Shown here: positions 1 through 64,000 of the stretch, piece by piece
How the letters are laid out: every line of letters starts with the position of its first letter
Numbering within the stretch: the stretch's first letter is position 1
NCBI RefSeq assembly: GCF_002019605.1
Contig: NZ_KV917368.1
Coordinates: 1,695,958 to 1,759,957 of the forward strand
Direction: 5' to 3'
Origin: Alkalihalobacterium alkalinitrilicum
Lineage (GTDB): Bacteria > Bacillota > Bacilli > Bacillales > Bacillaceae_F
Length of the DNA stretch: 64,000 nucleotides
The notes under the pieces: model-generated
Told to the model about the DNA's origin: nothing
What the model saw: only the letters and a program-made list of their open reading frames with translations
Database searches by the model: none
Position numbers and translations under genes: made by a program

Positions 1-783
1 TGTCAATGTTGGACCTACCGTAACATGTAAGTTATGACTACTAAGTTCATCAGCAATGAGATGCCCCTCTGTACAATGTTCTATTCTTAAATCTAAGTTG
101 AACTCTTCAGCCAAACGAACAGCAGACAAAATATCATCAGCACGGTGGGCGTGTATTCTAACAGGAATTTCTCGCTTTAATGCAGCTACTAGCGGTGCTA
201 CTCTTAGGTTGTTAGGTTCCTTACTAAATTTAGCCTGATTAAATGCTTCTCGTAACATCCCCATAATCCCCATTCTCGTCATTGAATCATTGTTCGTTGA
301 CCGACTATGAATACGTTTTGGATTTTCACCTAGAGCAATTTTTAACCCTGCATTTTCTTTAATCATCATTTTTTTTATACTTCTACCATGCGTTTTAATG
401 ACGGAAGTCGTCCCGCCAATCACATTAGCACTTCCAGGCATTACATGAACGGTTGTCACCCCGTATTTCACTGCATCTTTAAACCCAATATCTAGAGGAT
501 ACACACCGTCTACTGCACGAATATGCGGTGTTGTAGCTTCAATTGTTTCGTTCGCATCGTTTCCTGCCCACCCAGTACCTTCATCATACAGTCCAAGATG
601 TGTATGGGCATCTATAAAACCTGGTAAAAGATGCAACCCATGCCCCTGGATCACAGTCATTGAAGTCGTTTGCTCAATTTTTGGAGAGATGGCTGCAATT
701 TTACCATTTTTTATCAATAGGTCTCCCTTGTTTAATTTGTTAGAAGTCACAGGATAAATGATTGCTCCTTTAATTAAAATCAT
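1..783 (-). CDS. Amidohydrolase, imidazolonepropionase-like (C-terminus beyond window)
   Basis: Reading the minus strand from ATG at 783 gives an open frame of 261 codons to the window edge. It begins MILIKGAIIYP and has the metal-dependent amidohydrolase signature DAHTHLG near residue 60, a later IHAHRADD and an IEHCTEGH segment; these histidines are the expected metal ligands. A GGGGGAG ribosome binding site sits just upstream of ATG. The family hydrolyses cyclic amides or related C-N bonds in the cytoplasm; the substrate here is unknown. It is a partial gene only because the window ends. Confidence 0.85.
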   Translation of the reverse strand, partial: MILIKGAIIYPVTSNKLNKGDLLIKNGKIAAISPKIEQTTSMTVIQGHGLHLLPGFIDAHTHLGLYDEGTGWAGNDANETIEATTPHIRAVDGVYPLDIGFKDAVKYGVTTVHVMPGSANVIGGTTSVIKTHGRSIKKMMIKENAGLKIALGENPKRIHSRSTNNDSMTRMGIMGMLREAFNQAKFSKEPNNLRVAPLVAALKREIPVRIHAHRADDILSAVRLAEEFNLDLRIEHCTEGHLIADELSSHNLHVTVGPTLT

Positions 784-1051
784 CCTTACTCCCCCTTTTT
801 ACAGTATACTCATTACAAAAAATTGAAGTCACATAGAATTATATACCTGAATTATTCATACTTCCTAGTTAATACATGAATGAAGACAATACCAGATATT
901 TTTCTGCTCTCTTGAAACTTATCAAGTTGATTTCGCTACTTAAGATGTGATTTTATATTAAATGCTTGAATATAATCAGTTTTTGGGCAGACTACTCCCT
1001 TGTTCTGACATTTAATTTTAAAAATAGGTATTAGGGTAGTTCACTCTAGCT

Positions 1052-2356
1052 TTAGCTTCTGAATCGCTGAAGTACTTTCCAAAAGAATTCTTGGTAGACG
1101 AAACTTGACGATAGTTTAAAGTAAAGGGACCGTCCTGACGTTACTAATTTACTAGCAACTTTAATAATTCGTGTTCGGATTGTATCAATTTGCATGTTCT
1201 TTTGTTCTTCTGGAAAACAAAGAGTACGTAGCCAATTGGTTAGATTATAGGCTAACAGGCTCAACATCATCTTTACCTCGTTTACTTGGAAAGAATGACT
1301 ATTCATTTTATCAAAACTAAAACCATTCTTGGTTTCTTTAATGTAGTTCTCCATCGTTCCCCTTTTTTGATAAGAAAGAACGATATCCTTGGGAGAAAAG
1401 ACATCTACTAAATTAGTGACAAAGAACGAATGGCTGAAAATTAATTCACCAGCCAAGCGGACTGATTTTATAATCACTTTTCTAGGCTTAGCCCAAGATT
1501 TGGCTTGATAAATAGTTTCTTCATAATAGCATTCTGCCTTCGTAACATCGGAAGGTAGAGATGATGGAAGGAGTTCATCCGCGATTCGTTGCAAATTTGC
1601 ATTGGATTTGAGCCGAATCACGTAATAAACCGATTCTTTTTCGCACAAATCATACAAAGCAGGTACGGCAAACCCACTATCCCCGCGAATAAATGATGTA
1701 GTCTCTGGGAATTTTTCGTTGTAATGTTCAATGAGAGGTTGTATAAATTCCACAACACCATTAGAGGTATAGACATTCCCAGGTCGTAGCTTGGCTTTAA
1801 GGAAATCGCCTGTTACTCCGTCAAAGGCAACTAATGGATGGAAACCAACAGTTCCATAATGAGCATTGTAAGCTGCAGCTTCTTGATCTCCATAGGTATC
1901 TGAATGCGTTGAATCCAAGTCAAAAATGAGTGATTTAGACTCTCTAAATTGATGAACTTTGTCAATCAGTTCTTGGTTGGCTTGATTTAACTGTTCGATA
2001 GATTGGTTATCGAAACGTCTAAAGAAACGAGATAGGCTAGGCTGCGAAGCTAGCGCATCAGTACCGATGATTCGAGTAAATACAGGATCTTTCGTCAATT
2101 GATCCGCTGCATCATCTTCGGTATAACCCGCAATGATTTGATAAATCTTTTGACGAAGTAAGTTTTCATTCGAATGAACGTAGTAACGTCTGTTGTCTTT
2201 CAGGTTTAAAAACTGTGCCAATGTAGAAGAAAAACCTACCTTTTCATCGAATTCTCTAAAAAGGAATTCGCCAGTATCGGACGAGAGTTCTCCTCCGTCA
2301 TTAGATAATTTAATTTGACGATTGAAATCTAGTGTTAATTGCGGTAAAGTAGCCAT
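1052..2356 (-). CDS. IS1380-family transposase
   Basis: A 434-residue intact DDE transposase of IS1380 type: N-terminal LPQLTLDFNRQIKLS, then a DLDSTHSDTYG segment holding the first catalytic Asp, FIRGDSGFA with the second Asp, and a C-terminal QKRGTMENYIKETKNGF region holding the Glu. Length is normal for the family. I could not fix terminal inverted repeats or a target duplication by eye in the flanks (about 940-1050 and 2360-2480), so element borders are left open. The gene lies alone between a hydrolase and a VOC protein gene. Confidence 0.9.
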   Translation of the reverse strand: MATLPQLTLDFNRQIKLSNDGGELSSDTGEFLFREFDEKVGFSSTLAQFLNLKDNRRYYVHSNENLLRQKIYQIIAGYTEDDAADQLTKDPVFTRIIGTDALASQPSLSRFFRRFDNQSIEQLNQANQELIDKVHQFRESKSLIFDLDSTHSDTYGDQEAAAYNAHYGTVGFHPLVAFDGVTGDFLKAKLRPGNVYTSNGVVEFIQPLIEHYNEKFPETTSFIRGDSGFAVPALYDLCEKESVYYVIRLKSNANLQRIADELLPSSLPSDVTKAECYYEETIYQAKSWAKPRKVIIKSVRLAGELIFSHSFFVTNLVDVFSPKDIVLSYQKRGTMENYIKETKNGFSFDKMNSHSFQVNEVKMMLSLLAYNLTNWLRTLCFPEEQKNMQIDTIRTRIIKVASKLVTSGRSLYFKLSSSFVYQEFFWKVLQRFRS

Positions 2357-2651
2357 TATAAGAATCCTTTCTGGTGGTTATTAGTCGCATTTTAACCTTA
2401 TCAGAAATGGGTTCTTTTTTCATTTTTCAAGTGAAAAACTATTTAACAAAAAAACTTATTAGATAGGCATTAATGGCCAATTAATGATTTTCTATGAATA
2501 ATTCAGGATATAGGATATATTTTTTGTAGAAGTGAAAGGGAAGTTTAGAAAAAGAGAGGTTTACCTAACTCTATGAATTAACTATTTCAATACAATTTTT
2601 ACCATTTATTTTATAAAATGCACTTCCTTAAATATGATTTTTGTAATTTCA
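2357..2651. other. Non-coding stretch upstream of the IS1380 transposase
   Basis: About 300 AT-rich bases with no open frame having a ribosome binding site. It must include the transposase promoter and one IS end. A short AAGTGAAAAACTATTTAAC segment and AT-rich palindrome-like bits (AATGGCCAATTAATG near 2472) are visible, but nothing I can assign. Confidence 0.4.
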
Positions 2652-2691
2652 AGAAAATCAAAAAGACGACCGTAAAGTTTAACAGTCGTCC
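2652..2691 (-). terminator. Intrinsic terminator of the VOC gene
   Basis: On the minus strand GACGACTGT and ACGGTCGTC form a 9-bp stem (one G-U pair) around an 8-nt loop, followed by TTTTTGATTTTC. It lies about 210 nt after the VOC gene stop. Confidence 0.75.
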
Positions 2692-2898
2692 TGAAGGCTT
2701 TTACATCTCGGAAAGTACAAATGACTTTCAACTAAACCAGTGGCAATGAATGTCTCGAATATCCATCTCCTTCGTAATTATACTTTTCACAAATTGTGTA
2801 TTTTCTATTTCCTACAGAAGTTTTCAGCTTAGCTTTTTTAAAATATTGTGATACCTATTAACTTCAATCCCACAAAAAAACACTACTGTCCCTAGCGA

Positions 2899-3690
2899 TC
2901 ACTCGCTCAGTTGATGAGATTGACCTATCATAATAACATGATCATCTGGATCTAGTATCGTAAAAAATGAAACATCCTTATATCTCTTGATCTCTGTATA
3001 AACAGCAATTTTTTCACTTTGTACAAAGCAATACGCTTCATTGATATCCTCTGTCTCAAACATAAAGAGTACTTTATAAGTATCGCCTTTTATGTAGCGA
3101 TTATTATTAAGTATTATATCCGCACCTTGTTCACTTTGGATTTCTACAATGGTTTCATTAGAGGAGAGTTTACATTGTTCAAGACCTAATAACTTCAAAT
3201 GCCATTCAGCAGCCTTTTGTAAATCCCTCACATTAACAAATACAGCTGGTATACTATTATGTACTGGTGTTGCCACAACTTTTTCTAAAGGTGGAGAAGG
3301 GTCTTCTGCATTGCATACCATAAAAACATTTCCGTCTATGTCTTCGAAATTAAAAAAAGAAAGTCCTTCACGGGGCGTTTCAATCTTAAGAGTAATATTT
3401 ATTCCTAGTTCTTTTAGGTTGTTATAAGCATGTGGAACACTATCTGCACAATACATGAATAACGGTGCATTTTCTTTACTCCATCCTCCGCTATTCATGT
3501 TTGCACAATGAACATCATCCAAGATCAATCCAGTATAATCTTCTAATTCCATCCAATATACAGGACCACCGTTAAAACGATCTTCCAATACCTCCAAACC
3601 AAGTAACTTACTGTACCATTCTGCCGAATACTTGAGATTACTCACATGAACAATTACACTGGTGACCTTGTTCTTTAAAATCCTTTCCAT
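2899..3690 (-). CDS. Two-domain VOC (glyoxalase/bleomycin-resistance/dioxygenase) protein
   Basis: 263 residues made of two tandem vicinal-oxygen-chelate units. The first starts VTSVIVHVSNLKYSAEWYSKLLG, the second IPAVFVNVRDLQKAAEWHLKLLG near residue 145; each ends in a FFxFEDIDGN or FFTILDPDDH strand typical of the fold. The start at 3690 has a GGAGGAG site 9 nt upstream. Members bind metal or small ligands and include lyases, dioxygenases and resistance proteins; many two-unit forms are uncharacterised. It stands alone, with its own terminator. No function beyond the fold can be named. Confidence 0.8.
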   Translation of the reverse strand: MERILKNKVTSVIVHVSNLKYSAEWYSKLLGLEVLEDRFNGGPVYWMELEDYTGLILDDVHCANMNSGGWSKENAPLFMYCADSVPHAYNNLKELGINITLKIETPREGLSFFNFEDIDGNVFMVCNAEDPSPPLEKVVATPVHNSIPAVFVNVRDLQKAAEWHLKLLGLEQCKLSSNETIVEIQSEQGADIILNNNRYIKGDTYKVLFMFETEDINEAYCFVQSEKIAVYTEIKRYKDVSFFTILDPDDHVIMIGQSHQLSE

Positions 3691-3849
3691 ATAAATATAA
3701 CTCCTCCAATTGCAGTTCTATATCTATCTATACTTCAACTTTTAATCTACTAATCCTTCTATTTTTTCTATTACTGTATCAATAATTTATTTTTTCTAAC
3801 TTTCTCTTTTTTTTTTTTTTCGTTTGTCTATCTTTTCCCCATTCTTTTC

Positions 3850-3900
3850 TAAAAAAATAGCCAACATCCTTCCACATAAAAAGTAGAGAATGATTGGCTA
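3850..3900 (-). terminator. Terminator of the AAA+ operon
   Basis: On the minus strand TAGCCAATCAT pairs with ATGTTGGCTA across a long loop, followed by a run of seven T. It sits just after the stop of the last gene of the operon. Confidence 0.8.
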
Positions 3901-3907
3901 CATCAAA

Positions 3908-4528
3908 TCAAAACCTCGGTATAAGGGTATATTGATTAGTCCCGTTCACTGGTACTAAATTAAATATAGTTTCTTTTCGTTCTGGAAACTTTACCGCATA
4001 AGTAATCGGTTGTGCAGCATGAGACTCTAATCCTCTAATGGTAATCACACCAGGAACTGGGACAGAATATGCCGCAACATTACTATTAAGCCGATGTACT
4101 TCCCTAATAACTTGCCCGTCAGCTAGAATTTGAATTTCATTTCCAGTGTCGCCACGATAATCCCAAATAAGCATTCTCGCTTCTCCTAGACCGTCAAAAC
4201 CTGTAATTTCAAAGTCTCGTGCATCTATTTGAATTTCGGTATCAGTCTCTATTGTAAATCCCGATTCAACCGCATGGCTGACTCGATTTTGAATCACTTC
4301 TATTCCTTCCTCTTGTGACATTGTTGTTTCCGTAAAAAATAGCAGGATAATAAAGAAGATCGTTAGCCAACCAAGTCCTGTTCGGAATTTCTTCTCACCT
4401 ATAAAAAGTTCACCATCTTCTTCAGTTTTTTTTGAGGTTAACTGTTCTTCTTGGTGATGATTTACAATAGAGTGATCCGTTTGTTCACTTTTCAAAAGCT
4501 TTTGCTTGTATTCTTTTTGTTTTTTCAA
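3908..4528 (-). CDS. Membrane-anchored protein of unknown function, third gene of AAA+ operon
   Basis: I choose the TTG at 4528 because a perfect AGGAGGTGAT site lies at the right distance from it; the GTG at 4537 is inside that site. The product (about 206 residues) has a lysine/glutamine-rich cytoplasmic start, one membrane helix (LTIFFIILLFF, near residue 55), then an outside domain of about 135 residues rich in beta-type stretches (GEARMLIWDYRGD, VPVPGVITIRG). The upstream gene stops inside the ribosome site, so the two are translationally linked. I do not recognise the domain. Confidence 0.7.
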   Translation of the reverse strand: MKKQKEYKQKLLKSEQTDHSIVNHHQEEQLTSKKTEEDGELFIGEKKFRTGLGWLTIFFIILLFFTETTMSQEEGIEVIQNRVSHAVESGFTIETDTEIQIDARDFEITGFDGLGEARMLIWDYRGDTGNEIQILADGQVIREVHRLNSNVAAYSVPVPGVITIRGLESHAAQPITYAVKFPERKETIFNLVPVNGTNQYTLIPRF

Positions 4529-4542
4529 GCGAATCACCTCCT

Positions 4543-4980
4543 TTATTTAAACATTTTCACACTAATTGGATACTTTTTATACCAGTAGGACATGAACATT
4601 CGCACTAGAATTAAGCTAAAAATGGAAAGAAAAATGGCGATTCCTTTTGAAATAACTTCATTTTCAGCCCATAAATTCATAAACAATAACCCAAATGCTA
4701 GACCCATTGTGGTAATAAATAACATTGTTGATAAGGGCCAAAGAACAGGGATGAATTCATATATTTTATGAAACGATCGTACTCGTACTGACAAATATAA
4801 TGTAAAACTAATGAGAAATAACGCGACAAAATAAATATTGTATTTAGGTACTCCATATTCAATCACGGATTTAATATCAAAAAATGCCATCAATGGGGCA
4901 AATAGTAAAAATAGAAAGATAAGAAAAAAGATTGGAAGAAAAAAAAGTGCTAACACTGCGCTTATTATTTGCTTTACCAA
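4543..4980 (-). CDS. Small integral membrane protein, second gene of AAA+ operon
   Basis: 145 residues with four predicted hydrophobic helices (LALFFLPIFFLIFLFLLF, IYFVALFLISFTLYL, LSTMLFITTMGLAFGLLF and GIAIFLSIFSLILV). Start is TTG at 4980 behind an AAAGGGGGGAAAG site; it overlaps the stop codon of the AAA+ gene (TTGGTAA), so translation is coupled. No known family is evident. Genomic position suggests it forms a membrane partner of the ATPase together with the downstream one-helix protein. Confidence 0.7.
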   Translation of the reverse strand: MVKQIISAVLALFFLPIFFLIFLFLLFAPLMAFFDIKSVIEYGVPKYNIYFVALFLISFTLYLSVRVRSFHKIYEFIPVLWPLSTMLFITTMGLAFGLLFMNLWAENEVISKGIAIFLSIFSLILVRMFMSYWYKKYPISVKMFK

Positions 4981-7900
4981 TTCTTTCCCCCCTTTATCTT
5001 GACCATATCCTCAACATCAACTGTTGTTAATTCTTCCACAGAAGCATCCAGTTTTTTAGCATATCGGACGGCATGCTGGCGAATCGCTTCTTCACAAACG
5101 TTTCTCACAAGACGACCATTACCACTATCTTCTCTTCCTTCATATTCTTTAAACATTTCTAGTAACTCTTCTTCTGCAGGTTTCGATGCTTTATAGCCTT
5201 TACTATGGAACACAAGTCGACTAATTTTTAACATTTCAGTGGCTGAGTAGTCTGGGAATGTTATAATATTCGGAAAACGTGACCGTAAGCCAGGGTTAAT
5301 CGCTAAAAATTGTTCCATATCCTCCTCATAACCTGCGACGATTACAACGAGTTCATCTTTATGGTCTTCCATCGCTTTTACTAGCGTATCAATCGCTTCT
5401 TTTCCAAAAGAATCCCTTGCAAGGCTATATGCTTCATCAATAAAAAGAACCCCGCCTAAAGCTCGGTCGATAACATCTTTCGTTTTTAAGGCAGTTTGCC
5501 CAACATAGCCTGCAACAAGGCCCGCACGATCGGTTTCGACTAGAGTATCTGACTTTATGACTGAGATTTCTTTTAACCTTTTAGCCACAACCCGGGCGAT
5601 CGTCGTTTTTCCTATTCCTGGATTACCTTTAAAGACCATATGTAGGCTTTGATTTCCCATGTCTGGTAAACCAAGTGCTTTACGACGTTTATTCATTTCA
5701 ATTTGCGCAAATAAACTTTCTACAAATTTCTTCACTTCATCTAATCCGATAATTTTTTCTAAATCTTCAAGAGCAGTTTGTTCCACTTCAATTTCTTCTA
5801 AACTAAAGTCATAAGGAATTAATAAAGTTAACTCGTCATTCGTTAATTCAATTTCATCTGAAATTCTTACTGCTTGTTTTCGAATCGCTTCCTCTAACGT
5901 ATTTCGAACAAGTCGTCCATTACCAATATCTTTCCGCCCAGCAATTTGTTTCGTTTCATACCACTCTTTTAAAGGATTTGTAACACTTTCTGCTAATAAA
6001 AAGCCTCTGGATTGTGCCATCCATTCGGTCATTTGGACCATTTCCTCTGCTGAATAATCAGGAAAATCAACATTTAGTGGAAAACGAGAAGCAAGGCCAG
6101 GATTTACTTTTAAAAATTTTTCCATATCTTCCGTATATCCAGCAAGTATGACGACAAGATTACCTTTATGGATTTCAACTAAACGCACTAATTCGTTAAT
6201 TGCTTCTTCACCAACGCCACCACTATTTGAATCTACAAGTGCATAAGCCTCATCAATAAAAAGTACTCCACCCAATGCAGATTCTACTACATCCTTTGTC
6301 TTCTCTGCGGTTTGTCCGACATATCCTGAAACAAGTTCTGTTCGACCAACTTCAACTAAATGGCCTTGTTTTATCACGCCAAGGTTTTTCAACATTTCTG
6401 CAACATAGCGGGCAATTGTAGTTTTCCCTGTCCCAGGATTACCTGTAAAGATCATATTTATATTTTGTTGTGTCTTTACCTTAATTCCAGCTTCTTTTCT
6501 TCTGCGATCCACAAGAATTTGCTTTTCGAGAGTTCGAAGGAATGTCTTGATATGGTCAAGTCCGATAATTTCACTTAATTTCTCTTCAAGTTGGAAAGGT
6601 TGTTCTTTTACAATTCCGAAGTCTTCTTTTATTAATAAATTTAAATCACGGTCTATCGTTTGTTCTGCTAGCCGAACCGACTGTTTTCGAATCGCTTCCT
6701 CAAGGGTATTCCGCACAAGACGACCATTACCGCTGTCATTTCGTCCAGGAACTTGTTTTTTGGCAAAAAGTGAAATTAATTCTAGCTTTGCTTGTTCTTC
6801 AATTACATAATCTCTTTGTTTAGCAAGGATGGTGCAGATTTCAAGCATTTCCTCTGGTCGATAGTCAGGAAATTCAACTTGAAAAGGGAAACGAGATGGT
6901 AGACCAGGATTTGATTTTAAAAAAGTCCCCATTTCATTTGTATAGCCAGCTAAAATGATCACTAAATTATCACGATGATCTTCCATTCCTTTCACGAGTG
7001 TATCAATTGCTTCTTGGCCAAATGGATCCTGTTTTGTTCGTGATAATGTATAAGCTTCATCAATAAATAAAACTCCGCCAATCGCTTCTTTGATTTTGGC
7101 ATTCGTTTTCGGTGCAGTAGATCCTACATACTCTCCTACTAAATCTTGTCTCGCCGTTTCTACGAGTTGTCCGGTAGAAAGAATACCGATCGCCTTTAAA
7201 ATTCTACCGATCAAACGCGCAACCGTTGTTTTCCCTGTCCCTGGGTTACCTGAAAAAATCATATGTAAGGTTAGAGAAACATCTTTTTGGCCCGTTTCCT
7301 TACGTAATTTTTGTACTTTTACGGTATCGATTAATTCCTTTACAAATAATTTCACTTCCTGCAACCCTGTTAAGTCATTCAACTCTTTAAGTAATAGCTC
7401 AAGAGGTTCCTCATTTTGATTCGAAAGTTGTAATACTGGGATATCGTCAGCACCAATCGTTGCTACAATTGACTTTTCTTGAATTGCTAAATCAATTTTA
7501 TCGTCTTGCTTAATAATTTTAAGCGCACGTAATTCAATAAGCTTTGAAAAAATCTCATCTTCAATCCACCCTTGGAGACCAGTGACAAATGTTTTCTCAT
7601 TTTGAGCAAGCCTGCATATGTATTCAATCACTTCTTGTGAATACGTGATCGAAAAATGTGCATTGTTGATCAGCCGACTATTTAAATGAGAAAAAAGGCG
7701 GTTTGTAATTTTTTCTAGAGACTTTCCTGAAAGCGGACGTGTAATGGCGATAGAATGAATTGCTGACCTTATCAACATCGGTAAAATATTTACTATATCT
7801 TCTTTATTAGATTGATCCGACTCTACCGAGAAAATGATGAAATAATCCTTCGCCTCAACTGTAAGACCCGTTTCTGTCCGGAAATACCCTTTACTAACAA

Positions 7901-8573
7901 GATGGGATACATAGTTGAGAATTTCTTGAGACGTTTTGTCGACACCTTTGAAACATACCGTACCTATACCGTACTCAAACGCTGCTGCACAATCCGATAT
8001 AAAATTTGTATGTATTTCGCGATCACTATACGTAGATAAATCAATTTCCATTATTTTACGATATGGAATGAGACGGTGCTGATACAACTGTTCAACTAAT
8101 ATAGAAAGACCTAACATTTTCCCTGTGCCTTTAGGACCCGCTAGCAAAATCGATTGTTGAACAACACCCTTTTCCCCTTGAAGAAACGCTTTCTTATATG
8201 CTGCAACTAATTGCTCTATAAAAGGGTCTTGTTCGATAACTTGTTGCCTCAAAGTAAGCCTAATATTTTCAAAAACTTCATCAAGACGATCATAATTCGT
8301 ATTCGTTCGTAATTGCTGTACTCCTTTTTTGGCATCGCGAGCCACATCTTTTACACTGCTAGAGCTTATTGGTGAATGTTGTTGACTAGGTCTTTGATGG
8401 ATAGAAGGTGTTGATTTATGTGATGCATATGTATTTGAGTTAGTAGTACTTGTTGGAATTGAATTCATTCTTCCGTTCCGTTTTTTCTTTGTGATTAGTC
8501 CGTGTTGCTTCACGTAATCGAACAATTGAACTTCTGGTAAAATGATACGTAACCACTTTTGAAGTGAAGACAT
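4974..8573 (-). CDS. Giant SpoVK/CbxX-type AAA+ ATPase with four ATPase modules
   Basis: About 1199 residues. After a Ser/Thr-rich N-terminal linker there is a divergent AAA module (AGPKGTGK near residue 148, no clear Walker B), then three close CbxX/CfqX (SpoVK) modules with Walker A motifs GNPGTGKTT near 443 and 711 and GNPGIGKTT near 984, each followed by LFIDEAY Walker B and an NPGL-x-SRFP sensor/arginine segment. Usual SpoVK proteins have one module (about 320 residues) and EccA one. Start at 8573 chosen for the GAAAGGAG site 5 nt upstream; an in-frame ATG at 8600 lacks one. First gene of a three-gene operon with two membrane proteins; likely an ATP-driven remodelling machine at the membrane, role unknown. 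Confidence 0.85.
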   Translation of the reverse strand: MSSLQKWLRIILPEVQLFDYVKQHGLITKKKRNGRMNSIPTSTTNSNTYASHKSTPSIHQRPSQQHSPISSSSVKDVARDAKKGVQQLRTNTNYDRLDEVFENIRLTLRQQVIEQDPFIEQLVAAYKKAFLQGEKGVVQQSILLAGPKGTGKMLGLSILVEQLYQHRLIPYRKIMEIDLSTYSDREIHTNFISDCAAAFEYGIGTVCFKGVDKTSQEILNYVSHLVSKGYFRTETGLTVEAKDYFIIFSVESDQSNKEDIVNILPMLIRSAIHSIAITRPLSGKSLEKITNRLFSHLNSRLINNAHFSITYSQEVIEYICRLAQNEKTFVTGLQGWIEDEIFSKLIELRALKIIKQDDKIDLAIQEKSIVATIGADDIPVLQLSNQNEEPLELLLKELNDLTGLQEVKLFVKELIDTVKVQKLRKETGQKDVSLTLHMIFSGNPGTGKTTVARLIGRILKAIGILSTGQLVETARQDLVGEYVGSTAPKTNAKIKEAIGGVLFIDEAYTLSRTKQDPFGQEAIDTLVKGMEDHRDNLVIILAGYTNEMGTFLKSNPGLPSRFPFQVEFPDYRPEEMLEICTILAKQRDYVIEEQAKLELISLFAKKQVPGRNDSGNGRLVRNTLEEAIRKQSVRLAEQTIDRDLNLLIKEDFGIVKEQPFQLEEKLSEIIGLDHIKTFLRTLEKQILVDRRRKEAGIKVKTQQNINMIFTGNPGTGKTTIARYVAEMLKNLGVIKQGHLVEVGRTELVSGYVGQTAEKTKDVVESALGGVLFIDEAYALVDSNSGGVGEEAINELVRLVEIHKGNLVVILAGYTEDMEKFLKVNPGLASRFPLNVDFPDYSAEEMVQMTEWMAQSRGFLLAESVTNPLKEWYETKQIAGRKDIGNGRLVRNTLEEAIRKQAVRISDEIELTNDELTLLIPYDFSLEEIEVEQTALEDLEKIIGLDEVKKFVESLFAQIEMNKRRKALGLPDMGNQSLHMVFKGNPGIGKTTIARVVAKRLKEISVIKSDTLVETDRAGLVAGYVGQTALKTKDVIDRALGGVLFIDEAYSLARDSFGKEAIDTLVKAMEDHKDELVVIVAGYEEDMEQFLAINPGLRSRFPNIITFPDYSATEMLKISRLVFHSKGYKASKPAEEELLEMFKEYEGREDSGNGRLVRNVCEEAIRQHAVRYAKKLDASVEELTTVDVEDMVKIKGGKNW

Positions 8574-8660
8574 AATTACTCCTTTCAAAATTCTCATCAA
8601 TAATATAAACTTGTGTCCATTATTAATAGTCTAGTTCCTTTATCGATTTATTATTTATAT

Positions 8661-10096
8661 AGTGTAATACACTAGTGTTGCATTAAAAGAAACGAAATAT
8701 TTAAAATACTATAAATCTTCAATTATTGATTGATTTGGATACAAAAAAATCCTTTACAATGGAAGTACAGGTGGTTCCTGTCCAAATCCAAAAGTAAAGG
8801 ATATCAGCTATGGACAAGAATACACGATTATCTTCATTTGGTAAATGGGTTGCGCCCATAAATATAAAACTTTTTGATGAACAAGTTGAAAAGTATCAAC
8901 TTGATAAGTACACAAAGAAGCTAAAAACACTCTCTTTTACTAAGCTTTTTCTTTATGCTCACTTAAATCAAATAGAAAGTCTCCATGATCTTAATACAGC
9001 ACTGGCTGATGAGAAGTTACAGAAAGAACTTGGATTTAAATCAATCAGTGTCTCTCAGCTTTCTCGTAAGAATAGAGCGATAGACCCTGAGTTTTTATCA
9101 ACTATCTTTCTTGAACTTGTACGTCTGATTCACCTCAAGACAGAAAAACGAAAAGCCATCCGACCGATTAAAATCATTGACTCTAGTACGATGCCACTCA
9201 ATCTTACTCGTTGTCAGTGGGCCAAATTTCGAAAGACTAAAGCTGGCGTAAAACTTCACCTTAGGTTAGTTTACGTGGATCAGGAATTGGCATACCCAGA
9301 AAAAGCCATTATCACAGATGCTTCGGAACACGACCGAAACCAACTTGAAATACTCGTTGATGATAAAGACGCCATGTACGTGTTTGACCGCGGGTATGTT
9401 GATTATGAACGATTTGATCGTTATACAGATGATGGTATCTTTTTCCTATCCAGACTAAAGAAAAACGCAGTTATTCGAGAGATTGAAACGTTTAACATTC
9501 CAGAAGGTAGCCCAGTAACATCAGACAAAATGGCCTATATCGGCACAACACAAAAGCGATGTGAAAATGTGTTTCGTATTATTGAAACCGTTGATTCAAA
9601 AGGACAATTACTACGCTTGATTACCAATCGCTTCGATTTAACAGCTGAAGAAATTGGAGATCTATACCGTTCAAGGTGGGCAATTGAGCTCTTTTTCAAA
9701 TGGTTAAAACAGCACGTGAAAATTAAAAACTTTTTTTGGTTATAGTGAAGAAGCAGTTCACAATCAACTGTTTTTAGGACTGATTACGTACTGCCTTAGT
9801 GTACTTATCCAACTAGAAATCAAAAGTAAGCAAACACTTTTACAGATCACTCGATGGTTGAAGAGAACTTTATGGCGGCCAGTCCATGTATGGTTCAGTT
9901 ATATTAGTCCCAAAGGGATTCCGTAAGAACTTTACTAGCTGACCGTCACTTAAGAACTAAATGTATAATTTTACCAAATGGACAGTACCACTTTTCGCTT
10001 GGTGTTGTCTTTTTAGCTCATTTGCCACGAAGTGCAAAATACAGAATATTCTAACTTATAGAATGCAGTTTTATGCAACACTAGTAAGTGTAATAC
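8661..10096. mobile_element. IS4-family element with 10-bp target duplication
   Basis: The element body spans 8671-10086. Ends read ACTAGTGTTGCATTAAAA on the left and, reversed, ACTAGTGTTGCATAAAA on the right. It is bracketed by the direct repeat AGTGTAATAC (8661-8670 and 10087-10096), as expected for a target duplication. Length 1416 bp suits a one-gene IS4 element. It carries the frameshifted transposase at 8810-9926, so it can probably no longer move by itself. Confidence 0.9.
8810..9926 (+). pseudogene. IS4-family transposase, broken by a +1 frameshift
   Basis: The first 308 codons encode a DDE transposase with IKIIDSSTMPL (first Asp), YVFDRGYVDY (second Asp) and YRSRWAIELFFKWLKQH (the YREK-like Glu motif). 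At a run of seven T near 9730 the frame leaves the gene; skipping one T restores FFGYSEEAVHNQLFLGLITY and continues to a stop at 9926. Loss of about 65 C-terminal residues is expected. A homopolymer length error in the assembly is the alternative. Confidence 0.85.
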
Positions 10097-10164
10097 TAAG
10101 ATGAATAATTTTCCAATTCACTTAATTCGACAATCTTCTTCAAATCCCCTGCAAATAAACACAA

Positions 10165-10191
10165 ATATAAAAAGGCACTGATACACAGTGC
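10165..10191 (-). terminator. Terminator after the MFS gene
   Basis: Minus strand GCACTG-TGTAT-CAGTGC hairpin followed by CTTTTTATATTTG, directly after the MFS stop codon. Confidence 0.75.
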
Positions 10192-10195
10192 ACTT

Positions 10196-11319
10196 CTATA
10201 TTCTAAACCTGGATAGAGCGCTATGAATAAAAACGGTGATTAATACAAAAAGGGCTCCAATAAAAAATTGAAAAGTTGGTATTAACGGTAGCAAACCTGC
10301 AATAAAAGAACCGAACATTACACCTAGTGAAAAACAAGCATAAAATAGGCCGAATGCTCTTCCCTTCTCATTTTCTTTGGAACACTCAATAACCGTTGCA
10401 CTTGTTGATGGAAAGATGAGAGCAAAGCCAATACCATAAAGACCCATCGCTAAAAACATTTGCCATATAGTAAATGAAATTGATAACACGATAAGAGCGA
10501 TTGATATTATGATTAAACCACTTTTCATAAACACTGTTTTTTCCCATTGATCAAACAGTTTATTAGTTGGAAGAATAAACAAGACGATAGCAACTAATCC
10601 AAAAACACTCATTAAGAGACCCGTGATTTCAGATTGGCCATGCAATGCTTCTACTTTTAAAGGCAATAAATAAGTTAACAATCCTAAAGTATAAAGCAAC
10701 AAAAAGATAGACAAGTAAGCTTGCACTAACGGCTTTATATTCGGAAAAGTCATTGATTTTTTCATGCCGTCTACAGGTTTCGGTGTTGGGCTATTTTTTA
10801 AGCAAAAAGCAGCAAGCATACCGAAGACGATCATTAAACTCGAGACGAGATAAAATAAAGTGTCATACCCGTATCTTCCACTAACAATTGCCCCTAATGC
10901 TGGACCTGCTATCGCAGCGACACCTACACCCGCACCTGAAAAAGCCATTGTTTTCCCTTTTGCTTTCCGCTTTCCTCTTGTACCTAAATAAGTAAAAGCG
11001 GCTGGTACAATGAAGCCTCCTGCAATTCCGTGAAAAAAGCGAACGACTAACAACTGATACGGATTAGAAACGGTCGTATAAAATATAAGTACGATTCCTA
11101 CCAAAAGCATTCCTAAGTATAAAATTCTTTTTGAACCTATACGATCGATCCAAATTCCTGACAATATATTTCCGATCATATTTGAAAAAGAATACGTCCC
11201 AATGATGATACCGACTAGGAGCGGGCTGCCCCGGTGCTCATCACAAATGGAGAAATGATCGGTAGTTGTGAAAATGTATCAATAAATGCAACGGCAATCA
11301 CGATGTATACTAATACCAT
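10196..11319 (-). pseudogene. MFS transporter, frameshifted near residue 33
   Basis: The N-terminal part starts at ATG 11319 (MVLVYIVIAVAFIDTFSQLP) and runs into a stop at 11215. The continuing frame resumes with SPLLVGIIIGTYSFSNMIG and has a full set of helices, including the FHGIAGGFIVPA and GYGxxxL-type loops of drug/sugar-H+ antiporters. One missing base around 11225-11232 (in GCAGCCCGC) explains the break. Whole, it would be about 375 residues with 12 helices. The ATG at 11179 could give a shortened product lacking the first helix. It follows hmp on the same strand but a terminator lies between them. Confidence 0.8.
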
Positions 11320-11352
11320 TTTAGTTTCACCTACGCAAAAGATTACTTGAAA

Positions 11353-11388
11353 CTCAAATAAGAGAGGAAGCCTTGTTAACTTCCTCTC
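11353..11388 (-). terminator. Terminator of hmp
   Basis: GAGAGGAAG and CTTCCTCTC make a perfect 9-bp stem with a 9-nt loop; the minus strand continues TTATTTGAGTTTC. It sits 27 nt past the hmp stop, showing that the MFS frame does not begin upstream of 11350. Confidence 0.75.
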
Positions 11389-11414
11389 ACCTTTCATTAC
11401 TAGTTTCTCTAAAT

Positions 11415-12650
11415 TTACTTATCTAACTCCCCAGCAGGACCAAAAAATTCAAAATGAATTTGTTCCTGTGGAACACCCAAATCTTTTAAAGACTGATTGA
11501 TTACTTTCATAAATGGTACTGGACCACAGAAGTAAAACTCTGCATCTGTACTCTTCACAACAGACTTCAGCCAGTCTAAATCAATGTATCCTTCTTTTTG
11601 ATAGATTGCAGCAGCACGATCTTCATCTGTTAGTTGCTCATAGGCAACGTAATAATTAACGTTGTTGCTATTAGAAACAGTAGTTGCAACTTCTTCCCCT
11701 AGAGCATGATATTTACCGTTAATCGCTGCGTGAATATACGTTACTTGTTTTTCAGGCACACGATTTATTAATGTTTTTAACATACTAATCATCGGTGTTT
11801 GTCCAACCCCTCCACTAATTAAGAAAACTGGGCGGTCATTTTCTGTGTTAAGGACAAAGTCACCAGCTGGAGCAGTGATTTCAAGGACGTCACCTTCATT
11901 GACATGGTTATGCAAATACGTTGAAACGACTCCAGCTGGAATGTCTTGACGAGCATCCTCTCGTTTCACACTAATACGATAATATCCTGTACCTGATACA
12001 TCTGATAAACTATATTGTCTAATATGATTATATTCTTCCCCATCAATAACTATTTTTATTGAAATATATTGTCCAGGAAGGAAATCGGAAAGCGCACCTT
12101 CATCTTCAGGTTTTAAATAAAACGATGTAATGACATCACTTTCTTGGACTTTTTTAGCTACTGTAAACGGTCTAAACTCTTTCCATCCCCCTGCTTTTCT
12201 TTCCGCCTCTTCATACATTTCACGTTCGACTGAAATGAATACATCTGCAATCACTCCATATGCTTCAGACCATGCATTAATAATATCATCAGTAGCCGCA
12301 TCCCCTAAAACGTCTTTGATCGCCAATAATAAATGTTTTCCAACGATCGGGTAATGTTCAGCTTTTACATTTAAGCTTCTGTGTTTATGTGCAATTTGTC
12401 TTACTACTGGAATAATCGCTTCTAAATTATCAATATGAGCCGCAGCTGCATATACAGAGTTCGCAAGAGCTCTAGGTTGTTTTCCTTGCTTTTGATTAGC
12501 ATGGTTAAAGATATTTAACAATTCTGGATGATTTGTGAACATCATTTGATAAAAGCGCTTTGTAATCGCTTCTCCATGTTCAGCTAAAACAGGTACCGTT
12601 GATTTAATAATTTCAATTGTCTCTTGACTTAATGTTTTTGTAGTAGTCAT
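11415..12650 (-). CDS. hmp: Flavohemoglobin, nitric oxide dioxygenase
   Basis: 411 residues: a globin domain (about 1-140, with proximal-side AHKHRSLNVKAEHYPIVG), a FAD-binding ferredoxin-reductase domain with RQYSLS near 213, and an NAD domain with GGVGQTPMISM near 280 and the C-terminal FEFFGPAGEL that contacts FAD. The enzyme turns NO and O2 into nitrate using NAD(P)H, in the cytoplasm. Start has a GGGGAGATG site. It is divergent from nsrR and has an NsrR-type operator 30-45 nt upstream, so it is expected to be induced by nitrosative stress. Confidence 0.96.
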   Translation of the reverse strand: MTTTKTLSQETIEIIKSTVPVLAEHGEAITKRFYQMMFTNHPELLNIFNHANQKQGKQPRALANSVYAAAAHIDNLEAIIPVVRQIAHKHRSLNVKAEHYPIVGKHLLLAIKDVLGDAATDDIINAWSEAYGVIADVFISVEREMYEEAERKAGGWKEFRPFTVAKKVQESDVITSFYLKPEDEGALSDFLPGQYISIKIVIDGEEYNHIRQYSLSDVSGTGYYRISVKREDARQDIPAGVVSTYLHNHVNEGDVLEITAPAGDFVLNTENDRPVFLISGGVGQTPMISMLKTLINRVPEKQVTYIHAAINGKYHALGEEVATTVSNSNNVNYYVAYEQLTDEDRAAAIYQKEGYIDLDWLKSVVKSTDAEFYFCGPVPFMKVINQSLKDLGVPQEQIHFEFFGPAGELDK

Positions 12651-12678
12651 TTAATCATCTCCCCATAATAATTAAAAC

Positions 12679-12695
12679 ATATATCTTGAATACAT
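12679..12695. promoter_or_regulatory. NsrR operator in the hmp/nsrR intergenic region
   Basis: ATATATCTTGAATACAT matches 15 of 17 positions of the B. subtilis NsrR box ATRTATYTTAAATATAT. It lies just upstream of hmp, as in B. subtilis. Confidence 0.8.
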
Positions 12696-12840
12696 ATTTA
12701 ATTTAAACACGAGGTGAAAAATAAAGCAATATATCAAATACACCTTTTCACTAAATAGACAAAATTCAAATAAATTACTCTTTTTTAGTATTATGATAAA
12801 ATATTATTAAACCAATTGCTTCCTGATCGGAGGGTGTCAT

Positions 12841-13275
12841 ATGCAGTTAACATCTTATACAGATTATTCACTTCGAGTTCTTCTCTATTTAGGGACTCAG
12901 CCCGAGAACCAGCTTTCAAGTATTAAAGAAATTTCCTCAGCTTATGGAATTTCAAATAATCATCTTAGTAAAATTGTATTTGAATTAGGGAAACTAGGTT
13001 TAATAGAGACAATAAGAGGACGAAATGGCGGAATAAAACTTGCAAAACAACCAAAATCAATTAATATTGGGGCAGTCGTTAGACAAACGGAAGACTTACA
13101 AATCGTTGAATGTTTTAACGAAGAAGGAAACCTTTGTATCATCAGTTCAGGATGTAGATTAAAACATGTGTTGAATGATGCCATGAAAGCATTCTTAAAA
13201 GTCCTTGATAGTTATACACTTGAGGATATATTAATTAACAAAGATTACTTGAGGACGCTATTACCAAAAGTTTAG
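12841..13275 (+). CDS. nsrR: NO-sensing Rrf2-family repressor NsrR
   Basis: 144 residues with an N-terminal winged helix (MQLTSYTDYSLRVLLYLG) and three cysteines, C-x7-C-x5-C, in CFNEEGNLC and SSGC, which ligate the [4Fe-4S] cluster. This spacing equals that of B. subtilis NsrR. The start has a GGAGGG site. NO destroys the cluster and releases DNA. Divergent from hmp; convergent with the chemoreceptor gene. Confidence 0.95.
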   Translation: MQLTSYTDYSLRVLLYLGTQPENQLSSIKEISSAYGISNNHLSKIVFELGKLGLIETIRGRNGGIKLAKQPKSINIGAVVRQTEDLQIVECFNEEGNLCIISSGCRLKHVLNDAMKAFLKVLDSYTLEDILINKDYLRTLLPKV

Positions 13276-13366
13276 TTCGGTCTGTCGTGTGCTTTCATTC
13301 TACTTTTTGCATAGCTGAATGAAGCATACTATTGATCCTTTACTTCGTTAAAGCAAGGTCGAAAAG

Positions 13367-13405
13367 AAATCTCCTACCTATTTAATCAAATTCGGTAGGA
13401 GATTT
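13367..13405. terminator. Bidirectional terminator between nsrR and the chemoreceptor
   Basis: AAATCTCCTACC / GGTAGGAGATTT, 12-bp perfect stem with T-rich flank on the plus side (TATATAATTATTATTTTAG) and AAAAG on the other; serves convergent nsrR and MCP genes. Confidence 0.85.
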
Positions 13406-13474
13406 ATATAATTATTATTTTAGTTTTTTGCTCTGTTTCGTTAAGAAGTTCTCACTTTTAACTTATTAGGATGA

Positions 13475-15211
13475 TTATAAGCTAAACCTTTTTACACTAT
13501 TTTGCAATTCTTCACCCATGGTGGCTAATGTATCAGCAACAGAAGTGATTTCTTCCATAGACGCATTTTGCTCCTCTGCTGAAGCAGCAACATTCTGAGC
13601 ATAACCTGCCGCTTCTTTTGAAATGTGTTCCGTACCATCTACCATTCTTAATAAACTTTCTGAGCTTGTATTGATTTGTTGGATCGCAGCTGAAATATCT
13701 TGGAATTGATAACTAACATTTTCAACACCATCTGTAATTTCCTCAAACGCCTTTCCTGCTTGGTTTGCTAGTGTGATCCCCTCTTCTATTGCACGTCCAT
13801 TTTCACCCATTGCATCTACTGTTTTACTTACTTCTTGTTGAATGTCTTTAATCAATTCATTTACTTGACTACCCGCTCTACTAGATTCTTCTGCTAGCTT
13901 TCTTACCTCATCTGCAACAACTGCAAACCCTTTACCATGTTCTCCTGCGCGAGCAGCTTCTATCGCTGCATTTAAGGCTAATAAATTCGTTTGATCAGAT
14001 ATACTAGTAATGATTGAAATGACATTTTCTATTTGCTCAGACTTTTGTCCTAAAGCTTGAATTACTTTTTCCATTTCTATACTTGAAGCATTAATTTGGT
14101 TCATTTGTTCCATCGATTGGAATACAACTTGTTTCCCTTTTTGAGCCGTATTCGCTGTTTCTTCTGAAGATTGATTGACCTCTTCTGCATTTTTGGAAAT
14201 GGCTTCAATTCCAGTAGAAATTTGCGTTACAACATTAGACATCTCTTCGATACTTTCCATTTGTTTTTCAACACCGCTGGAAATTTCCTGTATCGCTTCT
14301 GTAATTTCTTCTGTTGCTTTACTAGTTTGCCCACTACTTGCAGATAGCTCTTCTGAAGTCGATGCTACTTGCTCAGAGCTAGAAGACACTTGACCAATGA
14401 TTTCTTTTAAGTTTTTCGTCATTTTATTTACACTAGTCGCTAGTAAACCAATTTCATCTTTATTTTTAATGTTTAACTCACTAACTCTCAAGTTACCAGA
14501 TGCCACTTCTTGCACCTGTTGAGATAATGCTTGGATTGGTTTTGATAAATGTCTTGAAAATAAGTATGTAATAACCGTTCCGATTAATAAAGATAACCCT
14601 AATGTAATGAGAAGAATATATAAAACTTGATTAGCACCACTGTTGTAATCTGACATATATGAACTTGGTACAATAACCCAGCCCCAATACGGGTCAATTT
14701 CAGAATATCCTATTTTCGTTTCATTTCGATCGGGATTACTTGGATGTGGGAAATCATAATAAACAAAACCTCCACCACTTTCAGCAACATTAATAAATTC
14801 TTGTACAAAATACGATCCATCACTTGCTTGAAACTCCCAAGCATTATCACCTTCAAGGGATGGATGGGTTTGAACATTTCCTTGGTTATCAATTACAAAA
14901 ATATACCCATATTCTCCGAGATCTATATTGGTATTTACAGGTCTCGTTCCATCAGCCATTCTTTCCCCTAAAATAAAAGTTTTAACTGTCTCTTGTGCTT
15001 CTTCTAAAGACAAAGTTCCTTTATCCACTTCATTATTTAATGCACTAATCATATGTACGACTTGCTTTGTACTATTTTCCAACATGGTTCCACTTAATTG
15101 ATTTAGACTACTTTTTGCAGAGTTAAAGCCAACAATACCAATAATTAAACTTGGAACCGCTAACAAAAGAAGAATTATAAAAAAGAGCTTTTTTTGAATT
15201 GTCAGTTGCAT
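13475..15211 (-). CDS. Methyl-accepting chemotaxis protein with single Cache sensor
   Basis: About 578 residues from ATG 15211, which has an AAGGTGG site; a longer frame to 15289 has no site. Order: membrane helix near 7-29, extracellular Cache domain ([31 protein letters not shown]), second helix near 195-217, HAMP, then a long helical signalling domain with the conserved hairpin tip [20 protein letters not shown] and [16 protein letters not shown]. It transmits ligand binding to CheA/CheW. Its transcript begins with a cyclic-di-GMP-I riboswitch, linking its expression to the motile/sessile switch. Confidence 0.93.
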
Positions 15212-15371
15212 ACCCTCAAACCACCTTTTATATTTAAATATCTTGTTAATATAGAAACACAAGTACACCAATGAATTGGCGGTTTTCACAAAATTTATCT
15301 ATCAATAGACATAAGTTACGATTATATTTTCCCAGTGCCTACCCCCAATAACTGAATGGATCTAGTAGCTT

Positions 15372-15502
15372 AATATAAAATAAAAAAACATTCCCGTTAA
15401 AAAATGTTTCCATAAAACGGTAACTGGCTAGCATAACAAAAAATTTGTATTAGCCCCTAAAGCTTTGCGTCCCTTTGTTTCCAAAGGTTTGCCCTTAACA
15501 AA
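15372..15502 (-). promoter_or_regulatory. Cyclic-di-GMP-I (GEMM-I) riboswitch with intrinsic terminator
   Basis: On the minus strand GGGCAAACC (15494-15486), a GGAAAC-capped hairpin, GGGACGCAAAGC (15473-15462), GGGGCTAA, then TATGCTAGCCAGTTACCG to 15418 reproduce the GEMM-I aptamer in order. Downstream AAACATT/AATGTTT (15386-15409) followed by a T run is the terminator. CCGTT at the aptamer's 3' end can pair with AACGG in the terminator loop, giving an alternative fold. I infer that ligand favours termination, but the sign is not certain. The chemoreceptor start is 160 nt further on. Confidence 0.92.
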
Positions 15503-15638
15503 TTATTCAATTTATTTGTATAGAGTTGATTAACTAGTTCTATTATCATTTAAAAATTATAAATTTTCAATGATTTTATGTAATTAGTCTCTCTTTTAAT
15601 CAATGTATATCAAACTACCTTAGTTATAAAGTTACAAA

Positions 15639-15674
15639 GAGGCCCAAGTTTGCAAGATTACAAACTTGGGCCTC
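15639..15674 (-). terminator. Terminator of the cupin gene
   Basis: GAGGCCCAAGTTTG and CAAACTTGGGCCTC form a perfect 14-bp stem 10 nt after the cupin stop; the minus-strand tail reads TTTGTAACTTT. Confidence 0.85.
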
Positions 15675-15684
15675 GAATAGGAAA

Positions 15685-16173
15685 CTAGTATGTCAAATTT
15701 ACGATTGGTATATTATTAGCTTCACAGTAATCAGTGTATTTCTTTAATCGAAGAAAAATATCATCTTGATCAGTCACATTATTATTGTCATCTAAATATT
15801 GAATGACCCCACCTAAGAAGAATAACGTAATCATTTCACCTTTGTCTTTATCCACTACTAACGTATGGATATCTCCTGGCGGCTCATAAACAAATGTTCC
15901 TGGTCTAGCAACCCAATCTCTTTCTAAATAATACCATTCTCCATGAAGCGGATAAGCGAGAACAGGCCCACCTGTATGTCTATGGCGTCTAATCATCGCA
16001 CCACTTGACATCTTTGTTAAATGAACCCAATTACCAGTAGTTAAATCAAATCGTAGCGGTTTAAACCATACTCCTTCACTATGTGGAACCCACGGAATAC
16101 TTTCAATATCAATTGCTCTGTCAGGTAATGCTACTTTTTCAGTGAAAAAATCTAACTCTAAATTTTTAACCAT
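15685..16173 (-). CDS. Cupin, 2,4'-dihydroxyacetophenone dioxygenase-like
   Basis: 162 residues from ATG 16173 (GGAG 8 nt upstream; GTG at 16182 is inside this site). The cupin fold shows IRRHRHTGGPVLAYPLHGEWYY, giving metal-ligand His residues and Glu, then PGDIHTLVV with the last His. The family includes the iron enzyme cleaving 2,4'-dihydroxyacetophenone and ChrR-type cupins. A sigma-54 promoter precedes it and the divergent gene encodes a sigma-54 activator, so it is likely the activator's main target and acts in degrading an aromatic or keto compound. Exact substrate unknown. Confidence 0.8.
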   Translation of the reverse strand: MVKNLELDFFTEKVALPDRAIDIESIPWVPHSEGVWFKPLRFDLTTGNWVHLTKMSSGAMIRRHRHTGGPVLAYPLHGEWYYLERDWVARPGTFVYEPPGDIHTLVVDKDKGEMITLFFLGGVIQYLDDNNNVTDQDDIFLRLKKYTDYCEANNIPIVNLTY

Positions 16174-16217
16174 TTGTATCACTCCATTTGTTTTGTAATT
16201 AAGGTATACAACTATAT

Positions 16218-16234
16218 TGCAACTTTCATGCCAA
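16218..16234 (-). promoter_or_regulatory. Sigma-54 promoter of the cupin gene
   Basis: Minus strand TTGGCATGAAAGTTGCA: GG-N10-GC, close to the TTGGCACG-N4-TTGC consensus. Predicted transcript start near 16207, about 34 nt before the ATG. Confidence 0.85.
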
Positions 16235-16285
16235 CAGTAAAAACCCCATGAAACACAGTATGATCAGTAAAAATGCAACCAAATC

Positions 16286-16301
16286 TGTGCAACAATGCAC
16301 A
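16286..16301. promoter_or_regulatory. Probable enhancer site for the divergent sigma-54 activator
   Basis: TGTGCA-ACAA-TGCACA is a perfect 6-bp inverted repeat 50-85 nt upstream of the cupin -24 box and 80 nt before the activator gene. A second smaller GCAA-TT-TTGC palindrome follows at 16308-16317. Confidence 0.6.
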
Positions 16302-16379
16302 ACATTTGCAATTTTGCACTTAATTTATATGTCACAATAGTTTATGATGATTGTAGATCAAAGGAAAGAGGGTGTTACT

Positions 16380-18119
16380 ATGGAAAATAAAATGCAAACA
16401 CAGACAACGGTTAAAGATCTCATAAGTCAAACAAAAATAACAAGATTTTTAGAAATGACAGAACAACCTTCCCTACTTTTTAAAAGCAATGGAGACTTAA
16501 TCTTTGCCAATAAATTAGCTTATCAATTATTTAAAGTATCCCGCATTAATTCCATGTTTACCAATTTCAAACATTCATTTTTAAGCCAGGAATTATTTGC
16601 ATTAGGAAATCAGGATCGTATCGAACGTACAAGGTTCATAGATGAAATCGAATATAATTGCAGTGCGCAAACCATACATTTTGGTCCTAAAACATTTTTT
16701 ATAGAAAGTTATGAACCCCGAGTGAAAGAAGTAAGAACTAGTAAGTCCGTTTTTGAATTAGAGAGAATGATTGATTTTTTGCGAGATGGAATTTACATAA
16801 CGGACGCAAAAGGGATTACGCTTCATATCAACAAAAAATATTCTGAATTAACAGGCATTAACAAACATGAAGTAATTGGTCGACATGTGTCAGAGTTAAT
16901 TTATAAAGGTTTTTTCGATGACTCGATTACATTAAAAGTGTTGGAGCAAAAAAAACCTGTTACTATTTTGCAAAAAACAAAAGAGGGTAATCAAATTTGG
17001 TTAGTCACAGGAAATCCTATTCTTGATAGTAATGGTAGGATTATTCAAATTTTTAATACTGTTTATGATATGACTGAACTTAACCAATTACGTGAGTCTC
17101 TTAAAAATAAAGAAATGATGAACCAAATTCAAAAAGCAGAAATCCAAAAACTTCGAGATCAAATATCTCATATACCAGATCTGATCGGCACTAGCGAGTC
17201 GTTAAAAAAAGTGAAGAAAGTTATACATAAAGTTGCTAAAATAAATTCTTCTATTTTAATTTTAGGAGAAACAGGAAGTGGAAAAAATGTGGTTGCTAAG
17301 GCAATACACGATTTAAGCGATAGATCTGCTAACCCTTTTATAGAAGTAAATTGTGGTGCTCTACCCGAACATTTAATAGAAACAGAGTTATTCGGTTACG
17401 TTTCTGGGGCTTTTACTGGAGCTAATAAACAAGGGAAGAAAGGACTTCTTGAAGTAGCTCATCAAGGCACTCTATTCCTAGATGAAATAGGGGAAATGCC
17501 TCAACATCTACAAGTTAAACTACTTACTTTTTTACAAGATCAGAAGGTTCGTCGTGTAGGAGGGTCTGAGTATGTTCAAGTGGATGTGCGAATTATTGCC
17601 GCGACAAATAAGGACTTGGAACAATTAATAATAGAGGAAAAGTTTAGAGAAGACTTATACTATCGAATTTCAGTAGTTCCGATTAAATTGCCGCCCTTAA
17701 GGGAACACAAAGAAGACATTTATATTTTAGTTAATTCCTTTTTAGAAAAATTTAACACAAAACACAACTGTAATGTTAAACTGACCAAAGCGACTTACCT
17801 TGCTTTAGAAAAATATCATTGGCCAGGTAATGTAAGAGAGTTGAAACACTTAATGGAACAACTCGTCGTTCTTGCTGATGAGGATTTGATCTCGATTAGC
17901 GATTTACCAGATCGAATTTCTACTCCTATTTTTTTTGAAGCGGACCACGACTCGAAAACATTAGATGACATTATGAATAGATTTGAGCTCCAAATTATAA
18001 AAGAAACCTGGGAAGAATTAAGAGATGTCAAACAAGTTTCTGACCGATTAGGTATACACCGTACGACCTTAATCCGTAAGACGAACAAGCTTGGGTTAGC
18101 TTTGGATAAAAACCGTTGA
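16380..18119 (+). CDS. PAS-containing sigma-54-dependent transcription activator
   Basis: About 579 residues from ATG 16380 (GAGGGTG site). N-terminal sensor region with PAS-type segments (LRDGIYITDAKGITLHINKKYSELTG, near 138-165), then an AAA+ domain with Walker A GETGSGKN near 295, GAFTGA near 343 (the sigma-54 contact loop), Walker B TLFLDEIGEMP, and a Fis-type helix-turn-helix at the end (VSDRLGIHRTTLIRKTNKLG). It opens sigma-54 promoters with ATP. Divergent from the cupin gene with a palindrome and sigma-54 promoter between them; it also may act on the ligase promoter at 25.8 kb. Confidence 0.92.
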   Translation: MENKMQTQTTVKDLISQTKITRFLEMTEQPSLLFKSNGDLIFANKLAYQLFKVSRINSMFTNFKHSFLSQELFALGNQDRIERTRFIDEIEYNCSAQTIHFGPKTFFIESYEPRVKEVRTSKSVFELERMIDFLRDGIYITDAKGITLHINKKYSELTGINKHEVIGRHVSELIYKGFFDDSITLKVLEQKKPVTILQKTKEGNQIWLVTGNPILDSNGRIIQIFNTVYDMTELNQLRESLKNKEMMNQIQKAEIQKLRDQISHIPDLIGTSESLKKVKKVIHKVAKINSSILILGETGSGKNVVAKAIHDLSDRSANPFIEVNCGALPEHLIETELFGYVSGAFTGANKQGKKGLLEVAHQGTLFLDEIGEMPQHLQVKLLTFLQDQKVRRVGGSEYVQVDVRIIAATNKDLEQLIIEEKFREDLYYRISVVPIKLPPLREHKEDIYILVNSFLEKFNTKHNCNVKLTKATYLALEKYHWPGNVRELKHLMEQLVVLADEDLISISDLPDRISTPIFFEADHDSKTLDDIMNRFELQIIKETWEELRDVKQVSDRLGIHRTTLIRKTNKLGLALDKNR

Positions 18120-18158
18120 TTAACGATGAAAAAATTAATAGATTGTGAATTTAAGAAA

Positions 18159-18194
18159 AAACAGCAGCATTTTATCAAACTAATACTGCTGTTT
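18159..18194. terminator. Bidirectional terminator between activator and hydrolase
   Basis: AAACAGCAG / CTGCTGTTT stem, 18-nt loop, T-rich on both strands (TTCTTTATTG plus; TTTTCTTAAATTC minus). Serves two convergent genes. Confidence 0.8.
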
Positions 18195-18286
18195 CTTTAT
18201 TGTACACAGTAACAAAAAATATCCGTTTTGTTGATTGTACTAGTAGAGTATTTGATTTATTAATCTAACTCCAAAACTTCCTACTG

Positions 18287-20017
18287 TTATCTTGGTATGA
18301 TGGGTAAAACGATATGCGATGGATATTGATCACTATGGAAAATTTTTTGTGTCGCTTGGTTTATTCGGCTGCTATCACGACCCGCTTCTCCAGTGTTGAG
18401 ATTAAGATCAAATCGCGGAAAATTGCTACTAGATATTTCCACTCTTATTTGATGTCCTTCTTTAAATAGATTACTAGTAGCTAATAAGTCTATTTCATAG
18501 CAATACACTTTATTAGGCTCTATTAGTGAAGGTGCTGACTCATTTTGATTTCTATGGCTAGCACGAATAATACCATCGGCAATATTGTATGCTTTCCCAT
18601 CTGGATGAACATCTACTAGCTTTGCCGTAAAATCAGTATCACGAGCAGTGCTTGCTGCATATAGAACTACCTTTACAGGACCTGTAACTTCTAGGCTTTC
18701 TTTTAGTATTTCACTTGTGTAAACTAATACATCTTTACGAGATTCAACACTCTCTTGATTTACTGGGCCCCTTTGATAATACATTGGTAATAGATGATTA
18801 CCACCAACCGTTGGAACAGGATTGTTAGGATCATATACATAACTGTCATAGAAATCTTTAGATGGTTGAGTTGTACATAACGTACCATCACCGTCTTTTG
18901 TATTCGCTTTTCCTTGACTATGAAAATAATAAGGCGTATAATTTGTTCGTTTTAGTGGCCATTCGTTTTCATTTCGCCATTTATTCTCTCCCATAATAAA
19001 TAGTTTGACAGGTGCTTCTTCCATAATGTCAGTCTTGAGTCCCTTTAACCAATGATCAAACCATTTTAGTTGAAGGCTTGTTAAATCTGTTTTTAACTCT
19101 AGCAGCATGCTAGATGTACTCAAGCCAAAATGGAGCTCCCCGACTGTTGGTAAAAAACTACCATGGGCCCATGGACCGATCATTAATTTTGTCTTCTTTT
19201 TATGTTTCAAGCTTTCATAATGGTCTAAATTTCCACCTAATAAACAGTCATACCAACCAGCAATACAATAAGCCGGAACCTCTACTTGATCTTCCTTGCC
19301 TCTTACACTAATCTTTTGATGGAATTCATCATATGTGTCGTGCTCTAATATGTCTTCAACAAATTTCGCATAACCATCTCCTAGTTTGAGCCACTCACTA
19401 TCTTTTATAGGTAATTGATTAAACGCCGAATCTTCTATATGATCTATCGCATTTATTAGTGTCATAAACTCTTCAATAAAGTCTTCTTTCCCTCGTTTGG
19501 CTTTCACAACCGCATTCGGCCCTATCGTTGCTAAGCTCCAGGACTGTAATAATCCCAGTTCAAGAGCACCTCCCCGATACATAAAGACATCTGTTCCCCA
19601 TGTAATCGGAAAAATTGCTTTTAAATGCGGTGGGCGTGTGACAGCTGCCTGAAATTGAGTCATCCCCATATAGGACAGCCCGTACATTCCAACGTTGCCA
19701 TTAGAATATGGTAACGTTGCTGCCCATTCAACTGAGTCATATCCATCATTAAATTCATTTTTATAAATATAAAATGGATCGCCCTCGGATTGAAATCTCC
19801 CACGCACATCTTGGATAATGACAACATAACCTTTATGAGCAGCTGCTACTGGGTCTAATACTAGCGTAGCAAGCGCTAGAAATTCTTTGTTATATGGAAT
19901 CCTTTGTAATAATACTGGAAACTTACCTTCTCCATCAGGTCGGTACACGTCTGCATACAATGTAGTCCCATCACGCATAATGGCACCCACATTTCTTTCA
20001 TGAATGATTTTGCTCAT
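18287..20017 (-). CDS. CocE/NonD-family serine hydrolase (X-Pro dipeptidyl-peptidase S15 type)
   Basis: 576 residues. The alpha/beta hydrolase part has YGLSYMGMTQFQAA with nucleophile Ser in GxSYxG near residue 115; the C-terminal jelly-roll region has RDTDFTAKLVDVHPDGKAYNIADG and RVEISSSNFPRFDLNLNTG, typical of cocaine esterase and glutaryl-7-ACA acylase relatives. No signal peptide. RBS GAGGAG. It cleaves an ester or amide, perhaps delivering a substrate to the ligase gene just upstream, but the substrate is unknown. A terminator separates it from that ligase. Confidence 0.9.
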   Translation of the reverse strand: MSKIIHERNVGAIMRDGTTLYADVYRPDGEGKFPVLLQRIPYNKEFLALATLVLDPVAAAHKGYVVIIQDVRGRFQSEGDPFYIYKNEFNDGYDSVEWAATLPYSNGNVGMYGLSYMGMTQFQAAVTRPPHLKAIFPITWGTDVFMYRGGALELGLLQSWSLATIGPNAVVKAKRGKEDFIEEFMTLINAIDHIEDSAFNQLPIKDSEWLKLGDGYAKFVEDILEHDTYDEFHQKISVRGKEDQVEVPAYCIAGWYDCLLGGNLDHYESLKHKKKTKLMIGPWAHGSFLPTVGELHFGLSTSSMLLELKTDLTSLQLKWFDHWLKGLKTDIMEEAPVKLFIMGENKWRNENEWPLKRTNYTPYYFHSQGKANTKDGDGTLCTTQPSKDFYDSYVYDPNNPVPTVGGNHLLPMYYQRGPVNQESVESRKDVLVYTSEILKESLEVTGPVKVVLYAASTARDTDFTAKLVDVHPDGKAYNIADGIIRASHRNQNESAPSLIEPNKVYCYEIDLLATSNLFKEGHQIRVEISSSNFPRFDLNLNTGEAGRDSSRINQATQKIFHSDQYPSHIVLPIIPR

Positions 20018-20120
20018 CTTTTTTCTCCTCTCTTCTATTGATTACTAATAAAAAACAAAACTGAGAACGTCAAAAATATAAAAATCACTTTCTTTCGTTT
20101 ACCTTCTAAAGAGTAAAAGA

Positions 20121-20157
20121 AATATCCTCACTAACAATATATGTTTACGTGAGGATA
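20121..20157 (-). terminator. Terminator of ligase 20166-21707
   Basis: Minus strand TATCCTCAC ... GTGAGGATA stem (9 bp) followed by TTTCTTTTACTC, just after the ligase stop. Confidence 0.75.
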
Positions 20158-20165
20158 ATCTTGTC

Positions 20166-21707
20166 CTATTTCATTTTTAATTCATCTCGCATTTTACGTT
20201 TTAAAATTTTTCCCGAAGCAGTTCTGGGAAATTGTTCTACTAATTGTAAATGATGTAAACGCATATATTTTGCTGCGACTCTTTCGTTTACCCAACTTAT
20301 TAATTTTGTATCTAAAACTTGCTTATTTTCTTTTAAGATAACCATAGCGATTGGGACTTCTCCCCATTTTTCATGCGGCATACCGAACACTGCACACTCT
20401 GAAACAGCTTCATGTTTAGCTATAGTCTCTTCAATGTCACGTGGATAGACATTTACACCACCAGATATGATCATATCTTTCTTTCGATCAACCAGATAGA
20501 TAAACCCGTCCTCATCAGAATAGCCTAGATCTCCTGTTTTGACCCAATTACCATCCACGATTGTATTCTTAGTAACTTCTATATTATTATAGTAACCTTG
20601 CATAACCGTCGGACCTCTGGCAATAATTTCACCAACTTCTCCACATATGACAGACTCCATTTGTTCATCAACAATTTTATATTCGTTAAACATCAATGGT
20701 GGACCTACAGACCCTAGTTTTCTTAATGTATCTTGCGGTCTAATTGTGGTCATAAAACCTTCTGTTAGCCCATATTGTTCATATAATATTCCAGGCAACA
20801 ACTCCATGACTTGCTTTTTTCTTTCGGTTGGTAAAGGAGCACCTAACGTTAACAGAACACGAAGTGATCTTAATTTTTCTTGATTAAACATTGGGGAATC
20901 AAGAAAAGTTATCGTTTGTGTAGGTACGAGCATTGTGTGGGTTACTAGTTCTTCTTCAATCACCTGAAGGGCTACTTCTGGTTGGTATTTTGGTAAAACA
21001 ACGTATGTCCCTCCCGCACAAATCGTCGGGAACATTAAAGCTAATGATCCATTAAATACAAGGCTCCCTGCAGCCATTACCCGACTATCAAAAGTAATAC
21101 CATACTCCATGCCAAATAAAAACGCATACATAATTCTAGTACGATGTGAATGCATAATTCCTTTTGGCAACCCTGTTGTACCAGAAGAATACATAATATT
21201 GTATAGATCATCTTCTTTTACATCATCATTTGGTTCAGACATAGCTGAATTTCTTTTTAGGTCATTGTAATTTTGATAACCTGAATTGGGGAGTTTTCCG
21301 ACTATAAGGTACGTTTTTATTGATTCTATGTCCTTCTTTATAGGTTCTACTTCAGAAATATATTGTTCCGCTACTACGAGCACTTTAGGACTGCAATTGT
21401 TAATAATAAAAGCGTTATCTTTTCCTTTTACCATCGGATTTAGTGGCACTACTACTGCCCCAATTTTTGCAACTGCCCAAAATAGTTCGAGAATTTCTAT
21501 TGAATTAGGTAATAACATCGCAACTTTATCACCTTTTTTTACCCCAATATCGACTAAACCATTAGCAACCTTGTTTACTCTATTGTTAAACTCTCGATAC
21601 GTTAATCTTTCATCACCGATAATAACTGCTAATTTTTCAGGATAATGTACTGCGTTTCTCCTTAACATTAATCCTAAATTCATAAAATCAATTTTGATCT
21701 CTTCCAT
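20166..21707 (-). CDS. Acyl-CoA ligase (AMP-forming, long-/medium-chain type)
   Basis: About 513 residues from ATG 21707 (GGAGG 5 nt upstream; an ATG at 21719 lies in the site). Adenylate-forming motifs: YSSGTTGLPKGIMHSH (A3), YGLTEG (A5), TGDLGYSDEDGFIYLVDRKKD (A7/A8) and the catalytic Lys in PRTASGKILKRK near the end. It activates a carboxylic acid to its CoA ester. Third gene of a run ADH-SDR-ligase on the same strand (gaps 89 and 45 nt). A perfect palindrome overlaps its upstream ribosome site region. Confidence 0.92.
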   Translation of the reverse strand: MEEIKIDFMNLGLMLRRNAVHYPEKLAVIIGDERLTYREFNNRVNKVANGLVDIGVKKGDKVAMLLPNSIEILELFWAVAKIGAVVVPLNPMVKGKDNAFIINNCSPKVLVVAEQYISEVEPIKKDIESIKTYLIVGKLPNSGYQNYNDLKRNSAMSEPNDDVKEDDLYNIMYSSGTTGLPKGIMHSHRTRIMYAFLFGMEYGITFDSRVMAAGSLVFNGSLALMFPTICAGGTYVVLPKYQPEVALQVIEEELVTHTMLVPTQTITFLDSPMFNQEKLRSLRVLLTLGAPLPTERKKQVMELLPGILYEQYGLTEGFMTTIRPQDTLRKLGSVGPPLMFNEYKIVDEQMESVICGEVGEIIARGPTVMQGYYNNIEVTKNTIVDGNWVKTGDLGYSDEDGFIYLVDRKKDMIISGGVNVYPRDIEETIAKHEAVSECAVFGMPHEKWGEVPIAMVILKENKQVLDTKLISWVNERVAAKYMRLHHLQLVEQFPRTASGKILKRKMRDELKMK

Positions 21708-21722
21708 GTGAACCTCCATTCC

Positions 21723-21740
21723 TCCGTAGTAAACTACGGA
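21723..21740 (-). promoter_or_regulatory. Palindrome just before the ligase ribosome binding site
   Basis: TCCGTAGT-AA-ACTACGGA, perfect 8-bp stem with only 2 central bases. In RNA the stem's 3' arm ends next to the GGAGG-ATG region, so it may affect translation, or it is a protein binding site. Confidence 0.4.
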
Positions 21741-21752
21741 AATACTAAAAAT

Positions 21753-22511
21753 CTATTTTATGGAGTAACCACCATCGATTACAAAGGTTTGTCCTGTTAC
21801 ATAATTGGAATGTTCAGATGCTAAATATAACGAAATGCTTGATAAATCGCTAGGTTCGCCTAATCTTTTTAATGGAATTCCTTTGATCGATTTTTCCACC
21901 CATGTTGTATTTTGGAAATCTTCGGCATTAATATCCGTTGGAATTAACCCTGGAGCAATCGCATTTACATAAATTTGATGTCTACTCCATTCTAACGCTA
22001 AACCTTTCGTTAAATGAATAACAGCTGCTTTACTTGACATATACGGTGCTACTACTTGTAATGGTTTAATTCCACCAGTGGAAGAAATGTTAATGATTTT
22101 CCCCTTTTTCTGTTTCATCATCATCTTTGCTGCTCGTTGACAACAAAAAAACAAACCTTTTAAATTAATATCAAGAATATAATCCCATTCATTCTCAGTC
22201 ACATCTACTGCAGGCTTAGTTACATTAACACCTGCTCCATTAATTAACACATCTACCTTGCCAAATTCATTTTCTACTATATTAAATAGCTGTTCGATAT
22301 CTTCTAACTTCGATACATCAGCTGACACGGGTAAATACCTGCCACCAAATTGTCTTAATTGTTGCACTACCTCTTCAGCTTTTTCTATGTTTCTACCAAC
22401 GATTACGACATCTGCACCACTTTGAGCAAAATCATGTGCAAGCTGAGCACCAATCCCTTTACTTCCACCCGTAATAACAACGGTCTGTCCACTAAAATCA
22501 CAAATAGTCAT
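21753..22511 (-). CDS. Short-chain dehydrogenase/reductase (FabG-like)
   Basis: 252 residues with TGGSKGIGAQ (NAD(P) binding), NGAGVN (NNAG-like), and catalytic Ser-Tyr-Lys in INISSTGG and YMSSKAAV. C-terminal VTGQTFVIDGGYSIK is standard. It shares most sequence with the SDR at 46734-47486, so both likely act on similar hydroxy/keto acyl-CoA or alcohol substrates. RBS GGGGAGAG. Lies between an ADH and a ligase gene, same strand. Confidence 0.93.
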   Translation of the reverse strand: MTICDFSGQTVVITGGSKGIGAQLAHDFAQSGADVVIVGRNIEKAEEVVQQLRQFGGRYLPVSADVSKLEDIEQLFNIVENEFGKVDVLINGAGVNVTKPAVDVTENEWDYILDINLKGLFFCCQRAAKMMMKQKKGKIINISSTGGIKPLQVVAPYMSSKAAVIHLTKGLALEWSRHQIYVNAIAPGLIPTDINAEDFQNTTWVEKSIKGIPLKRLGEPSDLSSISLYLASEHSNYVTGQTFVIDGGYSIK

Positions 22512-22600
22512 TTTAAAACTCTCCCCATCAATTATATTTGATAAATAAACATTTTTACCTCTTACTCGAATACCACTAATTTCAATTCAGCGTTAAGGTG

Positions 22601-23656
22601 TTAATCAAACGTGATGACAATACGAGTTGGATTCTCAATCTTATGATGCAAATAATGAAGTGCAGTGTTCACCTCATCAATTGAAAATGTATGGGTTATG
22701 GAGTCTTCCAGATTCATTCTTCCGTTGGCTGCTAAATCTGCCAATTGTTCGACAGTTCGTTTTGTTAAGCCAAATGATCCATGGAGTGAAAGCTGTTTGC
22801 GGACAAATTTTTCTGTAGACATTAATTGAATAGGTTCCGGTCCTATTCCAGATACAACGATTCGTCCGCCAATACTAGCAGATGCAACGGCCTGTTTCAC
22901 CGTTTCTTGTAATCCTATAAATTCTGCTGCTACATCTACTCCTAAACCATCAGTCCGCTTTTTGATCACTTCAACGGGAGATTCATATTTAGAGTTAATC
23001 GTTACGTCAGCACCTAATTGTTTAGCTCTTTCTAATTGTTCATCTTTAATATCTACCACAAATATCTGTTTGGCCCCAGCCATTCTTGCAATTTGAACTG
23101 CATGTAATCCAAGCCCTCCTGCACCATAAATGGCTACAGATTCACCAGTACGTAACTGGGCACGGTCAATTAACGCATGAAAAGGGGTTGCGACGGCATC
23201 TGTAATAATTGCACCGACAGTAAATGGAAGATTACTAGGTAGCTTTATTAAGTTCTTTGCTGGAATGGCCATATATTCAGCAAGTGCTCCGTCCAGGTGA
23301 ACCCCGAGCACTTGGAGGTTATAACAAATCTCACTATGACCCTTGATGCAATTTGAACAAGAACCACAATAAATGATCGGAAAAATAGAGACTCTTGTAC
23401 CCGTTTCCCAACCTTGAACATTACTGCCAACTTGAGCAATCACACCACAGGGTTCATGACCTAATATTATCGGTTGGAAATCAGTCTTCGTAACGCCTTC
23501 ATTTACGATATGAATATCAGAACCACATAAACCTACAGCTTTCATTCTAACCAACACTTCATCTTCCTTAATTTCCGGTACAGGTACCTCTTCCACTTGT
23601 AACGGTTCATTAACTGCCATAAAACGAGCCGCTTTCATTTTTACTGGAATTTCCAT
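22601..23656 (-). CDS. Zinc-dependent medium-chain alcohol dehydrogenase
   Basis: 351 residues. Catalytic zinc site CGSDIH and GHEPCG, structural zinc site with four cysteines in YCGSCSNCIKGHSEIC (near 98-112), and the NAD fold GAGGLGLHAVQIARMAG near 178. Closest to alcohol/threonine/sorbitol dehydrogenase group. RBS AAAGGGTGG. First gene of the ADH-SDR-ligase run. Substrate is not determined. Confidence 0.92.
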   Translation of the reverse strand: MEIPVKMKAARFMAVNEPLQVEEVPVPEIKEDEVLVRMKAVGLCGSDIHIVNEGVTKTDFQPIILGHEPCGVIAQVGSNVQGWETGTRVSIFPIIYCGSCSNCIKGHSEICYNLQVLGVHLDGALAEYMAIPAKNLIKLPSNLPFTVGAIITDAVATPFHALIDRAQLRTGESVAIYGAGGLGLHAVQIARMAGAKQIFVVDIKDEQLERAKQLGADVTINSKYESPVEVIKKRTDGLGVDVAAEFIGLQETVKQAVASASIGGRIVVSGIGPEPIQLMSTEKFVRKQLSLHGSFGLTKRTVEQLADLAANGRMNLEDSITHTFSIDEVNTALHYLHHKIENPTRIVITFD

Positions 23657-23715
23657 AGAACCACCCTTTCATAACTCAAAATTTTTTCAGAAAACAAATG
23701 AGCGTTCCCTATAAA

Positions 23716-23891
23716 GTGAAACTTCCATCAGTGAGAGTTTTCCTTTTCCCCCACTCATGGTCGATGGTCAGTTGAGGCCCAAACGTCTGTGTTCATTTAG
23801 TTGTTACTGGCAGTTTATCCCCCACTTATCCTTCTTTGATTCCTCGAAGTAATGAAGTGGGGAGCATTACTTCCAGTTGTTGCGGGATAAA
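23716..23891. repeat. Structured intergenic repeat, copy 1 (internally shortened)
   Basis: Begins AAACTTCCATCAGTGAG and ends GTTGCGGGATAAAA. Compared with copies 2-4 it lacks about 48 nt in the middle (the GCCAC/GTGGC hairpin). It keeps the ACTGGCAGT arm and the closing GGGATAAA. Lies upstream of the zinc ADH gene. Confidence 0.85.
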
Positions 23892-23936
23892 ATCATAGAA
23901 AGAATTTATGAAGTATTAAAAAATAGAATTAAAAAT

Positions 23937-23965
23937 TAGAGAAAAAAGAGGGAATTGATCCCTCT
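23937..23965 (-). terminator. Terminator of ligase 24033-25658
   Basis: Minus strand AGAGGGA-TCAAT-TCCCTCT followed by TTTTTCTC. Confidence 0.85.
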
Positions 23966-24032
23966 ATGTTCTATATGTCATTCCCTATTTCAGCAAGATA
24001 GGTTGTAATATTCTTTTGCAAGATCACCCCGC

Positions 24033-25658
24033 CTATTCACTAACTTGCATGCTTTTTCGAAGTAAAAAGCGCTGAATCTTTCCACTTTGCGTCTTAGGAA
24101 GACTTTCCACAAATTCTACTTCTCTAGGATATTGGTGTTTTGATAATTTTGCCTTTACAAATGCACTTAGCTCTTGGCCTAATTGCTCTGATGATGTATA
24201 TGATGGATGTAACACAACATATGCCACAACTATTTCCCCTTTTGCAGCATCTGGTTTTCCTACAACTGCAGCTTCAGCTACTGCTGGATGTTCAATAAGG
24301 CAACTTTCTACTTCAAATGGTCCAATTCTGTATCCTGCACTCGAAATAATATCATCCGATCGACCTTGGAACCAAAAATATCCATCTTCATCTTCCAATG
24401 CTAAATCACCTGACCAAAACCAGCCTTCTTTAATTTTTTCTGCTGTTTTCTTCGGATCTTGCCAATACCCTAAGAAAAAGTATGGGAATGCAGTTGTATC
24501 TATTACAATTTCGCCAACTTCCCCTTTTTCCACTGGTTTACCTTCTTCATTTACTAGTGCTATATTATATCCTGGTGTTGGTAATCCCATTGAACCTGGT
24601 TTTACTTCCATATCAGTAACATTAAAGTTATTTACAATCATTCCTGTTTCAGTCGCTCCATAATGATCATAAATTTCTTTTCCAAAATTATCCTTAAAGA
24701 AACGTACGACTTCTGCATTTAAAGGTTCACCTGCACTACTAAACTTTTTCACTTTTAATGAATGATTCTTCACTAATTCAGGACCTGCGGCCATCATCAT
24801 TCGATAAGCCGTTGGTGCGTATGCAAAATTTGTAATCTCGTAATTTTCTAAAAGTTGATAAGTTTTCTCAACGTTAAAAGGCCCTTTATAAACCAATATC
24901 TTTGTCCCAAAACTTAATGGAACAAATGTACAGTTTACAAGTCCATAAGCCCAACCTAGATCAGCTCCTCCAAAAAATGTATCTTCTTTTTCTACACCAA
25001 TTGCGAAACCAACGTATGGGTAAGAACTAATAAGAAGCTTATGAGCCCACAGAGCTCCTTTTGGCATACCCGTTGAACCAGACGTATATTGGATAACACA
25101 TGGATCCATTACTTTTGTCGGCTCCGTGACATGTTCAGCTGAAAACGTTTGCAAATAATCCCAAAATGTTAACCCGTTACTTATTAATTCATCGGTTAAG
25201 ATCACTTGACTTTGAACTTCTAGTCCTTCGATTTTGGCAGCTTGTTCTTTATTAGTCACTAACACTTTACAACCAGCATTATGTAATCGATACGTAATTG
25301 CTTCAGGACCAAAAGCTGTAAACAATGGAACATAAACTGCACCGACCTTCCAAGCCGCAAGTACAGAAATAATTAACTCCATATCTTTTCCCAACAACCC
25401 TGCAACACGATCTCCTTTTTCTACGCCAAATGAACGTAGAACATTTGCCATACGATTGGATTGTTCTTTTAATCGTTTATATGTCCACGTGTCTTTATTA
25501 CCTGCTTCATCTTCCCAATGTATAGCAATCCGATTTTCATCATCAGCCCAACGATCACAACATTCATGAGCTAAATTAAATTTTTCGTTCATGTCCCAGT
25601 CAAATGTCTTAACTACCTTTTCCCATGAAAAGTTTTCTTTAAGTTCTTGGTATTTCAT
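24033..25658 (-). CDS. Acyl-CoA synthetase of acetyl/medium-chain type (AMP-forming)
   Basis: 541 residues: YTSGSTGMPKGALWAHK (A3), YGATETG (A5), SGDLALEDEDGYFWFQGRSDDIISSAGYRIGP (A7-A8 region) and QSGKIQRFLLRK with the catalytic Lys. The GYRIGP-type linker and size fit the acetyl-CoA synthetase-like or medium-chain (MACS) acyl-CoA synthetase branch. RBS GGGGTGGG. Transcribed alone from a sigma-54 promoter about 115 nt upstream and ended by its own terminator. Confidence 0.9.
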   Translation of the reverse strand: MKYQELKENFSWEKVVKTFDWDMNEKFNLAHECCDRWADDENRIAIHWEDEAGNKDTWTYKRLKEQSNRMANVLRSFGVEKGDRVAGLLGKDMELIISVLAAWKVGAVYVPLFTAFGPEAITYRLHNAGCKVLVTNKEQAAKIEGLEVQSQVILTDELISNGLTFWDYLQTFSAEHVTEPTKVMDPCVIQYTSGSTGMPKGALWAHKLLISSYPYVGFAIGVEKEDTFFGGADLGWAYGLVNCTFVPLSFGTKILVYKGPFNVEKTYQLLENYEITNFAYAPTAYRMMMAAGPELVKNHSLKVKKFSSAGEPLNAEVVRFFKDNFGKEIYDHYGATETGMIVNNFNVTDMEVKPGSMGLPTPGYNIALVNEEGKPVEKGEVGEIVIDTTAFPYFFLGYWQDPKKTAEKIKEGWFWSGDLALEDEDGYFWFQGRSDDIISSAGYRIGPFEVESCLIEHPAVAEAAVVGKPDAAKGEIVVAYVVLHPSYTSSEQLGQELSAFVKAKLSKHQYPREVEFVESLPKTQSGKIQRFLLRKSMQVSE

Positions 25659-25770
25659 CTTTACCCACCCCTAGAATAAAATATAATAATAAATTCTGAA
25701 ACATATTTCTTGTTATTAATAGAGTGACTACTATTACATCTTTTATCATTTGTTCCTTATTATTTAGTAT

Positions 25771-25787
25771 TGCAAATTCCATACCAA
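25771..25787 (-). promoter_or_regulatory. Sigma-54 promoter of ligase 24033-25658
   Basis: Minus strand TTGGTATGGAATTTGCA: GG-N10-GC. A TGTTTACA half-site, as in the enhancer at 40.2 kb, lies upstream near 25911-25918. Confidence 0.8.
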
Positions 25788-25965
25788 GTTTTTTTCTGTT
25801 ATTCTATCAACATTTCTAAATACTTTTCCTATTTTGCTAGTAGAAAATTGTTATGAAATAGGTCATAATCAAATAAAAAGTTGTATATATTTCAAACACA
25901 TTTATTCAATGTTTACAGTTTAAAACGACCATACACACTCTTTCCTTACCATACTTACTATAGAA

Positions 25966-26005
25966 GATTAGGCATTATCAATATATTCCTTGATAATGCC
26001 TAATC
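25966..26005 (-). terminator. Terminator of solute-binding protein gene
   Basis: GATTAGGCATTATCAA / TTGATAATGCCTAATC, a perfect 16-bp stem with 8-nt loop, 65 nt after the stop; minus tail TTCTATAGT. Confidence 0.8.
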
Positions 26006-26069
26006 ACTTTTAAACTTTCTATGCTAGTATGAAACGTGTAGTATGCTCTCTAAGTGTTATGTGTGTTTA

Positions 26070-27335
26070 CTAATAGTTAATTTCTTTGGTTTCAGGATCA
26101 TAATAAATTGCTCCAGTTACAGGAACGAGTTCACCATCTTGGGCCTGAATGATATATAGTGTTGTAATTCCATAACGATGCTCTGGAGTGTACGTTACTT
26201 CTGCATTAAGTGAACCATCCCATTTATCAAATGATTCCATTTGTGCAATAAAGTTTTCCCATGTTAAATTGTCGCCAGCACGTCTAAACGTTTCGACTAG
26301 CACTTGTCCATGAGCCCAAGATTGTTGTGTTAAGGCACCAATTGCTGCCTCTCCAAAATCTTTTGTAATATATTCATAATATTCCTCAATCTCCGGTAAT
26401 CCTTCTAACGATGCATATTTCGATGTACTGATTGTTCCTTCCCAAATATCTTTTCCAGCAATATTAAATTGGTTTTCATCTCCCCCACCAGTATTAGTTA
26501 CTATATACGGGATATCAGAAGCGCCAATTTTATTCATTTCTATTCGTAAAGAAGCTGCTGGCATAGGCGTAGATACCATAAAAATTACATCGGCATCAGA
26601 GTTAGCTAAATGTTGGGCTTGGGAACTAAAGTCATTGTCCGAAGCCAAAAACGTTACTTCTCGAACAATTTCAGCATCATAGTTTTCAATTTCTTCTCTT
26701 ATCGTTCCAGTACCTTGTAGTCCAAAATCATCATTTTGATAAGCAATTGCAATTTTCTTAGCACCTAACTCATTAACCGCATAGTCTAATAGAATTTTCG
26801 CTTCAATAACATAGTTAAATGTATCTCCAAAAAAGTTCTTAATCGGTGGATTTACAAATTTGTCAGCACCTGTCTGAATTCCTGTTACAGGAATTCCTGT
26901 ACTAACTAATAGTTCTTGCACTGCACCTACATTTGCTGTACCTAGTGGTAAGGAAACCGCAAATACTTTGTCCTGTTCAACTAAACGTTGTGTAGCTTGA
27001 ACCGTTTTAGCTGGCTGATACTGGTCATCATATGCTATTAATTTAAACGTTCTTCCATTAACTCCACCATTATCATTTATATAGTTAAAATAAGCTTGCA
27101 AACCTTGACGAATTTTATCATATTCCGCTACAGGACCTGTCTGCGGCCCAGTAAGACCAATTAAAATCTCATCATCAGTAATTCCTTGTGCATAAGCGGC
27201 TTCATCTGTTTCCTCTTGATTTTGGTTTTCGTTTTGACCTTCATTACTAGGTGCAGGGGAACTCGATGGTTCTTGACAAGCTCCTAATAAAAGCATAAAG
27301 AATAAAACAAAACAAAAAACGCCTAATTTCTTCAA
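26070..27335 (-). CDS. ABC transporter solute-binding lipoprotein, branched-chain amino acid/organic acid type
   Basis: 421 residues, TTG start with a strong AAGGAGGG site. Signal peptide with lipobox LLLGAC near residue 20, an acidic/Asn-rich linker, then a type I periplasmic-binding fold (ITDDEILIGLTGPQTGPVAEYDKIRQGLQAYFNYIND). It is a paralog of the proteins at 33202, 51600 (remnant) and 63646. No permease gene follows, so it may feed the livHMGF transporter at 29.8-33.1 kb. It has a sigma-54 promoter, a cre box and a 5' hairpin in the leader. Confidence 0.92.
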   Translation of the reverse strand: MKKLGVFCFVLFFMLLLGACQEPSSSPAPSNEGQNENQNQEETDEAAYAQGITDDEILIGLTGPQTGPVAEYDKIRQGLQAYFNYINDNGGVNGRTFKLIAYDDQYQPAKTVQATQRLVEQDKVFAVSLPLGTANVGAVQELLVSTGIPVTGIQTGADKFVNPPIKNFFGDTFNYVIEAKILLDYAVNELGAKKIAIAYQNDDFGLQGTGTIREEIENYDAEIVREVTFLASDNDFSSQAQHLANSDADVIFMVSTPMPAASLRIEMNKIGASDIPYIVTNTGGGDENQFNIAGKDIWEGTISTSKYASLEGLPEIEEYYEYITKDFGEAAIGALTQQSWAHGQVLVETFRRAGDNLTWENFIAQMESFDKWDGSLNAEVTYTPEHRYGITTLYIIQAQDGELVPVTGAIYYDPETKEINY

Positions 27336-27440
27336 AGTATTTACCCTCCTTATTTACGATCCACTAACCATTTAAAACTCGATAAACTCTATTGAATAAT
27401 TTTACTAACCCTACTCCCCCTCACCTAACACATTTTATTT

Positions 27441-27454
27441 TGTAAGCGTTTTCT
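27441..27454. promoter_or_regulatory. cre box (CcpA) in the leader of the solute-binding gene
   Basis: TGTAAGCGTTTTCT matches all positions of TGWAARCGYTWNCW. It is about 70-80 nt downstream of the predicted sigma-54 start, a roadblock position. Confidence 0.7.
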
Positions 27455-27470
27455 AAACTCTCAAAAAAAA

Positions 27471-27521
27471 AGTAAGTTACTAGTCTTATCAGCTTACCAA
27501 CTGTCATTCTAATAACTTACT
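27471..27521 (-). terminator. Terminator/leader hairpin between maoC-like gene and solute-binding gene
   Basis: AGTAAGTTA and TAACTTACT form a 9-bp stem with a long loop, followed on the minus strand by nine T. It likely ends the maoC-like transcript (stop at 27702) but begins at the predicted first base of the sigma-54 transcript, so it may also act as attenuator. Confidence 0.75.
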
Positions 27522-27533
27522 TTACCAAAATTA

Positions 27534-27550
27534 TGCAAAAACTGTGCCAA
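27534..27550 (-). promoter_or_regulatory. Sigma-54 promoter of solute-binding gene 26070-27335
   Basis: Minus strand TTGGCACAGTTTTTGCA, perfect -24 (TTGGCAC) and -12 (TTGC) with GG-N10-GC. Predicted start near 27522. Confidence 0.88.
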
Positions 27551-27701
27551 AGTTCGATTGTCTGTACACGTAATACGTTATTATTTATATGTAGAGCCCT
27601 TTACAAAAAAACTCGTTTATTTTAAACAAAAAGTGGCCCCTAAAAGTGTCTGAATTACTAACACCTAGAATATTAACATTGCCTTTTTATCCTACATTTT
27701 C

Positions 27702-28133
27702 TTATTTTTTTACTAAACCTAACATCTCTATCTCTAACACTAGCTGTTGATCTTGATTAAATGTTTTTAACAATGTCGTTACCAAACCCCGATCTGTGTA
27801 CTTAGGATGCTCCTTTTTCTCCACAAACTTCACCTCTACTGTGAGACGATCTTCAGGATACACTGGATTTGCAAACTTTACATAATTCATACCTGCTCCA
27901 CCGATAATATCATCGCCAATGATATTCATATCGACCCATAATTTCCAAGTAATACTCAACGTATGTAGCCCAGAGGCAATGATTCCACCAAACATACTTT
28001 GATTTGCTTTTTCTTCGTCAACATGCATGTATTGTGGATCATATTCATGAGCAAATTTAAAAATATCTTCTTTCGTCACTTCATAGGTATTCGTTTGATA
28101 AGATATACCAGTCGTTATTTCATCAAATTTCAT
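27702..28133 (-). CDS. MaoC-like hot-dog dehydratase/hydratase (copy 1)
   Basis: About 143 residues from ATG 28133; a TTG at 28139 is an alternative, but the paralog at 54796 supports MKF as start. The MaoC hydratase signature FAHEYDPQYMHVD with the Asp/His pair and the IIASGLHTLSI segment is clear. Family members hydrate enoyl-CoA (R-specific) or dehydrate hydroxyacyl-CoA. Only 43 nt separate its start from an IS end, so its native promoter has probably been displaced. Confidence 0.88.
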   Translation of the reverse strand: MKFDEITTGISYQTNTYEVTKEDIFKFAHEYDPQYMHVDEEKANQSMFGGIIASGLHTLSITWKLWVDMNIIGDDIIGGAGMNYVKFANPVYPEDRLTVEVKFVEKKEHPKYTDRGLVTTLLKTFNQDQQLVLEIEMLGLVKK

Positions 28134-28175
28134 TATCAATCATTCCTTTTTCATTTAATTTTAATTGGGAATAAC

Positions 28176-29718
28176 TAAATAACTCAACTTTCGCACACTG
28201 ATATAGGCAGGTAGACTTTGATGTAATTAGGTAAGGCCGCAATCCAGTGTTGTAGTTGACTTTTGATTAACTTTTGTATTTTTTTGTTACTTTCTTTCAA
28301 GACATCTTGAAGAAGCTCGAGTAGCTGCCCCAGTGCGACAGCCCAATCGAGGTCACTGATTTCATCGCAAAGATCATAAAATAGACCACCTAATGTCCGT
28401 TGGTCTGTACTGCAACGGTTTTGCCAAGAGAGTACAATGTATCTAGTAAAGACGATTGTGGTATGACAAATCAAGGAGTCATACGAACGACCTTGAAACT
28501 CCTTTTGTAGCTTTAATAATGACTTTGTTGTTTTAAAAAAGACTTCGATGTCCCAGCGAATACCGTAAATACGAATGATTTCTTGTTCACTTAGTGTACA
28601 ATCTGTACTTAGAATAGCTAACCATTCGCTCTTTTTATTACGGTTACGGACAAATACAATCTTAACTGGAATGCCATTAGCTTGTGTCGTTTGAATCGAC
28701 CGAAGAATCCCTTTCTTCCCTTGGATAGGCTTGGCTAATTGATACAGTTCCTTTAGGCTTACTCGTTTATCATTCATGATATATCGTTGCTTCAAGTTTT
28801 TCACCATGCCAATCACATCAAGACCTTGATCTTTGATCTCTTTAATAAGCGGTTGATGTGTAAACCACGTATCCATCAGCACATAAGAGGCTTCGATTCC
28901 AGTGTTCAATGCACGTTGTATCATTGTAGGAATTTGGTCAGGTGCAGATTGTAAAGCTTCTAGGCGTCGCTTGTAACCCGAACTGCGCTTGTCAATTTTA
29001 TCTGATATTCCATTGATGACACTGTTTTTAGAGCTCAATAAAGAAAAGTCTACAGGCATAAACGTTGTACCATCAGACCATCCAAGAGTAAGCATACGAA
29101 ACCCTTTGTAAAAGCGTATTTTTTGAGAAGCATGATCAAAGCATCGCGCTAGGAGTTCAACCGATTTACTTCGATTTTTGTCATAGGAAGAATCGTCTAC
29201 AATCAATACTTTAACACGCTCATGATTCGTAAGTTTACTTACTTTTTCAATTGAGTGTGCGCTTAATAAAAGTAGAAATCTTCTCCATGAATAAGTAGAA
29301 CGGTTTAAGAAACGGTAGATCGCATCTTTAGCTAGAATATCTGTAGATTTCTTGCTTTCGAGTGTACGAAACCAGTTTTTGTTTTCAATGATCAAACAGA
29401 AAATGAGCTGAAATAAATAAGCACAGGTAAAGCCAAACGACTTAGTAATTCCAGCTTTTCTAAGATGTTTCAATACTTTTAGTTCTATAAATGTAGATTT
29501 TATTTCATTTGGTAGTTGCTTAGGTTGGTCATTATTCGCTATCATATAGAGGACACCTCTTCTGTATGGTATTTGATTCTAGGCAAATCAACTATACCAA
29601 AAGAATGGGTGTTTTTTCATGCAATTTTTTCGTGTCAATGAAAGCATTTCAATGACCTCAGCAACTACTGCTGGTTGAACTTATTGAACTTTTATTGGTG
29701 CGAAAGTTGAGTAAATAA
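28176..29718. mobile_element. IS4-family element with 7-bp target duplication
   Basis: Element body 28183-29711 (1529 bp), ends CTCAACTTTCGCAC and GTGCGAAAGTTGAG (14-bp perfect inverted repeat), flanked by the direct repeat TAAATAA (28176-28182 and 29712-29718). It carries an intact transposase, so it may be mobile. A deleted relative lies at 51347-51569. Confidence 0.92.
28184..29545 (-). CDS. IS4-family transposase (intact)
   Basis: 453 residues. DDE residues appear in VLIVDDSSYDKN (first Asp), YVLMDTWFTHQP (second Asp) and RIYGIRWDIEVFFKTTKSLLKLQKEFQGRSYD (the Y-(2)-R-(3)-E-(6)-K motif of IS4). The TGA stop codon lies inside the left inverted repeat. It is the full-length parent of the remnant near 51.4 kb. 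Confidence 0.93.
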   Translation of the reverse strand: MIANNDQPKQLPNEIKSTFIELKVLKHLRKAGITKSFGFTCAYLFQLIFCLIIENKNWFRTLESKKSTDILAKDAIYRFLNRSTYSWRRFLLLLSAHSIEKVSKLTNHERVKVLIVDDSSYDKNRSKSVELLARCFDHASQKIRFYKGFRMLTLGWSDGTTFMPVDFSLLSSKNSVINGISDKIDKRSSGYKRRLEALQSAPDQIPTMIQRALNTGIEASYVLMDTWFTHQPLIKEIKDQGLDVIGMVKNLKQRYIMNDKRVSLKELYQLAKPIQGKKGILRSIQTTQANGIPVKIVFVRNRNKKSEWLAILSTDCTLSEQEIIRIYGIRWDIEVFFKTTKSLLKLQKEFQGRSYDSLICHTTIVFTRYIVLSWQNRCSTDQRTLGGLFYDLCDEISDLDWAVALGQLLELLQDVLKESNKKIQKLIKSQLQHWIAALPNYIKVYLPISVCES

Positions 29719-29720
29719 GC

Positions 29721-29763
29721 TTAAAAAAAAAATTAACTGAATAAACATATTCAGTTAATTTTG
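29721..29763 (-). terminator. Terminator of the liv operon
   Basis: AATTAACTGAATA / TATTCAGTTAATT, perfect 13-bp stem with 4-nt loop; minus tail of about ten T. It shows that the MaoC-like gene beyond is not simply the last gene of the liv operon. Confidence 0.92.
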
Positions 29764-29804
29764 TAGGATATACTTTTTACCGCAATCCTTTTTCCCGATA
29801 ACAA

Positions 29805-30506
29805 TTATCCACCCAAGTAGAGTTTACGAACCTCATCATTTGTTTTTAACTCTTTCGATTCACCTTCTAAGGCTACACGACCGTTTTCCAAAATGTAGGA
29901 ATAATCTGATATTTCCATAGCCATATGGGCATTTTGTTCAACAAGTAGAATTGCTGTTCCTTCCTTATTAATTTCTTTAATTATTTTAAATATCTCTCTA
30001 ACTAAAATCGGCGCAATTCCTAAAGAAGGCTCATCAAGTAGTAACACTTTTGGCTTTCCCATTAAGGATCTTCCTATGGCCAACATTTGTTGCTCACCAC
30101 CACTTAATGTACCAGCCTTTTGCTGAACACGTTCTTTCAGCCTTGGAAAATAGCTGAATACTTTTTCCATATCCGATTTTATATTCTTATCCTTGCGTTG
30201 AAAAGCGCCAATCTTTAAATTTTCTTCTACAGTCAACAATGGAAAAACTCTTCTGTTTTCGGGGCATTGAATTACTCCCTGCTTTACCATTTCACTAGCT
30301 GATTTTTTAATCATCGATTGACCTTGAAGTTCAAAATTACCTTCCTTGGGTTGGACTAAACGTGAGATCACATTAAGAGTTGTAGATTTTCCAGCACCAT
30401 TACCACCAAGCAAAGAAATTATTTTTCCTTCTGGTACTTCTAACGAAACTCCACGTAATGCATGAACATAACCATAAAATGCATGAACGTTAGTTAGCTG
30501 CAACAT
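29805..30506 (-). CDS. livF: ABC transporter ATP-binding protein LivF
   Basis: 233 residues from ATG 30506 (GGGGAGG site); overlaps the livG end by 17 nt. Walker A GGNGAGKST, signature LSGGEQQML, Walker B VLLLDEPSLG, and VEQN switch His region. With LivG it powers uptake through LivHM. The liv-type transporter moves branched-chain amino acids or, as in many catabolic clusters, aromatic or organic acids. Confidence 0.93.
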   Translation of the reverse strand: MLQLTNVHAFYGYVHALRGVSLEVPEGKIISLLGGNGAGKSTTLNVISRLVQPKEGNFELQGQSMIKKSASEMVKQGVIQCPENRRVFPLLTVEENLKIGAFQRKDKNIKSDMEKVFSYFPRLKERVQQKAGTLSGGEQQMLAIGRSLMGKPKVLLLDEPSLGIAPILVREIFKIIKEINKEGTAILLVEQNAHMAMEISDYSYILENGRVALEGESKELKTNDEVRKLYLGG

Positions 30507-31266
30507 CTTCTTCCACCTCCCCAAGATAAGCTTCAATTACGACTGGGTCATTTTGTACTTCTGCTGGGGTACCTTCAGATATTTTCTTTCCGAAGTTCAT
30601 GACTGTTACGGCATCAGATACTTTCATAACTAATGACATATCATGTTCAATTAATAATACAGTGTAATTCATCTCGTTTTTTAAGCGCAAAATGAGTTCA
30701 CTAATTCGCTCTGTTTCTACAGGGTTCATACCTGCTACAGGTTCATCCAGTAAAATTAATTTCGGATTTGCGATCATAGCTCGGCCAATGTCAACCATTT
30801 TTTGATAACCAAATGATAAATTAGAAACTTTTTCATGGGCTAGATGACTAATATTCAACAATTTCATCACTTCAAAAGCCTTTTCATTGGCTTCTTTTTC
30901 TGTCCTTCTTACGGATGGAAGATTTAAGGCAATGGCAAAAATATTCTTTTTTAACTGAGGGTGTAAACCCGTCAGTAAATTTTCTAGTACAGTCATTTTA
31001 GAAAATAACTCTACGTTTTGGAAACTTCTTGCTATTCCTTTTTTGATAATTTCATGTGGTTTATACTTCGTTATATCTTCTCCATTGAACGTAATATTTC
31101 CTTTCGTCGGTGTATAAAAACGACTAATGCAATTAAAAACAGTCGTTTTTCCTGCGCCGTTAGGTCCGATAATAGAGTAGATTGATCCTTCTGGTACTTC
31201 AAATGATAAATTATTTACAGCTGTGAGTCCTCCAAATTGTACAGTTATTTCCTTAAACGTTAACAT
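30490..31266 (-). CDS. livG: ABC transporter ATP-binding protein LivG
   Basis: About 258 residues. Walker A GPNGAGKTT, a family-typical LSFGYQKMVDIGRA signature, Walker B LILLDEPVAGMNP, EHDMSLVM. ATG 31266 chosen; a GTG at 31278 is the alternative. The end of livM overlaps its start by 14 nt, showing one operon. Confidence 0.92.
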   Translation of the reverse strand: MLTFKEITVQFGGLTAVNNLSFEVPEGSIYSIIGPNGAGKTTVFNCISRFYTPTKGNITFNGEDITKYKPHEIIKKGIARSFQNVELFSKMTVLENLLTGLHPQLKKNIFAIALNLPSVRRTEKEANEKAFEVMKLLNISHLAHEKVSNLSFGYQKMVDIGRAMIANPKLILLDEPVAGMNPVETERISELILRLKNEMNYTVLLIEHDMSLVMKVSDAVTVMNFGKKISEGTPAEVQNDPVVIEAYLGEVEEDVAAN

Positions 31267-32242
31267 TGCTCTTCTCACCCCTTTGATCTACTTCTGTATC
31301 TGTATCTGTCGGTTTGTTTCTTTTGAAGTTATCAAAAATGGACACAATTCCTTCAGGTTTAAATAAAATAATTACAACAACAGCTAACCCAATAACAATA
31401 TTCGTAATTCCAATATAGCTATCTGTAAAATGCGGAAGAACTGAGAAAAGTACTGCTCCTACTACTGCTCCAGGAATAGATGCTAACCCTCCAACTACAA
31501 TCATTGCTAATACTAGGAAGGATGTTACCATTGTAAAGTCATTCGGGCTAATAAATCCTACCCAATAACCGTAAATTCCCCCTGCGATTCCAGTAAAAAA
31601 AGCACTAATAACAAACATTACCGTCTTATAAAAAGAAATATTGATACCGATCGATTGAGAAGCTACTTCACTATCACGGATGGCGATAAAGGCACGACCG
31701 AGTCTACTTTTTACAATGTTATACATTAACCAAGTAATTAAAATCGTGATGGCAACAACGACGTAAAACATTTGAAAATTTGATGAAAATAAACTTGGCT
31801 TTACGACTGCAATTCCAGAATATCCACCCGTTAAGCTTCCCCAATTCAATGCGATTTGTGGAATGGATAATCCAAACCCTAGTGTCGCGACAGCTAGAAA
31901 GTGCCCCTTCAAACGAACAGCTGGAAGACCGATGAGAAGTCCGATTAAACCTGTAATAACACCAGCTAATGGTAAAACAAGTAAAAACGGTAATCCTAAT
32001 TTAGTAGATAAGATCGCTACTGAATAACCACCTATACTTAGGAAACCAGCATGCCCAACAGAAATTTGCCCCCCATATCCAATTAGAAGATTTAAAGACA
32101 TTGACGTAATAATATAAATACACGTTATTACGAATAATGTCATGAAATAGTTTGACTTTCCAACTAGAAATGGATAAATGAGCATGAAAATAACGAGTAA
32201 CCCTAAAGTTAATTTTTTATTATATAATAGCTTCAAGTTCAT
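31253..32242 (-). CDS. livM: ABC transporter permease LivM
   Basis: 329 residues, about 9-10 helices, with the family EAA-like stretch RLGRAFIAIRDSEVASQSIGI near 205. Start ATG overlaps the livH stop (ATGA). Hydrophilic C-terminal tail DTDTEVDQRGEKS. Confidence 0.93.
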   Translation of the reverse strand: MNLKLLYNKKLTLGLLVIFMLIYPFLVGKSNYFMTLFVITCIYIITSMSLNLLIGYGGQISVGHAGFLSIGGYSVAILSTKLGLPFLLVLPLAGVITGLIGLLIGLPAVRLKGHFLAVATLGFGLSIPQIALNWGSLTGGYSGIAVVKPSLFSSNFQMFYVVVAITILITWLMYNIVKSRLGRAFIAIRDSEVASQSIGINISFYKTVMFVISAFFTGIAGGIYGYWVGFISPNDFTMVTSFLVLAMIVVGGLASIPGAVVGAVLFSVLPHFTDSYIGITNIVIGLAVVVIILFKPEGIVSIFDNFKRNKPTDTDTEVDQRGEKSNVNV

Positions 32243-33108
32243 CACACCTTTTTAACAGTTTGAGTACCTCCAAAAATTCCTTGTGGGCGAATATAAAGTA
32301 CGATAATAATTAATAGAAACGTGTAAACCAATTTCATTTCGGGTGCTATATAATAGCTAATTAAATTTCCAAAGATCCCAATAATTATTCCGCCAAGAAG
32401 AGCTCCTGGTAAACTAACAAATCCCCCTAATACTGCAGCAGCAAACGCCATAATAAGAACGTCAGACATCATATGTGTGTCTAGAAATGTTATAGGTGCT
32501 GTCATCATTCCAGCTACCCCACCAAGAATTGCTCCAACTGCCCAAGTTGCTGTAAAAATAGTCGTAACTTTTATACCCATTAACTGTGATGCTTTGATGT
32601 CCTGTGCAGATGCCCTCATCGCTAAACCGATTTTCGTAAATCTGAATAGGACGAAAAAGATTAACATTAATACGAGAGTAAGGACAATTACAAAAATTTC
32701 ATTTGGTGTAATGAATACACTTCCAAATTTAATAGAATCACCTTGAATCGCTTGAGGATAACCAGTCGGTTTATGCCCCCAAATTAACCCCGCCATCCCA
32801 TTAAATATCATGAATAAGCCAAGCGTAACAACGATCTGGTTCAAGTGTGGTGCTGATTGTACTCGTTTCATGATTCCTTGATGAACTATTGTTCCAAATA
32901 AAGCAGCAAACAATAGTGCTAGTATAAATGAGATGGAATAGCTCAATCCAAATTGTGATAAAAACACAAAACTAACAAAAGTAGTAACCATTGCCATTTC
33001 ACCTTGTGCAAAGTTAACAATATCGGTCGTTTTATAAATCAAGACTAATCCTAGTGCTGCTAACCCATATATACAACCAAAGATTAATCCACTTACAAGA
33101 ATTTGCAT
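32242..33108 (-). CDS. livH: ABC transporter permease LivH
   Basis: 288 residues, about 8 helices, FGCIYGLAALGLVLIYKTTDIVNFAQGEMAM at the start and the cytoplasmic-loop motif GLAMRASAQDIKASQLMGI near 177. First permease gene after the solute-binding gene, with a 93-nt gap holding a hairpin. Confidence 0.94.
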   Translation of the reverse strand: MQILVSGLIFGCIYGLAALGLVLIYKTTDIVNFAQGEMAMVTTFVSFVFLSQFGLSYSISFILALLFAALFGTIVHQGIMKRVQSAPHLNQIVVTLGLFMIFNGMAGLIWGHKPTGYPQAIQGDSIKFGSVFITPNEIFVIVLTLVLMLIFFVLFRFTKIGLAMRASAQDIKASQLMGIKVTTIFTATWAVGAILGGVAGMMTAPITFLDTHMMSDVLIMAFAAAVLGGFVSLPGALLGGIIIGIFGNLISYYIAPEMKLVYTFLLIIIVLYIRPQGIFGGTQTVKKV

Positions 33109-33156
33109 TGATTATCCCTACCTTTCCTACAATACTATCAATGTAGTAATTTTTTA

Positions 33157-33193
33157 GTAGAGGAATAATGGATTGGAGTCCATATTCCTCTAC
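33157..33193 (-). other. Intercistronic hairpin between solute-binding gene and livH
   Basis: GTAGAGGAAT / ATTCCTCTAC, 10-bp stem with further pairing (ATGGA/TCCAT) inside. The minus-strand tail is A-rich, not T-rich, so it is better explained as an mRNA-stabilising or processing hairpin that keeps the binding protein more abundant than the permeases. Confidence 0.65.
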
Positions 33194-33201
33194 ATGTTTA
33201 T

Positions 33202-34497
33202 TTAGTCTTCGTAGGTAATTTCACCTGTAGCTGGGTCAAATGTAATTGCACCAGAGATTGGGACAATTTGGCCACCTTTAGCTTCCGTTAAGATCATCGT
33301 TGTTAATCCATAATGGTTTTCGTCTGAGAATGTTACACCTTCATAAATAGAATCTGCCCAATTGTCAAATGAATACATTGACTCGAAGAAGCTATCCCAA
33401 GTTAATTCAGGACCTGTTCTTTCTAATGCTTCTACAAATACTTCTGCTATTGCCCAACCAACTGGCGCAAACCCATCAAGTGGATCGCTCGGATAATCCT
33501 TGCTATAACGCTCTACATATAGTGCCATACTAGGGTCATCACTCAAATCTGGCATTGGGAAAGTAGCAGCACTAATTGTTCCTTCCCAAATATCTTCACC
33601 AGCTAAATTGAATAGATTTCGATCATTCGCTCCAACTGAAGATACAATATACGGGATATCGCTCAATCCAATTCGATGCATATCTCTCTTTAGGTTTGCA
33701 GCTGGGTTAGGTGTTGCTAACATAATAACTGCATCAGGAGAAGCTTGACTTAAATGCTGTGCCTGCGTACTAAAATCAGTATCACCTGAAACATATGGAA
33801 TTTCTGCTACGATTTCAACTCCATCATATGAAGCAACCGCATCTTGAAGTGCTACAAGACCTTCTTTACCATAGTCATCATTTTGAAAAACAATACCGAT
33901 ATTCTTAGCGTTTAATTCATTTACTGCATAATCTAAAAAGACTCTAGATTCAATTCGGTAGTTTAAGATACTTGATCCAAAATAGTTTTTGATCGGTGGA
34001 TTTACAAATTCTTCTGCACCTGTACTAACCATTACCATAGGAACGCCAGAATTTTCAAAGGTATTTCTTGCAGCTGTATTACACGGTGTACAAACATTTC
34101 CAAGAGTAGCGAAAACTTTATCTTCCTCAACAATACGAGAAGCTAATTGTACTGTTCGTGATGGTTGATATTGATCATCATAAGCAACTAGTTTAAGTTG
34201 TCTGCCATGAACTCCACCATTTTCATTTACATAGTTGAAATGGGATTCAATTCCTTTTCTAATATAGTCATAGACAGCAACTGGTCCTGTTTGCGGGCCT
34301 AAATGACCAACTAAAATCTCAGAATCTGTTACACCTTGAGCTAGTTCAACACTCCCTGTATCAGTTTGTTCACCTTGGTCTCCATCATTTGTTGAATTAT
34401 TAGACCCTGCAGGTTCATCACTACAAGCAGCTAAAGCTATAATAGCTACCATACTAATGACAAACAAGAAAAGAATTTGCTTTTTACTTTTTACCAT
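33202..34497 (-). CDS. ABC transporter solute-binding lipoprotein of the liv operon
   Basis: 431 residues, RBS AAAGGAGG. Signal peptide with lipobox ALAAC near residue 25, linker rich in Ser/Asn/Gly, then type I periplasmic-binding fold (VTDSEILVGHLGPQTGPVAVYDYIRKG). First gene of the livHMGF operon, so it is the direct partner of the permeases. Paralog of the protein at 26070. A CxPC (CTPC, near residue 140) motif is seen that the paralog lacks. Confidence 0.93.
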   Translation of the reverse strand: MVKSKKQILFLFVISMVAIIALAACSDEPAGSNNSTNDGDQGEQTDTGSVELAQGVTDSEILVGHLGPQTGPVAVYDYIRKGIESHFNYVNENGGVHGRQLKLVAYDDQYQPSRTVQLASRIVEEDKVFATLGNVCTPCNTAARNTFENSGVPMVMVSTGAEEFVNPPIKNYFGSSILNYRIESRVFLDYAVNELNAKNIGIVFQNDDYGKEGLVALQDAVASYDGVEIVAEIPYVSGDTDFSTQAQHLSQASPDAVIMLATPNPAANLKRDMHRIGLSDIPYIVSSVGANDRNLFNLAGEDIWEGTISAATFPMPDLSDDPSMALYVERYSKDYPSDPLDGFAPVGWAIAEVFVEALERTGPELTWDSFFESMYSFDNWADSIYEGVTFSDENHYGLTTMILTEAKGGQIVPISGAITFDPATGEITYED

Positions 34498-34811
34498 TTT
34501 TTGTTCCTCCTTTTGTTTTTAATTACCCCCACATAAATATAAAAACCAATGCGTTCTCTACTTTTATTACCGCCCCCTTTCAATAAAGTTAAACGCAAAC
34601 GAGTACCATACTCGGAGCAAACTTCTGCAAACATACATATAGCTATAAAAGCGCTTTTATAATCAGAAGTTGACTTATATATTTCTATGTAGAATAGGCT
34701 TTCGCTCTTTCATTTCACATTTGAATAGGGACCTTATTCCAATCAAGTAATAAGCGTTTCTTGAAAACCCGAGAAGAATAACTTAAGATCCCTATTTCCC
34801 AAATGATTACA
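34498..34811. other. Regulatory region before the liv operon
   Basis: 314 nt without genes. Visible: CGAGTA-CCA-TACTCG (34598-34612), a cre-like palindrome (separate entry) and AATAGGGA ... TCCCTATT, a distant-armed stem near 34725-34798 that may end the dehydrogenase-side transcript. No sigma-54 promoter with correct spacing. Confidence 0.45.
34644..34661. promoter_or_regulatory. cre-like palindrome upstream of the liv operon
   Basis: TATAAAAGCGCTTTTATA, perfect palindrome; 12 of 14 positions match the CcpA consensus. Confidence 0.45.
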
Positions 34812-36014
34812 TTATGAATATTGCTTTAATTCTAATCTAGCAATATCCCTTCTATGAACTTCATCAGGACCATCCACTAATCGAAGTGTACGAGAGTTAG
34901 CCCAATGGGAAGCTAATGGGAAATCCTCACTAATGCCTCCAGCACCAAACGCTTGAATCGCTCGGTCGATTACATTTAATGCAACTTCTGGTACAGCAAC
35001 TTTAATCATCGCAATTTCTTTCCTAGCCGCTTTATTTCCTTCTTTATCCATTTTATAAGCCGCTTGTAATGTCAAAAGTCGTGCTTGATCAATTTCAATT
35101 CTTGATTTTGCAATCCACTCTTGAATAACACCTTGTTCTGCTAATTTTTTTCCAAAGGTAACACGCTCATTTACCCGCTTACACATTAATTCAAGTGCCC
35201 TTTCAGCAGCTCCAATGGCACGCATACAGTGGTGAACTCTACCAGGACCAAGTCTCCCTTGTGCAATTGCAAATCCTTTTCCTTCTCCAACTAGAATATT
35301 AGAGACAGGAACTCTCACATTTTCAAATATTATTTCCGTATGACCTGTAGGACCATGATCGTACCCAAATACGGATAACGTACGTTTAACCGTAACACCA
35401 GGTGTGTCCATCGGAACTAAGACCATTGATTGTTGTTCATGTCTAGCAGCCGTCGGATCTGTTTTTCCCATAAAGATTAGTATCTTCGTACGTTTATCTC
35501 CCCCATTCGTAATCCACCATTTTCTACCATTAATGACGTAATGGTCACCTTCTCGCTCTATTCTACTTTGGATATTGGTCGCATCTGATGACGCGACATT
35601 CGGTTCAGTCATCGTAAAGCAAGATCTAATTTCTCCATTTAATAACGGAACTAACCATTTGTCTTTTTGTTCTTGATTACCATAATGCAATAGTGTCTCC
35701 ATATTTCCCGTGTCAGGAGCGTTACAATTGAAAACTTCTGGTCCAATTAATGAGCGACCCATAATTTCACATAACGGCGCATATTCTACATTGGTCATAC
35801 CTTCCCCATATTCACTTTTTGGTAGGAAGAAATTCCATAAACCTTCTTTTTTTGCTTTGGCCTTTAATTCTTCCATAATCGGTGAAATTTCCCATCTTCC
35901 AATTTCGTTTAGTTCTTCTTCATATTTGTGTTCATTAGGAATTACATATTCCTCCATAAAAGCTTTAACTTTTGCTTGAAGTTCCTTTGTTTTTTCACTA
36001 TGTTCAAAGTACAT
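34812..36014 (-). CDS. Acyl-CoA dehydrogenase of ACAD10/11 (LvaC-like) type
   Basis: 400 residues, RBS GGAGG. Usual ACAD motifs: [46 protein letters not shown] and [17 protein letters not shown]. The place of the catalytic Glu (normally YEGTxxIxR) holds [14 protein letters not shown], the signature of ACAD10/11-like enzymes. In that group the enzyme works on 4-phosphoryl-acyl-CoA made by the neighbouring APH kinase. Last gene of thiolase-ligase-kinase-dehydrogenase. Paralog at 47520. Confidence 0.9.
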
Positions 36015-36093
36015 ATATTTCCTCCTTCTTTCTTTACAGAAAATTAAATTTTATTTTTATTATTATGATAATTATTACTAGAAACCTTTTACA

Positions 36094-37164
36094 CTAAATA
36101 TAGTTTCTGAGATTAGATACTTCATCCGCATGATGGATAAGGTTTCTAGCATTAGTATTATGATTTTTAAATCGTTCATCTTGCGTTTGCCCCATTTTCC
36201 ACCTGTAATGCATTTGTTGTAACACGACTGCTAACCGGAAATAAGCTAAAACTAGATAGAAATGGATTGAAGATACATCTTTGCCAGTTGTAGTAGCATA
36301 CAATTCAATAATCTCACGGCGGTTTAAAAATCCAGGATGATGTGTTACTGTAGGCTGAACTTTTTTAATATAATCAGGATCATCTTCTTGAACCCAGTAG
36401 CCTAAAGCAACACTTAAATCGAAAATAGGATCGGCGATTGTTGCCATCTCCCAATCTAATAATGCTTCTACTTCATTTAAATCTGGGGAGAATAACATAT
36501 TATTTATTTTGTAATCATTATGAATAATAGAAATTTCTTTAGATTTTGGTATATTTTGTATTAACCAGTTAGATAACCGATCAACAACGCCTATCTCTTC
36601 GGTTTTTGTTAGTTGATAACGTTTAATCCAACCATGAACTTGCCTTTCTGCAAATCCATCTGGTTTCCCGAAGTCTTCCAAATTCGCCTCTTTATAATCG
36701 ATGTTATGTAGTTCGACAAGTGTCTTAACAAATACGTTAGTAAGGTTATGGCATTTCTTTTCAGTAACCGAAACACTCGGTGGAAAATGACTATCAATAA
36801 CTACACCATGTTTTCTTTCCATTATATAAAACGGTACTCCCAATATTGATTCGTCTTCACTAAAAACATAAGGTTTTGGTATATGCTTAAAGTGAGGGTA
36901 TATTTTCATTAATAGATTAGCTTCACGCTTCATATCATGTGCTTTTGGCGGCAACTTACCAAAAGGGGGCCTTCTCATTACACCTTCCCATTCACCACAG
37001 CGAATAGCATAGGTTAAATTTGAAGATCCAGATGGAAACTGTTTAACTTCTAACGGTTCATTCGGTATAAATTTTTGTTGCAACAAAAATTGTCTTAAGC
37101 TTTCTTGATCAAAACCTTCTCCTGATCGAACAGCAATTAATTGCTCATCAAGTTCTTTATTCAT
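36094..37164 (-). CDS. APH-type phosphotransferase (LvaA/ACAD11 kinase-like)
   Basis: About 356 residues. Protein-kinase-like aminoglycoside phosphotransferase fold: FPSGSSNLTYAI (Gly loop), catalytic loop IIHNDYKINNML (HxDxxxxN) near 205, metal-binding LLDWEMATIADP near 225. GTG at 37176 is an alternative start; the paralog at 49107 favours 37164. Always next to an ACAD gene, in this window twice; it likely phosphorylates the 4-hydroxy group of a hydroxyacyl-CoA rather than an antibiotic. Confidence 0.88.
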   Translation of the reverse strand: MNKELDEQLIAVRSGEGFDQESLRQFLLQQKFIPNEPLEVKQFPSGSSNLTYAIRCGEWEGVMRRPPFGKLPPKAHDMKREANLLMKIYPHFKHIPKPYVFSEDESILGVPFYIMERKHGVVIDSHFPPSVSVTEKKCHNLTNVFVKTLVELHNIDYKEANLEDFGKPDGFAERQVHGWIKRYQLTKTEEIGVVDRLSNWLIQNIPKSKEISIIHNDYKINNMLFSPDLNEVEALLDWEMATIADPIFDLSVALGYWVQEDDPDYIKKVQPTVTHHPGFLNRREIIELYATTTGKDVSSIHFYLVLAYFRLAVVLQQMHYRWKMGQTQDERFKNHNTNARNLIHHADEVSNLRNYI

Positions 37165-37226
37165 TCGTTTCACCACAACCTTTCATCATTAAATGACTAA
37201 ACTCTTATTCTTATTAATAGTAATTT

Positions 37227-38738
37227 TTATGAGCTTTTTAGTTTTCTTTTCATCAATTTCCCTGTCGGTGTTTTCGGGATTTCTTTAATAAATTCTACTT
37301 CTCTGATTTGTTTGTAACTGGCCAATTTCTCTAAACAAAACTTTATAATTTCCTCTTGTGATACCTCAGCACCTTCCTTTAAAGCTATATAAGCTTTCGG
37401 AATTTCCCCGAGACGTTCGTCTGGTTGCCCGATTACAGCTGCTTCAAGCACAGCAGGATGTGTATAGAGAACATTTTCTATCTCGACTGGATACACATTA
37501 TATCCACCAACGATGATTAGATCCTTTTTACGGTCTAATAAATAAACGTAACCTTCTTCATCCAATTTACCGATATCGCCCGTATGTAACCACCCGTTCA
37601 TTATGGTCTTAGCTGTTTGTTCAGGATTATTCCAATATCCTTTCATTACGCAGTGCCCACGCACGACGATTTCGCCTGGTTCACCTGGTGCTACTACATT
37701 GTTATCGTTATCTACAATTGCAACTTCTAGGTGTGGAAGCGGGTACCCAACACTATTAAATCGACGCTCCCGTTTTAACGTGTCTACCGTAATAACAGGG
37801 GAGCTTTCTGTTTGCCCATAAGCTTGAATCGTTAATGTATGATAACGAGATTCAAACTGATTTCGAACTTCTAAAGGCATATGGCCCCCACTCGTAATAC
37901 AAATTTCTAAGGATGATAGGTCATAACGTGGCTCATCAGGCAAAGTAAGTAACATGTAGTACATCGCTGGTACACCAATAAAGAAATTGATTTTTTCTTG
38001 TTGAATCGTTGTCGCTACTGTTTCGGTACTATACTTTTCAAAAAGATAGAATTTACCACCTTTCATTAGAACCAATATGAGTCCTGCCATTAAAACAAGC
38101 AAATGAGATAATGGAGTAACGATACTTCCATAATGATGTTCATTTAGATTAATACTATCTGCATAAAACTCAGCATTTGTATTGAGATTATAATGAGAAA
38201 GTTCAACCCCTTTTGGGTCCCCCGTTGTTCCAGACGTATACAAAATGCAAGCTCCAGCATCAGGTGATACATCTTTTGACTCGTATCGAACCTCTTCATT
38301 AAAACTTTCCGTTTTTAACTCTTCAAAAATAGCAGAATTAACTTTACATTCATCTATGATAAATACTTTATGTAAGCTCGTATTACTTGTGTAATTTTCT
38401 ATTAGCGGTATTTTTTCTGCTTTTGTAAATAGCACGGTTGCTTCTGAATGATTTAGTATGTATTCAGATTCAATAGATTTAAACAAATAGTTGATGGGGA
38501 CTGAAATAGCTCCTATTTTTAACGTTGCATAAAAGGCATAAATAAATTCCATACCGTTAGGCAACCAAATCGCTACCCTATCCCCTTGTTTTACGCCATA
38601 AGAATTCAATAAGTTAGCAAACGAATCTACTTTTTGATTAAGTTGTTCATAAGTATATAAATCTTCTTGAAATTTAACAGCCGTGCGGTTTCCATTTAAT
38701 AAAGCGTGTCTTTCAAGAGACTGAGCTAAATTCATCAT
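37227..38738 (-). CDS. Long-chain-type acyl-CoA ligase (AMP-forming)
   Basis: About 503 residues, start ATG 38738 with AAAGG 6 nt upstream. A3 LYTSGTTGDPKGVELSH, A5 YGQTESSP, A7/A8 TGDIGKLDEEGYVYLLDRKKDLIIVGGYNVYP, A10 PTGKLMKRK. Makes the CoA ester that enters the kinase/dehydrogenase step. Second gene of the thiolase operon, spacing about 110 nt from thiolase and 60 nt to the kinase. Confidence 0.92.
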   Translation of the reverse strand: MMNLAQSLERHALLNGNRTAVKFQEDLYTYEQLNQKVDSFANLLNSYGVKQGDRVAIWLPNGMEFIYAFYATLKIGAISVPINYLFKSIESEYILNHSEATVLFTKAEKIPLIENYTSNTSLHKVFIIDECKVNSAIFEELKTESFNEEVRYESKDVSPDAGACILYTSGTTGDPKGVELSHYNLNTNAEFYADSINLNEHHYGSIVTPLSHLLVLMAGLILVLMKGGKFYLFEKYSTETVATTIQQEKINFFIGVPAMYYMLLTLPDEPRYDLSSLEICITSGGHMPLEVRNQFESRYHTLTIQAYGQTESSPVITVDTLKRERRFNSVGYPLPHLEVAIVDNDNNVVAPGEPGEIVVRGHCVMKGYWNNPEQTAKTIMNGWLHTGDIGKLDEEGYVYLLDRKKDLIIVGGYNVYPVEIENVLYTHPAVLEAAVIGQPDERLGEIPKAYIALKEGAEVSQEEIIKFCLEKLASYKQIREVEFIKEIPKTPTGKLMKRKLKSS

Positions 38739-38851
38739 CTTCATCCTTTCCTTTAATAAGCTAATACACTACAAAGTTAAGACTATTGCATACTTTGTTT
38801 TCCTTTCATCTCAACTTTATAAGCACTTTCATTTTTTATCCTGTTAATTTT

Positions 38852-40000
38852 TTAACGGTCTAATTTCTCAATAATTGTAACGTTAGCCATTCCGTAACCC
38901 TCACCTATTCCTAACAAACCATACCTTCCTCCTTTTCGTTCTAATTCATGGATTAAAGTTGTGAGTAATCGAGCACCGTTAGCGCTAAGTGGATGACCTA
39001 ATGCTATTGCTCCTCCATTAAGATTTAACTTATTAGGATCTGCTCCGGTTTCTTGTAACCAAATGAGAGGAACCGAAGCATAGACTTCACTGATTTCGAA
39101 AACATCAATATCATTTATTTTTAGTCCCACCTTTGCAAGAGCTTTATTTGTTGCAATAATAAGCCCTGTAAAAATGATATTTGGATCTGAGCCTACCACA
39201 GTACGGTTTACAATTCGAAACCGAGGTTTTAACCCTAGTTCTTTCGCTTTCGTATTAGACATAATTAAGATGGCGGCTGATCCGTCACTCAGGAAACTGG
39301 AGTTCCCTCCATGTATTTTTGTATTTTCATTAATTGTCGGCTTAATTTGTTTCAATTCTTTTGAGGTTATATTATTTCTTGGACCTTCATCTTTTTGAAT
39401 TATTTTTGCTTCCCCAGCAGGTAATTCAACTTTTACTGGAACGATTTCCCTTTCAAACCGTTTTTGTTTTATTGCTCTAATTGCCTTTTCATGACTTTCA
39501 ATTGCATATTCATCTAATTGCACTCGACTTAATCCCCAAATATCTGCAATTAGTTCAGCCGCTCTTTCTTGATGTCGTAACGTATGCTCTCTTGGAAGAT
39601 TGGTATTAAAACCTTCTTTATTACATTTTGTAGTGGGAGAAGTTGACGCTTCTACTCCTGCAGCGATAATAATGTCCATATCACCGCTAATAATGGCCTG
39701 AGCAGCAAAGTGGATTGCTTGCTGACTAGATCCACATTGTCTTTCTACAGTTGTACTCGGAACACTATTAGGAAAACTAGAGTTTAACAATGCCAATCGA
39801 ACAAATTCTACTGCTGGCTCACTTAACTTAGAAGGACACCCCATGATTATATCGTCAACTAATTCTGCAGGAATTGAAGTCCGCTTAATAATCTCTTTAA
39901 GAGCCACGGAAACGATTTCGTCAGGTCGCAGTTTACTAAAGTACCCATTTTTTCTAATCATTGAGGTACGTACTGATTCTACAATTACAGCTTCACGCAT
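38852..40000 (-). CDS. Thiolase-family protein with altered catalytic motifs
   Basis: 382 residues. N-terminal REAVIVESVRTSMIRKNGYF and nucleophile Cys in VERQCGSSQQAIHFAAQ (near 88) are normal, and GHPLSANGARLL keeps the GHP His. However, the NEAF motif is SEVY (FEISEVYA) and the second catalytic Cys (CxGxG) is Gly (LLGIGEGYGMA). The loop after residue 125 is shorter than in typical 390-residue thiolases. It may still cleave 3-ketoacyl-CoA slowly, or have another role. First gene of the operon; sigma-54 promoter and cre box upstream. Confidence 0.88.
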   Translation of the reverse strand: MREAVIVESVRTSMIRKNGYFSKLRPDEIVSVALKEIIKRTSIPAELVDDIIMGCPSKLSEPAVEFVRLALLNSSFPNSVPSTTVERQCGSSQQAIHFAAQAIISGDMDIIIAAGVEASTSPTTKCNKEGFNTNLPREHTLRHQERAAELIADIWGLSRVQLDEYAIESHEKAIRAIKQKRFEREIVPVKVELPAGEAKIIQKDEGPRNNITSKELKQIKPTINENTKIHGGNSSFLSDGSAAILIMSNTKAKELGLKPRFRIVNRTVVGSDPNIIFTGLIIATNKALAKVGLKINDIDVFEISEVYASVPLIWLQETGADPNKLNLNGGAIALGHPLSANGARLLTTLIHELERKGGRYGLLGIGEGYGMANVTIIEKLDR

Positions 40001-40042
40001 ACCTACCTCCCTAATATTATTTAAGGCTATTTTTACAACAAA

Positions 40043-40056
40043 GGTAAACGTTTACA
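40043..40056. promoter_or_regulatory. cre box between thiolase start and sigma-54 promoter
   Basis: GGTAAACGTTTACA, 13 of 14 matches to TGWAARCGYTWNCW on either strand; 16-30 nt downstream of the predicted transcript start. Confidence 0.65.
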
Positions 40057-40083
40057 TTTTAATACTGTATTCAATTTTTTAAT

Positions 40084-40100
40084 TGCAATTGCTGTGCCAA
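40084..40100 (-). promoter_or_regulatory. Sigma-54 promoter of the thiolase-ligase-kinase-dehydrogenase operon
   Basis: Minus strand TTGGCACAGCAATTGCA, perfect -24 and -12 elements with GG-N10-GC. Confidence 0.9.
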
Positions 40101-40208
40101 TTTTAAAACAGTTTTTGTTAAAACAAGTAATGAGAGGTTAACAACGGCAAAAAATATTTTTCGGTTTATTAAAAATTTATTTGAAATTCAGAATAGTTTG
40201 TGTTTTAA

Positions 40209-40258
40209 TGTAAACAGTACTGTACAAGTTTACATTTTATTGTAAACAACTGTTTACA
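40209..40258. promoter_or_regulatory. Tandem enhancer-type palindromes for the CBS-PAS activator
   Basis: TGTAAAC-N12-GTTTACA (40209-40234) and TGTAAACA-AC-TGTTTACA (40241-40258), centres 28 bp apart, about 110-160 nt upstream of the thiolase -24 box and just before the activator gene. Typical place for an upstream activating sequence. Confidence 0.7.
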
Positions 40259-40310
40259 TGTTAACAGTTACATTCAGTAATAGTAGATCTTTTTATAAAG
40301 GAGAGAAAAT

Positions 40311-42431
40311 ATGAAAGCTCAAGATATCATGACCACCTCATTTCAATGCTGTCATGTTCATACTTTATTGATTGATGCTTTTAAGATTTTTTCAAAGTTT
40401 AACTCGAATATCATACCTATTGTAAATGATAAGAACGTATTGGCTGGGATTATTACTAAAAACCGAATCATATGTGCTGTATCCAAAGGGTATCCCTTAA
40501 CAAATACTATAGCTCCTTTAATCCATGATCATCCCATTTACATCTTTCCAGAAACAGACATATTAAAAACGCGAGAAAAGCTTTTACACCATATGATTGG
40601 TCATGCACCAGTCGTTAATGAAAAAAAGGAACCTATCGGAATTATTTCAACTTCTCAAATTTTATATGGGTACGATAAGGCTTTAAATATGATGCAATCA
40701 CAGCTTCAACTGCTGTTTAATAGTTTACAGTTTGGTTTGTTATCTGTAGATTGTCATATGAACATTAACGCTATTAACCCATTAGCAAAAGAAATGCTTC
40801 AGTTAAGTATGGAAGAAGATTCTCACACATTATTAAATAAAAACAAAGTAATAAAAGAAATGATTGAATACGTCCTTGTAAATAATGAAAAACCATCGAA
40901 ACAGAAATTAAATGTAAATGGTTACACCTTTGTCGTAGACTGTTACCCTTTATTTGAAAATAAAAAATTAACAGGTGTAATGACCATCATTGATGACCTT
41001 ACAAATATTGAAGAAATAATAAAAGAATTACAAATGACAAAAGAGTGGGAGCAAAAACTACGAACCTTAGTTGAATCTGCCTATGATGCGATTGTTCTGG
41101 TTGATGATACGGGCTTAATTACGATGGCAAACCAAGGATTTTGCAACCTTTTCTCAGCGTCTGAAAAAGAAATCATTGGACAGTCCATTTTGAGGACCTT
41201 TCCAGATTTAGGTATTAAGGATGTTATTGATATGAAAATCCCTATTAGTGGAATTTCGAAAATGATCAAATCAAAACAATGCTTAATTACAAATTTGCCC
41301 ATTAAAATTAATGGAGAAATCGTCGGCGTGGTCTCGAAAATAACGTTTCGTGGTTTAAAACAACTTCGAGAAGCATTGAATAAAGCGAACAACCTCGAAA
41401 ACTCGTTTATACATAATGTTCAAAAAATGGATTTAGGAACTAGATATTCGATAGCAGATATAGTCGGAACTTCAAACCTAACCAAAAAAGCGAAGATAGA
41501 GGCACTTGCCGCATCTCAAAGTAAATCGACTGTATTATTAATCGGTGAAAGCGGTACTGGCAAAGAACTATTTGCTCATGGCATCCATACGGCGTCTTCA
41601 CTTCCAGGTTCTTTTATTAAAGTCAATTGTGCGGCTATTCCAGCAGATTTACTAGAATCAGAGTTTTTTGGATATGCTGAAGGTGCATTTACAGGTGCGA
41701 AAAAAGGTGGAAAAAAAGGTAAGTTTGAACTCGCACAAAATGGTACTTTATTTTTAGACGAAATCGGTGATATGCCATTAAACCTACAATCTAAATTATT
41801 GAGGGTATTGCAAGAAAAAGAATTTGAACCAGTCGGAAGTAACCAAACAATAAAATTAAATATAAGAATTATTGCAGCAACAAATAAAAACCTTGAAGAA
41901 ATGATCAAACATGGGGAATTCCGTGAAGATTTATATTATCGGCTTAATATTTTGAGGATTAATATTCCTTCATTAAGAAAGCGTAAAGAAGATATCCCTG
42001 ATATTACGAACACGATTATCGATCGATTACATCAGTCGGGATTTTATATTAAAGGTATTACACCTTCAGCCTTAGATGTAATGATGAAATACAATTGGCC
42101 AGGGAACATAAGGGAATTACAAAATGCACTCGAGCGTGCAGCTAACTTAACGGTCAATGGTTACATCGATATACTAGAATTACCTGACTATATATTAGAG
42201 CACCAAGAGAAAACTGATGATGATTATATGATAAATACGCAAAAGAGTGAGGATACTGAAATCGCTACCCTCCCCAATGTTTATAAAAAGAATGCAAACC
42301 TAATGGAAAAAAAATTAATTATTGAAGCACTAAAAAAAACGAAAGGAAATAAATCAAAAGCCAGTAAGAAATTAGGAATCAGCCGTACTTGGCTTTATTC
42401 TAGGATGAAAAAATATAATATTGATGTTTAG
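40311..42431 (+). CDS. Sigma-54 activator with N-terminal CBS pair and PAS sensors (copy 1)
   Basis: 706 residues, RBS AAAGGAGAG. Residues 1-118 form a CBS pair (MKAQDIMTTSFQ, IGHAPVVNEKKEPIGIISTSQILYG). Then PAS-like regions (LLSVDCHMNINAINPLAKEM near 145; YDAIVLVDDTGLITMANQGFC near 260). AAA+ domain with GESGTGKE near 413, GAFTGA near 460, TLFLDEIGDMP, RALERAAN region, and Fis-type helix-turn-helix KASKKLGISRTWLYSRMKKY. Divergent from the thiolase operon. CBS pairs often bind adenosyl compounds, so AMP/CoA-type sensing is possible. Paralog at 55540. Confidence 0.93.
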   Translation: MKAQDIMTTSFQCCHVHTLLIDAFKIFSKFNSNIIPIVNDKNVLAGIITKNRIICAVSKGYPLTNTIAPLIHDHPIYIFPETDILKTREKLLHHMIGHAPVVNEKKEPIGIISTSQILYGYDKALNMMQSQLQLLFNSLQFGLLSVDCHMNINAINPLAKEMLQLSMEEDSHTLLNKNKVIKEMIEYVLVNNEKPSKQKLNVNGYTFVVDCYPLFENKKLTGVMTIIDDLTNIEEIIKELQMTKEWEQKLRTLVESAYDAIVLVDDTGLITMANQGFCNLFSASEKEIIGQSILRTFPDLGIKDVIDMKIPISGISKMIKSKQCLITNLPIKINGEIVGVVSKITFRGLKQLREALNKANNLENSFIHNVQKMDLGTRYSIADIVGTSNLTKKAKIEALAASQSKSTVLLIGESGTGKELFAHGIHTASSLPGSFIKVNCAAIPADLLESEFFGYAEGAFTGAKKGGKKGKFELAQNGTLFLDEIGDMPLNLQSKLLRVLQEKEFEPVGSNQTIKLNIRIIAATNKNLEEMIKHGEFREDLYYRLNILRINIPSLRKRKEDIPDITNTIIDRLHQSGFYIKGITPSALDVMMKYNWPGNIRELQNALERAANLTVNGYIDILELPDYILEHQEKTDDDYMINTQKSEDTEIATLPNVYKKNANLMEKKLIIEALKKTKGNKSKASKKLGISRTWLYSRMKKYNIDV

Positions 42432-42490
42432 ATATTTTCTCTAGTATAAATTTTAGTATAGTAAAAACATACATTTACCCTTAAAGTAAA

Positions 42491-42526
42491 AAAATCTTAG
42501 CGACAAACTATATTCGCTAAGATTTT
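42491..42526. terminator. Bidirectional terminator between activator 1 and nitronate monooxygenase
   Basis: AAAATCTTAGCGA / TCGCTAAGATTTT, 13-bp stem, T-rich on both strands; serves convergent genes. Confidence 0.92.
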
Positions 42527-42548
42527 TTTGATTCCTTAATATAGTTGA

Positions 42549-43514
42549 TTATTTACATTCTGAGAAATTTCTAAAACTTGTAGTTAATAATTGACTTGCC
42601 TCATTTGACATTTGTTTAACAATGGTTTCTGCACTTTCTAATTCATCGATTAAGCTTGCTACTTGACCACAGCTCATAAAACCACTCTGAATATCTCCAT
42701 CAAACATCGCAAGTTTATTATAGGTTCCACGGACCATAGGTAAAATATGCTCTACTGTTGGATTCTTTTTCTCCATTTCCTGCACTTTATTTGCGTATTC
42801 ATTTTTTAATACACGCAAAGGTCCCTTTAACATCCGTGTCATGATAGTAGTAGAGTCGTTATCAGCCTCTAAAATTGCTGCTTTAAAGTGATCATGAGCC
42901 TCACATTCTTTTGTAGCTACAAACCTCGTCCCCAATTGAACGCCATCAGCACCCAAGATCATCGCTGCAGCCATACTTCTACCATCCACAATTCCTCCTG
43001 CTGCAACTACTGGGATCGAAACTACTCGTTTCACTTGTGGAACAAGAGTAAACGTAGTTAATTCAGAAGGCCCATTACTCCCGCCTGCTTCATAGCCTTC
43101 GCAAACTATAATATCTGCACCAAGCGCTTCCGCTTTCGCTGAATGAAAGGCGGTTGAAGTTAACACTAATACCTTCAATCCATGCTCTTTAATAAACGGG
43201 ATTAAATTCTTTGGGTTTCCTGCACCTAAACTAACAGCTGTAATCAAATCCTTATGCTTCTTAATAATTTCTAAATATGGGGTGAAATCTGTATGCTGAC
43301 TAATAGGAATGTTTACTCCAAATGGCTTAGTTGTTGCTTCTCTCGCTAAAAGAATTTCATTTTCAAAATTTTCAGGAGATCGACCTGCTGAACCAACTTG
43401 CCCAAAACCACCACCATTTGAAACCGCAGCCGCAAGTAACCCGTTTCCAACATAAGCGAGTCCACCTTCAATAATCGGCACTTCTATTTGTAACATTTCA
43501 CAAATTCGATTCAC
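42549..43514 (-). CDS. Nitronate monooxygenase / FabK-like flavoprotein (copy 1)
   Basis: 321 residues, GTG start with AAGGTGG site. FMN TIM barrel: PIIEGGLAYVGNGLLAAAVSNGGGFGQVGSAG at start, CEGYEAGGSNGP, VVAAGGIVDGRSMAAAMILGADGVQLGTRFVATKE. These are the nitropropane dioxygenase family motifs; members oxidise alkyl nitronates or reduce enoyl-acyl carriers. Directly follows the iron-ADH gene (36 nt). Paralog at 60828 and a remnant at 59227. Confidence 0.88.
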   Translation of the reverse strand: MNRICEMLQIEVPIIEGGLAYVGNGLLAAAVSNGGGFGQVGSAGRSPENFENEILLAREATTKPFGVNIPISQHTDFTPYLEIIKKHKDLITAVSLGAGNPKNLIPFIKEHGLKVLVLTSTAFHSAKAEALGADIIVCEGYEAGGSNGPSELTTFTLVPQVKRVVSIPVVAAGGIVDGRSMAAAMILGADGVQLGTRFVATKECEAHDHFKAAILEADNDSTTIMTRMLKGPLRVLKNEYANKVQEMEKKNPTVEHILPMVRGTYNKLAMFDGDIQSGFMSCGQVASLIDELESAETIVKQMSNEASQLLTTSFRNFSECK

Positions 43515-43550
43515 GTATCGTTACCACCTTTTCATTTTTTGGGGAATTCT

Positions 43551-44732
43551 TTACCAAGCAACTTCTAATAAAGCTGTTATTTCTTTTTGTAAATCTTGTG
43601 TATCTATTACTAAAGCATTTTTTTCTCCTTGGATATCCATCAAAATATCTTTTACGACAGTAGGGATACTTTCTTTTGATACATTAAAATCTCTTAAACG
43701 ATGTGGGATTTCTAATTCTTCGATCAAACCTTTGATAAGGGAAGGTGCGATACTAGCTTTGTCTTCTATACTTCGATTAATCTCCGTTTTTCCTAGTACT
43801 TCAGGAATTTGGCTCTGCTCCTCAAATGTACGTGGGAGGAGAAATTTCATGACATGTGGAAGCATAATCGCCGATGTCATTCCATGTGGGATGTTGTAAT
43901 TCGCCCCTAATTGATGGCCAATACTATGAGATAAACCTAGCTTAATGTTGACGACAGAAAATAACGACAACCAAGCACCGACTTGACATTCAAGACGATA
44001 ATCTAAATTCGTAGGATTGTTTTTACTTAGTGGTAGATGATAATAAAGTTTCTTTAATGCTTGTAAAGCTAGGCCTGTATTCACAGGGTTAGGATTGGGT
44101 GAGTAAAGAGTTTCTACCGCATGATCGACAGCACGTATTCCAGTTGAAATCCAGAGCCAATCAGGGGTTTCTACCGTAAAAATAGGATCTAAAAAAACGA
44201 GTTTAGGTGTCATATTTAGATGAGAGAATTTGTATTTGGCATGATTAACACTATTCGTAACTCCAGCTATACTTGTATATTCACCTGCTGATAACGTCGT
44301 TGGAATTGCTATATGGGGAATATAAGTTGTCATTTTGATTTCCTTTTCTCCAACATTAACAGAATAAGGAAACAACTCCTCTTCTGATTCAATTCCTTCA
44401 GATAATACAAAAGAAAGAATTTTAGCTGAATCAATAGGGCTTCCGCCTCCACAACTTATAATAATGTCTGGATTAAACTCCCTGATTTCCTTTACATCTT
44501 CCATTAAAATATTTCCTGGAACATGTTGTTTCGAACATGTCTCAAAAGTTTTTAAATGGTTGTCATGTAAAGTAACTACCATATTTTTATATGCTTTCGT
44601 TGATAACATACTATTTGTCGTCACAATTAACACTTTTGTTCCATTTAACTTTTGTATTTCATCAATGAGTTGATCGGTAACAACATGAACTCCGTAATGA
44701 ATACGTTCGACAGGTAAGTATTGATAAATCAT
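43551..44732 (-). CDS. Iron-containing (type III) alcohol dehydrogenase (copy 1)
   Basis: 393 residues from ATG 44732 (GAAAGGGG site); the open frame upstream has none. NAD site CGGGSPIDSAKI near 95; metal ligands in RAVDHAVETLYSP, GLSHSIGHQLGANYNIPHGMTSAIMLPHV. Oxidises an alcohol or hydroxyacid. Cotranscribed with the nitronate monooxygenase. The GGGSxxD signature fits alcohol or 4-hydroxyacid dehydrogenases better than maleylacetate reductases. Paralog at 57889. Confidence 0.9.
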   Translation of the reverse strand: MIYQYLPVERIHYGVHVVTDQLIDEIQKLNGTKVLIVTTNSMLSTKAYKNMVVTLHDNHLKTFETCSKQHVPGNILMEDVKEIREFNPDIIISCGGGSPIDSAKILSFVLSEGIESEEELFPYSVNVGEKEIKMTTYIPHIAIPTTLSAGEYTSIAGVTNSVNHAKYKFSHLNMTPKLVFLDPIFTVETPDWLWISTGIRAVDHAVETLYSPNPNPVNTGLALQALKKLYYHLPLSKNNPTNLDYRLECQVGAWLSLFSVVNIKLGLSHSIGHQLGANYNIPHGMTSAIMLPHVMKFLLPRTFEEQSQIPEVLGKTEINRSIEDKASIAPSLIKGLIEELEIPHRLRDFNVSKESIPTVVKDILMDIQGEKNALVIDTQDLQKEITALLEVAW

Positions 44733-44801
44733 TTCAAAACCCCTTTCTACGCTTTCTTTATTTTTTTTCACTGTATTAAAGCAAATTGTTAATAATGTTG
44801 A

Positions 44802-44816
44802 TGTTGAAATTCAACA
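44802..44816. promoter_or_regulatory. Palindrome upstream of the iron-ADH/nitronate monooxygenase operon
   Basis: TGTTGAA-A-TTCAACA, perfect 7-bp arms, about 70 nt before the start codon. Likely operator of an unidentified regulator. Confidence 0.45.
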
Positions 44817-44841
44817 CTATGCATTAACAGATCATTATACA

Positions 44842-45046
44842 GTAAACCTCCATCAGTGAGGGGTTTCCTCTTCCCCACTGATGGTTAGTTGAGGCCTACA
44901 CGATGTGGGTCACATAGACGTGGCCACAGGACGTGCGCATTTATTCTGTGTTCATTTAGTTGTTACTAGCAGTTTATCCCCTACTTACCCTTCATTGATT
45001 CCTTGGAGTCTTGAGTTGAGGGTATAACTACCAGTTGATGCGGAAA
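44842..45046. repeat. Structured intergenic repeat, copy 2
   Basis: CATCAGTGAGGGG ... CCCCACTGATG hairpin, then the CACGATGTGGGTCAC section, ACTAGCAGTTTATCCC and, at the end, ACCAGTTGATGCGGAAAAAA. More diverged at its end than copies 3 and 4. Tandem with copy 3, 120 nt apart, same orientation. Confidence 0.85.
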
Positions 45047-45165
45047 AAATTTTTATACGGATGTTTTTAATTTTATTATGTATTTTTAAAAAATTCAATT
45101 AATTTTTATCGAAGCAACTAAACAATGCTAGAAACAAAAATAGCAACCATTGGATCACCAGAAAA

Positions 45166-45377
45166 AGTGAACCTTCCATCAGTGAGGGGTTTTCCTCTTC
45201 CCCCACAGATGGTTAGTTGAGGCCACACGATGTGGGTCACACAGACGTTGCCACAGGAAGTGGCGCATTTATTCTGTGTTTATTAAGTTTTTACTGGCAG
45301 TTTATCCCCCACTTATCCTTCATTGTTTCCTCGTAGTCAGAAAGTGGAGGTACTACTGCCAGTTGTTGCGGGATAAA
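45166..45377. repeat. Structured intergenic repeat, copy 3 (best preserved)
   Basis: About 212 nt. Hairpin 1 CCATCAGTGAGGGG with CCCCCACAGATGG. Hairpin 2 CACAGA-[GCCAC ... GTGGC]-TCTGTG. Hairpin 3 ACTGGCAGT ... ACTGCCAGT with CCCCCACTT/AAGTGGAGG inside. The final GGGATAAA is complementary to TTTATCCC in hairpin 3, allowing a pseudoknot. Confidence 0.88.
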
Positions 45378-45391
45378 CTAAAGATTAAAGG

Positions 45392-45423
45392 AGGCTGACA
45401 GGTTTATACCTTCATGTCAGCCT
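45392..45423 (-). terminator. Terminator of the TRAP solute-binding gene
   Basis: AGGCTGACA / TGTCAGCCT 9-bp stem with 14-nt loop, minus tail CCTTTAATC, just past the stop codon. Confidence 0.8.
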
Positions 45424-45435
45424 TTTAAATGTTTT

Positions 45436-46527
45436 TTAATTTCCTAACTCTTCAAGCGCACGATTATACATTTCTTCCCCGATTAGATTAATATTATTGT
45501 CAATCGCTGGTACGACTGCTTCTCTAAATTGTTCAATTTGTTCTGGAGTTAACTCGTGCAGTTCGACACCCTCTGCTAACATATTTTCAAGAGCTTTCGT
45601 TTCTTGTTCTACAACTAATTCTCTAGCAAATTGAATCATTTCATCAGCAGCTTCCAAAACAACGTCTTGCAAGTCAGCTGGTAAACTTTCAAAGAAGTCA
45701 TTATTAATGAATAAAATATATGGGAATAACACGTGTTGAGTTAATGTGAGATATTCACTAACTTCATAGAATTGAGCATCATACATTAAAGGAACCGTTG
45801 TCGTTAATCCATCAATTGTTCCTTGCTGTAACGAAGTGTATACTTCCGCAAATGTAATCGGTGTTGGATTTCCTCCCATTACTGAGATCGTATCCATCAA
45901 TACAGAAGCTTGTGGTGTTCTTATATTAAGACCATTTAAATCACCTGGTTCCGTAATCGGATGACTACTATTAAGGATTGATAATGAACCGATATCGTAA
46001 TAGCCTAAAATTTTTGCGCCTGTTGATTCTTCCAGTTCAATTCTCATTTCTTCTCCAACAGGTCCCTCCATAAACTCAAATAGTTGATCACGATCTTCAA
46101 ATAAGAATGGAAAATCATAAATGTTGTATCCGTCTATTCCAGCGATTTGAGCAGGAATAAATGGTCCTTGTCCGATGACTTGAGCTGTACCTTCTCTTAA
46201 TAGTTGGAAGTTCTCTTCATCAGATGAAGACAATGTTCCACCTAAGTAAATTTCAACATCAATTCTTCCATCACTTTTTTCTTCTACTAATTCTTTGAAT
46301 TTCTGAAAACCAATCGCAACAAAGTTGTCAGCATTTACAACAGTAGGTAATTTAATAGAATACGTTTGCCCATCGTCTGTTGCTGGTGCCTCATCAGTTG
46401 TTTCTGTTGAGGTATCCCCTTCTTCCTGTTGACTAGACCCGGATTCTGTTGAACCACCACATGCTGTTAAAACAAGTAAAAACGTGACTAGTGACATGAG
46501 CCCAAACCAAGTGAATGTCTTTTTCAT
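45436..46527 (-). CDS. TRAP transporter solute-binding lipoprotein, DctP family
   Basis: 363 residues. Signal peptide with lipobox VLTAC near residue 22, acidic linker, then a DctP fold (VEIYLGGTLSSSDEENFQLLREGTAQV, LNGLNIRTPQASVLMDTISVMGGNPTPITFAEVYTSLQQGTIDG with the ligand-binding Arg). TRAP systems need DctQ and DctM membrane subunits, which are not in this window. DctP proteins bind organic or sugar acids. Downstream of an SDR-ACAD pair; cre box in the promoter region. Confidence 0.93.
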   Translation of the reverse strand: MKKTFTWFGLMSLVTFLLVLTACGGSTESGSSQQEEGDTSTETTDEAPATDDGQTYSIKLPTVVNADNFVAIGFQKFKELVEEKSDGRIDVEIYLGGTLSSSDEENFQLLREGTAQVIGQGPFIPAQIAGIDGYNIYDFPFLFEDRDQLFEFMEGPVGEEMRIELEESTGAKILGYYDIGSLSILNSSHPITEPGDLNGLNIRTPQASVLMDTISVMGGNPTPITFAEVYTSLQQGTIDGLTTTVPLMYDAQFYEVSEYLTLTQHVLFPYILFINNDFFESLPADLQDVVLEAADEMIQFARELVVEQETKALENMLAEGVELHELTPEQIEQFREAVVPAIDNNINLIGEEMYNRALEELGN

Positions 46528-46575
46528 TTCTTTTCCTCTCCTATATAAACTATTTAATATATAACACTCTTTGTA

Positions 46576-46589
46576 AGTAAACGCTTACA
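46576..46589. promoter_or_regulatory. cre box upstream of the TRAP gene
   Basis: AGTAAACGCTTACA, 13 of 14 matches; embedded in the larger palindrome TGTAAG-TAAACG-CTTACA. Confidence 0.65.
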
Positions 46590-46733
46590 TTTTATATAGT
46601 AGGATAATGTTATAATTATTGATCATATATTGTTCGTGGAAATGGCCCGATTATGTTCTCGAATGGAACTACAATCAAGCCTTTCCACATCATTTTATAG
46701 TTAACAAAGAGGATATTACTCAACTCAGTATCT

Positions 46734-47486
46734 TTACTCAGACAGTGTTCCGCCATCAATAAAGAAGGTTTGACCTGTTACATAATTGGCTGCATCAGAT
46801 GCAAGGTATAGAGCGATTGAAGATATATCTTTTGGCTCACCAAGTCTTCTCAGAGGGATAGCCTTGATAGCACCTTCTAACCACTTTTTATTTTCCATTT
46901 CCGACTTGTTTATTTCTGTACTAATTAATCCTGGTGCAATGGAATTTACTAATATGCCATTTCTAGCCCATTCTGCTGCAAGAGATTTCGTCAAATGAAT
47001 GACAGCAGCCTTACTTGCGGTATAAGGTGCGATTCGTTTATATGGCTTTACACCACCAACAGAAGAAATATTAATGATTTTACCTTGATTTTGTTTAATC
47101 ATTATCTTGGCAGCTTCTTGTGAGCAAAAGAATAACCCTTTAATATTCACATCATAAATCATATCCCAGTCTTCTTCTGTAACTTCTGTTGCAGGCTTTG
47201 TTACATTCGCCCCAGCATTATTAATTAAAACATCTATTCTACCAAATTGCTGTAATGTCTTCTCAAACAACTGACGAATATCATTCAGATTACCAACATC
47301 ACAAGCAATTGGCAAAGCATTAACTCCATTCTCTCTAATTTCATGAGCCAAATCCTGACACACCTCTTGATTTCGACTCGAAATCACTACATTGGCACCT
47401 TTAGAAGCAAAATCGCGCACCATTTGTGCTCCTAAGCCACGGCTACCACCTGTTACAACGATAACTTTTTCCTTAAAGTTCTCCAT
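46734..47486 (-). CDS. Short-chain dehydrogenase/reductase (LvaD/FabG-like)
   Basis: 250 residues. TGGSRGLGAQ cofactor loop, INNAGAN, catalytic INISSVGG and YTASKAAV, end VTGQTFFIDGGT. Close paralog of 21753-22511. Sits 33 nt downstream of an ACAD gene with its own AAAGGGGTG site, in the order kinase-ACAD-SDR, as in lva-type clusters where the SDR reduces a 4-keto to a 4-hydroxy acyl-CoA. Confidence 0.92.
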   Translation of the reverse strand: MENFKEKVIVVTGGSRGLGAQMVRDFASKGANVVISSRNQEVCQDLAHEIRENGVNALPIACDVGNLNDIRQLFEKTLQQFGRIDVLINNAGANVTKPATEVTEEDWDMIYDVNIKGLFFCSQEAAKIMIKQNQGKIINISSVGGVKPYKRIAPYTASKAAVIHLTKSLAAEWARNGILVNSIAPGLISTEINKSEMENKKWLEGAIKAIPLRRLGEPKDISSIALYLASDAANYVTGQTFFIDGGTLSE

Positions 47487-47519
47487 GCAGTTTCACCCCT
47501 TTCCCTAGCAAGTTCCTAA

Positions 47520-48719
47520 TTAAACGAGAACATCGTTGTTACGATTTTGATATTCTTTTAAATAACGTTTAGCTACAACCATACGGTGAACTTCGTCTGG
47601 ACCATCATAAATGTGCGCAGCTCTCGCTTCACGGTAAAATCCTTCTAACGGAGTATCTTTCGAATATCCTAAGGAACCATGAACTTGAATTGCTCGACTT
47701 ATGACATCATTTAAGATCTTCGCTCCGTAAAACTTAATTAATGCTATTTCTTTTCTCGCATCCCCACCTTGGTCCATCATCCAAGCAGCGTTAAGAGTCA
47801 TTAACCGACAAGCGGAAATCTCTGCAGCTGAGTCAGCAATAAAATTTTGAATTGTTTGGAATTCAGCTAACGGCTTACCTCTTGTTTTTCTCTTTAGGGC
47901 ATAATCGAGCATTAAGTCAAAACTACGATTCATTACCCCTAACCAACGCATCGCATGTGTGATACGACCAGGTCCTAATCGCATTTGTGCGAGTTTAAAT
48001 CCTTCTCCTTCTTTTCCTAGGATGTTTTCTTTTGGAATTCTACAATTGTTAAATTTAATTTCCCAGTGCCCGCCTTCACTAAAGTCACCCATCGTTCCAA
48101 TATCTCGAATCATTTCAAAACCAGGTGTTCCTTCATCCACTAAAAACATTGTTGCACGTTCGTGTGGAGGTGCATCTGGGTTTGTCACAGCCATCACAAT
48201 TGTAAACGATGCCAACCCAGCATTACTAATAAACCATTTTTCCCCATTAATTACCCATTCATCACCGTCTCTTACAGCAGTCGTTTGGATTCCTGTTGGA
48301 TCTGCTCCCGATACATCTCGTTCTGTCATCGCAAAACACGAACGAATTTCATCAGCAATGACTGGTTTTAAGTATTTTTCAATTTGTTCAGGCGTTCCTG
48401 CTTTTAATAAAATTTCAGTATTCCCTGTATCAGGAGCCGCTGTACCAAATACACGTGGACCAAGGACACTACTCCCTAAAACTTCATTTAATAGACCTAA
48501 AAACACATTTCCTAACCCTAAACCACCAATACTTTTTGGTAGATGAGCTGCCCACAAATTTTGGTCTTTTACTTTTTGTTGTAATGGTTTAAGAATTTCG
48601 TTTGGTAGACCCACGCCAGGAATAATATCTTTTTCAGCAGGATAAACATCCTCAATCATGATTTTTTTAGCTCTTGCTAACAATTCTTCCTGTTCAGGTG
48701 TTGGACTAAAATTGTACAT
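47520..48719 (-). CDS. Acyl-CoA dehydrogenase of ACAD10/11 (LvaC-like) type (copy 2)
   Basis: 399 residues, [96 protein letters not shown]. The DGPDEVH motif again replaces the standard Glu-containing one. Lies downstream of the second APH kinase with a structured repeat in between, upstream of the SDR. Same reaction proposed as copy 1. Confidence 0.9.
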   Translation of the reverse strand: MYNFSPTPEQEELLARAKKIMIEDVYPAEKDIIPGVGLPNEILKPLQQKVKDQNLWAAHLPKSIGGLGLGNVFLGLLNEVLGSSVLGPRVFGTAAPDTGNTEILLKAGTPEQIEKYLKPVIADEIRSCFAMTERDVSGADPTGIQTTAVRDGDEWVINGEKWFISNAGLASFTIVMAVTNPDAPPHERATMFLVDEGTPGFEMIRDIGTMGDFSEGGHWEIKFNNCRIPKENILGKEGEGFKLAQMRLGPGRITHAMRWLGVMNRSFDLMLDYALKRKTRGKPLAEFQTIQNFIADSAAEISACRLMTLNAAWMMDQGGDARKEIALIKFYGAKILNDVISRAIQVHGSLGYSKDTPLEGFYREARAAHIYDGPDEVHRMVVAKRYLKEYQNRNNDVLV

Positions 48720-48752
48720 ATTATCTCTCCTTTTTAATATTAAAATTTGATA

Positions 48753-48962
48753 TTGAAACTTCCATCAGTGAGGGGGTTTCCTTTTCCCCACTGATTGTTA
48801 GTTGAGGCTCACACGATGTAGTTACACAGACGTTGCCACAGGACGTGGTGCATTTAGTCTGTGTTCATTTAGTTGTTACTGGCAGTTTATACCTCACTTA
48901 TCCTTCTTTGATTCCTGGTAGTCTTGATGTGGGGCTATTACTGCCAGTTGTTGCGGGATAAA
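48753..48962. repeat. Structured intergenic repeat, copy 4
   Basis: Same three-hairpin layout: CCATCAGTGAGGG / CCCCACTGATTG, CACAGACGTTGCCACAGG, ACTGGCAGTTTATACC, then ACTGCCAGTTGTTGCGGGATAAA. Placed between kinase and ACAD genes of the second module. Confidence 0.88.
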
Positions 48963-49106
48963 TTCAAAAGTGAACTGAAACACTCAAAATTAATTAGTAG
49001 AATAATCGGATGTATTTTGTAACAGCTTATTCATCTAAAGAATTTGACCATTCTTGTCTATCACCCTCTTTTATGTAATATTTCAATTAAATAGATTAGA
49101 TGAAAG

Positions 49107-50171
49107 CTAGATCGTTTCTTTTTGACTAACTTCAAAAGCATGTATCATTAAATTTTTAACTCTGATATCAAACTGAGAAAAACGTTCATCAAACGTCTGT
49201 CCCATCTTCCATCGATAGAAAATTTGCTGAAGTACAACAGCCAATTTAAAATAAGTAAAAGCTAAATAATAATGCATTGAAGGGATATCTCTACCGGTTT
49301 TTAATGAATATCTATGAATAAAATCTCTTCGTTTTATGAAACCTGCCATAACGGTTACTGTAGGCAAACTATCTTTAAGAATATCCGGATCATCTTCTTC
49401 CATCCAATAGCCAAGTGCACCAGCTAAATCAAACAGTGGATCTGCGATGGTAGCAATTTCCCAATCAAGTACAGCTTCGATTTGTGTCAAGTCACGTGAC
49501 AGTAACATGTTGTTTAATTTATAATCATTGTGAATGATTGTGGGCTCAGGAGATTTAGGAATTTGACGAACAAACCAGTTTGCTAGTTGATCAAAGTAGG
49601 GAACCTCATCGGTTTTAGAACGTTCATACCTTTTAATCCACCCATTCACTTGTCGTTCTAAAAATCCATCAGGATGACCAAAATTAGCTAAATCTACCTT
49701 CTTGTAATCAACTTGGTGTAGTTGTGCTAGTGCATCCACAACAGCATGTGAAATTCCTTCACATAAATCGGTTGTCACTTTATATCCATCTGGAAATTGA
49801 TCATTTAATACGATCCCTTTTTTTCTTTCCATAATATAAAAGGGAACACCTAAGATTGATTTATCTTCGCAATAAACGTAAGGCTTTGGAACGAGTTGAT
49901 AAGCTGGATATAATCGTTTTAGAAATTCAGACTCTCTTTTCATATCATGAGCTTTCGGTGGGAGAGGTCCTGATGGTGGACGCCGCATCACTGCCTCCCA
50001 ATCCCCACAACGAATTAAATAGGTTAAATTTGACACTCCAGTTGGAAATTGCTTCACTTCAAAAGAACCTTCCGGAAAACCTTCAACCGTTGCCGTTAAA
50101 TACTGTTTAAGCGCAACTTGATCAAAGTCTTCACCTTTCCTGATTTCTATCGTTTCAACATATTGCTCCAT
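49107..50171 (-). CDS. APH-type phosphotransferase (LvaA/ACAD11 kinase-like, copy 2)
   Basis: About 354 residues from ATG 50171 (AAGGTG site 8 nt upstream; a GTG at 50180 overlaps it). FPTGVSNLTYLI, catalytic loop IIHNDYKLNNMLL, VLDWEIATIADPLFDL, ALGYWMEEDDPD. Strongly similar to 36094-37164. Start of the second kinase-ACAD-SDR group. Proposed role: ATP-dependent phosphorylation of 4-hydroxyacyl-CoA. Confidence 0.88.
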   Translation of the reverse strand: MEQYVETIEIRKGEDFDQVALKQYLTATVEGFPEGSFEVKQFPTGVSNLTYLIRCGDWEAVMRRPPSGPLPPKAHDMKRESEFLKRLYPAYQLVPKPYVYCEDKSILGVPFYIMERKKGIVLNDQFPDGYKVTTDLCEGISHAVVDALAQLHQVDYKKVDLANFGHPDGFLERQVNGWIKRYERSKTDEVPYFDQLANWFVRQIPKSPEPTIIHNDYKLNNMLLSRDLTQIEAVLDWEIATIADPLFDLAGALGYWMEEDDPDILKDSLPTVTVMAGFIKRRDFIHRYSLKTGRDIPSMHYYLAFTYFKLAVVLQQIFYRWKMGQTFDERFSQFDIRVKNLMIHAFEVSQKETI

Positions 50172-50409
50172 TACGTTCACACCTTATTAATAAGTTTATA
50201 CTACTTACACCTGAAATTTAAACAAACATTTGTTTTATTTCTGAGCGATCGACAAGTTTCAATTTGATAAAAGCTATGCCTAAACTATTATGCATCACTA
50301 TATAACATAATCTACTCATTTCATAAATATTACGTATTTCATAACTTTAAGTCTTACCTATCCATATCAAAATGAATCAGTCTGCCGTTATTAAATAGTG
50401 ACTGGAATT

Positions 50410-51100
50410 TTAAATAACGCCTACATTGCCTAACTTTTCAATTTTCTCATTAGAATATCCTAGTTCCTTCAAAATTTCATCATTATGTTCTCCTAACTTA
50501 GGAGCCTTTGCGTATATTTCTCCAGGTGTATCAGATAATTTAATAGGTATCCCTATATGTTTAACGACTTCACCACTAGGACCGATCATTTCTTCAATCA
50601 TTTTTCGTTCATTAATTTGAGGATTAGTTAGCAATTCTTCAAAGTTTAAAACTGGCGCTACACAAGTGTCATAGTCTTTAAAGATCTCTACCCATTCATT
50701 TAAAGGTTTTTGTTGAATGATTGAACTGATTTCAACTTGCAATTCATCTTGTGTAGCTTGGGGTGCATCAAGTAAATCGATGAAGTCTTCTCTTCCAATT
50801 GCTTTACAGAACGCTTCCCAAAACTTCAGTTCTAAAGCACCGACTGATAAAAAGCGACGATCGGCAGTCTCATACACTTGATAACAAGCCAACCCACCTG
50901 ATAACGTTAATTCCCCGCGAACTGGCAACTTTTGATTAACTAAATAGTTTGGTAAGATTGTTTGTAACCAGGAAACAACACCGTCTAACATTGAGATATC
51001 GACAAACTGACCTTTTCCACTTTTACCTCTATTTATAATTGCTATTAAAATACCAATCGCTGCCATCAGTGATCCGCCACCAATTTCTAAAAACAAGTTG
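50410..51100 (-). pseudogene. CoA-transferase family III (CaiB/BaiF), N-terminally truncated
   Basis: The frame keeps about 230 residues of the C-terminal part: IGGGSLMAAIGILIAII, GKGQFVDISMLDGVVSWL, FLSVGALELKFWEAFCKAIGREDF, CVAPVLNFEELLTNPQI, KLGEHNDEILKELGYS. About 160 N-terminal residues with the catalytic Asp are missing; the sequence upstream of 51100 is unrelated. The enzyme would move CoA between acids. Part of a decayed module with the two pseudogenes beyond. Confidence 0.85.
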
Positions 51101-51346
51101 ACTATAAATATAAATAACAAATTGCCCTTCTGGAATTCAAACCACCGTTTGTTTTTAGTATACACCCATGCAACCTAAATGGCAATAATGAAATTAAAAT
51201 ATTCTGAATTTATTATATAGGTGGATATCCCTATTATTTCTTATATATGTTTAATTTTAAAACTCTTGGATATTAAATTTAAAGAACTGATCACAAATTT
51301 CTTAAAATGTATATTCATTTTCTGTGAATACAAACTTTGCATATAA

Positions 51347-51569
51347 CTCAACTTTCGCACCAATAAAAGTTCAATAAGTTCAACCAGCAGTAGTTGCTGA
51401 TGTCATTCAAGTACTATCATTGACACATAAAAATGCATGAATAAACACCTATCCGTTTGGTATAGTTGATTTGTCGAGAATTAAACATTCCATACAGAAG
51501 AGGTGTCCTCTATATGATAGCGTAAGAAATCTACGGATATTCCAGCTAAAGACGCGGTCTATCGTTGAG
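51347..51569. mobile_element. Deleted remnant of the IS4-family element at 28183-29711
   Basis: Starts with the IS end CTCAACTTTCGCAC and follows the full element past the ATGATAGCG of the transposase start, then jumps to the part coding STDILAKDAIYR (seen as AAATCTACGGATATTCC), and ends soon after at a GTTGAG that could be the other tip. Only 223 bp. Internal deletion makes it MITE-like. No convincing target duplication. Confidence 0.75.
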
Positions 51570-51599
51570 TAATTTAAATAAAATTGTATTCATTTTCCA

Positions 51600-51817
51600 A
51601 TTAAATCATAAATAGCAAATGGACCCGTTTGTGGACCTATGTAACCTATTAGAATTTGATCATCTGATACTCCTTGTGCTAATTCAATACTATCTGATGC
51701 ATCGTTATTGTCATTAGTTTTCTGTCCATTTGAATCTGTTTCCTAACTAACACAAGCTGCTAACACTACCATGAACAAACTAATAATTATAAAAACTATA
51801 ATTTTTTTAGTCTTCAT
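51600..51817 (-). pseudogene. ABC solute-binding lipoprotein, N-terminal fragment
   Basis: ATG at 51817 starts MKTKKIIVFIIISLF ... VLAAC, then a TAG in frame right after the lipobox, then SIELAQGVSDDQILIGYIGPQTGPFAIYDLI, matching the paralogs at 33202 and 26070. Homology stops near 51600, next to the IS remnant. Confidence 0.82.
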
Positions 51818-51885
51818 TAGTTAATAACCACCTCTCAAAACCTATTGATTATTTTAAGCTCATTAAACTACCCTTCTTAATTTTC

Positions 51886-52517
51886 CTATCTGTATCCATT
51901 TAAAAATTCCCGAGCTGCTACCATATATTGAATGGTTGGCGGGCCTTCTTCGCGCCAGTTTAGACGGGCATCTCGGTACAACCTTTCAAAAAAAGCAGTT
52001 ACGGAGTCTTCACTATTTCCTCCTTTAGTTTTTGCAAACACAATGAAGTGAGTAGCAAAGTCAAAATTTGTTATGAGATTTTTTTTCGGTTAATAATATA
52101 ATGGTTACCGTCACGAGTTGCTGTAGTACCAAGATCTAACCCCGTTCCGTGTTCTGGTTCTATTAAAGCAAATGCAACTGAATTTGTCCCATCTACACAT
52201 CCTGGCAATCTCATTCTTTTGTTGCTCATTCCCTAACCTTGAGAGAGCACTTGGCATAACATGAACCACTGCTCTAATCCCACCTTGGATTTTTGAAAAT
52301 TCTGCAAGTACTTGAATGTACTGAGAGGCTGTAAGCCCTAGCCCCCCATATTCTTTAGGAATTCTTAGCCCAAATGCTTTCTCCCTCAATATCGGCATTA
52401 ACTTGCCATAAGGCAGTGCTTCGTTATTCTCGATTTCCTCTTCTAGGGGATCAAGGGGTCAATCCAGATTCTTTCAAATAATTCCTTTTTAAATTTTTCA
52501 AAGACTTTTTGTTCCAT
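51886..52517 (-). pseudogene. Acyl-CoA dehydrogenase, internally deleted and frameshifted
   Basis: ATG 52517 with GGAGATGG site gives MEQKVFEKFKKELF, then several stops; AFGLRIPKEYGGLGLTASQYIQVLAEFSK continues, and the C-terminal end RLYRDARLNWREEGPPTIQYMVAAREFLNGY (stop at 51886) is joined after loss of roughly the middle half. Different ACAD subtype from 34812 and 47520: its motif is EEGPPTIQ. Confidence 0.82.
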
Positions 52518-52836
52518 TTTTCCATCTCCTTATGTTTGTAATTACAAAAACAGTTACTCTTAAAATGAGAAAAATCCCTCCTTTCGAAAACTTATCGAAT
52601 AATGTTCGATTTACTATTTCATATATTGCAATACACATGTCAACATTGATCAATTCAATCAACTTTCAATATAAAATCAATAGATAGCTTTTAAACTATT
52701 ACAATACCGATTTTAAGTAGGCTTGATCCATATAGCCATAACATTATCCCCCCCTGATAGGATAGATGTCGTACGATACTTTAGTGTTATAGTTAAGTAA
52801 ATAACACGGAGGTCGATCGATATAATATAAAGAAAT

Positions 52837-54376
52837 AGAGTACGATATTCGAAGGAAAAAAAGGAAGCAATTATCAAACGCATGATGCCACCAAATAACG
52901 AATCAGTGGCACAAATTTCAAAAGAAGAAGGTATCACAGAAGTGACGTTGTACAAGTAGCGTAAGGAAACACGCTCATCTGGGGTGGCAACGCCTGGCAA
53001 TGGACAAACAAGCGACAAATGGGGCAGTCAAGAAAAGTTTTTAATCGTAATGGAGACGTTCACGATGAACGAAACGGAACTGGCTGAGTCTTGTCATAAA
53101 AAAGGATTGTATCGTGAGCAGATTGAGGCTTGGCGAACGGCTTGCCTCCAAGCAAATGGACAAGTATTTGATCAATCGAAGCAATTAAATGGTGCGTTAA
53201 AGGAAGAACAGAAGCGTGCCAAACAATTAGAAAAAGAACTACAAAAGAAAGAGAAAGCATTAGCGGAAGCTGCTGCGGTATTATTGCTTAGAAAAAAGGC
53301 CCAAGCGATTTTGGGGGACGACGAGGAAGAATGATTAGCCCATCAAATCGCGCATTAGCTGTAAAACTCATTCAAGAAGCGAATCAAACCGGTGCGCGAT
53401 TAGCGAAGGCTTGCGAGGAACTTCATATCAGTGTTCGAACATACGAGCGCTGGGTGGAAGAGGGTGATATAAAGGTCGATCAACGTCCACTTGTGCAAAG
53501 GCCAGTTCCAAAAAATAAATTGTCCGCGAAGAAAAAGGAAATACTGGCGGTTGTCAAACAAGAAAAATATGTGGAATTACCGCCGACACAAATTGTACCA
53601 AAGCTTGCGGTATATTGCGTCAGAATCCACATTTTATCGTGTGTTACGTGAAGGGAAAATGCAACATCACCGCGGTCGTAGTCAAAAGCCAACACGAAGA
53701 ATCCCTGAGAGTCATGTGGCAGAATTGCCAAATCAGGTATGGACATGGGATATTACTTGGCTTGGTGGACCTGTGAAAGGTTTGTATTATCGACTCTATT
53801 TAATTCTCGATTTATTTAGTAGAAAAGTAGTTGGCTGGAAAGTTTGGGAAAAGGAAGAGGCAAAACTCGCTGAAACTCTCGTAAAGAAAGCAGTTATCAA
53901 TGAAAAAATCCAAGGGGCACCTCTTGTCTTGCATTCAGATAATGGTAGTCCGCTGAAAGCTGAGACATTCTTGAGTTTACTAGAGAAATTGGGCATTCAA
54001 AGCTCCTTTTCAAGACCAAGTGTGAGCATTGATAATCCTTATTCAGAAGCCATGTTTCGGACACTCAAATATCGACCAGATTTTCCACACAAAGGTTTGG
54101 CATCACTCGAGGAAGCGAGACAATGGGCACATCAATTTGTCCATTGGTACAACGAGATTCACCTGCATAGTCGGCTAAATTTTGTTACTCTTTTACAGTG
54201 TCATATGCAAGAACACGTAGCGATTTTGGTGAAGTTGACAAGATGTATACGAAGCAGCGAAGGCAAAGCATCTAGAGCGTTGGGCACGAGGTACAAGAAA
54301 TTGGGCACCAAATGAACAAGTAGCGCTCAACCCAATGCGAGATGAGAAGCAAATTGAAGCATTGAGAAAACCTTAA
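52837..54376 (+). pseudogene. IS3-family transposase orfA-orfB with stops and frameshifts
   Basis: orfA part: KEAIIKRMMPPNNESVAQISKEEGITEVTLYK then TAG where Trp is expected (52957-52959), followed by a coiled-coil end (LEKELQKKEKALAEA). orfB: HTH part from 53331 (RALAVKLIQEANQTG), a frameshift near 53610, then the DDE core TWDITWLGGPVKG, HSDNGSPLKAE and SIDNPYSEAMFRTLKY, a second shift near 54185, ending LNPMRDEKQIEALRKP at 54376. Inactive. Confidence 0.85.
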
Positions 54377-54393
54377 TATCCCCTCTTTCCCTA

Positions 54394-54437
54394 GTGATTT
54401 GAATCGAAAGCACGCTTTTCCTTTCGATTCAAATCAC
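54394..54437. repeat. Long perfect hairpin at the IS3 right end
   Basis: GTGATTTGAATCGAAAG / CTTTCGATTCAAATCAC, 17-bp stem with 10-nt loop. Could be an IS end structure or terminator. Confidence 0.7.
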
Positions 54438-54489
54438 CAGGCCATCAAGCGTAGCGCGATAGCCTTGACTGAACTCGGGATGGGCGACA

Positions 54490-54795
54490 TTTTTATAAAT
54501 ACTAAAGTAGCTAAATGCGACAACTATATTGACAAACACCGTTATTCAAAAAGCATTATTGATAATAATCGATTACAATGATATTTCCAATGCTGTTATT
54601 AATAGTTAACAATAACTTAACAACAATCATAGGATGACAACAAAAAGACTGGCCGAAGGGATAACACTCTACGACCAATCAATGCGCTTTTCAATGCCCC
54701 ATTTAAATAAGCTAGAAAAAATCATATTAAATATCTATAAATGCTTTCCTCTTTTCTCAACTAGAATTATTAAATACAGAAACAGAAGAAGTATT
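54490..54795. other. Non-coding stretch between IS3 and maoC-like gene
   Basis: About 300 AT-rich nt. The only structure I can support is the terminator of the maoC-like gene listed next. Confidence 0.5.
54642..54680 (-). terminator. Terminator of the second maoC-like gene
   Basis: Minus strand GATTGGTCG pairs with CGGCCAGTC (two G-U pairs), followed by TTTTTGTTG, 115 nt after the stop. Confidence 0.7.
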
Positions 54796-55245
54796 TTAAT
54801 TCACCAACGTTGTGTTTCTTTTTACTAAACCTAATACCTCCATAGTTAATACTAGTTTACTATTCTGATTATATGTTTTTAACACTATTGTAAAATATCC
54901 CCTATCATGTTTTTTTGGGTGTTCCCTTTTTTCTATAATTTGTACTTCGACTCTTAATTCATCCTCGGGAAAAACAGGTGCAATAAATTTAACGTTTTCC
55001 ATACCAACTCCACCTATCACATCTTCACCAATTAAATCTAATTCAACCCATAACTTCCAAGAAATACTCAATGTATGCAGACCCGATGCTATAATACTAT
55101 TGAAGATTGTTTTTTTTGCCTTATGTTCATCAACGTGCATAAACTGTGGATCAAATTCTAATGCAAACTTATAAATGTTCTCTTTAGTTACTTTATAAGT
55201 TTGTGTTCTAAAAACCATCTCTGTAGAAAGTTTTTCAAACTTCAT
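54796..55245 (-). CDS. MaoC-like hot-dog dehydratase/hydratase (copy 2)
   Basis: 149 residues from ATG 55245 (GGAG 8 nt upstream). FALEFDPQFMHVDEHKAK and IIASGLHTLSISWKLW give the MaoC fold; strongly similar to 27702-28133. It has a sigma-54 promoter and is divergent from the second CBS-PAS activator, which likely controls it. Predicted to hydrate enoyl-CoA or act on a related thioester. Confidence 0.9.
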   Translation of the reverse strand: MKFEKLSTEMVFRTQTYKVTKENIYKFALEFDPQFMHVDEHKAKKTIFNSIIASGLHTLSISWKLWVELDLIGEDVIGGVGMENVKFIAPVFPEDELRVEVQIIEKREHPKKHDRGYFTIVLKTYNQNSKLVLTMEVLGLVKRNTTLVN

Positions 55246-55314
55246 ACTCATCACTCCATTCTTTAAAATATAATATACGACTTTTTGTTACATTTAGCGC
55301 CTATCATTAATAAA

Positions 55315-55331
55315 TGCAAAATACATACCAA
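55315..55331 (-). promoter_or_regulatory. Sigma-54 promoter of maoC-like copy 2
   Basis: Minus strand TTGGTATGTATTTTGCA, GG-N10-GC; predicted start near 55303, about 58 nt before the ATG. Confidence 0.82.
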
Positions 55332-55539
55332 ATTTTTCAAATACAAGATTTACCCATTGAAAATCAAATTGAATTCATCTCAATGATAATCAAGATAAAG
55401 ATAAATATAATGTAAATCCTAAATCATTGAATTTATGTTAAAAATTGATTACAATATAAATAATATAAGTCATTGTTCGCTTTTAAATTTCCGAAAATTT
55501 TGTATTTGCTAAATTTTCTAAAAAAAAGGGGTTACTAAT

Positions 55540-57684
55540 ATGCAGATTAAATACTTAATGATGAAAGAATTTAAAACTTGCAAACCCAATGATACCCTCG
55601 GATATGCATTGCAAATTTTCTCTAAAGTTAATACAAATATTATCCCTATAGTTAACGAGAATAGTATCTTATCTGGCCTACTTACTAAAAATAAAGTTAT
55701 ACAAGCTATGGCAAAGGGGGATTTACTTTCAAGTATAATTCATCCATACATAAACTATAATCCAATCTGTCTTTCCCCTGAATATACCGTTCTCGAAACT
55801 AGAAAAATTCTTTTAGACTATATGATTGGACATGCACCTGTTGTCAATGAAAAAAAGGAACCTATTGGTATTATTTCAACTTCTCAGATACTCTACGCTT
55901 ATGAAAAAACCTTCGATATGGTCCAATCTCAACTTAAGCTTTTGTTTGACAGCCTCCACTTTGGATTGTTTTCTGTTGATAAAGAAATGCGTATTACAGC
56001 CATGAATCCATTAGCAAAAAAAATTCTTAACAATAAACATTCATACGATGAAACTAATTACTTTACCGAGAATAAGGAGCTAATTGATCTAATAAAAACT
56101 ACCATTACTACAGAAAAAGAGCTACCTAGACGTAAGTTAAATGTAAGCGGATACAATTTATTGGTCCACTGCTACCCGTTAACGGAGCGCGAAAAACTAA
56201 TTGGTGCTATGGTAATCATGGATGATTTAACAAACATTGAAACTATTATAAAAGAACTACAAATTTCTAAGGAGTGGGAAGAAAAATTAAGGACCGTTGT
56301 AGAATTAGCCTATGATGCCATCGTTTTAGTAAATGAACAGGGAAATATCACGATGGCGAACAAAGGCTTTTGTGAATTGTTATCTGTTGATGAAAAAAAT
56401 ATAATAGGAACATCTATTTTAAAAAAAGAATACCCCGATTTATGTATACAAGATGTCCTTAGTACATCTGTTCCAATTAATGGAATAGCGAAAATCATAG
56501 ACTCCAAGCAATGTTTAATCACAAATTTACCGATTAAAGACAACGAAAAAGTCGTAGGTGCTGTTTGTAAAATTACATTCCGGGGCCTGAAACAACTTAA
56601 AGATGCACTTAATAAAGTGAGTCAACTTGAGAAAAAAGCAACTTATTACAAGCAGGAAATTAACGAAGTGAATGGGACGAAATATTCTTTTGCCGATATT
56701 ATAGGGAACTCCACCGTTATAGCTAAGGTAAAAAAGGAAGCAATGGCTGCCTCGCAAAGTCGTTCTACTGTTTTATTAATTGGCGAAAGCGGTACGGGAA
56801 AAGAACTTTTTGCACACGGTATTCATGCAGCCTCATCCCTACCAGGTGCTTTTATTAAGGTAAACTGTGCCGCAATCCCAGAAGAGTTATTAGAATCTGA
56901 ATTTTTCGGTTACGTTGAAGGTGCCTTTACTGGAGCAAAAAAAGGAGGGAAAAAGGGGAAATTTGAACTAGCTCAAAACGGAACGTTGTTCTTGGATGAA
57001 ATAGGTGATATGCCATTAAATTTGCAGACAAAGTTATTGAGAGTCCTTCAAGAAAAAGAACTCGAGCCGATTGGTAGCAATCAAACAATCCAATTAAACA
57101 CTAGAATCATAGCTGCCACAAATCAAGACCTAGAAAAAATGGTAAAGTCTGGCGATTTCCGAGAGGACCTATATTACCGACTCAATATTTTACAAATAAA
57201 CATCCCCTCTTTACGAGAAAGAAAAGAGGACATACCAGATATAGTAAACTTTATAATTAAACTTTTGAATCAAGCTGGTTTTGATGTAAATGACGTTACT
57301 CCTTCGACAATGTCCATAATTTTAAATTATAATTGGCCTGGAAATATAAGAGAATTACAAAATGTTTTAGAACGGGCAGCTAATTTGACAATGGATAGTT
57401 ATATCGATATTCCTCAATTACCAGAGTATATTTTTAGCCATCAAGTTGACCATGATAATGTTGTGCATCAAACTAATCAAAGTAAACTACATTTAGAAAC
57501 ATTACCGATCACAGAAGAGCCTCGTTTTGAGTACAGAAAGAATGTTAACGCTAAAGAGAGAGAATTAATCATTGCAGCATTACACCAAGCAAATGGTAAT
57601 AAAAGTGCTGCTAGTAAAATATTAGGGATAAGTAGGCCTTGGTTATACGAAAAAATTAAAAAATATAATATAAATTTCGGGTAA
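55540..57684 (+). CDS. Sigma-54 activator with N-terminal CBS pair and PAS sensors (copy 2)
   Basis: 714 residues, AAGGGG site. Same order as copy 1: CBS pair (IKYLMMKEFKTCKPNDTL, IGHAPVVNEKKEPIGIISTSQILYA), PAS-like regions (LFSVDKEMRITAMNPLAKKI; YDAIVLVNEQGNITMANKGFC), AAA+ with GESGTGKE near 415, GAFTGA near 463, FLDEIGDMP, and HTH SAASKILGISRPWLYEKIKKY. About two thirds of the protein is very close to copy 1, but the sensor parts differ more, so effectors may differ. Divergent from maoC-like copy 2. Confidence 0.93.
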   Translation: MQIKYLMMKEFKTCKPNDTLGYALQIFSKVNTNIIPIVNENSILSGLLTKNKVIQAMAKGDLLSSIIHPYINYNPICLSPEYTVLETRKILLDYMIGHAPVVNEKKEPIGIISTSQILYAYEKTFDMVQSQLKLLFDSLHFGLFSVDKEMRITAMNPLAKKILNNKHSYDETNYFTENKELIDLIKTTITTEKELPRRKLNVSGYNLLVHCYPLTEREKLIGAMVIMDDLTNIETIIKELQISKEWEEKLRTVVELAYDAIVLVNEQGNITMANKGFCELLSVDEKNIIGTSILKKEYPDLCIQDVLSTSVPINGIAKIIDSKQCLITNLPIKDNEKVVGAVCKITFRGLKQLKDALNKVSQLEKKATYYKQEINEVNGTKYSFADIIGNSTVIAKVKKEAMAASQSRSTVLLIGESGTGKELFAHGIHAASSLPGAFIKVNCAAIPEELLESEFFGYVEGAFTGAKKGGKKGKFELAQNGTLFLDEIGDMPLNLQTKLLRVLQEKELEPIGSNQTIQLNTRIIAATNQDLEKMVKSGDFREDLYYRLNILQINIPSLRERKEDIPDIVNFIIKLLNQAGFDVNDVTPSTMSIILNYNWPGNIRELQNVLERAANLTMDSYIDIPQLPEYIFSHQVDHDNVVHQTNQSKLHLETLPITEEPRFEYRKNVNAKERELIIAALHQANGNKSAASKILGISRPWLYEKIKKYNINFG

Positions 57685-57845
57685 CTGATTAAATATATAT
57701 TCATCCAAATAACGTGTCTTTTTGGATGAGAAACTTAGGATAAGGCTCTTAATAAAGGTAAAGGTAATGAAACGTTGATGGTTAATCTTTTATAATTAAA
57801 CTTTGAGAGGAATTCAAATGAGTTCTAACCTTAAAAAATGAACAA

Positions 57846-57864
57846 GGCTGACAATAAGTCAGCC
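57846..57864 (-). terminator. Terminator of iron-ADH copy 2
   Basis: GGCTGAC-AATAA(minus TTATT)-GTCAGCC; minus tail TTGTTCATTTTTT. 25 nt past the stop. Confidence 0.75.
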
Positions 57865-57888
57865 TCTCTTCACTCTCAGTTTGCTCTC

Positions 57889-59076
57889 CTACCAGGCTTT
57901 TTCTAATGTTGCTACTAACCCTTCCTCTAGATTAGAGATTTGCAATAGTGAGTGATTCTTTTCACTATTAACTTCCAAAACAATATTATTGACTACGTTA
58001 GATAAGCTTTCTTTTGTTACATTAAAGTCCCTTAACTGATTCGGGATATTTAACTTCTTAACCAGTTCCCTAACTGAAGTTGCTGCTTTGATCGCTTTCT
58101 CTTCATTACTAATCCCTATATCTTTTGTTACATCTACCTCAAATAATGCATTGTAAATTTTCGCTTGCTCGTTTAACGTTATTGGTTGAAGAAATTCCAT
58201 TACGTTCGGAAGCATAATTGCTGATGTTATTCCATGAGGTATGTTGTAAAATGAACCCAGTTGGTGACCAATCATATGAGATAAACCCATCTTAATGTTT
58301 ACATTAGAAAATAACGACATCCAAGCTCCTAATTGGCATTTCATGCGATAGTCTAAATTGCCTGGATTTTCTAAAGATAATGGTAAATAAACAAACAAGT
58401 ATTTTAGCGCTTCTAATGCCAATGCTTGATTAATAGGGTTATCTAGAGGCGAGTAAATCGTTTCCACAGCATGATCTATAGCTCTTATACCAGTACTAAC
58501 CCAGAAATTGATAGGCGTCTCCAAACTAAAACTAGGATCTAAAAACACTTGCTGTGGGGTCAAAGACTTATGCGATAATACATATTTCATTCCTTGGTGA
58601 CTAAGCCCAGCAATACTAGTAAACTCAGCAGCAGATAAAGTTGTTGGAATAGAAAAATGAGGGATTAGGATCTCTATTTTTTCAAAAGAATGAGCTTGAG
58701 ACCCATTCAACGCATTGGAAAGTAAATCATCTACTAAGCTTATATCTGTTGAAAGCATTAATGATAATATTTTCGCTGTATCTATTGAACTTCCACCGCC
58801 GAGGCTAACGATTAAATCTGGAGAAAATGTTCTAATTTCTTTTAAACGATTAAATAATGTTTTTACAGGCACATGCTGTTTCGATTCGTGAACAAAAACT
58901 TGAAAGTGTTTGAGAGTTTTTAAAAGACTATGATATAAGTCCTTATTTATTAAGCTATGAGTAGATACAACTAATAATTTTTTTGCTTGATATTTATTAA
59001 TCTTTTCTACTAAATGATTGTTCACTACATTTTGACCATACCATATTTTTTCAAAAGGTAAATTTTGATAGAGCAT
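57889..59076 (-). CDS. Iron-containing (type III) alcohol dehydrogenase (copy 2)
   Basis: 395 residues, GAGGGTG site. GGGSSIDTAKI near 95, metal-site stretches RAIDHAVETIYSPLDNPINQALALEAL and GLSHMIGHQLGSFYNIPHGITSAIMLPNVMEF. Close paralog of 43551-44732. Upstream lies a remnant of a nitronate monooxygenase gene, so this was once the same two-gene pair. Terminator follows. Confidence 0.9.
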   Translation of the reverse strand: MLYQNLPFEKIWYGQNVVNNHLVEKINKYQAKKLLVVSTHSLINKDLYHSLLKTLKHFQVFVHESKQHVPVKTLFNRLKEIRTFSPDLIVSLGGGSSIDTAKILSLMLSTDISLVDDLLSNALNGSQAHSFEKIEILIPHFSIPTTLSAAEFTSIAGLSHQGMKYVLSHKSLTPQQVFLDPSFSLETPINFWVSTGIRAIDHAVETIYSPLDNPINQALALEALKYLFVYLPLSLENPGNLDYRMKCQLGAWMSLFSNVNIKMGLSHMIGHQLGSFYNIPHGITSAIMLPNVMEFLQPITLNEQAKIYNALFEVDVTKDIGISNEEKAIKAATSVRELVKKLNIPNQLRDFNVTKESLSNVVNNIVLEVNSEKNHSLLQISNLEEGLVATLEKAW

Positions 59077-59226
59077 TTTTACCTACACCCTCTCACTAAT
59101 TACAGATTCAATCTTTAAAACTAAAATCAAAGACAATCCTTTTCAACCTTACAAAATACCATAATTAAGAATAGATTATATGTAAGATTGTTGACCTATC
59201 ATTTCATTTACAAGTTAAAAAAAAAT

Positions 59227-59440
59227 TTAAATGACTAATATCATATTTGCATCTGCAATAATTTGTTTAACAACTTCTGTTGCACTTAACTCCTCACTTA
59301 TAATTCTTGCTACCTGTCCTGCCCCCATGTACCCATTTTCGATATCTCCATCTATCGCAGCACGTTTATTATTGACTCCTTTTAACATAGGGAAATCAAA
59401 TGCTTTAAAAGTTACTTTACTTTTTTATTCAATGAGATGT
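59227..59440 (-). pseudogene. Nitronate monooxygenase, C-terminal remnant
   Basis: About 65 codons, FPMLKGVNNKRAAIDGDIENGYMGAGQVARIISEELSATEVVKQIIADA, matching the end of the protein at 42549 (LAMFDGDIQSGFMSCGQVASLIDELESAETIVKQM). The rest is gone and a different pseudogene abuts. Confidence 0.8.
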
Positions 59441-59526
59441 TAATTCTTCATCCGTATCCTCTTATGGTTTACTTCAGTGGTATGCCCATGACAGCCTGAG
59501 CTAAACTCGTAGGATTATTTATAGCT

Positions 59527-60607
59527 CTAATGAACCTTCTGCTCTAAACCTTTCCAATACTTTTCCGCTACATGTCCTTTATTATCCATATAACCCATGT
59601 CTCCTGATTTCCAAAAACCACCTTCTGTAAATCCTTCGGCAGTTTCCTTTGGAGCCTTATGGTATCTTTTAATAACTGATGCCCCTCGAATCCATATTTC
59701 TCCAGTTTGACCTGAAGCTACATCATTACCTTGTTCATCGACAATTCGAATTTCTACACCAGGGACCGGTTTTCCAGCTGAAGATAGTCTTGTTCGATCT
59801 TCGTCAGTATTAATAATATGATCAGATTTTCCAAGCATCGTAATTAAGGGCCAAGCCTCTGTTGCTCCATACCCTTGCACAAAAATGTTACCCATTTTAT
59901 TTTGAAGATTTTCTAGTTTCGCGGGACTCATAGGAGACGCACCATAAAATACTACACTTAAACTGCTTAAATTATACTTTTTTTCTAAACCGAGATCGAC
60001 TAAATATATAGTAGAGTAGGGACAATTGATTGAGCCCAACAAAAAAGTTACGGTAAAGAATATACAGCACAATTTCCTCTTCCCGTTGTACTGCCAGTAA
60101 ATCTATATAGAGTTATATGTTCATCTAGGTCATATTCGACGTTTGTTTCAGCGTCGCTTGCTTCTTTAATCAAGTCCCAAAAATAATGAACCCCTTCTCT
60201 CTGTTCGCTTGTTTTATCCATACAAACAATTTCAATCTTTCTATCTCTTAAAGATTTAAAGTAATTTTCTTTTTCTAATATTTCATTTTCAATAAATATT
60301 AACTTTGGGTTTAGATAATCTAGCTGATACATATGTTCTTCATATGAATCCCTGTAATTAAACATAAACCTGCAGCATTCGATTTTGACATCCATAGGCT
60401 GAACAAGCTATTATTATCATTTTCTAGCAAATTGGCAAACACATCACCTGTTTTTAAACCAAATTTATCTTTCAACATATTACAAATTTTGTTTGTGAGT
60501 AAGTGTAATTCGATGAATGTAAAACTTCTATTTCTTTCTACATTTACAAGGGCGGTTTTTCCAGAAAAATGTTGTGCTGTCTGTAGCATAAGTCTTCCAA
60601 AATTAAC
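59527..60607 (-). pseudogene. Acyl-CoA ligase, deleted copy of 61952-63535
   Basis: Start MVNFGRLMLQTAQHFSGKTALVNVERNRSFTF and most blocks match the intact ligase downstream. A frameshift near 60370, a deletion of about 70 codons after LYRFTGSTTGRG (near 60060) and a second deletion of about 100 codons after SGDMGYMD (near 59565), fused to EKYWKGLEQKVH, make it non-functional. It arose by tandem duplication with the NPD-ligase pair. Confidence 0.88.
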
Positions 60608-60827
60608 CATCATAAAATTTTTAATCCCTTCCATTAATTTGTTGTAAACCATCTCATATTGGTATACAATATCATCGCAAGAATCGTGCCATCCCCTTTT
60701 TAAAGGAAAACAACTATACAAAGCAGCACATTACATTCATTTATTTGAATTTCCGTACTATTTTGTTAATAAAAATTATCATATATGTTAACTAAACTGT
60801 CTAGAATCACTGTTTTTCTCTGGGATA

Positions 60828-61835
60828 TCAATTTACGTCCAAACAAGAGATCGTTTTTAATCGTTTCATTGTTCTTTCTGCTTCCTTTACTAGCTTGTTA
60901 AATACTTCTTGTACAGATTCAACTTTTGAAATTAAACCAACCCCTTGTCCCATCGATAAAACACCTTTCTTCAAATTCCCAGTATTTAAAAGTTCTCGAT
61001 AGGCCTCCCCGCCGATAATGGGTAATAATTCTTCAATTCCTGCATTTCTCGCTTCTAACTCCAGAACTTTATCTGTTGTCGACGTTCGAATTACACGGGC
61101 GGTATTTCGTATCGATTTTTCAATTAAAACGGTATCTGTTTCTTTGCTATTTATGAAAGCATTTTTTACCTCAAGAGGTGCCTCACATTCCTCCGTTGCG
61201 ACAAACCTGGTCCCCATTTGCACCGCTTCAGCCCCTAAAGATAGTGCTGCAATGATTCCTCTACCATCTGAAATCCCGCCTGCAGCTATTACAGGAATGC
61301 TAAGCTCATCAACAGCTCTTGGAGTTAAGGCAATTGTACCCACTTCATCTAACCCTGGATGTCCCCCACATTCTACCCCAACGATAACAACACCATCTAA
61401 ACCCATTTGTTCAGATTTTATAGCGTATTTAACGGATGGGACGACATGGATACAAATGATCCCTACTGACTTTAGTAACGGAAGATATGGTTTGGGACTA
61501 CGGCCGGCGGTAAAAACAATCTTAATATTTTCCTCAACACAAGCATCGACGTATTCATCCATCTTTTTGCGCAATCCAATAGCAATGTTAACTCCAAATG
61601 GTTTATCTGTTAACGATCTAGTTTCATGAATTCCTTTTATAAATTCGATTTTTGTATCGTAGCAACCAGCCGTTAAGAGACCTAACCCTCCAGCATTTGA
61701 AACAGCTGCTGCTAATTTGGGAAATCCTAACATATGCAGTCCGCCTTGAATGATGGGATATTCAATATTAAACATGTCTGTTATTTTTGTTCTAAACAAT
61801 AATGGAAACCCCCTATCCGTTTGGTAACTATTCAT
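60828..61835 (-). CDS. Nitronate monooxygenase-family flavoprotein (copy 2)
   Basis: About 335 residues. PIIQGGLHMLGFPKLAAAVSNAGGLGLLTAG, VECGGHPGLDEVG, IPVIAAGGISDGRGIIAALSLGAEAVQMGTRFVATEECEA: the FMN-binding NPD motifs. Start uncertain: ATG 61835 or an upstream TTG at 61862; neither has an ideal site. More distant from 42549 than the other duplicate pairs. Located between two ligase genes (one dead) on the same strand. Confidence 0.85.
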   Translation of the reverse strand: MNSYQTDRGFPLLFRTKITDMFNIEYPIIQGGLHMLGFPKLAAAVSNAGGLGLLTAGCYDTKIEFIKGIHETRSLTDKPFGVNIAIGLRKKMDEYVDACVEENIKIVFTAGRSPKPYLPLLKSVGIICIHVVPSVKYAIKSEQMGLDGVVIVGVECGGHPGLDEVGTIALTPRAVDELSIPVIAAGGISDGRGIIAALSLGAEAVQMGTRFVATEECEAPLEVKNAFINSKETDTVLIEKSIRNTARVIRTSTTDKVLELEARNAGIEELLPIIGGEAYRELLNTGNLKKGVLSMGQGVGLISKVESVQEVFNKLVKEAERTMKRLKTISCLDVN

Positions 61836-61951
61836 ACAGACACACATTCCCCTGCTTTTCAAATTGAAGGGCTTACAGAACCACCAAACTGCAAATAGTT
61901 ATAATGATTCTGTTTCCCCATATTTGTATTATTGGATGCTCAAAGATCTAC

Positions 61952-63535
61952 TTAATGAACTTTTCGCTCTAACCCTTGCCAATATTTCTCCCTTACTTTT
62001 CGCCGTAAAACTTTCCCTACTGCACTCAAAGGAAGTTCATTGACAAAGTGTATTGATTTGGGTACTTTATATTTACCAATTTTGTTTTTGGTAAAATGAA
62101 TTAATTCTTCCTCACTTACATAAGAGCCATTCTTTAAGATCACTTCTGCATGCACAGCTTCACCCCAACTTTCATGAGGAACACCAATAACTACGGATTG
62201 CTGCACGGCTGGATGGGAATTTAAAGCATTTTCAACTTCTATTGCATAAACATTGAAACCACCTGTAATGATCATATCCTTCTTACGATCAACAAGAAAG
62301 ATATAAGCATTTTCATCCATATACCCCATATCACCTGATTTCCAAAATCCTTCCTTTGTAAAACTCGATGCAGTTTCCTCTGGCGCCTTGTAATATCCTT
62401 TAATTACACAGGCTCCTCTTATCCAAATTTCACCATTTGATCCTTTCGTGACATCATCACCGTTATCATCAACAATCCTTACTTCAACACCAGGAACAAC
62501 CTTTCCAGTAGAAGAAAGTCTTTTTCTATCTTTATCATTCTTTACTATATGGTCTGATTTTCCAAGCATGATAACGATTGGCCAGGCTTCTGTTGCACCA
62601 TATACTTGGACAAATATATGCCCAAACTTATTGTGAAGGTTTTCCAATTTTGTAGGACTCATTGGAGACGCACCATAAAAAACAAGATTCAAACTACTGA
62701 GATCATACTTTTTCTCTAACCCTAAATCTACCAAATGATAGAGTAAAGTTGGCACAACAAAAGTAGAGGTAATATTATAATTTTGAACAACTTCACTAAA
62801 ATGGTTAAGATCAGGAAGATTTATAGTATAATGTGTTCCCCCTTTAAAATGGACGGGTAAAACAAATAACGCACTTGCATGTGACATAGGAGTGATATGA
62901 AGATATCTAATTTCACTGTCTATTAAATTTTCGTGAAAACCGTAAATTTGGTTAACACCTGCTAGGAAATTTCGTAGTGTATATGCAGCACATTTCCCTC
63001 TCCCAGTTGTTCCACCTGTAAATCGATAAAGAGTTATGTGCTCGTCAATATCATATTCTATATCGGTTTCAGCATCACTTGCCTCTTCAATAAGATCCCA
63101 AAAATAGTGTACACCTTCTAGTTTTTCCGTTGGATTATCCATACAGACAAGTTCAATTTTTCGTTGTCGCAGCGATTTATAATAATTTTCTTTTTCTAAA
63201 ATTTCATTTTCAACAAACACCAGCTTCGGATTTAGGTAATCGATTTGGTAAAAGTGTTCATCATAAGAATCTCGGTAATTGAACCATAGTCCACTTACAT
63301 CGGATTTTGCCATCCATAAACTAAATAAACTATTATTATCATTTTCTAAGAGGTTTCCATAAACATCACCCGTTCTTAACCCGAAACGTTTTCTTAGCAT
63401 ATTGGAAATTTTATTTGTTAGTAAATGTAATTCTTTAAATGTAAAACTTCTCTGTCTTTCTACGTTAACGAGCGCGGTTTTATCAGAAAATTGTTGTGCT
63501 GTTTGCAACAATAGTCTACCATAGTTAATTTGCAT
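61952..63535 (-). CDS. Acyl-CoA ligase (AMP-forming)
   Basis: 527 residues, GAGGAG site. A3 YRFTGGTTGRGKCAAYT is unusual: it reads TGGTTGRGK where most have SGTTGxPKG. A5 YGATEAWP, A7/A8 SGDMGYMDENAYIFLVDRKKDMIITGGFNVYAIE, A10 SAVGKVLRRK. Activates an acid to CoA. Followed by the NPD gene (116 nt) and preceded by a solute-binding gene, so uptake and activation are adjacent. Confidence 0.9.
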   Translation of the reverse strand: MQINYGRLLLQTAQQFSDKTALVNVERQRSFTFKELHLLTNKISNMLRKRFGLRTGDVYGNLLENDNNSLFSLWMAKSDVSGLWFNYRDSYDEHFYQIDYLNPKLVFVENEILEKENYYKSLRQRKIELVCMDNPTEKLEGVHYFWDLIEEASDAETDIEYDIDEHITLYRFTGGTTGRGKCAAYTLRNFLAGVNQIYGFHENLIDSEIRYLHITPMSHASALFVLPVHFKGGTHYTINLPDLNHFSEVVQNYNITSTFVVPTLLYHLVDLGLEKKYDLSSLNLVFYGASPMSPTKLENLHNKFGHIFVQVYGATEAWPIVIMLGKSDHIVKNDKDRKRLSSTGKVVPGVEVRIVDDNGDDVTKGSNGEIWIRGACVIKGYYKAPEETASSFTKEGFWKSGDMGYMDENAYIFLVDRKKDMIITGGFNVYAIEVENALNSHPAVQQSVVIGVPHESWGEAVHAEVILKNGSYVSEEELIHFTKNKIGKYKVPKSIHFVNELPLSAVGKVLRRKVREKYWQGLERKVH

Positions 63536-63645
63536 AATAGTTATCTCCTCTCTTGGTCTTTTCGATGTTTCCTAAAACTATATAGGATTGATTTTTATTC
63601 ATTATAATGGGAAAACCATAGATAGATTTTCCCATTCCATAATAA

Positions 63646-64000
63646 TTAATCTTCGTAAGTAAATTCACCTGTTACTGGATCATAGCTTATCGCACCAGTT
63701 ATAGGAACGATTGATCCATCTTTCGCTTCTGTCATATATAATGTTGTAATTCCATAATGGTTATCTGAAGAATATGTTACACTCGGATATAGTGACCCTT
63801 CCCATCCATCGAAAGATTCCAATTGAGTTATTAAATTCTCTCTTGTTAAATTATCTCCACTACGTTTCAATGCTTCTACTAATATTTGTGCTTCCGCCCA
63901 ACCCCATTGAGGTATCCCACTCGAGTAAGGCGTATTTGGGAAATCTTTAGAAAATTGCTCAACATAGACTTTTATATCAGGATCATCGGAAATGTCAGGG
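63646..64000 (-). CDS. ABC solute-binding protein, branched-chain type (start beyond window)
   Basis: The C-terminal 117 residues are in the window: DIKVYVEQFSKDFPNTPYSSG, ALKRSGDNLTRENLITQLESF, VTYSSDNHYGITTLYMTEAKDG, ending SYDPVTGEFTYED, parallel to the ends of 26070 and 33202. The frame is open to the window edge. Third intact member of this paralog family here. Confidence 0.88.
   Translation of the reverse strand, partial: PDISDDPDIKVYVEQFSKDFPNTPYSSGIPQWGWAEAQILVEALKRSGDNLTRENLITQLESFDGWEGSLYPSVTYSSDNHYGITTLYMTEAKDGSIVPITGAISYDPVTGEFTYED

Follow-up and report, generated by a model that had tools for sequence, protein, structure and literature searches.

The window analysed here, 64,000 nt of the Alkalihalobacterium alkalinitrilicum genome (NZ_KV917368.1 of GCF_002019605.1, positions 1,695,958-1,759,957, forward strand), contains two APH-type kinase genes, each next to a gene for an acyl-CoA dehydrogenase (ACAD). 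This raises the question of whether the two pairs are copies of one levulinate-type module under sigma-54 control, as originally predicted, or serve different pathways. Sequence comparison makes it probable that both are split versions of ACAD10/11, pair A acting in a sigma-54-dependent operon for acid utilisation and pair B in a monooxygenase regulon with a TetR-type operator.

Both pairs are of the ACAD10/11 type

The side-by-side arrangement of kinase and ACAD is borne out twice by intact open reading frames for both ACADs and both APH-family kinases:

34812..36014, minus strand: ACAD A, ACAD10/11-type acyl-CoA dehydrogenase, 400 aa, with HHCMR signature and catalytic Asp
36094..37176, minus strand: kinase A, APH-family, ACAD11-kinase-type, 360 aa (PF01636, 133 bits)
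47520..48719, minus strand: ACAD B, ACAD10/11-type of a second subclade, 399 aa, with HAMR signature and catalytic Asp
49107..50180, minus strand: kinase B, APH-family, ACAD11-kinase-type, 357 aa (PF01636, 146 bits)

ACAD A matches human ACAD11 (2wbi) with 461 bits and is 54% identical to mouse ACAD11, to which ACAD B is 40% identical (270 bits). Kinases A and B match the mouse ACAD11 kinase domain with 162 and 177 bits, respectively. Compared with mammalian ACAD10/ACAD11, as described in PMC12440821 and PMC11342911, the pairs have the same APH-type kinase, the same ACAD active-site residues and the same ACAD clade, whereas kinase and ACAD are separate genes in this genome.

In mouse ACAD11, Rashan 2025 (PMC12440821) tested the phosphate-binding residues R626, H634 and R637 and the catalytic Asp D753. 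The genome has 25 ACAD matches at E<=1e-20, and six of these, ACAD A and ACAD B included, carry equivalents of all four residues (mouse ACAD11 numbering). None of the other 19 has R626, H634 or R637, and three have a D753 equivalent. The phylogeny with ACAD11 that had been proposed as a check places both ACADs with the mammalian enzyme: signature ACADs together with human and mouse ACAD11 (25 rows, 16 signature rows being hand-picked from 74) form one clade against 18 conventional ACADs, all paralogues from the window's own genome, with support of 100/100. Support was 100/99 after masking 34 columns around the diagnostic residues. A first quick tree, in which ACAD B fell among conventional ACADs, was discounted for its mis-picked outgroup rows, three of them with a branch length of 10.

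ACAD A and ACAD B are 45% identical and belong to different subclades. In place of HCMR, ACAD B has HAMR and a third subclade HSMR; HAMR is also present in M. abscessus 4hr3, which is placed within the ACAD11 subclade. Two bacterial subclades (ACAD B; ACAD 1988) fall outside the latter.

On the kinase side, equivalents of the catalytic Asp (D220), Asn (N225) and CoA-contacting Arg (R176) are found in all six ACAD11-type kinases of the genome, and R176 is absent from the two other APH proteins compared. The R86 position, neighbour of the alpha-C Glu, is a Phe by the numbering of the printed chain; an Arg-Glu pair lies two residues earlier in all six kinases.

Given the ACAD residues, the clade and the ACAD11 type of the kinases, a 4-phospho-acyl-CoA route is likely for both pairs. 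The kinase would place a phosphate on the 4-hydroxyl of a 4-hydroxyacyl-CoA; its expulsion by the flavoprotein ACAD would then yield a 2-enoyl-CoA for beta-oxidation. Kinase and ACAD should thereby let the cells burn 4-hydroxy fatty acids, like human ACAD10 and ACAD11.

Pair A lies in a sigma-54 operon

Pair A is accompanied by a ligase and a thiolase, as ORFs and Pfam matches show in agreement with the original prediction, and by a divergent activator:

29805..34497, minus strand: LivFGMHK, branched-chain-amino-acid-type ABC transporter adjoining ACAD A
37227..38744, minus strand: acyl-CoA ligase (AMP-binding; PF00501, 311 bits)
38852..40000, minus strand: thiolase (PF00108/PF02803)
40084..40099, minus strand: TGGCACAGCAATTGCA, -24/-12 promoter (sigma-54) of operon A with 0 mismatches
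40311..42431, plus strand: sigma-54 activator, CBS-CBS-PAS-AAA-Fis HTH (Pfam)
42549..43514, minus strand: nitronate monooxygenase/FabK-like protein (PF03060)

The sigma-54 site lies 84 bp upstream of the thiolase start, and its counterpart at pair A of A. elongatum is also mismatch-free. The activator has a 74% counterpart at the same place in that species, where the LivFGMHK genes (83-96%) and the nitronate monooxygenase/FabK-like gene (82%) have counterparts as well. A. elongatum keeps the gene order between kinase B and livF, except for the iron-type alcohol dehydrogenase (Fe-ADH). Transport by liv or TRAP systems had been proposed, and a liv-type ABC transporter and a DctP gene are present, the former recognised by eye and the latter by Pfam. 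The Liv system is likely the importer for pair A. Ligase, kinase, ACAD and thiolase would thus provide for sigma-54-controlled utilisation of an acid, probably fed by this transporter.

Sigma-54 control, originally proposed for both pairs, holds for pair A with its mismatch-free site and is not supported for pair B. No site was found 20-350 bp upstream of the pair B genes in the window or in G002 (GG and GC intact, at most 2 mismatches), by a scan that relies on called starts and that overlooked the site at pair A of A. elongatum, found by a later check. The later check, of the gaps before kinase B and the CoA-transferase, likewise gave no site. In G433 the best candidates have 3-4 mismatches. 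The sigma-54-like sequence at 51169 has a broken essential GG and was not accepted.

Pair B groups with monooxygenase genes in relatives

The surroundings of pair B include the SDR gene foreseen for one of the two pairs; the acyl-CoA synthetase, listed with them, lies farther off, beyond the liv genes:

24033..25658, minus strand: acyl-CoA synthetase (PF00501)
43551..44771, minus strand: Fe-ADH (PF00465)
45436..46527, minus strand: TRAP solute-binding protein DctP (PF03480, 256 bits)
46734..47486, minus strand: SDR of module B (PF13561)
50220..50235: perfect 16-bp palindrome before kinase B, AAACAAACATTTGTTT, as its putative operator for a TetR-family regulator
50410..51165, minus strand: family III CoA-transferase beside kinase B, truncated to its C-terminal half (profile positions 167-366 of 366)

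Transposase-like genes were also noticed by eye near pair B.

In relatives, pair B adjoins genes for a luciferase-like flavin monooxygenase, a flavin reductase, an esterase and an alcohol dehydrogenase, and the clusters of this genome and its relatives also hold a gene for a SnoaL-like protein. The recurrent partner belongs to PF00296 and comes with an FMN reductase gene, the same family and partner as in two-component luciferase-like flavin monooxygenases; the two monooxygenases scanned matched no NCBIfam model at cut-off. Genes in the window resemble members of such clusters: the SDR is 73-74% identical to its counterparts in the L048, G433 and G719 clusters, DctP 68-70% to the G433 cluster gene (seen as two overlapping pieces), Fe-ADH 64%, 71% and 74% to the monooxygenase-cluster dehydrogenases of L047, L052 and L043, and the acyl-CoA synthetase 68% to the L052 cluster ligase.

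A monooxygenase-led search of the order (E<=1e-70) gave matches in 6 of 397 genomes, and in all six an ACAD11-type kinase lies no more than 10 kb from a match. Three of the six, the source genome among them, belong to the window's genus, G650 is a Lentibacillus from the earlier kinase scan, and only G433 and G719 are new relative to that scan. Counted by gene, six of ten matches have a kinase within 10 kb and the remaining four lie 11-23 kb away. In the genome of the window, the kinase closest to the monooxygenase is a paralogue other than kinase B, at a distance of 9.6 kb. Class-wide, at E<=1e-90, the search returned only the genome's own copy among 398 genomes. Our literature search found no work tying such kinases or ACADs to a luciferase-like or Baeyer-Villiger monooxygenase. 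Oleate hydratase, considered separately as a source of 4-hydroxy acids, was rejected, as the genome has no match to PF06100.

The palindrome before kinase B also occurs upstream of monooxygenase, TetR and other genes in related clusters. The genome has one further exact match, upstream of the TetR gene in its monooxygenase cluster, ~79 kb off. The pattern was defined from the kinase B site, its A. elongatum counterpart and this TetR site, with an L048 site also considered, so that the two exact matches arise by construction. Allowing one mismatch, the genome has 12 matches vs 9 for a reversed-pattern control. The palindrome is above shuffles in clusters outside the pattern definition (L043, L128; others); directly upstream of the G433, G719 and BA299 kinases there is no match.

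A TetR protein may bind this palindrome. We infer that pair B belongs to a second regulon, which would also hold the esterase, the SnoaL-like protein, the FMN reductase and the luciferase-like monooxygenase, and that it forms the exit of an undescribed oxygenase pathway, the 4-hydroxyacyl-CoA for pair B being supplied by the monooxygenase route. The truncated CoA-transferase, the lone DctP and a 5'-truncated riboflavin gene in the monooxygenase cluster suggest that pathway B may be partly eroded in this genome. More tentatively, pair B may end an undescribed Baeyer-Villiger-type catabolic pathway present in several Bacillaceae genera, with a parallel on Rhodococcus plasmids. The two-component monooxygenase, with its own FMN supply, would oxygenate a cyclic or branched ketone; the esterase would open the lactone to a secondary-hydroxy acid, and this would be shortened to a 4-hydroxyacyl-CoA that only an ACAD10/11-type kinase and ACAD could clear. 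Such a regulon would tie the newly solved chemistry of human ACAD10/11 to an upstream oxygenase in bacteria, and offers a testable natural source of 4-hydroxyacyl-CoA besides levulinate.

It is unlikely, but consistent with part of the locus, that pair B is a stranded remnant of a pathway broken by insertion elements and is now functionless or serves ordinary acids. The CoA-transferase is truncated (its A. elongatum counterpart is intact, 413 aa), DctP stands alone, its membrane partners DctQM not being seen within the window, and transposase-like genes are close by. The monooxygenase cluster is ~79 kb from pair B and has the truncated riboflavin gene. However, kinase B, ACAD B and the SDR are intact, identity to the A. 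elongatum counterparts is 96% for ACAD B and 87% for kinase B, the palindrome upstream of kinase B is perfect, and the monooxygenase is itself intact and 95% identical to that of A. elongatum.

Comparison with the levulinate pathway

The lva operon of P. putida, reportedly that of Rand 2017, includes lvaB, which encodes a 12-kDa product. That the window holds a duplicated version of this pathway, in which the ligase would form levulinyl-CoA, the SDR would reduce it and kinase and ACAD would complete the route, appears quite improbable. The parts do overlap (kinase, ACAD, ligase, SDR and sigma-54 activator), with gene roles as given in PMC6692424 and PMC9399607. Kinase, ACAD and ligase are shared with the P. 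putida operon, and the sigma-54 activator with pair A. However, the SDR is within the P. putida operon, whereas operon A has none (by ORF and Pfam reading) and module B has one but no sigma-54 site was found there and it groups with monooxygenase genes in relatives. The acetate-symporter-like LvaG is replaced at pair A by the liv-type transporter. By ORF inspection no lvaB-sized gene was recognised at either pair: kinase A and ACAD A are ~80 bp apart, and the gap between kinase B and ACAD B has only ORFs of 30-42 aa; according to PMC6692424, the P. citronellolis lva cluster likewise lacks lvaB. The connection of the pairs to LvaA/LvaC passes through ACAD11, which Rashan 2025 (PMC12440821) and Paquay 2024 (PMC11342911) relate to these proteins.

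Closer to the lva parts list than pair A or pair B is a module outside the window, C1:2352170-2361648. Besides a short-chain fatty acid transporter it has an SDR, a thiolase, a ligase, a sigma-54 activator, an ACAD and a kinase, and its two sigma-54 sites are free of mismatches. Levulinate as the substrate of pair A or B is not supported by the sequence data. Nor is a reading of the pairs as duplicate copies, as their ACADs belong to separate subclades and pair B goes with the palindrome and the monooxygenase clusters.

Very unlikely, finally, is that the ACADs act on another phosphorylated or charged acyl-CoA, for example with the phosphate on a different carbon: the case for 4-phospho chemistry is drawn from sequence, the motif varies (HAMR in ACAD B, HSMR in the third subclade) and ACAD B is 40% identical to mouse ACAD11, but the three tested residues and the Asp are retained in all six ACADs and HAMR occurs in 4hr3 inside the ACAD11 subclade.

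Six kinases and six ACADs in one genome

Split ACAD10/11 enzymes are the preferred reading of both pairs, and the predicted two copies are too low a count, the genome having six kinases of the ACAD11 type and as many ACADs with the signature. In 65 of the 80 loci, taken with flanks of up to 9 kb, a signature ACAD accompanies the kinase; none was seen in the stretches examined of BA299 L128 or Oceanobacillus L052. The consulted portions of the literature on ACAD11 and lva enzymes contain no assay of the second, HAMR-type ACAD subclade of Bacillaceae. Six kinases are the highest count in the 299 genomes of the order that were searched; together with the six ACADs they provide a setting in which chain-length or substrate specialisation could be studied.

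Residues and phylogeny of the two kinase-ACAD pairs

The two kinase-ACAD pairs lie where the original prediction had placed them, and all four genes are intact open reading frames with the expected Pfam domains.

C1:1695958-1759957, the window on its contig C1 (genome size 5.5 Mb)
Window 34812-36014 (-), ACAD A
Window 36094-37176 (-), kinase A
Window 47520-48719 (-), ACAD B
Window 49107-50180 (-), kinase B

Rashan 2025 (PMC12440821) describes replacement of R626, H634 or R637 in mouse ACAD11 as most disruptive, with accumulation of the phospho-intermediate, and also employs a mutant of D753, the catalytic Asp. ACAD A (HHCMR) and ACAD B (HAMR) have equivalents of all four residues and of the general R631, as do four further ACADs of the genome. 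Our search of this genome (E ≤ 1e-20) returned 25 ACADs in all; none of the 19 others carries R626, H634 or R637, while R631 is found in 19/19 and the catalytic Asp in three. In a tree of 43 rows, with 16 relatives hand-chosen from 74 and the short row L033 left out, the 25 rows bearing the signature form a single clade that excludes 18 conventional ACADs, with support of 100/100 (100/99 after removal of 34 columns around the diagnostic residues). The proposed kinship with ACAD11 is thereby borne out for both ACADs, which fall into the ACAD11 clade apart from the 18 conventional enzymes. ACAD A groups with human and mouse ACAD11 in one subclade, and ACAD B belongs to a distinct one. A quick first ACAD tree disagreed with the 43-row tree and was set aside, as its outgroup rows had been mis-picked.

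Kinases A and B share 32% and 34% identity with the kinase domain of mouse ACAD11, and both retain residues equivalent to D220, N225 and R176. An Arg-Glu pair, two residues off, is kept in six of six kinases; R86 of the paper cannot be placed by number. Taken together, the ACAD residues, the tree and the kinase residues make kinase and phosphate-eliminating ACAD chemistry likely for both pairs. Such chemistry is already known for ACAD10/11 and the lva levulinate route of Pseudomonas putida.

The kinase-ACAD pair as such is ordinary in Bacillaceae, since 138 of the 299 order genomes searched encode an ACAD11-type kinase (E ≤ 1e-90, best six candidates per genome scored) and a signature ACAD lies near the kinase (flanks up to 9 kb) in 65 of the 80 loci kept from 322 confirmed stretches in a scan of genome contigs. 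By our reading of the listing, 125 of the 138 genomes have one kinase. The six in A. alkalinitrilicum are the most among the 299, followed by five in BA299 (best six candidates scored), and remain six when all 13 candidates are scored. The kinase and ACAD of one record labelled Pseudomonas sp. ISL-84 branch with Cytobacillus; this record is probably mislabelled or contaminated.

Sigma-54 control of pair A

Operon A has the order thiolase-ligase-kinase-ACAD, followed by a liv-type ABC transporter, and is divergent to a CBS-PAS sigma-54 activator. The predicted sigma-54 control of this pair is supported by a -24/-12 site without mismatch 84 bp 5' of the thiolase, whose counterpart in A. elongatum is also mismatch-free. 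In the window 14 sites with at most one mismatch were found versus 3.3 expected.

Three sigma-54 activators are encoded in the window, at 16344-18119, 40311-42431 and 55540-57684; two were called by Pfam, and the third is 62% identical to the second. Two more mismatch-free -24/-12 sites, at 16218 and 27534, lie 5' of genes for a cupin and a LivK-like protein. Together these features mark a large sigma-54 acid-catabolism island.

By its predicted gene content, a complete and lva-like module outside the window is a better lva analogue than the window pairs:

C1:2352170-2361648, short-chain fatty acid transporter, SDR, thiolase, ligase, sigma-54 activator, ACAD, kinase

It has two mismatch-free sigma-54 sites, 5' of the ligase and 5' of the ACAD. 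Should the strain grow on levulinate, the module would be the first candidate to consider.

Pair B and a flavin monooxygenase cluster

The gene order of the window (CoA-transferase, kinase B, ACAD B, SDR, DctP, NMO, activator, thiolase, ligase, kinase A, ACAD A, liv) recurs in A. elongatum without the Fe-ADH that the window also has. Past the CoA-transferase follow an FMN reductase, a TetR regulator, a luciferase-like monooxygenase (PF00296), an Abhydrolase_3 esterase and a SnoaL-like protein. In A. alkalinitrilicum the monooxygenase set is located at C1:1823444-1828686, 77-83 kb from kinase B, and its monooxygenase is 95% identical to that of A. elongatum. Similar sets stand next to kinase B relatives in BA299, Neobacillus, Bacillus EB600, Lentibacillus, Psychrobacillus, Oceanobacillus and two further genomes of the order, G433 and G719. 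Monooxygenase, flavin/FMN reductase and ACAD11-type kinase are found in 10/10 cluster genomes, which, A. alkalinitrilicum included, were picked because the cluster had been noticed (eight via the kinase, two via the monooxygenase). Eight of these ten have a signature ACAD; in the stretches retrieved for the BA299 (L128) and Oceanobacillus (L052) clusters none was found. Five clusters (L043, L048, G433, G719 and that of A. alkalinitrilicum) contain RibB-type riboflavin-synthesis genes.

Searching 397 genomes of the order with the monooxygenase gave ten matches in six genomes (E ≤ 1e-70). Each of the six genomes has at least one match with an ACAD11-type kinase no more than 10 kb away; of the ten matches, six are this close to such a kinase and the other four are 11-23 kb from one. 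Three of the six genomes belong to the window's genus and Lentibacillus was already known from the kinase scan, which leaves G433 and G719 as the only new ones. The stretches around the monooxygenase contain a signature ACAD in four genomes (A. elongatum, G433, G719, Lentibacillus); none was found in those fetched from A. alkalinitrilicum and BA299. The kinase near the monooxygenase in A. alkalinitrilicum is other than kinase B.

A 16-bp palindrome, AAACAAMYRKTTGTTT, is present 5' of kinase B in the window and in A. elongatum and 5' of the TetR gene. The pattern was built from these sites with one L048 site in view, and clusters outside its definition were searched with up to two mismatches. 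Cluster L043 has four sites versus 0.35 expected, 5' of kinase, TetR, ACAD and monooxygenase genes, and L128 has seven versus 0.40. Five sites each were found in G433, G719 and the second A. elongatum cluster and four in the second BA299 cluster, whereas simple shuffling of each stretch gave 0 to 0.2. Of the 19 sites, 11 mark the start of a monooxygenase, TetR, ligase, riboflavin, CoA-transferase or DctP gene, either at most 130 bp away from it or just inside it; the remainder are farther away or without such a gene. No site was found directly 5' of the kinases in G433, G719 and BA299, nor, at up to two mismatches, in clusters L047, L051 and L052, where TetR is just 31-32% identical. The four other kinase loci of A. 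alkalinitrilicum (L034-L037) have one match in total.

Throughout this genome the exact pattern occurs at two places, 5' of kinase B and, 78.6 kb away, 5' of the TetR gene of the monooxygenase cluster, both of which had served in defining it. At one mismatch there are 12 places versus nine for the reversed pattern; kinase B, the TetR gene, the monooxygenase and the truncated CoA-transferase account for four of the 12, and the others resemble background. From these sites we infer that the TetR regulon of the monooxygenase cluster includes kinase B. Pairs A and B would thus not be duplicates under one control, and the original prediction of two copies under sigma-54 control is not upheld for pair B. 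In open-licence papers we found no link of such kinases or ACADs to a flavin monooxygenase regulon.

A candidate pathway

The LipP1-family esterase and the monooxygenase suggest a Baeyer-Villiger-type route to 4-hydroxyacyl-CoA. The monooxygenase would oxygenate a ring or chain, the esterase would hydrolyse the resulting lactone or ester, and after activation to the CoA ester β-oxidation would shorten the product to 4-hydroxyacyl-CoA. In BA299 a phenylacetone-monooxygenase-like type I enzyme adjoins a LipP1-family esterase, about 7.9 kb from a second luciferase-like gene. A. alkalinitrilicum has four relatives of this enzyme, three of them free of internal stops and one split into two pieces. 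Its truncated CoA-transferase, lone DctP and truncated riboflavin gene speak against full function in this genome.

By annotation, three Rhodococcus plasmids contain an analogous cluster with at least two luciferase-like enzymes, flavin reductase, RibBA, an NTF2-family protein, hydrolase, SDR, ligase, phosphotransferase and ACAD. As the kinase of one of them (L173) shares only about 29% identity with kinase B, this association may be of separate origin. The three share the order luciferase-like monooxygenases, flavin reductase, RibBA, GAF-domain protein, phosphotransferase, ACAD.

Other features near the kinases

Nitronate monooxygenase/FabK-like genes recur near ACAD11-type kinases (window 42549-43514 and 60828-61862; C1:1982599-1983615 and C1:1818184-1819185, the latter two identified by similarity or by eye). 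Short open reading frames at window 51886-52398 appear by eye to be acyl-CoA dehydrogenase pieces and adjoin a transposase-like region (52984-54315). A repeat of about 210 nt, whose core is the Rfam Bacillaceae-1 RNA (RF01690), has three copies in the window (44842-45389 and 48754-48974), including one in the gap from kinase B to ACAD B. Genome-wide there are at least 40 copies (best 40 of 193 candidates); 37 of these best 40 fit an orientation of + at about 1.3-3.2 Mb and - elsewhere, with limits set post hoc.
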